From Sinohyriopsis cumingii (Eukaryota > Mollusca > Bivalvia > Unionida > Unionidae): 64,000 nucleotides of DNA. This document shows positions 1-64,000 of this stretch, piece after piece. The stretch is from positions 88,123,540 through 88,187,539 of the forward strand of contig CM068839.1 in the NCBI GenBank assembly GCA_028554795.2. Direction: 5' to 3'. Position numbers and translations under genes: made by a program. Each line of letters begins with the position of its first letter. The first letter of the stretch is position 1. The notes beneath the pieces are model-generated. The model was not told where the DNA came from and made no database searches. It saw only the letters and a list, made by a program, of their open reading frames with translations.

Positions 1-268
1 CCTTCCTCCCAGCAGAGACAAAGTAGCTCATGCAGTGGCTGAAGGAATGTTTGTTTCCCACGTTCGATAGCTTCGGGCGGGATGATGTCACTACCTGGTG
101 CTTTGTCGTTTGGGAGGGAGTCGATTGCTTTGCTGAGCTCCTCTAAGGTGGGCACTTTGTCGAGCTCATCCATGGTGGGCAGTTTTTATGCTGCTAGGGG
201 CCGCATCGGTGACTGACATTTCTTGGGAGTATAGCTCTAGGTAGTGTTCCACCCATCTGGCCATCTGT
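1..268. repeat. Partial unit 0 (end of module B)
   Basis: This is the last 268 bases of a unit whose start lies left of the window. It corresponds to 3792-4059 of unit 1 and ends at the B/A junction. It contains only the minus-strand LINE linker/RT remnant of module B. Confidence 0.95.
1..268 (-). pseudogene. LINE RT-B remnant, unit 0 (partial)
   Basis: Minus-strand remnant holding the start of the RT region: the NDKAPGSD-like block and the CWEEG-like block, plus upstream linker codons including VTDA. It corresponds to 3792-4059. The rest of the fragment lies outside the window. Confidence 0.85.
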
Positions 269-666
269 CATACTTAATGCAAAATAATGGTGAAAGACAA
301 ACGTTAATTCAAATAAAGCATCGCACACATACACACGAATGCGACAAGTGTATACAGACATGATGTCTTCCGTCGTCATACTATATACACCGGCTAATCA
401 ACAATAACTACTTAAAAGTGTTTAATTCAATTTTTAAATTCACAAAAAATGTGAGAAATACAATAAAACTCAAGAAATCTTTATTTGTTGGTATTCCGCA
501 GCGTAACAAATGGAACGTAACGCCCAGTGTAATTTCGACAATTTAGAACAAATCTTCATATGCGACAAAAAGATTTCAAAGAAACTATATATGTAATCTT
601 TACTGGTTCGATCTACAAGTAAATAACTCCAGGATTCAGTTTATGGTGTACATTTCAAAAGGGAAA
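269..666. other. AT-rich non-coding leader of module A, origin unknown
   Basis: About 400 bp with no convincing coding frame and no similarity to the LINE portion that I can recognise. It has a short CA-rich patch (ACACATACACACGAATGC) near 325-342 and several AATAAA motifs, which are expected by chance in such AT-rich DNA. The equivalent stretch opens every A and B module (2670-3066 in B of unit 1). Confidence 0.7.
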
Positions 667-1058
667 TGGGATGAAATTATCTCGAAGTAATTGTAAGCAA
701 AGTGTACTAAAAGATTACATAGCTCGCCTCTTTGAAGTAATTATAAACAATGTAATAAACGAGTATGTATCTCAACTATTTGATGTAATTGAAACCAGAG
801 TATTAAAGCCGAGTAAATATCTCAACTCGTTGAAGTAACTGTATAACTGTAAAAAGAGTAATAAATAAGTATATATCTCAATTCTCTGAAGTAATTGTAA
901 CCAAAATACAATAAATGATTACATAGCTCATCTCTTCAAGGTAATTGTAACTAGTCTAATAAACTATTACATATCTCAGCTCTTCCAAGCAATTGTTAAC
1001 AAAATGTAATAAATAACAGCTTAGATGACCTCTTCGATGCATTTAATAGTCTTCAGTT
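667..1058. repeat. Degenerate minisatellite in module A, about 8 copies of 48-56 bp
   Basis: A GTAATTGTAA-like motif recurs at 687, 737, 785, 835, 891, 941, 990 and 1039, giving spacings of 50, 48, 50, 56, 50, 49 and 49 bp. Each copy has the order GTAATTGTAACCAAA, an ATAAA-rich part, a TTACATA/GTATGTA part, then CTCATCTCTT-like pyrimidines leading to the next GTAA. The 56-bp spacing comes from a local extra GTATAACTGTA-like stretch. The copies are well diverged from each other but are repeated almost unchanged in every unit, so this level predates the 3.79-kb amplification. Confidence 0.88.
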
Positions 1059-1071
1059 TACATAATAAAAA

Positions 1072-2069
1072 CTAATTATCATGCAGGTCAATGGTCTTGG
1101 TGAGTTCAATGAACATCATGTAGAGTGGTTGACCTTGCTCTGTGTTCTTCTCTTGGAGTTGTCGTATGGAAAAGATCATGTCTGTCGTCGACCTGCCTGC
1201 TTTAAAGCCGCACTGGGATTCCAGGTGCACACGGTCCGCCAGCAACTGCAGCCTGTTGAGTATAATGCGAGAATACACTTTGCCAACGATGCTCAGAAGC
1301 GAGATCCCTCTGTAATTATTACAGTTACTGAGGTCGCCATTGTTTTTGTAAACGGTATCTCGCGCATATCTTGGAGGACCGCTCCTTTCCTCCCAGCAGA
1401 GACAAAGTAGCTCATGCAGCAGCTGAAGCAATGTTGGTTTCCCACGTTCGATAGCTTTGGGCGGGATGCTGTCACTACATGGTGCTTTGTCGTTTGGGAC
1501 GGAGTCGATTGCTTTGTTGAGCTCCTCTAAGGTGGGCACTTTGTGGAGCTCCTCTATGGTGGGCAGTTTTTATGCTGCTAGAGCTGCATCGGTGACTGAC
1601 ATTTCTTGGGAGCATAGCTCTGAGTAGTGTTCCACCCATCTGGCCATCTGTTGCTCGCAGTCAGTGATCTCCTCTCCCGTCAGAGATTTCTGGCGGACGA
1701 TCCCTTTCACCATAGGGCCTAGAGCCTTCTTGATATCACAGTACATACCTTGGATGTTTCCGGATTCGGCACTGCGCTGGAGTCCTTCACATAGTTGTTA
1801 CCAGTACTCGTTCGCGCACTGTCTAGCGATGTGTTGGGTGTTGCTTCGAGCGCTTCTGAGATCAGCAAGCATCCGTTCATTAGGGCATTTTTTGTAAGCT
1901 TTGAAGGCTTTTCATTTGTCTTCGATTATTGGTTCTATCCTTGATAGATGTGCGCTGAACTAGTGCCAAACGTGGCCATGGCTGTGCTGTAGATGACACC
2001 CTTCATGGCGCTCCACATGGCTGTGGCATCGTGATCTGGCAGGTCTTGGAGTGCCTGGTCCAGGGCTAG
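1072..2069 (-). pseudogene. LINE reverse-transcriptase fragment RT-A, unit 1 (pre-RT linker to motif A)
   Basis: A dead piece of a non-LTR retrotransposon polyprotein, read right to left. Bases 2069-1950 give a linker resembling the segment between endonuclease and RT (ALDQALQDLPDHD, then YSTAMATFG). A stop interrupts at EYW. Bases 1791-1570 read open for 73 codons (SGNIQGMY, IKKALGP, TGEEITD, QQMARWVEHY), ending at a TAA at 1570-1572. Bases 1539-1072 read open for 155 codons. In that piece, residues 16-26 are NDKAPCSDSIP (RT motif 0), 64-82 contain YKNNGD and NNYRGISLL (motif 1), 108-118 are SQCGFKAGRST (motif 2), and 143-151 are FIELTKTID (motif A). Glu145 replaces the catalytic Asp. The frame then leaves homology and stops. 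Endonuclease, YxDD box, thumb and 3' UTR are missing. Its apparent first codon is GTG, so it is not a real start. The superfamily is certain; the LINE clade is not assigned. Confidence 0.93.
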
Positions 2070-2669
2070 TATGAGAATACAAGAGTATATCACAATTATG
2101 CTCATGCAGCTCTGAGATTTTTTCAGAGACGTACGAAAATTCAATCAAAATCCAATTAAACATTTTATAGTTTCATTTGTATTAAATGTTCTAATTCGAG
2201 GTTATTAAAAGCTTATTACATGAAAAAACTGCACAATTTTGCAGGTGCCACATTTTACTTAAATAAAAACAGACACCATGAAAAAGGAAAAATCAGCCAA
2301 ATATATTCATATATTACCAAAACATAATGCAAATAGACTTTTTTTTTATATAAATTATTACAAAAAGTGCACATGTAAGATTTATAAATTCTTTGGTTGA
2401 TCTTTTTTATTCTGGCTGTGTCATACAGGAAATGTTTTTTAAACTAAACAGGCATTGGATATTGAAAATCAATTATAATCCTTATTATTGCAGCATATAT
2501 ACTTGTCAATTATTCTGGCCAAGCATTATGCTATAAGAATTGCATTGCATAAATGGAAATATATTGTACTGCAAACCCACTTCCTCACATCCGACCCTGT
2601 TATCTGTTCAATGAATGTATTCTACAAGTATCCTCAATGGCATGAATATGTGTTTTCTCTGAAATGTTT
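2070..2669. other. AT-rich part of module U, no recognised gene
   Basis: About 600 bp beyond the 5' limit of the recognisable LINE linker. It holds a short inverted repeat (2110-2115 with 2123-2128, CTCTGA/TCAGAG around a T-rich loop) and a nine-T run followed by ATATA (2339-2352) that varies in length between units. A plus-strand frame of 66 codons (2488-2688) opens only from TTG and shows no motif I recognise. It stays open in every unit, but the copies are too similar for that to mean much. Confidence 0.6.
2339..2352. repeat. Poly-T/AT slippage tract in module U
   Basis: Nine T followed by ATATA in most units. Units 10, 11, 13 and 14 have ten T and have lost an AT pair (net -1). Unit 16 has eight T. 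Unit 12 has an A within the run. This tract accounts for all the 3,790-bp units. Confidence 0.9.
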
Positions 2670-3066
2670 CAAACTTAATGCAAAATAATGGTGAAAGACA
2701 AACGTTAATTCAAATAAAGCATCACACACATACACACGAATGCAACAAGTGTATACAGACAGGATGTCTTTCTTTGTCATACTATTTACACCGATAAATC
2801 AACAATAACTACTTGAAAGTGTTTAATTCAATTTTTAAATTCGGAAAAATGTTAGAAATACAATAAAACTCAAGAAATATTTATTTGTTGGTATTCCGCA
2901 GCGTGACAAATGGAACGTAACGCTCAGTGTAATTTCGACAATTTAGAACAAATGTTCATAACCGACAAAAAGATTTCAAAGAAACTATATATGTAATCTT
3001 TACTGGTTCGATCTACAAGTAAATAGCTCCAGGATTCAGCTAATGGTGTACATTTCAAAAGGGAAA

Positions 3067-3457
3067 TGGGATGAAATTGTCTCGAAGTAATTGTAACCAA
3101 AGCGTACTAAAAGATTACATAGCTCGCCTCTTTGAAGTAATTATAAACAATGTAATAAACGAGTATGTATCTCAACAATTTGATGTAATTGTAACCAGAG
3201 TACTAAAGCCGAGTAAATATCTCAACTCGTTGAAGCAACTGTATAACTGTAACAAGAGTAATAAATGAGTATATATCTCAACTCTCTGAAGTAATTGTAA
3301 CCAAAGTACAATAAATGATTACATAGCTCATCTCTTAGAGGTAATTGTAACTAGTCTAATAAACTATTACATATCTCAGCTCTTCCAAGCAATTGTAAAC
3401 AAAATGTAATAAATAACAGCTTAGATGACCTCTTCGATGCATTTAATAGTCTTCAGT
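3067..3457. repeat. Degenerate minisatellite in module B
   Basis: Counterpart of 667-1058, offset by 2,400 bp, with the same eight-copy layout. One C in place of T (GAAGCAACTG near 3233) removes a stop found in A. This leaves a 65-codon plus-strand frame (3071-3268) made wholly of repeat sequence, which I do not regard as a gene. Confidence 0.88.
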
Positions 3458-3470
3458 TTACATAATAAAA

Positions 3471-4059
3471 CTAATTATCATGCAGGTCAAAGGTCTTGGT
3501 GAGGTCGATGAACATCATGTAGAGTGGTTGACCTTGCTCTGTGTTCTTCTCTTGGAGTTGTCGTATGGAAAATATCCTGTCTGTCGTCGACCTGCCTGCA
3601 TTAAAGCCGCACTGGGATTCCAGGTGCACACTGTCCGCCAGCAACTGCAGCCTGTTGAATATAATGCGGGCATACACGTTGCCAACGATGCTCAGAAGCG
3701 AGATCAAGCGAGATCCCTCTGTAATTATTACAGTCACTGAGGTCGCCATTGTTTTTGTAAACGGTATCTCGCGCATGTCTTGGGGTCCGCTCCTTCCTCC
3801 CAGCAGAGACAAAGTAGCTCATGCAGTGGCTGAAGGAATGTTTGTTTCCCACGTTCGATAGCTTCGGGCGGGATGATGTCACTACCTGGTGCTTTGTCGT
3901 TTGGGAGGGAGTCGATTGCTTTGCTGAGCTCCTCTAAGGTGGGCACTTTGTCGAGCTCATCCATGGTGGGCAGTTTTTATGCTGCTAGGGGCCGCATCGG
4001 TGACTGACATTTCTTGGGAGTATAGCTCTAGGTAGTGTTCCACCCATCTGGCCATCTGT
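3471..4059 (-). pseudogene. LINE reverse-transcriptase fragment RT-B, unit 1 (frameshifted)
   Basis: The shorter, more broken copy. Reading right to left, the frame MDELDKVPTLEELSK then NDKAPGSDIIPPEA runs to CWEEG. A loss of two bases near 3784 moves the RT reading to a second frame holding YKNNGD, SDCNNYRGIS. The 10-bp duplication at 3696-3715 moves it again to a third frame with ISLLSIVG, SQCGFNAGRST and FIDLTKTFD. Motif A keeps its Asp here, unlike RT-A. RT-B shares with RT-A the short internal deletion before YKNNGD and the same end after motif A (DLHDN, stop), so both derive from one insertion. Its 5' end is cut at the B/A junction within QMARW. Confidence 0.92.
3696..3715. repeat. Exact 10-bp tandem duplication (AAGCGAGATC x2) inside RT-B
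   Basis: Module A has a single AAGCGAGATC at the matching place (near 1297-1306). B has two perfect copies in every unit inspected. It shifts the RT reading frame and is a fixed marker of module B. Confidence 0.95.
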
Positions 4060-4071
4060 CATACTTAATGC
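4052..4071. other. B/A junction: breakpoint of the U deletion
   Basis: CCATCTGT (which in A is followed by TGCTCGC of U) is joined directly to CATACTTAATG (which in B is preceded by U). The CAT here matches CAA at the U/B border, with one substitution. The same junction recurs at every unit boundary (268/269, 4059/4060 and so on to 60920/60921), so all units descend from one deletion event. A 61-codon minus-strand frame crosses it, but it is only a chimera of linker and leader sequence. Confidence 0.92.
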
Positions 4072-4862
4072 AAAATAATGGTGAAAGACAAACGTTAATT
4101 CAAATAAAGCATCGCACACATACACACGAATGCGACAAGTGTATACAGACATGATGTCTTCCGTCGTCATACTATATACACCGGCTAATCAACAATAACT
4201 ACTTAAAAGTGTTTAATTCAATTTTTAAATTCACAAAAAATGTGAGAAATACAATAAAACTCAAGAAATCTTTATTTGTTCGTATTCCGCAGCGTAACAA
4301 ATGGAACGTAACGCCCAGTGTAATTTCGACAATTTAGAACAAATCTTCATATGCGACAAAAAGATTTCAAAGAAACTATATATGTAATCTTTACTGGTTC
4401 GATCTACAAGTAAATAACTCCAGGATTCAGTTTATGGTGTACATTTCAAAAGGGAAATGGGATGAAATTATCTCGAAGTAATTGTAAGCAAAGTGTACTA
4501 AAAGATTACATAGCTCGCCTCTTTGAAGTAATTATAAACAATGTAATAAACGAGTATGTATCTCAACTATTTGATGTAATTGAAACCAGAGTATTAAAGC
4601 CGAGTAAATATCTCAACTCGTTGAAGTAACTGTATAACTGTAAAAAGAGTAATAAATAAGTATATATCTCAATTCTCTGAAGTAATTGTAACCAAAATAC
4701 AATAAATGATTACATAGCTCATCTCTTCAAGGTAATTGTAACTAGTCTAATAAACTATTACATATCTCAGCTCTTCCAAGCAATTGTTAACAAAATGTAA
4801 TAAATAACAGCTTAGATGACCTCTTCGATGCATTTAATAGTCTTCAGTTTACATAATAAAAA

Positions 4863-5860
4863 CTAATTATCATGCAGGTCAATGGTCTTGGTGAGTTCAA
4901 TGAACATCATGTAGAGTGGTTGACCTTGCTCTGTGTTCTTCTCTTGGAGTTGTCGTATGGAAAAGATCATGTCTGTCGTCGACCTGCCTGCTTTAAAGCC
5001 GCACTGGGATTCCAGGTGCACACGGTCCGCCAGCAACTGCAGCCTGTTGAGTATAATGCGAGAATACACTTTGCCAACGATGCTCAGAAGCGAGATCCCT
5101 CTGTAATTATTACAGTTACTGAGGTCGCCATTGTTTTTGTAAACGGTATCTCGCGCATATCTTGGAGGACCGCTCCTTTCCTCCCAGCAGAGACAAAGTA
5201 GCTCATGCAGCAGCTGAAGCAATGTTGGTTTCCCACGTTCGATAGCTTTGGGCGGGATGCTGTCACTACATGGTGCTTTGTCGTTTGGGACGGAGTCGAT
5301 TGCTTTGTTGAGCTCCTCTAAGGTGGGCACTTTGTGGAGCTCCTCTATGGTGGGCAGTTTTTATGCTGCTAGAGCTGCATCGGTGACTGACATTTCTTGG
5401 GAGCATAGCTCTGAGTAGTGTTCCACCCATCTGGCCATCTGTTGCTCGCAGTCAGTGATCTCCTCTCCCGTCAGAGATTTCTGGCGGACGATCCCTTTCA
5501 CCATAGGGCCTAGAGCCTTCTTGATATCACAGTACATACCTTGGATGTTTCCGGATTCGGCACTGCGCTGGAGTCCTTCACATAGTTGTTACCAGTACTC
5601 GTTCGCGCACTGTCTAGCGATGTGTTGGGTGTTGCTTCGAGCGCTTCTGAGATCAGCAAGCATCCGTTCATTAGGGCATTTTTTGTAAGCTTTGAAGGCT
5701 TTTCATTTGTCTTCGATTATTGGTTCTATCCTTGATAGATGTGCGCTGAACTAGTGCCAAACGTGGCCATGGCTGTGCTGTAGATGACACCCTTCATGGC
5801 GCTCCACATGGCTGTGGCATCGTGATCTGGCAGGTCTTGGAGTGCCTGGTCCAGGGCTAG
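4863..5860 (-). pseudogene. LINE RT-A fragment, unit 2
   Basis: The 155-codon RT frame (4863-5330) is intact and identical in translation to unit 1. The linker carries the same two stops. Confidence 0.92.
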
Positions 5861-7261
5861 TATGAGAATACAAGAGTATATCACAATTATGCTCATGCAG
5901 CTCTGAGATTTTTTCAGAGACGTACGAAAATTCAATCAAAATCCAATTAAACATTTTATAGTTTAATTTGTATTAAATGTTCTAATTCGAGGTTATTAAA
6001 AGCTTATTACATGAATAAACTGCACAATTTTGCAGGTGCCACATTTTACTTAAATAAAAACAGACACCATGAAAAAGGAAAAATCAGCCAAATATATTCA
6101 TATATTACCAAAACATAATGCAAATAGCCTTTTTTTTTATATAAATTATTACAAAAAGTGCACATGTAAGATTTATAAATTCTTTGGTTGATCTTTTTTA
6201 TTCTGGCTGTGTCATACAGGAAATGTTTTTTAAACTAAACAGGCATTGGATATTGAAAATCAATTATAATCCTTATTATTGCAGCATATATACTTGTCAA
6301 TTATTCTGGCCAAGCATTATGCTATAAGAATTGCATTGCATAAATGGAAATATATTGTACTGCAAACCCACTTCCTCACATCCGACCCTGTTATCTGTTC
6401 AATGAATGTATTCTACAAGTATCCTCAATGGCATGAATATGTGTTTTCTCTGAAATGTTTCAAACTTAATGCAAAATAATGGTGAAAGACAAACGTTAAT
6501 TCAAATAAAGCATCACACACATACACACGAATGCAACAAGTGTATACAGACAGGATGTCTTTCTTTGTCATACTATTTACACCGATAAATCAACAATAAC
6601 TACTTGAAAGTGTTTAATTCAATTTTTAAATTCGGAAAAATGTTAGAAATACAATAAAACTCAAGAAATATTTATTTGTTGGTATTCCGCAGCGTGACAA
6701 ATGGAACGTAACGCTCAGTGTAATTTCGACAATTTAGAACAAATGTTCATAACCGACAAAAAGATTTCAAAGAAACTATATATGTAATCTTTACTGGTTC
6801 GATCTACAAGTAAATAGCTGCAGGATTCAGCTAATGGTGTACATTTCAAAAGGGAAATGGGATGAAATTGTCTCGAAGTAATTGTAACCAAAGCGTACTA
6901 AAAGATTACATAGCTCGCCTCTTTGAAGTAATTATAAACAATGTAATAAACGAGTATGTATCTCAACAATTTGATGTAATTGTAACCAGAGTACTAAAGC
7001 CGAGTAAATATCTCAACTCGTTGAAGCAACTGTATAACTGTAACAAGAGTAATAAATGAGTATATATCTCAACTCTCTGAAGTAATTGTAACCAAAGTAC
7101 AATAAATGATTACATAGCTCATCTCTTAGAGGTAATTGTAACTAGTCTAATAAACTATTACATATCTCAGCTCTTCCAAGCAATTGTAAACAAAATGTAA
7201 TAAATAACAGCTTAGATGACCTCTTCGATGCATTTAATAGTCTTCAGTTTACATAATAAAA

Positions 7262-7850
7262 CTAATTATCATGCAGGTCAAAGGTCTTGGTGAGGTCGAT
7301 GAACATCATGTAGAGTGGTTGACCTTGCTCTGTGTTCTTCTCTTGGAGTTGTCGTATGGAAAATATCCTGTCTGTCGTCGACCTGCCTGCATTAAAGCCG
7401 CACTGGGATTCCAGGTGCACACTGTCCGCCAGCAACTGCAGCCTGTTGAATATAATGCGGGCATACACGTTGCCAACGATGCTCAGAAGCGAGATCAAGC
7501 GAGATCCCTCTGTAATTATTACAGTCACTGAGGTCGCCATTGTTTTTGTAAACGGTATCTCGCGCATGTCTTGGGGTCCGCTCCTTCCTCCCAGCAGAGA
7601 CAAAGTAGCTCATGCAGTGGCTGAAGGAATGTTTGTTTCCCACGTTCGATAGCTTCGGGCGGGATGATGTCACTACCTGGTGCTTTGTCGTTTGGGAGGG
7701 AGTCGATTGCTTTGCTGAGCTCCTCTAAGGTGGGCACTTTGTCGAGCTCATCCATGGTGGGCAGTTTTTATGCTGCTAGGGGCCGCATCGGTGACTGACA
7801 TTTCTTGGGAGTATAGCTCTAGGTAGTGTTCCACCCATCTGGCCATCTGT
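7262..7850 (-). pseudogene. LINE RT-B fragment, unit 2
   Basis: Same lesions as RT-B of unit 1, including the 10-bp duplication (7487-7506). No private coding change seen. Confidence 0.9.
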
Positions 7851-8653
7851 CATACTTAATGCAAAATAATGGTGAAAGACAAACGTTAATTCAAATAAAG
7901 CATCGCACACATACACACGAATGCGACAAGTGTATACAGACATGATGTCTTCCGTCGTCATACTATATACACCGGCTAATCAACAATAACTACTTAAAAG
8001 TGTTTAATTCAATTTTTAAATTCACAAAAAATGTGAGAAATACAATAAAACTCAAGAAATCTTTATTTGTTGGTATTCCGCAGCGTAACAAATGGAACGT
8101 AACGCCCAGTGTAATTTCGACAATTTAGAACAAATCTTCATATGCGACAAAAAGATTTCAAAGAAACTATATATGTAATCTTTACTGGTTCGATCTACAA
8201 GTAAATAACTCCAGGATTCAGTTTATGGTGTACATTTCAAAAGGGAAATGGGATGAAATTATCTCGAAGTAATTGTAAGCAAAGTGTACTAAAAGATTAC
8301 ATAGCTCGCCTCTTTGAAGTAATTATAAACAATGTAATAAACGAGTATGTATCTCAACTATTTGATGTAATTGAAACCAGAGTATTAAAGCCGAGTAAAT
8401 ATCTCAACTCGTTGAAGTAACTGTATAACTGTAAAAAGAGTAATAAATAAGTATATATCTCAATTCTCTGAAGTAATTGTAACCAAAATACAATAAATGA
8501 TTACATAGCTCATCTCTTCAAGGTAATTGTAACTAGTCTAATAAACTATTACATATCTCAGCTCTTCCAAGCAATTGTTAACAAAATGTAATAAATAACA
8601 GCTTAGATGACCTCTTCGATGCATTTAATAGTCTTCAGTTTACATAATAAAAA

Positions 8654-9651
8654 CTAATTATCATGCAGGTCAATGGTCTTGGTGAGTTCAATGAACATCA
8701 TGTAGAGTGGTTGACCTTGCTCTGTGTTCTTCTCTTGGAGTTGTCGTATGGAAAAGATCATGTCTGTCGTCGACCTGCCTGCTTTAAAGCCGCACTGGGA
8801 TTCCAGGTGCACACGGTCCGCCAGCAACTGCAGCCTGTTGAGTATAATGCGAGAATACACTTTGCCAACGATGCTCAGAAGCGAGATCCCTCTGTAATTA
8901 TTACAGTTACTGAGGTCGCCATTGTTTTTGTAAACGGTATCTCGCGCATATCTTGGAGGACCGCTCCTTTCCTCCCAGCAGAGACAAAGTAGCTCATGCA
9001 GCAGCTGAAGCAATGTTGGTTTCCCACGTTCGATAGCTTTGGGCGGGATGCTGTCACTACATGGTGCTTTGTCGTTTGGGACGGAGTCGATTGCTTTGTT
9101 GAGCTCCTCTAAGGTGGGCACTTTGTGGAGCTCCTCTATGGTGGGCAGTTTTTATGCTGCTAGAGCTGCATCGGTGACTGACATTTCTTGGGAGCATAGC
9201 TCTGAGTAGTGTTCCACCCATCTGGCCATCTGTTGCTCGCAGTCAGTGATCTCCTCTCCCGTCAGAGATTTCTGGCGGACGATCCCTTTCACCATAGGGC
9301 CTAGAGCGTTCTTGATATCACAGTACATACCTTGGATGTTTCCGGATTCGGCACTGCGCTGGAGTCCTTCACATAGTTGTTACCAGTACTCGTTCGCGCA
9401 CTGTCTAGCGATGTGTTGGGTGTTGCTTCGTGCGCTTCTGAGATCAGCAAGCATCCGTTCATTAGGGCATTTTTTGTAAGCTTTGAAGGCTTTTCATTTG
9501 TCTTCGATTATTGGTTCTATCCTTGATAGATGTGCGCTGAACTAGTGCCAAACGTGGCCATGGCTGTGCTGTAGATGACACCCTTCATGGCGCTCCACAT
9601 GGCTGTGGCATCGTGATCTGGCAGGTCTTGGAGTGCCTGGTCCAGGGCTAG
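8654..9651 (-). pseudogene. LINE RT-A fragment, unit 3
   Basis: RT frame 8654-9121 unchanged. In the linker, C to G at 9308 alters one codon near IKKALGP, and T at 9431 lies in the region between the stops. Confidence 0.92.
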
Positions 9652-11052
9652 TATGAGAATACAAGAGTATATCACAATTATGCTCATGCAGCTCTGAGAT
9701 TTTTTCAGAGACGTACGAAAATTCAATCAAAATCCAATTAAACATTTTATAGTTTCATTTGTATTAAATGTTCTAATTCGAGGTTATTAAAAGCTTATTA
9801 CATGAATAAACTGCACAATTTTGCAGGTGCCACATTTTACTTAAATAAAAACAGACACCATGAAAAAGGAAAAATCAGCCAAATATATTCATATATTACC
9901 AAAACATAATGCAAATAGACTTTTTTTTTATATAAATTATTACAAAAAGTGCACATGTAAGATTTATAAATTCTTTGGTTGATCTTTTTTATTCTGGCTG
10001 TGTCATACAGGAAATGTTTTTTAAACTAAACAGGCATTGGATATTGAAAATCAATTATAATCCTTATTATTGCAGCATATATACTTGTCAATTATTCTGG
10101 CCAAGCATTATGCTATAAGAATTGCATTGCATAAATGGAAATATATTGTACTGCAAACCCACTTCCTCACATCCGACCCTGTTATCTGTTCAATGAATGT
10201 ATTCTACAAGTATCCTCAATGGCATGAATATGTGTTTTCTCTGAAATGTTTCAAACTTAATGCAAAATAATGGTGAAAGACAAACGTTAATTCAAATAAA
10301 GCATCACACACATACACACGAATGCAACAAGTGTATACAGACAGGATGTCTTTCTTTGTCATACTATTTACACCGATAAATCAACAATAACTACTTGAAA
10401 GTGTTTAATTCAATTTTTAAATTCGGAAAAATGTTAGAAATACAATAAAACTCAAGAAATATTTATTTGTTGGTATTCCGCAGCGTGACAAATGGAACGT
10501 AACGCTCAGTGTAATTTCGACAATTTAGAACAAATGTTCATAACCGACAAAAAGATTTCAAAGAAACTATATATGTAATCTTTACTGGTTCGATCTACAA
10601 GTAAATAGCTGCAGGATTCAGCTAATGGTGTACATTTCAAAAGGGAAATGGGATGAAATTGTCTCGAAGTAATTGTAACCAAAGCGTACTAAAAGATTAC
10701 ATAGCTCGCCTCTTTGAAGTAATTATAAACAATGTAATAAACGAGTATGTATCTCAACAATTTGATGTAATTGTAACCAGAGTACTAAAGCCGAGTAAAT
10801 ATCTCAACTCGTTGAAGCAACTGTATAACTGTAACAAGAGTAATAAATGAGTATATATCTCAACTCTCTGAAGTAATTGTAACCAAAGTACAATAAATGA
10901 TTACATAGCTCATCTCTTAGAGGTAATTGTAACTAGTCTAATAAACTATTACATATCTCAGCTCTTCCAAGCAATTGTAAACAAAATGTAATAAATAACA
11001 GCTTAGATGACCTCTTCGATGCATTTAATAGTCTTCAGTTTACATAATAAAA

Positions 11053-11641
11053 CTAATTATCATGCAGGTCAAAGGTCTTGGTGAGGTCGATGAACATCAT
11101 GTAGAGTGGTTGACCTTGCTCTGTGTTCTTCTCTTGGAGTTGTCGTATGGAAAATATCCTGTCTGTCGTCGACCTGCCTGCATTAAAGCCGCACTGGGAT
11201 TCCAGGTGCACACTGTCCGCCAGCAACTGCAGCCTGTTGAATATAATGCGGGCATACACGTTGCCAACGATGCTCAGAAGCGAGATCAAGCGAGATCCCT
11301 CTGTAATTATTACAGTCACTGAGGTCGCCATTGTTTTTGTAAACGGTATCTCGCGCATGTCTTGGGGTCCGCTCCTTCCTCCCAGCAGAGACAAAGTAGC
11401 TCATGCAGTGGCTGAAGGAATGTTTGTTTCCCACGTTCGATAGCTTCGGGCGGGATGATGTCACTACCTGGTGCTTTGTCGTTTGGGAGGGAGTCGATTG
11501 CTTTGCTGAGCTCCTCTAAGGTGGGCACTTTGTCGAGCTCATCCATGGTGGGCAGTTTTTATGCTGCTAGGGGCCGCATCGGTGACTGACATTTCTTGGG
11601 AGTATAGCTCTAGGTAGTGTTCCACCCATCTGGCCATCTGT
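11053..11641 (-). pseudogene. LINE RT-B fragment, unit 3
   Basis: Three-frame remnant with the 10-bp duplication at 11278-11297. No private change seen. Confidence 0.9.
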
Positions 11642-12444
11642 CATACTTAATGCAAAATAATGGTGAAAGACAAACGTTAATTCAAATAAAGCATCGCACA
11701 CATACACACGAATGCGACAAGTGTATACAGACATGATGTCTTCCGTCGTCATACTATATACACCGGCTAATCAACAATAACTACTTAAAAGTGTTTAATT
11801 CAATTTTTAAATTCACAAAAAATGTGAGAAATACAATAAAACTCAAGAAATCTTTATTTGTTGGTATTCCGCAGCGTAACAAATGGAACGTAACGCCCAG
11901 TGTAATTTCGACAATTTAGAACAAATCTTCATATGCGACAAAAAGATTTCAAAGAAACTATATATGTAATCTTTACTGGTTCGATCTACAAGTAAATAAC
12001 TCCAGGATTCAGTTTATGGTGTACATTTCAAAAGGGAAATGGGATGAAATTATCTCGAAGTAATTGTAAGCAAAGTGTACTAAAAGATTACATAGCTCGC
12101 CTCTTTGAAGTAATTATAAACAATGTAATAAACGAGTATGTATCTCAACTATTTGATGTAATTGAAACCAGAGTATTAAAGGCGAGTAAATATCTCAACT
12201 CGTTGAAGTAACTGTATAACTGTAAAAAGAGTAATAAATAAGTATATATCTCAATTCTCTGAAGTAATTGTAACCAAAATACAATAAATGATTACATAGC
12301 TCATCTCTTCAAGGTAATTGTAACTAGTCTAATAAACTATTACATATCTCAGCTCTTCCAAGCAATTGTTAACAAAATGTAATAAATAACAGCTTAGATG
12401 ACCTCTTCGATGCATTTAATAGTCTTCAGTTTACATAATAAAAA

Positions 12445-13442
12445 CTAATTATCATGCAGGTCAATGGTCTTGGTGAGTTCAATGAACATCATGTAGAGTG
12501 GTTGACCTTGCTCTGTGTTCTTCTCTTGGAGTTGTCGTATGGAAAAGATCATGTCTGTCGTCGACCTGCCTGCTTTAAAGCCGCACTGGGATTCCAGGTG
12601 CACACGGTCCGCCAGCAACTGCAGCCTGTTGAGTATAATGCGAGAATACACTTTGCCAACGATGCTCAGAAGCGAGATCCCTCTGTAATTATTACAGTTA
12701 CTGAGGTCGCCATTGTTTTTGTAAACGGTATCTCGCGCATATCTTGGAGGACCGCTCCTTTCCTCCCAGCAGAGACAAAGTAGCTCATGCAGCAGCTGAA
12801 GCAATGTTGGTTTCCCACGTTCGATAGCTTTGGGCGGGATGCTGTCACTACATGGTGCTTTGTCGTTTGGGACGGAGTCGATTGCTTTGTTGAGCTCCTC
12901 TAAGGTGGGCACTTTGTGGAGCTCCTCTATGGTGGGCAGTTTTTATGCTGCTAGAGCTGCATCGGTGACTGACATTTCTTGGGAGCATAGCTCTGAGTAG
13001 TGTTCCACCCATCTGGCCATCTGTTGCTCGCAGTCAGTGATCTCCTCTCCCGTCAGAGATTTCTGGCGGACGATCCCTTTCACCATAGGGCCTAGAGCCT
13101 TCTTGATATCACAGTACATACCTTGGATGTTTCCGGATTCGGCACTGCGCTGGAGTCCTTCACATAGTTGTTACCAGTACTCGTTCGCGCACTGTCTAGC
13201 GATGTGTTGGGTGTTGCTTCGAGCGCTTCTGAGATCAGCAAGCATCCGTTCATTAGGGCATTTTTTGTAAGCTTTGAAGGCTTTTCATTTGTCTTCGATT
13301 ATTGGTTCTATCCTTGATAGATGTGCGCTGAACTAGTGCCAAACGTGGCCATGGCTGTGCTGTAGATGACACCCTTCATGGCGCTCCACATGGCTGTGGC
13401 ATCGTGATCTGGCAGGTCTTGGAGTGCCTGGTCCAGGGCTAG
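12445..13442 (-). pseudogene. LINE RT-A fragment, unit 4
   Basis: RT frame 12445-12912 unchanged, with Glu in motif A as in unit 1. Confidence 0.92.
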
Positions 13443-14843
13443 TATGAGAATACAAGAGTATATCACAATTATGCTCATGCAGCTCTGAGATTTTTTCAGA
13501 GACGTACGAAAATTCAATCAAAATCCAATTAAACATTTTATAGTTTCATTTGTATTAAATGTTCTAATTCGAGGTTATTAAAAGCTTATTACATGAAAAA
13601 ACTGCACAATTTTGCAGGTGCCACATTTTACTTAAATAAAAACAGACACCATGAAAAAGGAAAAATCAGCCAAATATATTCATATATTACCAAAACATAA
13701 TGCAAATAGACTTTTTTTTTATATAAATTATTACAAAAAGTGCACATGTAAGATTTATAAATTCTTTGGTTGATCTTTTTTATTCTGGCTGTGTCATACA
13801 GGAAATGTTTTTTAAACTAAACAGGCATTGGATATTGAAAATCAATTATAATCCTTATTATTGCAGCATATATACTTGTCAATTATTCTGGCCAAGCATT
13901 ATGCTATAAGAATTGCATTGCATAAATGGAAATATATTGTACTGCAAACCCACTTCCTCACATCCGACCCTGTTATCTGTTCAATGAATGTATTCTACAA
14001 GTATCCTCAATGGCATGAATATGTGTTTTCTCTGAAATGTTTCAAACTTAATGCAAAATAATGGTGAAAGACAAACGTTAATTCAAATAAAGCATCACAC
14101 ACATACACACGAATGCAACAAGTGTATACAGACAGGATGTCTTTCTTTGTCATACTATTTACACCGATAAATCAACAATAACTACTTGAAAGTGTTTAAT
14201 TCAATTTTTAAATTCGGAAAAATGTTAGAAATACAATAAAACTCAAGAAATATTTATTTGTTGGTATTCCGCAGCGTGACAAATGGAACGTAACGCTCAG
14301 TGTAATTTCGACAATTTAGAACAAATGTTCATAACCGACAAAAAGATTTCAAAGAAACTATATATGTAATCTTTACTGGTTCGATCTACAAGTAAATAGC
14401 TGCAGGATTCAGCTAATGGTGTACATTTCAAAAGGGAAATGGGATGTAATTGTCTCGAAGTAATTGTAACCAAAGCGTACTAAAAGATTACATAGCTCGC
14501 CTCTTTGAAGTAATTATAAACAATGTAATAAACGAGTATGTATCTCAACAATTTGATGTAATTGTAACCAGAGTACTAAAGCCGAGTAAATATCTCAACT
14601 CGTTGAAGCAACTGTATAACTGTAACAAGAGTAATAAATGAGTATATATCTCAACTCTCTGAAGTAATTGTAACCAAAGTACAATAAATGATTACATAGC
14701 TCATCTCTTAGAGGTAATTGTAACTAGTCTAATAAACTATTACATATCTCAGCTCTTCCAAGCAATTGTAAACAAAATGTAATAAATAACAGCTTAGATG
14801 ACCTCTTCGATGCATTTAATAGTCTTCAGTTTACATAATAAAA

Positions 14844-15432
14844 CTAATTATCATGCAGGTCAAAGGTCTTGGTGAGGTCGATGAACATCATGTAGAGTGG
14901 TTGACCTTGCTCTGTGTTCTTCTCTTGGAGTTGTCGTATGGAAAATATCCTGTCTGTCGTCGACCTGCCTGCATTAAAGCCGCACTGGGATTCCAGGTGC
15001 ACACTGTCCGCCAGCAACTGCAGCCTGTTGAATATAATGCGGGCATACACGTTGCCAACGATGCTCAGAAGCGAGATCAAGCGAGATCCCTCTGTAATTA
15101 TTACAGTCACTGAGGTCGCCATTGTTTTTGTAAACGGTATCTCGCGCATGTCTTGGGGTCCGCTCCTTCCTCCCAGCAGAGACAAAGTAGCTCATGCAGT
15201 GGCTGAAGGAATGTTTGTTTCCCACGTTCGATAGCTTCGGGCGGGATGATGTCACTACCTGGTGCTTTGTCGTTTGGGAGGGAGTCGATTGCTTTGCTGA
15301 GCTCCTCTAAGGTGGGCACTTTGTCGAGCTCATCCATGGTGGGCAGTTTTTATGCTGCTAGGGGCCGCATCGGTGACTGACATTTCTTGGGAGTATAGCT
15401 CTAGGTAGTGTTCCACCCATCTGGCCATCTGT
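14844..15432 (-). pseudogene. LINE RT-B fragment, unit 4
   Basis: Three-frame remnant with the duplication at 15069-15088. The private base at 14447 lies outside it. Confidence 0.9.
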
Positions 15433-16235
15433 CATACTTAATGCAAAATAATGGTGAAAGACAAACGTTAATTCAAATAAAGCATCGCACACATACACAC
15501 GAATGCGACAAGTGTATACAGACATGATGTCTTCCGTCGTCATACTATATACACCGGCTAATCAACAATAACTACTTAAAAGTGTTTAATTCAATTTTTA
15601 AATTCACAAAAAATGTGAGAAATACAATAAAACTCAAGAAATCTTTATTTGTTGGTATTCCGCAGCGTAACAAATGGAACGTAACGCCCAGTGTAATTTC
15701 GACAATTTAGAACAAATCTTCATATGCGACAAAAAGATTTCAAAGAAACTATATATGTAATCTTTACTGGTTCGATCTACAAGTAAATAACTCCAGGATT
15801 CAGTTTATGGTGTACATTTCAAAAGGGAAATGGGATGAAATTATCTCGAAGTAATTGTAAGCAAAGTGTACTAAAAGATTACATAGCTCGCCTCTTTGAA
15901 GTAATTATAAACAATGTAATAAACGAGTATGTATCTCAACTATTTGATGTAATTGAAACCAGAGTATTAAAGCCGAGTAAATATCTCAACTCGTTGAAGT
16001 AACTGTATAACTGTAAAAAGAGTAATAAATAAGTATATATCTCAATTCTCTGAAGTAATTGTAACCAAAATACAATAAATGATTACATAGCTCATCTCTT
16101 CAAGGTAATTGTAACTAGTCTAATAAACTATTACATATCTCAGCTCTTCCAAGCAATTGTTAACAAAATGTAATAAATAACAGCTTAGATGACCTCTTCG
16201 ATGCATTTAATAGTCTTCAGTTTACATAATAAAAA

Positions 16236-17233
16236 CTAATTATCATGCAGGTCAATGGTCTTGGTGAGTTCAATGAACATCATGTAGAGTGGTTGACCTT
16301 GCTCTGTGTTCTTCTCTTGGAGTTGTCGTATGGAAAAGATCATGTCTGTCGTCGACCTGCCTGCTTTAAAGCCGCACTGGGATTCCAGGTGCACACGGTC
16401 CGCCAGCAACTGCAGCCTGTTGAGTATAATGCGAGAATACACTTTGCCAACGATGCTCAGAAGCGAGATCCCTCTGTAATTATTACAGTTACTGAGGTCG
16501 CCATTGTTTTTGTAAACGGTATCTCGCGCATATCTTGGAGGACCGCTCCTTTCCTCCCAGCAGAGACAAAGTAGCTCATGCAGCAGCTGAAGCAATGTTG
16601 GTTTCCCACGTTCGATAGCTTTGGGCGGGATGCTGTCACTACATGGTGCTTTGTCGTTTGGGACGGAGTCGATTGCTTTGTTGAGCTCCTCTAAGGTGGG
16701 CACTTTGTGGAGCTCCTCTATGGTGGGCAGTTTTTATGCTGCTAGAGCTGCATCGGTGACTGACATTTCTTGGGAGCATAGCTCTGAGTAGTGTTCCACC
16801 CATCTGGCCATCTGTTGCTCGCAGTCAGTGATCTCCTCTCCCGTCAGAGATTTCTGGCGGACGATCCCTTTCACCATAGGGCCTAGAGCCTTCTTGATAT
16901 CACAGTACATACCTTGGATGTTTCCGGATTCGGCACTGCGCTGGAGTCCTTCACATAGTTGTTACCAGTACTCGTTCGCGCACTGTCTAGCGATGTGTTG
17001 GGTGTTGCTTCGAGCGCTTCTGAGATCAGCAAGCATCCGTTCATTAGGGCATTTTTTGTAAGCTTTGAAGGCTTTTCATTTGTCTTCGATTATTGGTTCT
17101 ATCCTTGATAGATGTGCGCTGAACTAGTGCCAAACGTGGCCATGGCTGTGCTGTAGATGACACCCTTCATGGCGCTCCACATGGCTGTGGCATCGTGATC
17201 TGGCAGGTCTTGGAGTGCCTGGTCCAGGGCTAG
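16236..17233 (-). pseudogene. LINE RT-A fragment, unit 5
   Basis: RT frame 16236-16703 unchanged from unit 1. Confidence 0.92.
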
Positions 17234-18634
17234 TATGAGAATACAAGAGTATATCACAATTATGCTCATGCAGCTCTGAGATTTTTTCAGAGACGTACGA
17301 AAATTCAATCAAAATCCAATTAAACATTTTATAGTTTCATTTGTATTAAATGTTCTAATTCGAGGTTATTAAAAGCTTATTACATGAAAAAACTGCACAA
17401 TTTTGCAGGTGCCACATTTTACTTAAATAAAAACAGACACCATGAAAAAGGAAAAATCAGCCAAATATATTCATATATTACCAAAACATAATGCAAATAG
17501 ACTTTTTTTTTATATAAATTATTACAAAAAGTGCACATGTAAGATTTATAAATTCTTTGGTTGATCTTTTTTATTCTGGCTGTGTCATACAGGAAATGTT
17601 TTTTAAACTAAACAGGCATTGGATATTGAAAATCAATTATAATCCTTATTATTGCAGCATATATACTTGTCAATTATTCTGGCCAAGCATTATGCTATAA
17701 GAATTGCATTGCATAAATGGAAATATATTGTACTGCAAACCCACTTCCTCACATCCGACCCTGTTATCTGTTCAATGAATGTATTCTACAAGTATCCTCA
17801 ATGGCATGAATATGTGTTTTCTCTGAAATGTTTCAAACTTAATGCAAAATAATGGTGAAAGACAAACGTTAATTCAAATAAAGCATCACACACATACACA
17901 CGAATGCAACAAGTGTATACAGACAGGATGTCTTTCTTTGTCATACTATTTACACCGATAAATCAACAATAACTACTTGAAAGTGTTTAATTCAATTTTT
18001 AAATTCGGAAAAATGTTAGAAATACAATAAAACTCAAGAAATATTTATTTGTTGGTATTCCGCAGCGTGACAAATGGAACGTAACGCTCAGTGTAATTTC
18101 GACAATTTAGAACAAATGTTCATAACCGACAAAAAGATTTCAAAGAAACTATATATGTAATCTTTACTGGTTCGATCTACAAGTAAATAGCTGCAGGATT
18201 CAGCTAATGGTGTACATTTCAAAAGGGAAATGGGATGAAATTGTCTCGAAGTAATTGTAACCAAAGCGTACTAAAAGATTACATAGCTCGCCTCTTTGAA
18301 GTAATTATAAACAATGTAATAAACGAGTATGTATCTCAACAATTTGATGTAATTGTAACCAGAGTACTAAAGCCGAGTAAATATCTCAACTCGTTGAAGC
18401 AACTGTATAACTGTAACAAGAGTAATAAATGAGTATATATCTCAACTCTCTGAAGTAATTGTAACCAAAGTACAATAAATGATTACATAGCTCATCTCTT
18501 AGAGGTAATTGTAACTAGTCTAATAAACTATTACATATCTCAGCTCTTCCAAGCAATTGTAAACAAAATGTAATAAATAACAGCTTAGATGACCTCTTCG
18601 ATGCATTTAATAGTCTTCAGTTTACATAATAAAA

Positions 18635-19223
18635 CTAATTATCATGCAGGTCAAAGGTCTTGGTGAGGTCGATGAACATCATGTAGAGTGGTTGACCTTG
18701 CTCTGTGTTCTTCTCTTGGAGTTGTCGTATGGAAAATATCCTGTCTGTCGTCGACCTGCCTGCATTAAAGCCGCACTGGGATTCCAGGTGCACACTGTCC
18801 GCCAGCAACTGCAGCCTGTTGAATATAATGCGGGCATACACGTTGCCAACGATGCTCAGAAGCGAGATCAAGCGAGATCCCTCTGTAATTATTACAGTCA
18901 CTGAGGTCGCCATTGTTTTTGTAAACGGTATCTCGCGCATGTCTTGGGGTCCGCTCCTTCCTCCCAGCAGAGACAAAGTAGCTCATGCAGTGGCTGAAGG
19001 AATGTTTGTTTCCCACGTTCGATAGCTTCGGGCGGGATGATGTCACTACCTGGTGCTTTGTCGTTTGGGAGGGAGTCGATTGCTTTGCTGAGCTCCTCTA
19101 AGGTGGGCACTTTGTCGAGCTCATCCATGGTGGGCAGTTTTTATGCTGCTAGGGGCCGCATCGGTGACTGACATTTCTTGGGAGTATAGCTCTAGGTAGT
19201 GTTCCACCCATCTGGCCATCTGT
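18635..19223 (-). pseudogene. LINE RT-B fragment, unit 5
   Basis: Three-frame remnant with the duplication at 18860-18879. Unchanged from unit 1. Confidence 0.9.
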
Positions 19224-20026
19224 CATACTTAATGCAAAATAATGGTGAAAGACAAACGTTAATTCAAATAAAGCATCGCACACATACACACGAATGCGAC
19301 AAGTGTATACAGACATGATGTCTTCCGTCGTCATACTATATACACCGGCTAATCAACAATAACTACTTAAAAGTGTTTAATTCAATTTTTAAATTCACAA
19401 AAAATGTGAGAAATACAATAAAACTCAAGAAATCTTTATTTGTTGGTATTCCGCAGCGTAACAAATGGAACGTAACGCCCAGTGTAATTTCGACAATTTA
19501 GAACAAATCTTCATATGCGACAAAAAGATTTCAAAGAAACTATATATGTAATCTTTACTGGTTCGATCTACAAGTAAATAACTCCAGGATTCAGTTTATG
19601 GTGTACATTTCAAAAGGGAAATGGGATGAAATTATCTCGAAGTAATTGTAAGCAAAGTGTACTAAAAGATTACATAGCTCGCCTCTTTGAAGTAATTATA
19701 AACAATGTAATAAACGAGTATGTATCTCAACTATTTGATGTAATTGAAACCAGAGTATTAAAGCCGAGTAAATATCTCAACTCGTTGAAGTAACTGTATA
19801 ACTGTAAAAAGAGTAATAAATAAGTATATATCTCAATTCTCTGAAGTAATTGTAACCAAAATACAATAAATGATTACATAGCTCATCTCTTCAAGGTAAT
19901 TGTAACTAGTCTAATAAACTATTACATATCTCAGCTCTTCCAAGCAATTGTTAACAAATGTAATAAATAACAGCTTAGATGACCTCTTCGATGCATTTAA
20001 TAGTCTTCAGTTTACATAATAAAAAC

Positions 20027-21024
20027 TAATTATCATGCAGGTCAATGGTCTTAGGTGAGTTCAATGAACATCATGTAGAGTGGTTGACCTTGCTCTGTGT
20101 TCTTCTCTTGGAGTTGTCGTATGGAAAAGATCATGTCTGTCGTCGACCTGCCTGCTTTAAAGCCGCACTGGGATTCCAGGTGCACACGGTCCGCCAGCAA
20201 CTGCAGCCTGTTGAGTATAATGCGAGAATACACTTTGCCAACGATGCTCAGAAGCGAGATCCCTCTGTAATTATTACAGTTACTGAGGTCGCCATTGTTT
20301 TTGTAAACGGTATCTCGCGCATATCTTGGAGGACCGCTCCTTTCCTCCCAGCAGAGACAAAGTAGCTCATGCAGCAGCTGAAGCAATGTTGGTTTCCCAC
20401 GTTCGATAGCTTTGGGCGGGATGCTGTCACTACATGGTGCTTTGTCGTTTGGGACGGAGTCGATTGCTTTGTTGAGCTCCTCTAAGGTGGGCACTTTGTG
20501 GAGCTCCTCTATGGTGGGCAGTTTTTATGCTGCTAGAGCTGCATCGGTGACTGACATTTCTTGGGAGCATAGCTCTGAGTAGTGTTCCACCCATCTGGCC
20601 ATCTGTTGCTCGCAGTCAGTGATCTCCTCTCCCGTCAGAGATTTCTGGCGGACGATCCCTTTCACCATAGGGCCTAGAGCCTTCTTGATATCACAGTACA
20701 TACCTTGGATGTTTCCGGATTCGGCACTGCGCTGGAGTCCTTCACATAGTTGTTACCAGTACTCGTTCGCGCACTGTCTAGCGATGTGTTGGGTGTTGCT
20801 TCGAGCGCTTCTGAGATCAGCAAGCATCCGTTCATTAGGGCATTTTTTGTAAGCTTTGAAGGCTTTTCATTTGTCTTCGATTATTGGTTCTATCCTTGAT
20901 AGATGTGCGCTGAACTAGTGCCAAACGTGGCCATGGCTGTGCTGTAGATGACACCCTTCATGGCGCTCCACATGGCTGTGGCATCGTGATCTGGCAGGTC
21001 TTGGAGTGCCTGGTCCAGGGCTAG
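20027..21024 (-). pseudogene. LINE RT-A fragment, unit 6 (extra frameshift)
   Basis: An inserted A at 20053 breaks the frame inside motif A. The open stretch (20051-20494) therefore ends after FIELT at 147 codons instead of 155. This is the only RT-A copy in the window with a frameshift in the RT part. Confidence 0.92.
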
Positions 21025-22425
21025 TATGAGAATACAAGAGTATATCACAATTATGCTCATGCAGCTCTGAGATTTTTTCAGAGACGTACGAAAATTCAAT
21101 CAAAATCCAATTAAACATTTTATAATTTCATTTGTATTAAATGTTCTAATTCGAGGTTATTAAAAGCTTATTACATGAATAAACTGCACAATTTTGCAGG
21201 TGCCACATTTTACTTAAATAAAAACAGACACCATGAAAAAGGAAAAATCAGCCAAATATATTCATATATTACCAAAACATAATGCAAATAGACTTTTTTT
21301 TTATATAAATTATTACAAAAAGTGCACATGTAAGATTTATAAATTCTTTGGTTGATCTTTTTTATTCTGGCTGTGTCATACAGGAAATGTTTTTTAAACT
21401 AAACAGGCATTGGATATTGAAAATCAATTATAATCCTTATTATTGCAGCATATATACTTGTCAATTATTCTGGCCAAGCATTATGCTATAAGAATTGCAT
21501 TGCATAAATGGAAATATATTGTACTGCAAACCCACTTCCTCACATCCGACCCTGTTATCTGTTCAATGAATGTATTCTACAAGTATCCTCAATGGCATGA
21601 ATATGTGTTTTCTCTGAAATGTTTCAAACTTAATGCAAAATAATGGTGAAAGACAAACGTTAATTCAAATAAAGCATCACACACATACACACGAATGCAA
21701 CAAGTGTATACAGACAGGATGTCTTTCTTTGTCATACTATTTACACCGATAAATCAACAATAACTACTTGAAAGTGTTTTATTCAATTTTTAAATTCGGA
21801 AAAATGTTAGAAATACAATAAAACTCAAGAAATATTTATTTGTTGGTATTCCGCAGCGTGACAAATGGAACGTAACGCTCAGTGTAATTTCGACAATTTA
21901 GAACAAATGTTCATAACCGACAAAAAGATTTCAAAGAAACTATATATGTAATCTTTACTGGTTCGATCTACAAGTAAATAGCTGCAGGATTCAGCTAATG
22001 GTGTACATTTCAAAAGGGAAATGGGATGAAATTGTCTCGAAGTAATTGTAACCAAAGCGTACTAAAAGATTACATAGCTCGCCTCTTTGAAGTAATTATA
22101 AACAATGTAATAAACGAGTATGTATCTCAACAATTTGATGTAATTGTAACCAGAGTACTAAAGCCGAGTAAATATCTCAACTCGTTGAAGCAACTGTATA
22201 ACTGTAACAAGAGTAATAAATGAGTATATATCTCAACTCTCTGAAGTAATTGTAACCAAAGTACAATAAATGATTACATAGCTCATCTCTTAGAGGTAAT
22301 TGTAACTAGTCTAATAAACTATTACATATCTCAGCTCTTCCAAGCAATTGTAAACAAAATGTAATAAATAACAGCTTAGATGACCTCTTCGATGCATTTA
22401 ATAGTCTTCAGTTTACATAATAAAA

Positions 22426-23014
22426 CTAATTATCATGCAGGTCAAAGGTCTTGGTGAGGTCGATGAACATCATGTAGAGTGGTTGACCTTGCTCTGTGTT
22501 CTTCTCTTGGAGTTGTCGTATGGAAAATATCCTGTCTGTCGTCGACCTGCCTGCATTAAAGCCGCACTGGGATTCCAGGTGCACACTGTCCGCCAGCAAC
22601 TGCAGCCTGTTGAATATAATGCGGGCATACACGTTGCCAACGATGCTCAGAAGCGAGATCAAGCGAGATCCCTCTGTAATTATTACAGTCACTGAGGTCG
22701 CCATTGTTTTTGTAAACGGTATCTCGCGCATGTCTTGGGGTCCGCTCCTTCCTCCCAGCAGAGACAAAGTAGCTCATGCAGTGGCTGAAGGAATGTTTGT
22801 TTCCCACGTTCGATAGCTTCGGGCGGGATGATGTCACTACCTGGTGCTTTGTCGTTTGGGAGGGAGTCGATTGCTTTGCTGAGCTCCTCTAAGGTGGGCA
22901 CTTTGTCGAGCTCATCCATGGTGGGCAGTTTTTATGCTGCTAGGGGCCGCATCGGTGACTGACATTTCTTGGGAGTATAGCTCTAGGTAGTGTTCCACCC
23001 ATCTGGCCATCTGT
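22426..23014 (-). pseudogene. LINE RT-B fragment, unit 6
   Basis: Three-frame remnant with the duplication at 22651-22670. No private change seen. Confidence 0.9.
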
Positions 23015-23817
23015 CATACTTAATGCAAAATAATGGTGAAAGACAAACGTTAATTCAAATAAAGCATCGCACACATACACACGAATGCAACAAGTGTATA
23101 CAGACATGATGTCTTCCGTCGTCATACTATATACACCGGCTAATCAACAATAACTACTTAAAAGTGTTTAATTCAATTTTTAAATTCACAAAAAATGTGA
23201 GAAATACAATAAAACTCAAGAAATCTTTATTTGTTGGTATTCCGCAGCGTAACAAATGGAACGTAACGCCCAGTGTAATTTCGACAATTTAGAACAAATC
23301 TTCATATGCGACAAAAAGATTTCAAAGAAACTATATATGTAATCTTTACTGGTTCGATCTACAAGTAAATAACTCCAGGATTCAGTTTATGGTGTACATT
23401 TCAAAAGGGAAATGGGATGAAATTATCTCGAAGTAATTGTAAGCAAAGTGTACTAAAAGATTACATAGCTCGCCTCTTTGAAGTAATTATAAACAATGTA
23501 ATAAACGAGTATGTATCTCAACTATTTGATGTAATTGAAACCAGAGTATTAAAGCCGAGTAAATATCTCAACTCGTTGAAGTAACTGTATAACTGTAAAA
23601 AGAGTAATAAATAAGTATATATCTCAATTCTCTGAAGTAATTGTAACCAAAATACAATAAATGATTACATAGCTCATCTCTTCAAGGTAATTGTAACTAG
23701 TCTAATAAACTATTACATATCTCAGCTCTTCCAAGCAATTGTTAACAAAATGTAATAAATAACAGCTTAGATGACCTCTTCGATGCATTTAATAGTCTTC
23801 AGTTTACATAATAAAAA

Positions 23818-24815
23818 CTAATTATCATGCAGGTCAATGGTCTTGGTGAGTTCAATGAACATCATGTAGAGTGGTTGACCTTGCTCTGTGTTCTTCTCTT
23901 GGAGTTGTCGTATGGAAAAGATCATGTCTGTCGTCGACCTGCCTGCTTTAAAGCCGCACTGGGATTCCAGGTGCACACGGTCCGCCAGCAACTGCAGCCT
24001 GTTGAGTATAATGCGAGAATACACTTTGCCAACGATGCTCAGAAGCGAGATCCCTCTGTAATTATTACAGTTACTGAGGTCGCCATTGTTTTTGTAAACG
24101 GTATCTCGCGCATATCTTGGAGGACCGCTCCTTTCCTCCCAGCAGAGACAAAGTAGCTCATGCAGCAGCTGAAGCAATGTTGGTTTCCCACGTTCGATAG
24201 CTTTGGGCGGGATGCTGTCACTACATGGTGCTTTGTCGTTTGGGACGGAGTCGATTGCTTTGTTGAGCTCCTCTAAGGTGGGCACTTTGTGGAGCTCCTC
24301 TATGGTGGGCAGTTTTTATGCTGCTAGAGCTGCATCGGTGACTGACATTTCTTGGGAGCATAGCTCTGAGTAGTGTTCCACCCATCTGGCCATCTGTTGC
24401 TCGCAGTCAGTGATCTCCTCTCCCGTCAGAGATTTCTGGCGGACGATCCCTTTCACCATAGGGCCTAGAGCCTTCTTGATATCACAGTACATACCTTGGA
24501 TGTTTCCGGATTCGGCACTGCGCTGGAGTCCTTCACATAGTTGTTACCAGTACTCGTTCGCGCACTGTCTAGCGATGTGTTGGGTGTTGCTTCGAGCGCT
24601 TCTGAGATCAGCAAGCATCCGTTCATTAGGGCATTTTTTGTAAGCTTTGAAGGCTTTTCATTTGTCTTCGATTATTGGTTCTATCCTTGATAGATGTGCG
24701 CTGAACTAGTGCCAAACGTGGCCATGGCTGTGCTGTAGATGACACCCTTCATGGCGCTCCACATGGCTGTGGCATCGTGATCTGGCAGGTCTTGGAGTGC
24801 CTGGTCCAGGGCTAG
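23818..24815 (-). pseudogene. LINE RT-A fragment, unit 7
   Basis: RT frame 23818-24285 unchanged from unit 1. Confidence 0.92.
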
Positions 24816-26216
24816 TATGAGAATACAAGAGTATATCACAATTATGCTCATGCAGCTCTGAGATTTTTTCAGAGACGTACGAAAATTCAATCAAAATCCA
24901 ATTAAACATTTTATAATTTCATTTGTATTAAATGTTCTAATTCGAGGTTATTAAAAGCTTATTACATGAATAAACTGCACAATTTTGCAGGTGCCACATT
25001 TTACTTAAATAAAAACAGACACCATGAAAAAGGAAAAATCAGCCAAATATATTCATATATTACCAAAACATAATGCAAATAGACTTTTTTTTTATATAAA
25101 TTATTACAAAAAGTGCACATGTAAGATTTATAAATTCTTTGGTTGATCTTTTTTATTCTGGCTGTGTCATACAGGAAATGTTTTTTAAACTAAACAGGCA
25201 TTGGATATTGAAAATCAATTATAATCCTTATTATTGCAGCATATATACTTGTCAATTATTCTGGCCAAGCATTATGCTATAAGAATTGCATTGCATAAAT
25301 GGAAATATATTGTACTGCAAACCCACTTCCTCACATCCGACCCTGTTATCTGTTCAATGAATGTATTCTACAAGTATCCTCAATGGCATGAATATGTGTT
25401 TTCTCTGAAATGTTTCAAACTTAATGCAAAATAATGGTGAAAGACAAACGTTAATTCAAATAAAGCATCACACACATACACACGAATGCAACAAGTGTAT
25501 ACAGACAGGATGTCTTTCTTTGTCATACTATTTACACCGATAAATCAACAATAACTACTTGAAAGTGTTTTATTCAATTTTTAAATTCGGAAAAATGTTA
25601 GAAATACAATAAAACTCAAGAAATATTTATTTGTTGGTATTCCGCAGCGTGACAAATGGAACGTAACGCTCAGTGTAATTTCGACAATTTAGAACAAATG
25701 TTCATAACCGACAAAAAGATTTCAAAGAAACTATATATGTAATCTTTACTGGTTCGATCTACAAGTAAATAGCTGCAGGATTCAGCTAATGGTGTACATT
25801 TCAAAAGGGAAATGGGATGAAATTGTCTCGAAGTAATTGTAACCAAAGCGTACTAAAAGATTACATAGCTCGCCTCTTTGAAGTAATTATAAACAATGTA
25901 ATAAACGAGTATGTATCTCAACAATTTGATGTAATTGTAACCAGAGTACTAAAGCCGAGTAAATATCTCAACTCGTTGAAGCAACTGTATAACTGTAACA
26001 AGAGTAATAAATGAGTATATATCTCAACTCTCTGAAGTAATTGTAACCAAAGTACAATAAATGATTACATAGCTCATCTCTTAGAGGTAATTGTAACTAG
26101 TCTAATAAACTATTACATATCTCAGCTCTTCCAAGCAATTGTAAACAAAATGTAATAAATAACAGCTTAGATGACCTCTTCGATGCATTTAATAGTCTTC
26201 AGTTTACATAATAAAA

Positions 26217-26805
26217 CTAATTATCATGCAGGTCAAAGGTCTTGGTGAGGTCGATGAACATCATGTAGAGTGGTTGACCTTGCTCTGTGTTCTTCTCTTG
26301 GAGTTGTCGTATGGAAAATATCCTGTCTGTCGTCGACCTGCCTGCATTAAAGCCGCACTGGGATTCCAGGTGCACACTGTCCGCCAGCAACTGCAGCCTG
26401 TTGAATATAATGCGGGCATACACGTTGCCAACGATGCTCAGAAGCGAGATCAAGCGAGATCCCTCTGTAATTATTACAGTCACTGAGGTCGCCATTGTTT
26501 TTGTAAACGGTATCTCGCGCATGTCTTGGGGTCCGCTCCTTCCTCCCAGCAGAGACAAAGTAGCTCATGCAGTGGCTGAAGGAATGTTTGTTTCCCACGT
26601 TCGATAGCTTCGGGCGGGATGATGTCACTACCTGGTGCTTTGTCGTTTGGGAGGGAGTCGATTGCTTTGCTGAGCTCCTCTAAGGTGGGCACTTTGTCGA
26701 GCTCATCCATGGTGGGCAGTTTTTATGCTGCTAGGGGCCGCATCGGTGACTGACATTTCTTGGGAGTATAGCTCTAGGTAGTGTTCCACCCATCTGGCCA
26801 TCTGT
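26217..26805 (-). pseudogene. LINE RT-B fragment, unit 7
   Basis: Three-frame remnant with the duplication at 26442-26461. Confidence 0.9.
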
Positions 26806-27608
26806 CATACTTAATGCAAAATAATGGTGAAAGACAAACGTTAATTCAAATAAAGCATCGCACACATACACACGAATGCAACAAGTGTATACAGACATGA
26901 TGTCTTCCGTCGTCATACTATATACACCGGCTAATCAACAATAACTACTTAAAAGTGTTTAATTCAATTTTTAAATTCACAAAAAATGTGAGAAATACAA
27001 TAAAACTCAAGAAATCTTTATTTGTTGGTATTCCGCAGCGTAACAAATGGAACGTAACGCCCAGTGTAATTTCGACAATTTAGAACAAATCTTCATATGC
27101 GACAAAAAGATTTCAAAGAAACTATATATGTAATCTTTACTGGTTCGATCTACAAGTAAATAACTCCAGGATTCAGTTTATGGTGTACATTTCAAAAGGG
27201 AAATGGGATGAAATTATCTCGAAGTAATTGTAAGCAAAGTGTACTAAAAGATTACATAGCTCGCCTCTTTGAAGTAATTATAAACAATGTAATAAACGAG
27301 TATGTATCTCAACTATTTGATGTAATTGAAACCAGAGTATTAAAGCCGAGTAAATATCTCAACTCGTTGAAGTAACTGTATAACTGTAAAAAGAGTAATA
27401 AATAAGTATATATCTCAATTCTCTGAAGTAATTGTAACCAAAATACAATAAATGATTACATAGCTCATCTCTTCAAGGTAATTGTAACTAGTCTAATAAA
27501 CTATTACATATCTCAGCTCTTCCAAGCAATTGTTAACAAAATGTAATAAATAACAGCTTAGATGACCTCTTCGATGCATTTAATAGTCTTCAGTTTACAT
27601 AATAAAAA

Positions 27609-28606
27609 CTAATTATCATGCAGGTCAATGGTCTTGGTGAGTTCAATGAACATCATGTAGAGTGGTTGACCTTGCTCTGTGTTCTTCTCTTGGAGTTGTC
27701 GTATGGAAAAGATCATGTCTGTCGTCGACCTGCCTGCTTTAAAGCCGCACTGGGATTCCAGGTGCACACGGTCCGCCAGCAACTGCAGCCTGTTGAGTAT
27801 AATGCGAGAATACACTTTGCCAACGATGCTCAGAAGCGAGATCCCTCTGTAATTATTACAGTTACTGAGGTCGCCATTGTTTTTGTAAACGGTATCTCGC
27901 GCATATCTTGGAGGACCGCTCCTTTCCTCCCAGCAGAGACAAAGTAGCTCATGCAGCAGCTGAAGCAATGTTGGTTTCCCACGTTCGATAGCTTTGGGCG
28001 GGATGCTGTCACTACATGGTGCTTTGTCGTTTGGGATGGAGTCGATTGCTTTGTTGAGCTCCTCTAAGGTGGGCACTTTGTGGAGCTCCTCTATGGTGGG
28101 CAGTTTTTATGCTGCTAGAGCTGCATCGGTGACTGACATTTCTTGGGAGCATAGCTCTGAGTAGTGTTCCACCCATCTGGCCATCTGTTGCTCGCAGTCA
28201 GTGATCTCCTCTCCCGTCAGAGATTTCTGGCGGACGATCCCTTTCACCATAGGGCCTAGAGCCTTCTTGATATCACAGTACATACCTTGGATGTTTCCGG
28301 ATTCGGCACTGCGCTGGAGTCCTTCACATAGTTGTTACCAGTACTCGTTCGCGCACTGTCTAGCGATGTGTTGGGTGTTGCTTCCAGCGCTTCTGAGATC
28401 AGCAAGCATCCGTTCATTAGGGCATTTTTTGTAAGCTTTGAAGGCTTTTCATTTGTCTTCGATTATTGGTTCTATCCTTGATAGATGTGCGCTGAACTAG
28501 TGCCAAACGTGGCCATGGCTGTGCTGTAGATGACACCCTTCATGGCGCTCCACATGGCTGTGGCATCGTGATCTGGCAGGTCTTGGAGTGCCTGGTCCAG
28601 GGCTAG
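27609..28606 (-). pseudogene. LINE RT-A fragment, unit 8
   Basis: RT frame 27609-28076 is open. C to T at 28037 changes Val14 to Ile just before the NDKAP block. G to C at 28385 falls in the linker. Confidence 0.92.
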
Positions 28607-30007
28607 TATGAGAATACAAGAGTATATCACAATTATGCTCATGCAGCTCTGAGATTTTTTCAGAGACGTACGAAAATTCAATCAAAATCCAATTAAACAT
28701 TTTATAGTTTCATTTGTATTAAATGTTCTAATTCGAGGTTATTAAAAGCTTATTACATGAATAAACTGCACAATTTTGCAGGTGCCACATTTTACTTAAA
28801 TAAAAACAGACACCATGAAAAAGGAAAAATCAGCCAAATATATTCATATATTACCAAAACATAATGCAAATAGACTTTTTTTTTATATAAATTATTACAA
28901 AAAGTGCACATGTAAGATTTATAAATTCTTTGGTTGATCTTTTTTATTCTGGCTGTGTCATACAGGAAATGTTTTTTAAACTAAACAGGCATTGGATATT
29001 GAAAATCAATTATAATCCTTATTATTGCAGCATATATACTTGTCAATTATTCTGGCCAAGCATTATGCTATAAGAATTGCATTGCATAAATGGAAATATA
29101 TTGTACTGCAAACCCACTTCCTCACATCCGACCCTGTTATCTGTTCAATGAATGTATTCTACAAGTATCCTCAATGGCATGAATATGTGTTTTCTCTGAA
29201 ATGTTTCAAACTTAATGCAAAATAATGGTGAAAGACAAACGTTAATTCAAATAAAGCATCACACACATACACACGAATGCAACAAGTGTATACAGACAGG
29301 ATGTCTTTCTTTGTCATACTATTTACACCGATAAATCAACAATAACTACTTGAAAGTGTTTAATTCAATTTTTAAATTCGGAAAAATGTTAGAAATACAA
29401 TAAAACTCAAGAAATATTTATTTGTTGGTATTCCGCAGCGTGACAAATGGAACGTAACGCTCAGTGTAATTTCGACAATTTAGAACAAATGTTCATAACC
29501 GACAAAAAGATTTCAAAGAAACTATATATGTAATCTTTACTGGTTCGATCTACAAGTAAATAGCTGCAGGATTCAGCTAATGGTGTACATTTCAAAAGGG
29601 AAATGGGATGAAATTGTCTCGAAGTAATTGTAACCAAAGCGTACTAAAAGATTACATAGCTCGCCTCTTTGAAGTAATTATAAACAATGTAATAAACGAG
29701 TATGTATCTCAACAATTTGATGTAATTGTAACCAGAGTACTAAAGCCGAGTAAATATCTCAACTCGTTGAAGCAACTGTATAACTGTAACAAGAGTAATA
29801 AATGAGTATATATCTCAACTCTCTGAAGTAATTGTAACCAAAGTACAATAAATGATTACATAGCTCATCTCTTAGAGGTAATTGTAACTAGTCTAATAAA
29901 CTATTACATATCTCAGCTCTTCCAAGCAATTGTAAACAAAATGTAATAAATAACAGCTTAGATGACCTCTTCGATGCATTTAATAGTCTTCAGTTTACAT
30001 AATAAAA

Positions 30008-30596
30008 CTAATTATCATGCAGGTCAAAGGTCTTGGTGAGGTCGATGAACATCATGTAGAGTGGTTGACCTTGCTCTGTGTTCTTCTCTTGGAGTTGTCG
30101 TATGGAAAATATCCTGTCTGTCGTCGACCTGCCTGCATTAAAGCCGCACTGGGATTCCAGGTGCACACTGTCCGCCAGCAACTGCAGCCTGTTGAATATA
30201 ATGCGGGCATACACGTTGCCAACGATGCTCAGAAGCGAGATCAAGCGAGATCCCTCTGTAATTATTACAGTCACTGAGGTCGCCATTGTTTTTGTAAACG
30301 GTATCTCGCGCATGTCTTGGGGTCCGCTCCTTCCTCCCAGCAGAGACAAAGTAGCTCATGCAGTGGCTGAAGGAATGTTTGTTTCCCACGTTCGATAGCT
30401 TCGGGCGGGATGATGTCACTACCTGGTGCTTTGTCGTTTGGGAGGGAGTCGATTGCTTTGCTGAGCTCCTCTAAGGTGGGCACTTTGTCGAGCTCATCCA
30501 TGGTGGGCAGTTTTTATGCTGCTAGGGGCCGCATCGGTGACTGACATTTCTTGGGAGTATAGCTCTAGGTAGTGTTCCACCCATCTGGCCATCTGT
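30008..30596 (-). pseudogene. LINE RT-B fragment, unit 8
   Basis: Three-frame remnant with the duplication at 30233-30252. Confidence 0.9.
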
Positions 30597-31399
30597 CATA
30601 CTTAATGCAAAATAATGGTGAAAGACAAACGTTAATTCAAATAAAGCATCGCACACATACACACGAATGCGACAAGTGTATACAGACATGATGTCTTCCG
30701 TCGTCATACTATATACACCGGCTAATCAACAATAACTACTTAAAAGTGTTTAATTCAATTTTTAAATTCACAAAAAATGTGAGAAATACAATAAAACTCA
30801 AGAAATCTTTATTTGTTGGTATTCCGCAGCGTAACAAATGGAACGTAACGCCCAGTGTAATTTCGACAATTTAGAACAAATCTTCATATGCGACAAAAAG
30901 ATTTCAAAGAAACTATATATGTAATCTTTACTGGTTCGATCTACAAGTAAATAACTCCAGGATTCAGTTTATGGTGTACATTTCAAAAGGGAAATGGGAT
31001 GAAATTATCTCGAAGTAATTGTAAGCAAAGTGTACTAAAAGATTACATAGCTCGCCTCTTTGAAGTAATTATAAACAATGTAATAAACGAGTATGTATCT
31101 CAACTATTTGATGTAATTGAAACCAGAGTATTAAAGCCGAGTAAATATCTCAACTCGTTGAAGTAACTGTATAACTGTAAAAAGAGTAATAAATAAGTAT
31201 ATATCTCAATTCTCTGAAGTAATTGTAACCAAAATACAATAAATGATTACATAGCTCATCTCTTCAAGGTAATTGTAACTAGTCTAATAAACTATTACAT
31301 ATCTCAGCTCTTCCAAGCAATTGTTAACAAAATGTAATAAATAACAGCTTAGATGACCTCTTCGATGCATTTAATAGTCTTCAGTTTACATAATAAAAA

Positions 31400-32397
31400 C
31401 TAATTATCATGCAGGTCAATGGTCTTGGTGAGTTCAATGAACATCATGTAGAGTGGTTGACCTTGCTCTGTGTTCTTCTCTTGGAGTTGTCGTATGGAAA
31501 AGATCATGTCTGTCGTCGACCTGCCTGCTTTAAAGCCGCACTGGGATTCCAGGTGCACACGGTCCGCCAGCAACTGCAGCCTGTTGAGTATAATGCGAGA
31601 ATACACTTTGCCAACGATGCTCAGAAGCGAGATCCCTCTGTAATTATTACAGTTACTGAGGTCGCCATTGTTTTTGTAAACGGTATCTCGCGCATATCTT
31701 GGAGGACCGCTCCTTTCCTCCCAGCAGAGACAAAGTAGCTCATGCAGCAGCTGAAGCAATGTTGGTTTCCCACGTTCGATAGCTTTGGGCGGGATGCTGT
31801 CACTACATGGTGCTTTGTCGTTTGGGACGGAGTCGATTGCTTTGTTGAGCTCCTCTAAGGTGGGCACTTTGTGGAGCTCCTCTATGGTGGGCAGTTTTTA
31901 TGCTGCTAGAGCTGCATCGGTGACTGACATTTCTTGGGAGCATAGCTCTGAGTAGTGTTCCACCCATCTGGCCATCTGTTGCTCGCAGTCAGTGATCTCC
32001 TCTCCCGTCAGAGATTTCTGGCGGACGATCCCTTTCACCATAGGGCCTAGAGCCTTCTTGATATCACAGTACATACCTTGGATGTTTCCGGATTCGGCAC
32101 TGCGCTGGAGTCCTTCACATAGTTGTTACCAGTACTCGTTCGCGCACTGTCTAGCGATGTGTTGGGTGTTGCTTCGAGCGCTTCTGAGATCAGCAAGCAT
32201 CCGTTCATTAGGGCATTTTTTGTAAGCTTTGAAGGCTTTTCATTTGTCTTCGATTATTGGTTCTATCCTTGATAGATGTGCGCTGAACTAGTGCCAAACG
32301 TGGCCATGGCTGTGCTGTAGATGACACCCTTCATGGCGCTCCACATGGCTGTGGCATCGTGATCTGGCAGGTCTTGGAGTGCCTGGTCCAGGGCTAG
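31400..32397 (-). pseudogene. LINE RT-A fragment, unit 9
   Basis: RT frame 31400-31867 unchanged from unit 1. Confidence 0.92.
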
Positions 32398-33798
32398 TAT
32401 GAGAATACAAGAGTATATCACAATTATGCTCATGCAGCTCTGAGATTTTTTCAGAGACGTACGAAAATTCAATCAAAATCCAATTAAACATTTTATAATT
32501 TCATTTGTATTAAATGTTCTAATTCGAGGTTATTAAAAGCTTATTACATGAATAAACTGCACAATTTTGCAGGTGCCACATTTTACTTAAATAAAAACAG
32601 ACACCATGAAAAAGGAAAAATCAGCCAAATATATTCATATATTACCAAAACATAATGCAAATAGACTTTTTTTTTATATAAATTATTACAAAAAGTGCAC
32701 ATGTAAGATTTATAAATTCTTTGGTTGATCTTTTTTATTCTGGCTGTGTCATACAGGAAATGTTTTTTAAACTAAACAGGCATTGGATATTGAAAATCAA
32801 TTATAATCCTTATTATTGCAGCATATATACTTGTCAATTATTCTGGCCAAGCATTATGCTATAAGAATTGCATTGCATAAATGGAAATATATTGTACTGC
32901 AAACCCACTTCCTCACATCCGACCCTGTTATCTGTTCAATGAATGTATTCTACAAGTATCCTCAATGGCATGAATATGTGTTTTCTCTGAAATGTTTCAA
33001 ACTTAATGCAAAATAATGGTGAAAGACAAACGTTAATTCAAATAAAGCATCACACACATACACACGAATGCAACAAGTGTATACAGACAGGATGTCTTTC
33101 TTTGTCATACTATTTACACCGATAAATCAACAATAACTACTTGAAAGTGTTTTATTCAATTTTTAAATTCGGAAAAATGTGAGAAATACAATAAAACTCA
33201 AGAAATATTTATTTGTTGGTATTCCGCAGCGTGACAAATGGAACGTAACGCTCAGTGTAATTTCGACAATTTAGAACAAATGTTCATAACCGACAAAAAG
33301 ATTTCAAAGAAACTATATATGTAATCTTTACTGGTTCGATCTACAAGTAAATAGCTCCAGGATTCAGCTAATGGTGTACATTTCAAAAGGGAAATGGGAT
33401 GAAATTGTCTCGAAGTAATTGTAACCAAAGCGTACTAAAAGATTACATAGCTCGCCTCTTTGAAGTAATTATAAACAATGTAATAAACGAGTATGTATCT
33501 CAACAATTTGATGTAATTGTAACCAGAGTACTAAAGCCGAGTAAATATCTCAACTCGTTGAAGCAACTGTATAACTGTAACAAGAGTAATAAATGAGTAT
33601 ATATCTCAACTCTCTGAAGTAATTGTAACCAAAGTACAATAAATGATTACATAGCTCATCTCTTAGAGGTAATTGTAACTAGTCTAATAAACTATTACAT
33701 ATCTCAGCTCTTCCAAGCAATTGTAAACAAAATGTAATAAATAACAGCTTAGATGACCTCTTCGATGCATTTAATAGTCTTCAGTTTACATAATAAAA

Positions 33799-34387
33799 CT
33801 AATTATCATGCAGGTCAAAGGTCTTGGTGAGGTCGATGAACATCATGTAGAGTGGTTGACCTTGCTCTGTGTTCTTCTCTTGGAGTTGTCGTATGGAAAA
33901 TATCCTGTCTGTCGTCGACCTGCCTGCATTAAAGCCGCACTGGGATTCCAGGTGCACACTGTCCGCCAGCAACTGCAGCCTGTTGAATATAATGCGGGCA
34001 TACACGTTGCCAACGATGCTCAGAAGCGAGATCAAGCGAGATCCCTCTGTAATTATTACAGTCACTGAGGTCGCCATTGTTTTTGTAAACGGTATCTCGC
34101 GCATGTCTTGGGGTCCGCTCCTTCCTCCCAGCAGAGACAAAGTAGCTCATGCAGTGGCTGAAGGAATGTTTGTTTCCCACGTTCGATAGCTTCGGGCGGG
34201 ATGATGTCACTACCTGGTGCTTTGTCGTTTGGGAGGGAGTCGATTGCTTTGCTGAGCTCCTCCAAGGTGGGCACTTTGTCGAGCTCATCCATGGTGGGCA
34301 GTTTTTATGCTGCTAGGGGCCGCATCGGTGACTGACATTTCTTGGGAGTATAGCTCTAGGTAGTGTTCCACCCATCTGGCCATCTGT
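33799..34387 (-). pseudogene. LINE RT-B fragment, unit 9
   Basis: T to C at 34263 is silent in the RT reading (Leu in PTLEEL) but removes a stop in another minus frame, lengthening a meaningless frame to 119 codons (33929-34288). Shared with unit 10. Confidence 0.9.
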
Positions 34388-35190
34388 CATACTTAATGCA
34401 AAATAATGGTGAAAGACAAACGTTAATTCAAATAAAGCATCGAACACATACACACGAATGCAACAAGTGTATACAGACATGATGTCTTCCGTCGTCATAC
34501 TATATACACCGGCTAATCAACAATAACTACTTAAAAGTGTTTAATTCAATTTTTAAATTCACAAAAAATGTGAGAAATACAATAAAACTCAAGAAATCTT
34601 TATTTGTTGGTATTCCGCAGCGTAACAAATGGAACGTAACGCCCAGTGTAATTTCGACAATTTAGAACAAATCTTCATATGCGACAAAAAGATTTCAAAG
34701 AAACTATATATGTAATCTTTACTGGTTCGATCTACAAGTAAATAACTCCAGGATTCAGTTTATGGTGTACATTTCAAAAGGGAAATGGGATGAAATTATC
34801 TCGAAGTAATTGTAAGCAAAGTGTACTAAAAGATTACATAGCTCGCCTCTTTGAAGTAATTATAAACAATGTAATAAACGAGTATGTATCTCAACTATTT
34901 GATGTAATTGAAACCAGAGTATTAAAGCCGAGTAAATATCTCAACTCGTTGAAGTAACTGTATAACTGTAAAAAGAGTAATAAATAAGTATATATCTCAA
35001 TTCTCTGAAGTAATTGTAACCAAAATACAATAAATGATTACATAGCTCATCTCTTCAAGGTAATTGTAACTAGTCTAATAAACTATTACATATCTCAGCT
35101 CTTCCAAGCAATTGTTAACAAAATGTAATAAATAACAGCTTAGATGACCTCTTCGATGCATTTAATAGTCTTCAGTTTACATAATAAAAA

Positions 35191-36188
35191 CTAATTATCA
35201 TGCAGGTCAATGGTCTTGGTGAGTTCAATGAACATCATGTAGAGTGGTTGACCTTGCTCTGTGTTCTTCTCTTGGAGTTGTCGTATGGAAAAGATCATGT
35301 CTGTCGTCGACCTGCCTGCTTTAAAGCCGCACTGGGATTCCAGGTGCACACGGTCCGCCAGCAACTGCAGCCTGTTGAGTATAATGCGAGAATACACTTT
35401 GCCAACGATGCTCAGAAGCGAGATCCCTCTGTAATTATTACAGTTACTGAGGTCGCCATTGTTTTTGTAAACGGTATCTCGCGCATATCTTGGAGGACCG
35501 CTCCTTTCCTCCCAGCAGAGACAAAGTAGCTCATGCAGCAGCTGAAGCAATGTTGGTTTCCCACGTTCGATAGCTTTGGGCGGGATGCTGTCACTACATG
35601 GTGCTTTGTCGTTTGGGACGGAGTCGATTGCTTTGTTGAGCTCCTCTAAGGTGGGCACTTTGTGGAGCTCCTCTATGGTGGGCAGTTTTTATGCTGCTAG
35701 GGCTGCATCGGTGACTGACATTTCTTGGGAGCATAGCTCTGAGTAGTGTTCCACCCATCTGGCCATCTGCTGCTCGCAGTCAGTGATCTCCTCTCCCGTC
35801 AGAGATTTCTGGCGGACGATCCCTTTCACCATAGGGCCTAGAGCCTTCTTGATATCACAGTACATACCTTGGATGTTTCCGGATTCGGCACTGCGCTGGA
35901 GTCCTTCACATAGTTGTTACCAGTACTCGTTCGCGCACTGTCTAGCGATGTGTTGGGTGTTGCTTCGAGCGCTTCTGAGATCAGCAAGCATCCGTTCATT
36001 AGGGCATTTTTTGTAAGCTTTGAAGGCTTTTCATTTGTCTTCGATTATTGGTTCTATCCTTGATAGATGTGCGCTGAACTAGTGCCAAACGTGGCCATGG
36101 CTGTGCTGTAGATGACACCCTTCATGGCGCTCCACATGGCTGTGGCATCGTGATCTGGCAGGTCTTGGAGTGCCTGGTCCAGGGCTAG
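35191..36188 (-). pseudogene. LINE RT-A fragment, unit 10
   Basis: RT frame 35191-35658 unchanged. The linker has the G (35701) and C (35770) forms that mark the later units. Confidence 0.92.
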
Positions 36189-37588
36189 TATGAGAATACA
36201 AGAGTATATCACAATTATGCTCATGCAGCTCTGAGATTTTTTCAGAGACGTACGAAAATTCAATCAAAATCCAATTAAACATTTTATAATTTCATTTGTA
36301 TTAAATGTTCTAATTCGAGGTTATTAAAAGCTTATTACATGAATAAACTGCACAATTTTGCAGGTGCCACATTTTACTTAAATAAAAACAGACACCATGA
36401 AAAAGGAAAAATCAGCCAAATATATTCATATATTACCAAAACATAATGCAAATAGACTTTTTTTTTTATAAATTATTACAAAAAGTGCACATGTAAGATT
36501 TATAAATTCTTTGGTTGATCTTTTTTATTCTGGCTGTGTCATACAGGAAATGTTTTTTAAACTAAACAGGCATTGGATATTGAAAATCAATTATAATCCT
36601 TATTATTGCAGCATATATACTTGTCAATTATTCTGGCCAAGCATTATGCTATAAGAATTGCATTGCATAAATGGAAATATATTGTACTGCAAACCCACTT
36701 CCTCACATCCGACCCTGTTATCTGTTCAATGAATGTATTCTACAAGTATCCTCAATGGCATGAATATGTGTTTTCTCTGAAATGTTTCAAACTTAATGCA
36801 AAATAATGGTGAAAGACAAACGTTAATTCAAATAAAGCATCACACACATACACACGAATGCAACAAGTGTATACAGACAGGATGTCTTTCTTTGTCATAC
36901 TATTTACACCGATAAATCAACAATAACTACTTGAAAGTGTTTTATTCAATTTTTAAATTCGGAAAAATGTGAGAAATACAATAAAACTCAAGAAATATTT
37001 ATTTGTTGGTATTCCGCAGCGTGACAAATGGAACGTAACGCTCAGTGTAATTTCGACAATTTAGAACAAATGTTCATAACCGACAAAAAGATTTCAAAGA
37101 AACTATATATGTAATCTTTACTGGTTCGATCTACAAGTAAATAGCTCCAGGATTCAGCTAATGGTGTACATTTCAAAAGGGAAATGGGATGAAATTGTCT
37201 CGAAGTAATTGTAACCAAAGCGTACTAAAAGATTACATAGCTCGCCTCTTTGAAGTAATTATAAACAATGTAATAAACGAGTATGTATCTCAACAATTTG
37301 ATGTAATTGTAACCAGAGTACTAAAGCCGAGTAAATATCTCAACTCGTTGAAGCAACTGTATAACTGTAACAAGAGTAATAAATGAGTATATATCTCAAC
37401 TCTCTGAAGTAATTGTAACCAAAGTACAATAAATGATTACATAGCTCATCTCTTAGAGGTAATTGTAACTAGTCTAATAAACTATTACATATCTCAGCTC
37501 TTCCAAGCAATTGTAAACAAAATGTAATAAATAACAGCTTAGATGACCTCTTCGATGCATTTAATAGTCTTCAGTTTACATAATAAAA

Positions 37589-38177
37589 CTAATTATCATG
37601 CAGGTCAAAGGTCTTGGTGAGGTCGATGAACATCATGTAGAGTGGTTGACCTTGCTCTGTGTTCTTCTCTTGGAGTTGTCGTATGGAAAATATCCTGTCT
37701 GTCGTCGACCTGCCTGCATTAAAGCCGCACTGGGATTCCAGGTGCACACTGTCCGCCAGCAACTGCAGCCTGTTGAATATAATGCGGGCATACACGTTGC
37801 CAACGATGCTCAGAAGCGAGATCAAGCGAGATCCCTCTGTAATTATTACAGTCACTGAGGTCGCCATTGTTTTTGTAAACGGTATCTCGCGCATGTCTTG
37901 GGGTCCGCTCCTTCCTCCCAGCAGAGACAAAGTAGCTCATGCAGTGGCTGAAGGAATGTTTGTTTCCCACGTTCGATAGCTTCGGGCGGGATGATGTCAC
38001 TACCTGGTGCTTTGTCGTTTGGGAGGGAGTCGATTGCTTTGCTGAGCTCCTCCAAGGTGGGCACTTTGTCGAGCTCATCCATGGTGGGCAGTTTTTATGC
38101 TGCTAGGGGCCGCATCGGTGACTGACATTTCTTGGGAGTATAGCTCTAGGTAGTGTTCCACCCATCTGGCCATCTGT
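37589..38177 (-). pseudogene. LINE RT-B fragment, unit 10
   Basis: Carries the same silent T to C (38053) as unit 9, with the duplication at 37814-37833. Confidence 0.9.
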
Positions 38178-38980
38178 CATACTTAATGCAAAATAATGGT
38201 GAAAGACAAACGTTAATTCAAATAAAGCATCGCACACATACACACGAATGCAACAAGTGTATACAGACATGATGTCTTCCGTCGTCATACTATATACACC
38301 GGCTAATCAACAATAACTACTTAAAAGTGTTTAATTCAATTTTTAAATTCACAAAAAATGTGAGAAATACAATAAAACTCAAGAAATCTTTATTTGTTGG
38401 TATTCCGCAGCGTAACAAATGGAACGTAACGCCCAGTGTAATTTCGACAATTTAGAACAAATCTTCATATGCGACAAAAAGATTTCAAAGAAACTATATA
38501 TGTAATCTTTACTGGTTCGATCTACAAGTAAATAACTCCAGGATTCAGTTTATGGTGTACATTTCAAAAGGGAAATGGGATGAAATTATCTCGAAGTAAT
38601 TGTAAGCAAAGTGTACTAAAAGATTACATAGCTCGCCTCTTTGAAGTAATTATAAACAATGTAATAAACGAGTATGTATCTCAACTATTTGATGTAATTG
38701 AAACCAGAGTATTAAAGCCGAGTAAATATCTCAACTCGTTGAAGTAACTGTATAACTGTAAAAAGAGTAATAAATAAGTATATATCTCAATTCTCTGAAG
38801 TAATTGTAACCAAAATACAATAAATGATTACATAGCTCATCTCTTCAAGGTAATTGTAACTAGTCTAATAAACTATTACATATCTCAGCTCTTCCAAGCA
38901 ATTGTTAACAAAATGTAATAAATAACAGCTTAGATGACCTCTTCGATGCATTTAATAGTCTTCAGTTTACATAATAAAAA

Positions 38981-39978
38981 CTAATTATCATGCAGGTCAA
39001 TGGTCTTGGTGAGTTCAATGAACATCATGTAGAGTGGTTGACCTTGCTCTGTGTTCTTCTCTTGGAGTTGTCGTATGGAAAAGATCATGTCTGTCGTCGA
39101 CCTGCCTGCTTTAAAGCCGCACTGGGATTCCAGGTGCACACGGTCCGCCAGCAACTGCAGCCTGTTGAGTATAATGCGAGAATACACTTTGCCAACGATG
39201 CTCAGAAGCGAGATCCCTCTGTAATTATTACAGTCACTGAGGTCGCCATTGTTTTTGTAAACGGTATCTCGCGCATATCTTGGAGGACCGCTCCTTTCCT
39301 CCCAGCAGAGACAAAGTAGCTCATGCAGCAGCTGAAGCAATGTTGGTTTCCCACGTTCGATAGCTTTGGGCGGGATGCTGTCACTACATGGTGCTTTGTC
39401 GTTTGGGACGGAGTCGATTGCTTTGTTGAGCTCCTCTAAGGTGGGCACTTTGTGGAGCTCCTCTATGGTGGGCAGTTTTTATGCTGCTAGGGCTGCATCG
39501 GTGACTGACATTTCTTGGGAGCATAGCTCTGAGTAGTGTTCCACCCATCTGGCCATCTGCTGCTCGCAGTCAGTGATCTCCTCTCCCGTCAGAGATTTCT
39601 GGCGGACGATCCCTTTCACCATAGGGCCTAGAGCCTTCTTGATATCACAGTACATACCTTGGATGTTTCCGGATTCGGCACTGCGCTGGAGTCCTTCACA
39701 TAGTTGTTACCAGTACTCGTTCGCGCACTGTCTAGCGATGTGTTGGGTGTTGCTTCGAGCGCTTCTGAGATCAGCAAGCATCCGTTCATTAGGGCATTTT
39801 TTGTAAGCTTTGAAGGCTTTTCATTTGTCTTCGATTATTGGTTCTATCCTTGATAGATGTGCGCTGAACTAGTGCCAAACGTGGCCATGGCTGTGCTGTA
39901 GATGACACCCTTCATGGCGCTCCACATGGCTGTGGCATCGTGATCTGGCAGGTCTTGGAGTGCCTGGTCCAGGGCTAG
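38981..39978 (-). pseudogene. LINE RT-A fragment, unit 11
   Basis: RT frame 38981-39448 is open. T to C at 39235 gives Asp72 in place of Asn72, the same residue that module B has. Confidence 0.92.
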
Positions 39979-41378
39979 TATGAGAATACAAGAGTATATC
40001 ACAATTATGCTCATGCAGCTCTGAGATTTTTTCAGAGACGTACGAAAATTCAATCAAAATCCAATTAAACATTTTATAATTTCATTTGTATTAAATGTTC
40101 TAATTCGAGGTTATTAAAAGCTTATTACATGAATAAACTGCACAATTTTGCAGGTGCCACATTTTACTTAAATAAAAACAGACACCATGAAAAAGGAAAA
40201 ATCAGCCAAATATATTCATATATTACCAAAACATAATGCAAATAGACTTTTTTTTTTATAAATTATTACAAAAAGTGCACATGTAAGATTTATAAATTCT
40301 TTGGTTGATCTTTTTTATTCTGGCTGTGTCATACAGGAAATGTTTTTTAAACTAAACAGGCATTGGATATTGAAAATCAATTATAATCCTTATTATTGCA
40401 GCATATATACTTGTCAATTATTCTGGCCAAGCATTATGCTATAAGAATTGCATTGCATAAATGGAAATATATTGTACTGCAAACCCACTTCCTCACATCC
40501 GACCCTGTTATCTGTTCAATGAATGTATTCTACAAGTATCCTCAATGGCATGAATATGTGTTTTCTCTGAAATGTTTCAAACTTAATGCAAAATAATGGT
40601 GAAAGACAAACGTTAATTCAAATAAAGCATCACACACATACACACGAATGCAACAAGTGTATACAGACAGGATGTCTTTCTTTGTCATACTATTTACACC
40701 GATAAATCAACAATAACTACTTGAAAGTGTTTTATTCAATTTTTAAATTCGGAAAAATGTTAGAAATACAATAAAACTCAAGAAATATTTATTTGTTGGT
40801 ATTCCGCAGCGTGACAAATGGAACGTAACGCTCAGTGTAATTTCGACAATTTAGAACAAATGTTCATAACCGACAAAAAGATTTCAAAGAAACTATATAT
40901 GTAATCTTTACTGGTTCGATCTAGAAGTAAATAGCTGCAGGATTCAGCTAATGGTGTACATTTCAAAAGGGAAATGGGATGAAATTGTCTCGAAGTAATT
41001 GTAACCAAAGCGTACTAAAAGATTACATAGCTCGCCTCTTTGAAGTAATTATAAACAATGTAATAAACGAGTATGTATCTCAACAATTTGATGTAATTGT
41101 AACCAGAGTACTAAAGCCGAGTAAATATCTCAACTCGTTGAAGCAACTGTATAACTGTAACAAGAGTAATAAATGAGTATATATCTCAACTCTCTGAAGT
41201 AATTGTAACCAAAGTACAATAAATGATTACATAGCTCATCTCTTAGAGGTAATTGTAACTAGTCTAATAAACTATTACATATCTCAGCTCTTCCAAGCAA
41301 TTGTAAACAAAATGTAATAAATAACAGCTTAGATGACCTCTTCGATGCATTTAATAGTCTTCAGTTTACATAATAAAA

Positions 41379-41968
41379 CTAATTATCATGCAGGTCAAAG
41401 GTCTTGGTGAGGTCGATGAACATCATGTAGAGTGGTTGACCTTGCTCTGTGTTCTTCTCTTGGAGTTGTCGTATGGAAAATATCCTGTCTGTCGTCGACC
41501 TGCCTGCATTAAAGCCGCACTGGGATTCCAGGTGCACACTGTCCGCCAGCAACTGCAGCCTGTTGAATATAATGCGGGCATACACGTTGCCAACGATGCT
41601 CAGAAGCGAGATCAAGCGAGATCCCTCTGTAATTATTACAGTCACTGAGGTCGCCATTGTTTTTGTAAACGGTATCTCGCGCATGTCTTGGGGTCCGCTC
41701 CTTCCTCCCAGCAGAGACAAAGTAGCTCATGCAGTGGCTGAAGGAATGTTTGTTTCCCACGTTCGATAGCTTCGGGCGGGATGATGTCACTACCTGGTGC
41801 TTTTGTCGTTTGGGAGGGAGTCGATTGCTTTGCTGAGCTCCTCTAAGGTGGGCACTTTGTCGAGCTCATCCATGGTGGGCAGTTTTTATGCTGCTAGGGG
41901 CCGCATCGGTGACTGACATTTCTTGGGAGTATAGCTCTAGGTAGTGTTCCACCCATCTGGCCATCTGT
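41379..41968 (-). pseudogene. LINE RT-B fragment, unit 11 (extra frameshift)
   Basis: An extra T in the run at 41801-41804 shifts the frame inside the NDKAP block, so the first open stretch found in the other RT-B copies is lost here. Confidence 0.9.
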
Positions 41969-42771
41969 CATACTTAATGCAAAATAATGGTGAAAGACAA
42001 ACGTTAATTCAAATAAAGCATCGCACACATACACACGAATGCAACAAGTGTATACAGACATGATGTCTTCCGTCGTCATACTATATACACCGGCTAATCA
42101 ACAATAACTACTTAAAAGTGTTTAATTCAATTTTTAAATTCACAAAAAATGTGAGAAATACAATAAAACTCAAGAAATCTTTATTTGTTGGTATTCCGCA
42201 GCGTAACAAATGGAACGTAACGCCCAGTGTAATTTCGACAATTTAGAACAAATCTTCATATGCGACAAAAAGATTTCAAAGAAACTATATATGTAATCTT
42301 TACTGGTTCGATCTACAAGTAAATAACTCCAGGATTCAGTTTATGGTGTACATTTCAAAAGGGAAATGGGATGAAATTATCTCGAAGTAATTGTAAGCAA
42401 AGTGTACTAAAAGATTACATAGCTCGCCTCTTTGAAGTAATTATAAACAATGTAATAAACGAGTATGTATCTCAACTATTTGATGTAATTGAAACCAGAG
42501 TATTAAAGCCGAGTAAATATCTCAACTCGTTGAAGTAACTGTATAACTGTAAAAAGAGTAATAAATAAGTATATATCTCAATTCTCTGAAGTAATTGTAA
42601 CCAAAATACAATAAATGATTACATAGCTCATCTCTTCAAGGTAATTGTAACTAGTCTAATAAACTATTACATATCTCAGCTCTTCCAAGCAATTGTTAAC
42701 AAAATGTAATAAATAACAGCTTAGATGACCTCTTCGATGCATTTAATAGTCTTCAGTTTACATAATAAAAA

Positions 42772-43769
42772 CTAATTATCATGCAGGTCAATGGTCTTGG
42801 TGAGTTCAATGAACATCATGTAGAGTGGTTGACCTTGCTCTGTGTTCTTCTCTTGGAGTTGTCGTATGGAAAAGATCATGTCTGTCGTCGACCTGCCTGC
42901 TTTAAAGCCGCACTGGGATTCCAGGTGCACACGGTCCGCCAGCAACTGCAGCCTGTTGAGTATAATGCGAGAATACACTTTGCCAACGATGCTCAGAAGC
43001 GAGATCCCTCTGTAATTATTACAGTCACTGAGGTCGCCATTGTTTTTGTAAACGGTATCTCGCGCATATCTTGGAGGACCGCTCCTTTCCTCCCAGCAGA
43101 GACAAAGTAGCTCATGCAGCAGCTGAAGCAATGTTGGTTTCCCACGTTCGATAGCTTTGGGCGGGATGCTGTCACTACATGGTGCTTTGTCGTTTGGGAC
43201 GGAGTCGATTGCTTTGTTGAGCTCCTCTAAGGTGGGCACTTTGTGGAGCTCCTCTATGGTGGGCAGTTTTTATGCTGCTAGGGCTGCATCGGTGACTGAC
43301 ATTTCTTGGGAGCATAGCTCTGAGTAGTGTTCCACCCATCTGGCCATCTGTTGCTCGCAGTCAGTGATCTCCTCTCCCGTCAGAGATTTCTGGCGGACGA
43401 TCCCTTTCACCATAGGGCCTAGAGCCTTCTTGATATCACAGTACATACCTTGGATGTTTCCGGATTCGGCACTGCGCTGGAGTTCTTCACATAGTTGTTA
43501 CCAGCACTCGTTCGCGCACTGTCTAGCGATGTGTTGGGTGTTGCTTCGTGCGCTTCTGAGATCAGCAAGCATCCGTTCATTAGGGCATTTTTTGTAAGCT
43601 TTGAAGGCTTTTCATTTGTCTTCGATTATTGGTTCTATCCTTGATAGATGTGCGCTGAACTAGTGCCAAACGTGGCCATGGCTGTGCTGTAGATGACACC
43701 CTTCATGGCGCTCCACATGGCTGTGGCATCGTGATCTGGCAGGTCTTGGAGTGCCTGGTCCAGGGCTAG
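42772..43769 (-). pseudogene. LINE RT-A fragment, unit 12
   Basis: RT frame 42772-43239 is open, with Asp72. The linker has private changes at 43484 and 43505. Confidence 0.92.
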
Positions 43770-45170
43770 TATGAGAATACAAGAGTATATCACAATTATG
43801 CTCATGCAGCTCTGAGATTTTTTCAGAGACGTACGAAAATTCAATCAAAATCCAATTAAACATTTTATAATTTCATTTGTATTAAATGTTCTAATTCGAG
43901 GTTATTAAAAGCTTATTACATGAATAAACTGCACAATTTTCCAGGTGCCACATTTTACTTAAATAAAAACAGACACCATGAAAAAGGAAAAATCAGCCAA
44001 ATATATTCATATATTACCAAAACATAATGCAAATAGACTTTTTTTTAATATAAATTATTACAAAAAGTGCACATGTAAGATTTATAAATTCTTTGGTTGA
44101 TCTTTTTTATTCTGGCTGTGTCATACAGGAAATGTTTTTTAAACTAAACAGGCATTGGATATTGAAAATCAATTATAATCCTTATTATTGCAGCATATAT
44201 ACTTGTCAATTATTCTGGCCAAGCATTATGCTATAAGAATTGCATTGCATAAATGGAAATATATTGTACTGCAAACCCACTTCCTCACATCCGACCCTGT
44301 TATCTGTTCAATGAATGTATTCTACAAGTATCCTCAATGGCATGAATATGTGTTTTCTCTGAAATGTTTCAAACTTAATGCAAAATAATGGTGAAAGACA
44401 AACGTTAATTCAAATAAAGCATCACACACATACACACGAATGCAACAAGTGTATACAGACAGGATGTCTTTCTTTGTCATACTATTTACACCGATAAATC
44501 AACAATAACTACTTGAAAGTGTTTTATTCAATTTTTAAATTCGGAAAAATGTTAGAAATACAATAAAACTCAAGAAATATTTATTTGTTGGTATTCCGCA
44601 GCGTGACAAATGGAACGTAACGCTCAGTGTAATTTCGACAATTTAGAACAAATGTTCATAACCGACAAAAAGATTTCAAAGAAACTATATATGTAATCTT
44701 TACTGGTTCGATCTACAAGTAAATAGCTGCAGGATTCAGCTAATGGTGTACATTTCAAAAGGGAAATGGGATGAAATTGTCTCGAAGTAATTGTAACCAA
44801 AGCGTACTAAAAGATTACATAGCTCGCCTCTTTGAAGTAATTATAAACAATGTAATAAACGAGTATGTATCTCAACAATTTGATGTAATTGTAACCAGAG
44901 TACTAAAGCCGAGTAAATATCTCAACTCGTTGAAGCAACTGTATAACTGTAACAAGAGTAATAAATGAGTATATATCTCAACTCTCTGAAGTAATTGTAA
45001 CCAAAGTACAATAAATGATTACATAGCTCATCTCTTAGAGGTAATTGTAACTAGTCTAATAAACTATTACATATCTCAGCTCTTCCAAGCAATTGTAAAC
45101 AAAATGTAATAAATAACAGCTTAGATGACCTCTTCGATGCATTTAATAGTCTTCAGTTTACATAATAAAA

Positions 45171-45759
45171 CTAATTATCATGCAGGTCAAAGGTCTTGGT
45201 GAGGTCGATGAACATCATGTAGAGTGGTTGACCTTGCTCTGTGTTCTTCTCTTGGAGTTGTCGTATGGAAAATATCCTGTCTGTCGTCGACCTGCCTGCA
45301 TTAAAGCCGCACTGGGATTCCAGGTGCACACTGTCCGCCAGCAACTGCAGCCTGTTGAATATAATGCGGGCATACACGTTGCCAACGATGCTCAGAAGCG
45401 AGATCAAGCGAGATCCCTCTGTAATTATTACAGTCACTGAGGTCGCCATTGTTTTTGTAAACGGTATCTCGCGCATGTCTTGGGGTCCGCTCCTTCCTCC
45501 CAGCAGAGACAAAGTAGCTCATGCAGTGGCTGAAGGAATGTTTGTTTCCCACGTTCGATAGCTTCGGGCGGGATGATGTCACTACCTGGTGCTTTGTCGT
45601 TTGGGAGGGAGTCGATTGCTTTGCTGAGCTCCTCTAAGGTGGGCACTTTGTCGAGCTCATCCATGGTGGGCAGTTTTTATGCTGCTAGGGGCCGCATCGG
45701 TGACTGACATTTCTTGGGAGTATAGCTCTAGGTAGTGTTCCACCCATCTGGCCATCTGT
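45171..45759 (-). pseudogene. LINE RT-B fragment, unit 12
   Basis: Three-frame remnant with the duplication at 45396-45415. Confidence 0.9.
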
Positions 45760-46562
45760 CATACTTAATGCAAAATAATGGTGAAAGACAAACGTTAATT
45801 CAAATAAAGCATCGCACACATACACACGAATGCAACAAGTGTATACAGACATGATGTCTTCCGTCGTCATACTATATACACCGGCTAATCAACAATAACT
45901 ACTTAAAAGTGTTTAATTCAATTTTTAAATTCACAAAAAATGTGAGAAATACAATAAAACTCAAGAAATCTTTATTTGTTGGTATTCCGCAGCGTAACAA
46001 ATGGAACGTAACGCCCAGTGTAATTTCGACAATTTAGAACAAATCTTCATATGCGACAAAAAGATTTCAAAGAAACTATATATGTAATCTTTACTGGTTC
46101 GATCTACAAGTAAATAACTCCAGGATTCAGTTTATGGTGTACATTTCAAAAGGGAAATGGGATGAAATTATCTCGAAGTAATTGTAAGCAAAGTGTACTA
46201 AAAGATTACATAGCTCGCCTCTTTGAAGTAATTATAAACAATGTAATAAACGAGTATGTATCTCAACTATTTGATGTAATTGAAACCAGAGTATTAAAGC
46301 CGAGTAAATATCTCAACTCGTTGAAGTAACTGTATAACTGTAAAAAGAGTAATAAATAAGTATATATCTCAATTCTCTGAAGTAATTGTAACCAAAATAC
46401 AATAAATGATTACATAGCTCATCTCTTCAAGGTAATTGTAACTAGTCTAATAAACTATTACATATCTCAGCTCTTCCAAGCAATTGTTAACAAAATGTAA
46501 TAAATAACAGCTTAGATGACCTCTTCGATGCATTTAATAGTCTTCAGTTTACATAATAAAAA

Positions 46563-47560
46563 CTAATTATCATGCAGGTCAATGGTCTTGGTGAGTTCAA
46601 TGAACATCATGTAGAGTGGTTGACCTTGCTCTGTGTTCTTCTCTTGGAGTTGTCGTATGGAAAAGATCATGTCTGTCGTCGACCTGCCTGCTTTAAAGCC
46701 GCACTGGGATTCCAGGTGCACACGGTCCGCCAGCAACTGCAGCCTGTTGAGTATAATGCGAGAATACACTTTGCCAACGATGCTCAGAAGCGAGATCCCT
46801 CTGTAATTATTACAGTCACTGAGGTCGCCATTGTTTTTGTAAACGGTATCTCGCGCATATCTTGGAGGACCGCTCCTTTCCTCCCAGCAGAGACAAAGTA
46901 GCTCATGCAGCAGCTGAAGCAATGTTGGTTTCCCACGTTCGATAGCTTTGGGCGGGATGCTGTCACTACATGGTGCTTTGTCGTTTGGGACGGAGTCGAT
47001 TGCTTTGTTGAGCTCCTCTAAGGTGGGCACTTTGTGGAGCTCCTCTATGGTGGGCAGTTTTTATGCTGCTAGGGCTGCATCGGTGACTGACATTTCTTGG
47101 GAGCATAGCTCTGAGTAGTGTTCCACCCATCTGGCCATCTGCTGCTCGCAGTCAGTGATCTCCTCTCCCGTCAGAGATTTCTGGCGGACGATCCCTTTCA
47201 CCATAGGGCCTAGAGCCTTCTTGATATCACAGTACATACCTTGGATGTTTCCGGATTCGGCACTGCGCTGGAGTCCTTCACATAGTTGTTACCAGTACTC
47301 GTTCGCGCACTGTCTAGCGATGTGTTGGGTGTTGCTTCGAGCGCTTCTGAGATCAGCAAGCATCCGTTCATTAGGGCATTTTTTGTAAGCTTTGAAGGCT
47401 TTTCATTTGTCTTCGATTATTGGTTCTATCCTTGATAGATGTGCGCTGAACTAGTGCCAAACGTGGCCATGGCTGTGCTGTAGATGACACCCTTCATGGC
47501 GCTCCACATGGCTGTGGCATCGTGATCTGGCAGGTCTTGGAGTGCCTGGTCCAGGGCTAG
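46563..47560 (-). pseudogene. LINE RT-A fragment, unit 13
   Basis: RT frame 46563-47030 is open, with Asp72. Confidence 0.92.
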
Positions 47561-48960
47561 TATGAGAATACAAGAGTATATCACAATTATGCTCATGCAG
47601 CTCTGAGATTTTTTCAGAGACGTACGAAAATTCAATCAAAATCCAATTAAACATTTTATAATTTCATTTGTATTAAATGTTCTAATTCGAGGTTATTAAA
47701 AGCTTATTACATGAATAAACTGCACAATTTTGCAGGTGCCACATTTTACTTAAATAAAAACAGACACCATGAAAAAGGAAAAATCAGCCAAATATATTCA
47801 TATATTACCAAAACATAATGCAAATAGACTTTTTTTTTTATAAATTATTACAAAAAGTGCACATGTAAGATTTATAAATTCTTTGGTTGATCTTTTTTAT
47901 TCTGGCTGTGTCATACAGGAAATGTTTTTTAAACTAAACAGGCATTGGATATTGAAAATCAATTATAATCCTTATTATTGCAGCATATATACTTGTCAAT
48001 TATTCTGGCCAAGCATTATGCTATAAGAATTGCATTGCATAAATGGAAATATATTGTACTGCAAACCCACTTCCTCACATCCGACCCTGTTATCTGTTCA
48101 ATGAATGTATTCTACAAGTATCCTCAATGGCATGAATATGTGTTTTCTCTGAAATGTTTCAAACTTAATGCAAAATAATGGTGAAAGACAAACGTTAATT
48201 CAAATAAAGCATCACACACATACACACGAATGCAACAAGTGTATACAGACAGGATGTCTTTCTTTGTCATACTATTTACACCGATAAATCAACAATAACT
48301 ACTTGAAAGTGTTTTATTCAATTTTTAAATTCGGAAAAATGTTAGAAATACAATAAAACTCAAGAAATATTTATTTGTTGGTATTCCGCAGCGTGACAAA
48401 TGGAACGTAACGCTCAGTGTAATTTCGACAATTTAGAACAAATGTTCATAACCGACAAAAAGATTTCAAAGAAACTATATATGTAATCTTTACTGGTTCG
48501 ATCTACAAGTAAATAGCTCCAGGATTCAGCTAATGGTGTACATTTCAAAAGGGAAATGGGATGAAATTGTCTCGAAGTAATTGTAACCAAAGCGTACTAA
48601 AAGATTACATAGCTCGCCTCTTTGAAGTAATTATAAACAATGTAATAAACGAGTATGTATCTCAACAATTTGATGTAATTGTAACCAGAGTACTAAAGCC
48701 GAGTAAATATCTCAACTCGTTGAAGCAACTGTATAACTGTAACAAGAGTAATAAATGAGTATATATCTCAACTCTCTGAAGTAATTGTAACCAAAGTACA
48801 ATAAATGATTACATAGCTCATCTCTTAGAGGTAATTGTAACTAGTCTAATAAACTATTACATATCTCAGCTCTTCCAAGCAATTGTAAACAAAATGTAAT
48901 AAATAACAGCTTAGATGACCTCTTCGATGCATTTAATAGTCTTCAGTTTACATAATAAAA

Positions 48961-49549
48961 CTAATTATCATGCAGGTCAAAGGTCTTGGTGAGGTCGATG
49001 AACATCATGTAGAGTGGTTGACCTTGCTCTGTGTTCTTCTCTTGGAGTTGTCGTATGGAAAATATCCTGTCTGTCGTCGACCTGCCTGCATTAAAGCCGC
49101 ACTGGGATTCCAGGTGCACACTGTCCGCCAGCAACTGCAGCCTGTTGAATATAATGCGGGCATACACGTTGCCAACGATGCTCAGAAGCGAGATCAAGCG
49201 AGATCCCTCTGTAATTATTACAGTCACTGAGGTCGCCATTGTTTTTGTAAACGGTATCTCGCGCATGTCTTGGGGTCCGCTCCTTCCTCCCAGCAGAGAC
49301 AAAGTAGCTCATGCAGTGGCTGAAGGAATGTTTGTTTCCCACGTTCGATAGCTTCGGGCGGGATGATGTCACTACCTGGTGCTTTGACGTTTGGGAGGGA
49401 GTCGATTGCTTTGCTGAGCTCCTCTAAGGTGGGCACTTTGTCGAGCTCATCCATGGTGGGCAGTTTTTATGCTGCTAGGGGCCGCATCGGTGACTGACAT
49501 TTCTTGGGAGTATAGCTCTAGGTAGTGTTCCACCCATCTGGCCATCTGT
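48961..49549 (-). pseudogene. LINE RT-B fragment, unit 13
   Basis: T to A at 49387 turns the NDKAP block into NVKAP, a change in a normally conserved position. Confidence 0.9.
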
Positions 49550-50352
49550 CATACTTAATGCAAAATAATGGTGAAAGACAAACGTTAATTCAAATAAAGC
49601 ATCGCACACATACACACGAATGCAACAAGTGTATACAGACATGATGTCTTCCGTCGTCATACTATATACACCGGCTAATCAACAATAACTACTTAAAAGT
49701 GTTTAATTCAATTTTTAAATTCACAAAAAATGTGAGAAATACAATAAAACTCAAGAAATCTTTATTTGTTGGTATTCCGCAGCGTAACAAATGGAACGTA
49801 ACGCCCAGTGTAATTTCGACAATTTAGAACAAATCTTCATATGCGACAAAAAGATTTCAAAGAAACTATATATGTAATCTTTACTGGTTCGATCTACAAG
49901 TAAATAACTCCAGGATTCAGTTTATGGTGTACATTTCAAAAGGGAAATGGGATGAAATTATCTCGAAGTAATTGTAAGCAAAGTGTACTAAAAGATTACA
50001 TAGCTCGCCTCTTTGAAGTAATTATAAACAATGTAATAAACGAGTATGTATCTCAACTATTTGATGTAATTGAAACCAGAGTATTAAAGCCGAGTAAATA
50101 TCTCAACTCGTTGAAGTAACTGTATAACTGTAAAAAGAGTAATAAATAAGTATATATCTCAATTCTCTGAAGTAATTGTAACCAAAATACAATAAATGAT
50201 TACATAGCTCATCTCTTCAAGGTAATTGTAACTAGTCTAATAAACTATTACATATCTCAGCTCTTCCAAGCAATTGTTAACAAAATGTAATAAATAACAG
50301 CTTAGATGACCTCTTCGATGCATTTAATAGTCTTCAGTTTACATAATAAAAA

Positions 50353-51350
50353 CTAATTATCATGCAGGTCAATGGTCTTGGTGAGTTCAATGAACATCAT
50401 GTAGAGTGGTTGACCTTGCTCTGTGTTCTTCTCTTGGAGTTGTCGTATGGAAAAGATCATGTCTGTCGTCGACCTGCCTGCTTTAAAGCCGCACTGGGAT
50501 TCCAGGTGCACACGGTCCGCCAGCAACTGCAGCCTGTTGAGTATAATGCGAGAATACACTTTGCCAACGATGCTCAGAAGCGAGATCCCTCTGTAATTAT
50601 TACAGTCACTGAGGTCGCCATTGTTTTTGTAAACGGTATCTCGCGCATATCTTGGAGGACCGCTCCTTTCCTCCCAGCAGAGACAAAGTAGCTCATGCAG
50701 CAGCTGAAGCAATGTTGGTTTCCCACGTTCGATAGCTTTGGGCGGGATGCTGTCACTACATGGTGCTTTGTCGTTTGGGACGGAGTCGATTGCTTTGTTG
50801 AGCTCCTCTAAGGTGGGCACTTTGTGGAGCTCCTCTATGGTGGGCAGTTTTTATGCTGCTAGGGCTGCATCGGTGGCTGACATTTCTTGGGAGCATAGCT
50901 CTGAGTAGTGTTCCACCCATCTGGCCATCTGCTGCTCGCAGTCAGTGATCTCGTCTCCCGTCAGAGATTTCTGGCGGACGATCCCTTTCACCATAGGGCC
51001 TAGAGCCTTCTTGATATCACAGTACATACCTTGGATGTTTCCGGATTCGGCACTGCGCTGGAGTCCTTCACATAGTTGTTACCAGTACTCGTTCGCGCAC
51101 TGTCTAGCGATGTGTTGGGTGTTGCTTCGAGCGCTTCTGAGATCAGCAAGCATCCGTTCATTAGGGCATTTTTTGTAAGCTTTGAAGGCTTTTCATTTGT
51201 CTTCGATTATTGGTTCTATCCTTGATAGATGTGCGCTGAACTAGTGCCAAACGTGGCCATGGCTGTGCTGTAGATGACACCCTTCATGGCGCTCCACATG
51301 GCTGTGGCATCGTGATCTGGCAGGTCTTGGAGTGCCTGGTCCAGGGCTAG
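50353..51350 (-). pseudogene. LINE RT-A fragment, unit 14
   Basis: RT frame 50353-50820 is open, with Asp72. The linker has private changes at 50876 and 50953. Confidence 0.92.
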
Positions 51351-52750
51351 TATGAGAATACAAGAGTATATCACAATTATGCTCATGCAGCTCTGAGATT
51401 TTTTCAGAGACGTACGAAAATTCAATCAAAATCCAATTAAACATTTTATAATTTCATTTGTATTAAATGTTCTAATTCGAGGTTATTAAAAGCTTATTAC
51501 ATGAATAAACTGCACAATTTTGCAGGTGCCACATTTTACTTAAATAAAAACAGACACCATGAAAAAGGAAAAATCAGCCAAATATATTCATATATTACCA
51601 AAACATAATGCAAATAGACTTTTTTTTTTATAAATTATTACAAAAAGTGCACATGTAAGATTTATAAATTCTTTGGTTGATCTTTTTTATTCTGGCTGTG
51701 TCATACAGGAAATGTTTTTTAAACTAAACAGGCATTGGATATTGAAAATCAATTATAATCCTTATTATTGCAGCATATATACTTGTCAATTATTCTGGCC
51801 AAGCATTATGCTATAAGAATTGCATTGCATAAATGGAAATATATTGTACTGCAAACCCACTTCCTCACATCCGACCCTGTTATCTGTTCAATGAATGTAT
51901 TCTACAAGTATCCTCAATGGCATGAATATGTGTTTTCTCTGAAATGTTTCAAACTTAATGCAAAATAATGGTGAAAGACAAACGTTAATTCAAATAAAGC
52001 ATCACACACATACACACGAATGCAACAAGTGTATACAAACAGGATGTCTTTCTTTGTCATACTATTTCCACCGATAAATCAACAATAACTACTTGAAAGT
52101 GTTTTATTCAATTTTTAAATTCGGAAAAATGTTAGAAATACAATAAAACTCAAGAAATATTTATTTGTTGGTATTCCGCAGCGTGACAAATGGAACGTAA
52201 CGCTCAGTGTAATTTCGACAATTTAGAACAAATGTTCATAACCGACAAAAAGATTTCAAAGAAACTATATATGTAATCTTTACTGGTTCGATCTACAAGT
52301 AAATAGCTGCAGGATTCAGCTAATGGTGTACATTTCAAAAGGGAAATGGGATGAAATTGTCTCGAAGTAATTGTAACCAAAGCGTACTAAAAGATTACAT
52401 AGCTCGCCTCTTTGAAGTAATTATAAACAATGTAATAAACGAGTATGTATCTCAACAATTTGATGTAATTGTAACCAGAGTACTAAAGCCGAGTAAATAT
52501 CTCAACTCGTTGAAGCAACTGTATAACTGTAACAAGAGTAATAAATGAGTATATATCTCAACTCTCTGAAGTAATTGTAACCAAAGTACAATAAATGATT
52601 ACATAGCTCATCTCTTAGAGGTAATTGTAACTAGTCTAATAAACTATTACATATCTCAGCTCTTCCAAGCAATTGTAAACAAAATGTAATAAATAACAGC
52701 TTAGATGACCTCTTCGATGCATTTAATAGTCTTCAGTTTACATAATAAAA

Positions 52751-53339
52751 CTAATTATCATGCAGGTCAAAGGTCTTGGTGAGGTCGATGAACATCATGT
52801 AGAGTGGTTGACCTTGCTCTGTGTTCTTCTCTTGGAGTTGTCGTATGGAAAATATCCTGTCTGTCGTCGACCTGCCTGCATTAAAGCCGCACTGGGATTC
52901 CAGGTGCACACTGTCCGCCAGCAACTGCAGCCTGTTGAATATAATGCGGGCATACACGTTGCCAACGATGCTCAGAAGCGAGATCAAGCGAGATCCCTCT
53001 GTAATTATTACAGTCACTGAGGTCGCCATTGTTTTTGTAAACGGTATCTCGCGCATGTCTTGGGGTCCGCTCCTTCCTCCCAGCAGAGACAAAGTAGCTC
53101 ATGCAGTGGCTGAAGGAATGTTTGTTTCCCACGTTCGATAGCTTCGGGCGGGATGATGTCACTACCTGGTGCTTTGTCGTTTGGGAGGGAGTCGATTGCT
53201 TTGCTGAGCTCCTCTAAGGTGGGCACTTTGTCGAGCTCATCCATGGTGGGCAGTTTTTATGCTGCTAGGGGCCGCATCGGTGACTGACATTTCTTGGGAG
53301 TATAGCTCTAGGTAGTGTTCCACCCATCTGGCCATCTGT
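52751..53339 (-). pseudogene. LINE RT-B fragment, unit 14
   Basis: Three-frame remnant with the duplication at 52976-52995. Confidence 0.9.
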
Positions 53340-54142
53340 CATACTTAATGCAAAATAATGGTGAAAGACAAACGTTAATTCAAATAAAGCATCGCACACA
53401 TACACACGAATGCAACAAGTGTATACAGACATGATGTCTTCCGTCGTCATACTATATACACCGGCTAATCAACAATAACTACTTAAAAATGTTTAATTCA
53501 ATTTTTAAATTCACAAAAAATGTGAGAAATACAATAAAACTCAAGAAATCTTTATTTGTTGGTATTCCGCAGCGTAACAAATGGAACGTAACGCCCAGTG
53601 TAATTTCGACAATTTAGAACAAATCTTCATATGCGACAAAAAGATTTCAAAGAAACTATATATGTAATCTTTACTGGTTCGATCTACAAGTAAATAACTC
53701 CAGGATTCAGTTTATGGTGTACATTTCAAAAGGGAAATGGGATGAAATTATCTCGAAGTAATTGTAAGCAAAGTGTACTAAAAGATTACATAGCTCGCCT
53801 CTTTGAAGTAATTATAAACAATGTAATAAACGAGTATGTATCTCAACTATTTGATGTAATTGAAACCAGAGTATTAAAGCCGAGTAAATATCTCAACTCG
53901 TTGAAGTAACTGTATAACTGTAAAAAGAGTAATAAATAAGTATATATCTCAATTCTCTGAAGTAATTGTAACCAAAATACAATAAATGATTACATAGCTC
54001 ATCTCTTCAAGGTAATTGTAACTAGTCTAATAAACTATTACATATCTCAGCTCTTCCAAGCAATTGTTAACAAAATGTAATAAATAACAGCTTAGATGAC
54101 CTCTTCGATGCATTTAATAGTCTTCAGTTTACATAATAAAAA

Positions 54143-55140
54143 CTAATTATCATGCAGGTCAATGGTCTTGGTGAGTTCAATGAACATCATGTAGAGTGGT
54201 TGACCTTGCTCTGTGTTCTTCTCTTGGAGTTGTCGTATGGAAAAGATCATGTCTGTCGTCGACCTGCCTGCTTTAAAGCCGCACTGGGATTCCAGGTGCA
54301 CACGGTCCGCCAGCAACTGCAGCCTGTTGAGTATAATGCGAGAATACACTTTGCCAACGATGCTCAGAAGCGAGATCCCTCTGTAATTATTACAGTCACT
54401 GAGGTCGCCATTGTTTTTGTAAACGGTATCTCGCGCATATCTTGGAGGACCGCTCCTTTCCTCCCAGCAGAGACAAAGTAGCTCATGCAGCAGCTGAAGC
54501 AATGTTGGTTTCCCACGTTCGATAGCTTTGGGCGGGATGCTGTCACTACATGGTGCTTTGTCGTTTGGGACGGAGTCGATTGCTTTGTTGAGCTCCTCTA
54601 AGGTGGGCACTTTGTGGAGCTCCTCTATGGTGGGCAGTTTTTATGCTGCTAGGGCTGCATCGGTGACTGACATTTCTTGGGAGCATAGCTCTGAGTAGTG
54701 TTCCACCCATCTGGCCATCTGTTGCTCGCAGTCAGTGATCTCCTCTCCCGTCAGAGATTTCTGGCGGACGATCCCTTTCACCATAGGGCCTAGAGCCTTC
54801 TTGATATCACAGTACATACCTTGGATGTTTCCGGATTCGGCACTGCGCTGGAGTCCTTCACATAGTTGTTACCAGTACTCGTTCGCGCACTGTCTAGCGA
54901 TGTGTTGGGTGTTGCTTCGTGCGCTTCTGAGATCAGCAAGCATCCGTTCATTAGGGCATTTTTTGTAAGCTTTGAAGGCTTTTCATTTGTCTTCGATTAT
55001 TGGTTCTATCCTTGATAGATGTGCGCTGAACTAGTGCCAAACGTGGCCATGGCTGTGCTGTAGATGACACCCTTCATGGCGCTCCACATGGCTGTGGCAT
55101 CGTGATCTGGCAGGTCTTGGAGTGCCTGGTCCAGGGCTAG
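54143..55140 (-). pseudogene. LINE RT-A fragment, unit 15
   Basis: RT frame 54143-54610 is open, with Asp72. Confidence 0.92.
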
Positions 55141-56541
55141 TATGAGAATACAAGAGTATATCACAATTATGCTCATGCAGCTCTGAGATTTTTTCAGAGA
55201 CGTACGAAAATTCAATCAAAATCCAATTAAACATTTTATAATTTCATTTGTATTAAATGTTCTAATTCGAGGTTATTAAAAGCTTATTACATGAATAAAC
55301 TGCACAATTTTGCAGGTGCCACATTTTACTTAAATAAAAACAGACACCATGAAAAAGGAAAAATCAGCCAAATATATTCATATATTACCAAAACATAATG
55401 CAAATAGACTTTTTTTTTATATAAATTATTACAAAAAGTGCACATGTAAGATTTATAAATTCTTTGGTTGATCTTTTTTATTCTGGCTGTGTCATACAGG
55501 AAATGTTTTTTAAACTAAACAGGCATTGGATATTGAAAATCAATTATAATCCTTATTATTGCAGCATATATACTTGTCAATTATTCTGGCCAAGCATTAT
55601 GCTATAAGAATTGCATTGCATAAATGGAAATATATTGTACTGCAAACCCACTTCCTCACATCCGACCCTGTTATCTGTTCAATGAATGTATTCTACAAGT
55701 ATCCTCAATGGCATGAATATGTGTTTTCTCTGAAATGTTTCAAACTTAATGCAAAATAATGGTGAAAGACAAACGTTAATTCAAATAAAGCATCACACAC
55801 ATACACACGAATGCAACAAGTGTATACAGACAGGATGTCTTTCTTTGTCATACTATTTACACCGATAAATCAACAATAACTACTTGAAAGTGTTTTATTC
55901 AATTTTTAAATTCGGAAAAATGTTAGAAATACAATAAAACTCAAGAAATATTTATTTGTTGGTATTCCGCAGCGTGACAAATGGAACGTAACGCTCAGTG
56001 TAATTTTGACAATTTAGAACAAATGTTCATAACCGACAAAAAGATTTCAAAGAAACTATATATGTAATCTTTACTGGTTCGATCTACAAGTAAATAGCTG
56101 CAGGATTCAGCTAATGGTGTACATTTCAAAAGGGAAATGGGATGAAATTGTCTCGAAGTAATTGTAACCAAAGCGTACTAAAAGATTACATAGCTCGCCT
56201 CTTTGAAGTAATTATAAACAATGTAATAAACGAGTATGTATCTCAACAATTTGATGTAATTGTAACCAGAGTACTAAAGCCGAGTAAATATCTCAACTCG
56301 TTGAAGCAACTGTATAACTGTAAGAAGAGTAATAAATGAGTATATATCTCAACTCTCTGAAGTAATTGTAACCAAAGTACAATAAATGATTACATAGCTC
56401 ATCTCTTAGAGGTAATTGTAACTAGTCTAATAAACTATTACATATCTCAGCTCTTCCAAGCAATTGTAAACAAAATGTAATAAATAACAGCTTAGATGAC
56501 CTCTTCGATGCATTTAATAGTCTTCAGTTTACATAATAAAA

Positions 56542-57130
56542 CTAATTATCATGCAGGTCAAAGGTCTTGGTGAGGTCGATGAACATCATGTAGAGTGGTT
56601 GACCTTGCTCTGTGTTCTTCTCTTGGAGTTGTCGTATGGAAAATATCCTGTCTGTCGTCGACCTGCCTGCATTAAAGCCGCACTGGGATTCCAGGTGCAC
56701 ACTGTCCGCCAGCAACTGCAGCCTGTTGAATATAATGCGGGCATACACGTTGCCAACGATGCTCAGAAGCGAGATCAAGCGAGATCCCTCTGTAATTATT
56801 ACAGTCACTGAGGTCGCCATTGTTTTTGTAAACGGTATCTCGCGCATGTCTTGGGGTCCGCTCCTTCCTCCCAGCAGAGACAAAGTAGCTCATGCAGTGG
56901 CTGAAGGAATGTTTGTTTCCCACGTTCGATAGCTTCGGGCGGGATGATGTCACTACCTGGTGCTTTGTCGTTTGGGAGGGAGTCGATTGCTTTGCTGAGC
57001 TCCTCTAAGGTGGGCACTTTGTCGAGCTCATCCATGGTGGGCAGTTTTTATGCTGCTAGGGGCCGCATCGGTGACTGACATTTCTTGGGAGTATAGCTCT
57101 AGGTAGTGTTCCACCCATCTGGCCATCTGT
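56542..57130 (-). pseudogene. LINE RT-B fragment, unit 15
   Basis: Three-frame remnant with the duplication at 56767-56786. Confidence 0.9.
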
Positions 57131-57933
57131 CATACTTAATGCAAAATAATGGTGAAAGACAAACGTTAATTCAAATAAAGCATCGCACACATACACACGA
57201 ATGCAACAAGTGTATACAGACATGATGTCTTCCGTCGTCATACTATATACACCGGCTAATCAACAATAACTACTTAAAAGTGTTTAATTCAATTTTTAAA
57301 TTCACAAAAAATGTGAGAAATACAATAAAACTCAAGAAATCTTTATTTGTTGGTATTCCGCAGCGTAACAAATGGAACGTAACGCCCAGTGTAATTTCGA
57401 CAATTTAGAACAAATCTTCATATGCGACTAAAAGATTTCAAAGAAACTATATATGTAATCTTTACTGGTTCGATCTACAAGTAAATAACTCCAGGATTCA
57501 GTTTATGGTGTACATTTCAAAAGGGAAATGGGATGAAATTATCTCGAAGTAATTGTAAGCAAAGTGTACTAAAAGATTACATAGCTCGCCTCTTTGAAGT
57601 AATTATAAACAATGTAATAAACGAGTATGTATCTCAACTATTTGATGTAATTGAAACCAGAGTATTAAAGCCGAGTAAATATCTCAACTCGTTGAAGTAA
57701 CTGTATAACTGTAAAAAGAGTAATAAATAAGTATATATCTCAATTCTCTGAAGTAATTGTAACCAAAATACAATAAATGATTACATAGCTCATCTCTTCA
57801 AGGTAATTGTAACTAGTCTAATAAACTATTACATATCTCAGCTCTTCCAAGCAATTGTTAACAAAATGTAATAAATAACAGCTTAGATGACCTCTTCGAT
57901 GCATTTAATAGTCTTCAGTTTACATAATAAAAA

Positions 57934-58931
57934 CTAATTATCATGCAGGTCAATGGTCTTGGTGAGTTCAATGAACATCATGTAGAGTGGTTGACCTTGC
58001 TCTGTGTTCTTCTCTTGGAGTTGTCGTATGGAAAAGATCATGTCTGTCGTCGACCTGCCTGCTTTAAAGCCGCACTGGGATTCCAGGTGCACACGGTCCG
58101 CCAGCAACTGCAGCCTGTTGAGTATAATGCGAGAATACACTTTGCCAACGATGCTCAGAAGCGAGATCCCTCTGTAATTATTACAGTTACTGAGGTCGCC
58201 ATTGTTTTTGTAAACGGTATCTCGCGCATATCTTGGAGGACCGCTCCTTTCCTCCCAGCAGAGACAAAGTAGCTCATGCAGCAGCTGAAGCAATGTTGGT
58301 TTCCCACGTTCGATAGCTTTGGGCGGGATGCTGTCACTACATGGTGCTTTGTCGTTTGGGACGGAGTCGATTGCTTTGTTGAGCTCCTCTAAGGTGGGCA
58401 CTTTGTGGAGCTCCTCTATGGTGGGCAGTTTTTATGCTGCTAGGGCTGCATCGGTGACTGACATTTCTTGGGAGCATAGCTCTGAGTAGTGTTCCACCCA
58501 TCTGGCCATCTGTTGCTCGCAGTCAGTGATCTCCTCTCCCGTCAGAGATTTCTGGCGGACGATCCCTTTCACCATAGGGCCTAGAGCCTTCTTGATATCA
58601 CAGTACATACCTTGGATGTTTCCGGATTCGGCACTGCGCTGGAGTCCTTCACATAGTTGTTACCAGTACTCGTTCGCGCACTGTCTAGCGATGTGTTGGG
58701 TGTTGCTTCGTGCGCTTCTGAGATCAGCAAGCATCCGTTCATTAGGGCATTTTTTGTAAGCTTTGAAGGCTTTTCATTTGTCTTCGATTATTGGTTCTAT
58801 CCTTGATAGATGTGCGCTGAACTAGTGCCAAACGTGGCCATGGCTGTGCTGTAGATGACACCCTTCATGGCGCTCCACATGGCTGTGGCATCGTGATCTG
58901 GCAGGTCTTGGAGTGCCTGGTCCAGGGCTAG
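57934..58931 (-). pseudogene. LINE RT-A fragment, unit 16
   Basis: RT frame 57934-58401 is open and has reverted to Asn72, the form of units 1-10, between Asp72 neighbours. Confidence 0.92.
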
Positions 58932-60331
58932 TATGAGAATACAAGAGTATATCACAATTATGCTCATGCAGCTCTGAGATTTTTTCAGAGACGTACGAAA
59001 ATTCAATCAAAATCCAATTAAACATTTTATAATTTCATTTGTATTAAATGTTCTAATTCGAGGTTATTAAAAGCTTATTACATGAATAAACTGCACAATT
59101 TTGCAGGTGCCACATTTTACTTAAATAAAAACAGACACCATGAAAAAGGAAAAATCAGCCAAATATATTCATATATTACCAAAACATAATGCAAATAGAC
59201 TTTTTTTTATATAAATTATTACAAAAAGTGCACATGTAAGATTTATAAATTCTTTGGTTGATCTTTTTTATTCTGGCTGTGTCATACAGGAAATGTTTTT
59301 TAAACTAAACAGGCATTGGATATTGAAAATCAATTATAATCCTTATTATTGCAGCATATATACTTGTCAATTATTCTGGCCAAGCATTATGCTATAAGAA
59401 TTGCATTGCATAAATGGAAATATATTGTACTGCAAACCCACTTCCTCACATCCGACCCTGTTATCTGTTCAATGAATGTATTCTACAAGTATCCTCAATG
59501 GCATGAATATGTGTTTTCTCTGAAATGTTTCAAACTTAATGCAAAATAATGGTGAAAGACAAACGTTAATTCAAATAAAGCATCACACACATACACACGA
59601 ATGCAACAAGTGTATACAGACAGGATGTCTTTCTTTGTCATACTATTTACACCGATAAATCAACAATAACTACTTGAAAGTGTTTTATTCAATTTTTAAA
59701 TTCGGAAAAATGTTAGAAATACAATAAAACTCAAGAAATATTTATTTGTTGGTATTCCGCAGCGTGACAAATGGAACGTAACGCTCAGTGTAATTTCGAC
59801 AATTTAGAACAAATGTTCATAACCGACAAAAAGATTTCAAAGAAACTATATATGTAATCTTTACTGGTTCGATCTACAAGTAAATAGCTGCAGGATTCAG
59901 CTAATGGTGTACATTTCAAAAGGGAAATGAGATGAAATTGTCTCGAAGTAATTGTAACCAAAGCGTACTAAAAGATTACATAGCTCGCCTCTTTGAAGTA
60001 ATTATAAACAATGTAATAAACGAGTATGTATCTCAACAATTTGATGTAATTGTAACCAGAGTACTAAAGCCGAGTAAATATCTCAACTCGTTGAAGCAAC
60101 TGTATAACTGTAACAAGAGTAATAAATGAGTATATATCTCAACTCTCTGAAGTAATTGTAACCAAAGTACAATAAATGATTACATAGCTCATCTCTTAGA
60201 GGTAATTGTAACTAGTCTAATAAACTATTACATATCTCAGCTCTTCCAAGCAATTGTAAACAAAATGTAATAAATAACAGCTTAGATGACCTCTTCGATG
60301 CATTTAATAGTCTTCAGTTTACATAATAAAA

Positions 60332-60920
60332 CTAATTATCATGCAGGTCAAAGGTCTTGGTGAGGTCGATGAACATCATGTAGAGTGGTTGACCTTGCTC
60401 TGTGTTCTTCTCTTGGAGTTGTCGTATGGAAAATATCCTGTCTGTCGTCGACCTGCCTGCATTAAAGCCGCACTGGGATTCCAGGTGCACACTGTCCGCC
60501 AGCAACTGCAGCCTGTTGAATATAATGCGGGCATACACGTTGCCAACGATGCTCAGAAGCGAGATCAAGCGAGATCCCTCTGTAATTATTACAGTCACTG
60601 AGGTCGCCATTGTTTTTGTAAACGGTATCTCGCGCATGTCTTGGGGTCCGCTCCTTCCTCCCAGCAGAGACAAAGTAGCTCATGCAGTGGCTGAAGGAAT
60701 GTTTGTTTCCCACGTTCGATAGCTTCGGGCGGGATGATGTCACTACCTGGTGCTTTGTCGTTTGGGAGGGAGTCGATTGCTTTGCTGAGCTCCTCTAAGG
60801 TGGGCACTTTGTCGAGCTCATCCATGGTGGGCAGTTTTTATGCTGCTAGGGGCCGCATCGGTGACTGACATTTCTTGGGAGTATAGCTCTAGGTAGTGTT
60901 CCACCCATCTGGCCATCTGT
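60332..60920 (-). pseudogene. LINE RT-B fragment, unit 16
   Basis: Three-frame remnant with the duplication at 60557-60576. Confidence 0.9.
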
Positions 60921-63900
60921 CATACTTAATGCAAAATAATGGTGAAAGACAAACGTTAATTCAAATAAAGCATCGCACACATACACACGAATGCAACAAG
61001 TGTATACAGACATGATGTCTTCCGTCGTCATACTATATACACCGGCTAATCAACAATAACTACTTAAAAGTGTTTAATTCAATTTTTAAATTCACAAAAA
61101 ATGTGAGAAATACAATAAAACTCAAGAAATCTTTATTTGTTGGTATTCCGCAGCGTAACAAATGGAACGTAACGCCCAGTGTAATTTCGACAATTTAGAA
61201 CAAATCTTCATATGCGACAAAAAGATTTCAAAGAAACTATATATGTAATCTTTACTGGTTCGATCTACAAGTAAATAACTCCAGGATTCAGTTTATGGTG
61301 TACATTTCAAAAGGGAAATGGGATGAAATTATCTCGAAGTAATTGTAAGCAAAGTGTACTAAAAGATTACATAGCTCGCCTCTTTGAAGTAATTATAAAC
61401 AATGTAATAAACGAGTATGTATCTCAACTATTTGATGTAATTGAAACCAGAGTATTAAAGCCGAGTAAATATCTCAACTCGTTGAAGTAACTGTATAACT
61501 GTAAAAAGAGTAATAAATAAGTATATATCTCAATTCTCTGAAGTAATTGTAACCAAAATACAATAAATGATTACATAGCTCATCTCTTCAAGGTAATTGT
61601 AACTAGTCTAATAAACTATTACATATCTCAGCTCTTCCAAGCAATTGTTAACAAAATGTAATAAATAACAGCTTAGATGACCTCTTCGATGCATTTAATA
61701 GTCTTCAGTTTACATAATAAAAACTAATTATCATGCAGGTCAATGGTCTTGGTGAGTTCAATGAACATCATGTAGAGTGGTTGACCTTGCTCTGTGTTCT
61801 TCTCTTGGAGTTGTCGTATGGAAAAGATCATGTCTGTCGTCGACCTGCCTGCTTTAAAGCCGCACTGGGATTCCAGGTGCACACGGTCCGCCAGCAACTG
61901 CAGCCTGTTGAGTATAATGCGAGAATACACTTTGCCAACGATGCTCAGAAGCGAGATCCCTCTGTAATTATTACAGTCACTGAGGTCGCCATTGTTTTTG
62001 TAAACGGTATCTCGCGCATATCTTGGAGGACCGCTCCTTTCCTCCCAGCAGAGACAAAGTAGCTCATGCAGCAGCTGAAGCAATGTTGGTTTCCCACGTT
62101 CGATAGCTTTGGGCGGGATGCTGTCACTACATTGTGCTTTGTCGTTTGGGGCGGAGTCGATTGCTTTGTTGAGCTCCTCTAAGGTGGGCACTTTGTGGAG
62201 CTCCTCTATGGTGGGCAGTTTTTATGCTGCTAGGGCTGCATCGGTGACTGACATTTCTTGGGAGCATAGCTCTGAGTAGTGTTCCACCCATCTGGCCATC
62301 TGCTGCTCGCAGTCAGTGATCTCCTCTCCCGTCAGAGATTTCTGGCGGACGATCCCTTTCACCATAGGGCCTAGAGCCTTCTTGATATCACAGTACATAC
62401 CTTGGATGTTTCCGGATTCGGCACTGCGCTGGAGTCCTTCACATAGTTGTTACCAGTACTCGTTCGCGCACTGTCTAGCGATGTGTTGGGTGTTGCTTCG
62501 TGCGCTTCTGAGATCAGCAAGCATCCGTTCATTAGGGCATTTTTTGTAAGCTTTGAAGGCTTTTCATTTGTCTTCGATTATTGGTTCTATCCTTGATAGA
62601 TGTGCGCTGAACTAGTGCCAAACGTGGCCATGGCTGTGCTGTAGATGACACCCTTCATGGCGCTCCACATGGCTGTGGCATCGTGATCTGGCAGGTCTTG
62701 GAGTGCCTGGTCCAGGGCTAGTATGAGAATACAAGAGTATATCACAATTATGCTCATGCAGCTCTGAGATTTTTTCAGAGACGTACGAAAATTCAATCAA
62801 AATCCAATTAAACATTTTATAATTTCATTTGTATTAAATGTTCTAATTCGAGGTTATTAAAAGCTTATTACATGAATAAACTGCACAATTTTGCAGGTGC
62901 CACATTTTACTTAAATAAAAACAGACACCATGAAAAAGGAAAAATCAGCCAAATATATTCATATATTACCAAAACATAATGCAAATAGACTTTTTTTTTA
63001 TATAAATTATTACAAAAAGTGCACATGTAAGATTTATAAATTCTTTGGTTGATCTTTTTTATTCTGGCTGTGTCATACAGGAAATGTTTTTTAAACTAAA
63101 CAGGCATTGGATATTGAAAATCAATTATAATCCTTATTATTGCAGCATATATACTTGTCAATTATTCTGGCCAAGCATTATGCTATAAGAATTGCATTGC
63201 ATAAATGGAAATATATTGTACTGCAAACCCACTTCCTCACATCCGACCCTGTTATCTGTTCAATGAATGTATTCTACAAGTATCCTCAATGGCATGAATA
63301 TGTGTTTTCTCTGAAATGTTTCAAACTTAATGCAAAATAATGGTGAAAGACAAACGTTAATTCAAATAAAGCATCACACACATACACACGAATGCAACAA
63401 GTGTATACAGACAGGATGTCTTTCTTTGTCATACTATTTACACCGATAAATCAACAATAACTACTTGAAAGTGTTTTATTCAATTTTTAAATTCGGAAAA
63501 ATGTTAGAAATACAATAAAACTCAAGAAATATTTATTTGTTGGTATTCCGCAGCGTGACAAATGGAACGTAACGCTCAGTGTAATTTCGACAATTTAGAA
63601 CAAATGTTCATAACCGACAAAAAGATTTCAAAGAAACTATATATGTAATCTTTACTGGTTCGATCTACAAGTAAATAGCTGCAGGATTCAGCTAATGGTG
63701 TACATTTCAAAAGGGAAATGGGATGAAATTGTCTCGAAGTAATTGTAACCAAAGCGTACTAAAAGATTACATAGCTCGCCTCTTTGAAGTAATTATAAAC
63801 AATGTCATAAACGAGTATGTATCTCAACAATTTGATGTAATTGTAACCAGAGTACTAAAGCCGAGTAAATATCTCAACTCGTTGAAGCAACTGTATAACT

Positions 63901-64000
63901 GTAACAAGAGTAATAAATGAGTATATATCTCAACTCTCTGAAGTAATTGTAACCAAAGTACAATAAATGATTACATAGCTCATCTCTTAGAGGTAATTGT
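60921..64000. repeat. Megasatellite unit 17 (partial, 3,080 bp)
   Basis: Modules: A 60921-62303, U 62304-63321, B 63322 to the window edge, where the minisatellite is cut. Private changes: G to T at 62133 and A to G at 62151, both altering RT-A residues, and A to C at 63806. Confidence 0.96.
61724..62721 (-). pseudogene. LINE RT-A fragment, unit 17
   Basis: RT frame 61724-62191 is open. Two private changes sit in the motif 0 region: Val14 to Ala (62151) and Pro20 to Gln (62133, NDKAQ). Asp72 form. Confidence 0.92.

Follow-up and report, generated by a model that had tools for sequence, protein, structure and literature searches.

Megasatellites, or macrosatellites, are described in the part of PMC12771815 that deals with this size class as tandem arrays whose units are typically ~1–6 kb long, which extend over a few to hundreds of kb and usually occupy one or two loci. 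Transposable elements can supply such units. In the relevant passages of PMC2588610, a human megasatellite of LTR arrays (MaLR; MSTA/THE-1) has transposon units of ~3.5 kb organised in higher-order repeats with signs of unequal crossing-over, and the MaLR arrays tabled there comprise 4–25 units and reach up to 79.5 kb. LINE-related satellites named in PMC9659126 include the common cetacean satellite, related to the 3′ part of L1, the PROsat satellite of Phodopus, with a small L1 ORF2-like region, and the chicken HinfI satellite, with a partial ORF2 of CR1. Satellites of Lathyrus are likewise given a retrotransposon origin, from Ogre, in the corresponding text of PMC7004042.

The window, by which we mean the whole 64-kb stretch of DNA that was analysed, is a tandem array from end to end (Table 1). 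Its autocorrelation peaks lie at a lag of 3,791 bp and multiples thereof, and a 30-base anchor taken from the window start occurs 17 times at steps of 3,790–3,792 bp, for the last time at position 60653. As assembled, the array consists of 16 full units and 0.88 of unit 17 (60653–64000, 3,348 bp), without interruption; neither edge lies inside the window, and the span is at least 64 kb. With 16.88 copies of a unit of this length it falls within the unit sizes of megasatellites, and such a periodicity cannot be due to chance. The TRF program was run with a longest period of 500 bp and therefore did not call the 3.79-kb unit; it lists internal ~50-bp repeats in each unit. The first-pass annotation had proposed an unbroken head-to-tail array of megasatellite scale with a 3.79-kb period and with neither edge in view; the autocorrelation and the 17 anchor recurrences support the former, and the units running through the whole 64 kb support the latter.

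Table 1. Features of the array, in window coordinates (first copies, unless stated otherwise).
Feature	Position	Strand	Evidence or remark
Tandem array, 16.88 assembled dimeric units, 3,790–3,792 bp	1..64000	+	Anchor spacing and unit alignment
Unit starts, units 1–9	1, 3792, 7583, 11374, 15165, 18956, 22747, 26538, 30329		
Unit starts, units 10–17	34120, 37910, 41700, 45492, 49282, 53072, 56863, 60653		
Beta-to-alpha junction	262..279	+	17 in 17 units; abrupt end of LINE fragment here
Monomer alpha, long, 2,400 bp, first copy	269..2668	+	269–1651 aligns with beta; 1652–2668 alpha only
Six minisatellite repeats in alpha, spacing 48–56 bp	713..997	+	TRF and repeat spacing
Internal fragment of LINE ORF in alpha, pre-RT region to start of RT domain, limits approximate	1085..2072	−	RVT_1, tblastn
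String with stop codon in LINE frame	1558..1580	−	34 occurrences: 17 alpha, 17 beta
Alpha-only AT-rich segment	2073..2668	+	GC 0.29, CpG o/e 0.32, measured on 2066–2668
Alpha-to-beta junction	2666..2680	+	17 in 17 units
Monomer beta, short, 1,391 bp, first complete copy	2669..4059	+	94.5% identical to 269–1651
Six minisatellite repeats in beta, spacing 48–56 bp	3113..3397	+	TRF and repeat spacing
Shorter copy of LINE fragment in beta	3483..4058	−	RVT_1 E 4e-8, gap table, tblastn

When the majority unit was compared with itself, positions 268–1651 aligned with 2669–4059, extending into the next unit, at 93.9% identity. The 3.79-kb unit is a higher-order repeat of two monomers that are unequal in length, a long alpha and a short beta, the latter consisting in unit coordinates of 2669–3791 plus 1–268 of the following unit. 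In a two-sequence alignment of alpha and beta from the majority unit, 1,303 of 1,379 gap-free columns were identical (94.5%); transitions number 40 and transversions 36, and a further 16 columns contain gaps. Beta is without the 1,017 bp that correspond to alpha 1652–2668. Each junction is found 17 times, as is the uninterrupted interior of alpha, in strict alternation; no alpha–alpha or beta–beta neighbours exist among the 17 units of the window, and single monomers were not encountered in its 64 kb, either in arrays or at a locus of their own. Diverged monomers (94.5%) are thus combined into near-identical dimers (99.55–99.97%), and monomer order is fixed, as the junctions alternate in 17 of 17 units. 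The 3.79-kb unit of the earlier description is correct as a period, but it had been missed that this unit is a dimer, its two monomers sharing 94.5% identity. Repetition in this array is nested at three levels, of ~50 bp, 1.39/2.4 kb and 3.79 kb, which differ in age.

Both monomers carry a piece of a LINE. The Pfam RVT_1 profile was matched in alpha (E 6e-8, profile positions 5–77 of 205) and in beta (E 4e-8, positions 7–80 of 205), and Pfam searches of four other frames gave no match. In tblastn comparisons with the 210 distinct relatives listed (see below), the fragment extended over about 2072–1085 in alpha, where individual matches reached 2088 and 985, and over about 267–3483 in beta. By these extents about 0.99 + 0.58 kb of the 3.79 kb, or about 41% of the unit, is LINE sequence, and with RVT_1 in both monomers the array is a satellite whose monomers are homologous to a non-LTR retrotransposon. 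The coding-derived LINE fragment noted at first pass is therefore present, as the RVT_1 matches attest, and the label ‘LINE-derived’ is apt for that 41% but not for the AT-rich remainder with its minisatellite. This non-LINE ~60% of the unit has a GC content of 0.29–0.31, and no homology was found for it in the collections searched, which are poor in eukaryote DNA. The CpG o/e is 0.65–0.67 in the LINE parts, 0.96–1.05 in the parts with the minisatellite and 0.32 in 2066–2668, which contains four CpGs only; this low value beside the ~1.0 of the minisatellite part looks as if the two had separate histories before joining.

An active LINE would need an intact ORF with endonuclease, full RT and catalytic motif; the present one is an internal fragment with stops, frame breaks and a partial RVT_1 only, and is not active. 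The alpha fragment contains in-frame stops and changes frame near 1960, with 1968–2072 in a different frame, and the beta copy differs from alpha by frame-shifting gaps of 10, 2 and 1 bp. A ten-base tandem duplication at unit positions 3697–3715 shifts the frame of the beta LINE copy at 16 of the 16 such positions within the window. Stop-free frames in the window reach 165 aa at most. One stop is common to all 34 of the alpha and beta copies, so the LINE had died before the two monomers separated, and selection for a LINE protein was therefore not behind the amplification. Beyond the stop-bearing string, a loss of four residues is visible in the LINE copies of both monomers. We infer that the array is non-coding and that its LINE content is passive.

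Relatives of the fragment were collected by protein search, which returned 342 for a 165-aa query and 415 for a 295-aa query; the best 120 of each were listed, 210 of them distinct and most without an organism name. The named relatives among the matches listed include those from Branchiostoma, Octopus, Penaeus, Hyalella, Tuta, Apostichopus, Acropora, Montipora, Littorina, Chelydra, Serrasalmus and Dissostichus, a range of hosts which suggests that this LINE group is widespread in animals. Judged by these relatives, the array is eukaryotic and probably comes from an animal. One record, P0108, bears the name of the bacterium Acinetobacter baumannii and is presumably contamination. Among solved structures there were six matches with E up to 1, the best being 8c8j, an ‘RNA-directed DNA polymerase’ (5e-6), followed by four sequences of L1 ORF2p (about 1e-5) and, at E 0.8, by an R2 protein. 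Two relatives among the best 120 of 415 for the 295-aa query, P0142 and P0155, carry PF14529, an APE-type endonuclease domain, so that the source LINE was likely of APE type, the domain being one of the relatives. Searches for relatives of the RT fragment gave 17 pattern-matching stretches in viral contigs and 196 in bacterial and archaeal genomes, none of which was confirmed, and one DNA pattern applied to viral contigs and another applied to genome contigs matched nothing in either. The long relative P0169 continues past the end of the LINE fragment in the unit, into a FADD motif. Of the 210 relatives fetched, 107 give an unbroken alignment across position 1651/1652; the remaining 103 include many that are short or begin further on. 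Because relatives run across this point, alpha keeps the natural order of the LINE and beta is the truncated form.

Taken together, we are confident in reading the megasatellite as a two-monomer higher-order repeat from a duplicated dead-LINE locus, amplified as a dimer and homogenised by unequal exchange and conversion. In the founding locus, a LINE fragment that was by then dead and truncated internally would have adjoined AT-rich minisatellite DNA. This locus would then have been duplicated, with one copy ~1 kb shorter than the other, and the copies would have diverged by ~5.5% before amplification took the 3.79-kb pair as its unit. The pair would have been spread and homogenised by unequal crossing-over together with gene conversion, both in register with the dimer. 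There is an even chance that a 2.4-kb monomer already stood in tandem, that one copy was then shortened by 1,017 bp and that the long–short pair was amplified; in the alternative order, amplification of the whole 3.79 kb followed the duplication of a 1.39-kb part of a single locus. Exactly the junctions observed result from both orders, and with the LINE uninterrupted in alpha, beta is truncated under either; the beta-to-alpha junction, by eye almost without microhomology, suits them both. With no like monomers side by side in its 17 units, the window does not separate them.

Variation among the units bears on how the dimer was spread. Among the 3,793 columns of the unit alignment, 42 vary, 29 as singletons and 13 with variants shared between units. 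Beyond column 3,300 the comparison includes just the 16 complete units, and no column is variable there. Within columns 1–3,300, any two units have 1–15 differences (mean 8.6, or 0.26%), as expected of the near-identical units first reported, and adjacent units have a mean of 6.25. The recent homogenisation that had also been proposed is seen between dimers, at this mean of 0.26%, but not between alpha and beta within the dimer, where the difference is ~20 times larger. Similarity of units declines with distance along the array (Mantel r 0.58, with none of 9,999 permutations as high), and recombinant haplotypes are present, all four combinations being found at 29 of 78 pairs among the 13 informative columns, or at 22 of 55 pairs when two columns at a homopolymer are left out. 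Part of these counts may stem from recurrent mutation or from errors of assembly. Distance decay and four-haplotype pairs would be expected from unequal crossing-over and conversion among units.

By eye, variants at columns 344, 1328, 1584, 2172 and 2827 set apart two loose blocks, units 1–9 and units 10–17, with mosaic units among them, which suggests separate waves of amplification. Variable substitution sites number 26 in the duplicated part and 12 outside it. At the former, the base of the other monomer equals the rarer allele at 5 of 26 sites, the commoner allele at 19 and neither at 2. We do not claim gene conversion between alpha and beta on this basis, since the five matches of the rarer allele are more simply explained if the other monomer has retained the ancestral base; these alleles are best read as an ancestral state surviving in some units.

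Two further readings are unlikely. Amplification through extrachromosomal circles, by rolling circle and re-insertion in place of unequal crossing-over, would by our reasoning also be expected to give identical dimers in register, but the gradual distance decay and the mosaic haplotypes are a better fit to repeated local exchange, and unequal exchange appears to be the mechanism of the array. It is similarly improbable that the array is a functional macrosatellite kept by selection, either centromeric or regulatory like human D4Z4 and DXZ4. Size, head-to-tail order and homogeneity do resemble D4Z4 and DXZ4 as portrayed in portions of PMC12771815 and PMC2588610, respectively, but there is no long open frame, and homogenisation alone accounts for the identity of the units. 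Nor were functional elements matched within the window, in which no tRNA was found by ARAGORN (bacterial code), no Rfam family at gathering score and no CENP-B box, telomere repeat or G4 with simple patterns, although these absences are weak evidence. The array is probably heterochromatic. A more specific proposal, that it might be a chromosome-specific centromeric or sex-chromosome macrosatellite whose founding monomer was formed from a captured dead LINE fragment and the minisatellite and whose two-monomer order is actively kept in register, strikes us as quite doubtful. Expansion of a short or single-copy dimer by the assembler is very improbable, since the very high identity of the units and the 29 of 42 variable columns that are singletons, and could be read errors, are offset by 13 columns with variants common to at least two units, by the clustering of like units and by unit lengths varying by 1–2 bp, a pattern that copying of a single unit would not produce.

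The array offers a clear snapshot of satellite formation from transposon debris. For many of its variants the sister monomer gives the polarity, which would make exchange and homogenisation measurable along a real array. It is moderately instructive and leaves current views unchanged. The first-pass annotation called units of this type uncommon, which is fair, but they are not exceptional, as kilobase units bearing retrotransposon fragments are documented in parts of PMC2588610 and PMC9659126. The closest likeness is to the human MaLR megasatellite, which, as far as its treatment in PMC2588610 goes, shares kilobase units derived from transposable elements, higher-order repeats and signs of unequal exchange. 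The human array, however, is built of LTR fragments in six-monomer repeats, lies on many chromosomes and was studied by FISH, whereas the present one has a LINE and two monomers (PMC2588610, same passages). The human 5.4-kb Mer33 and ~6-kb Acro arrays, in the extracts of PMC2588610 that cover them, also have kilobase units in which LINE portions are joined to other DNA, but they involve other elements at mapped locations, with an inversion in the Acro array. The cetacean, PROsat and HinfI satellites are similar in that their monomers derive from or resemble parts of LINEs, so far as they are characterised in PMC9659126. Compared with these three, the present unit is dimeric and only ~41% LINE, a comparison in which monomer sizes play no part. 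The Lathyrus satellites and the potato satellite Sobo, which is reportedly linked to a retrotransposon, stem from plant LTR retrotransposons, in contrast to the LINE found here. Set beside these systems, the array belongs to a known kind, the megasatellite derived from a transposable element with higher-order repeats, and is an ordinary member of it rather than new in kind. Particular to it are the two monomers, their 1-kb difference in length and the dead LINE fragment in both.
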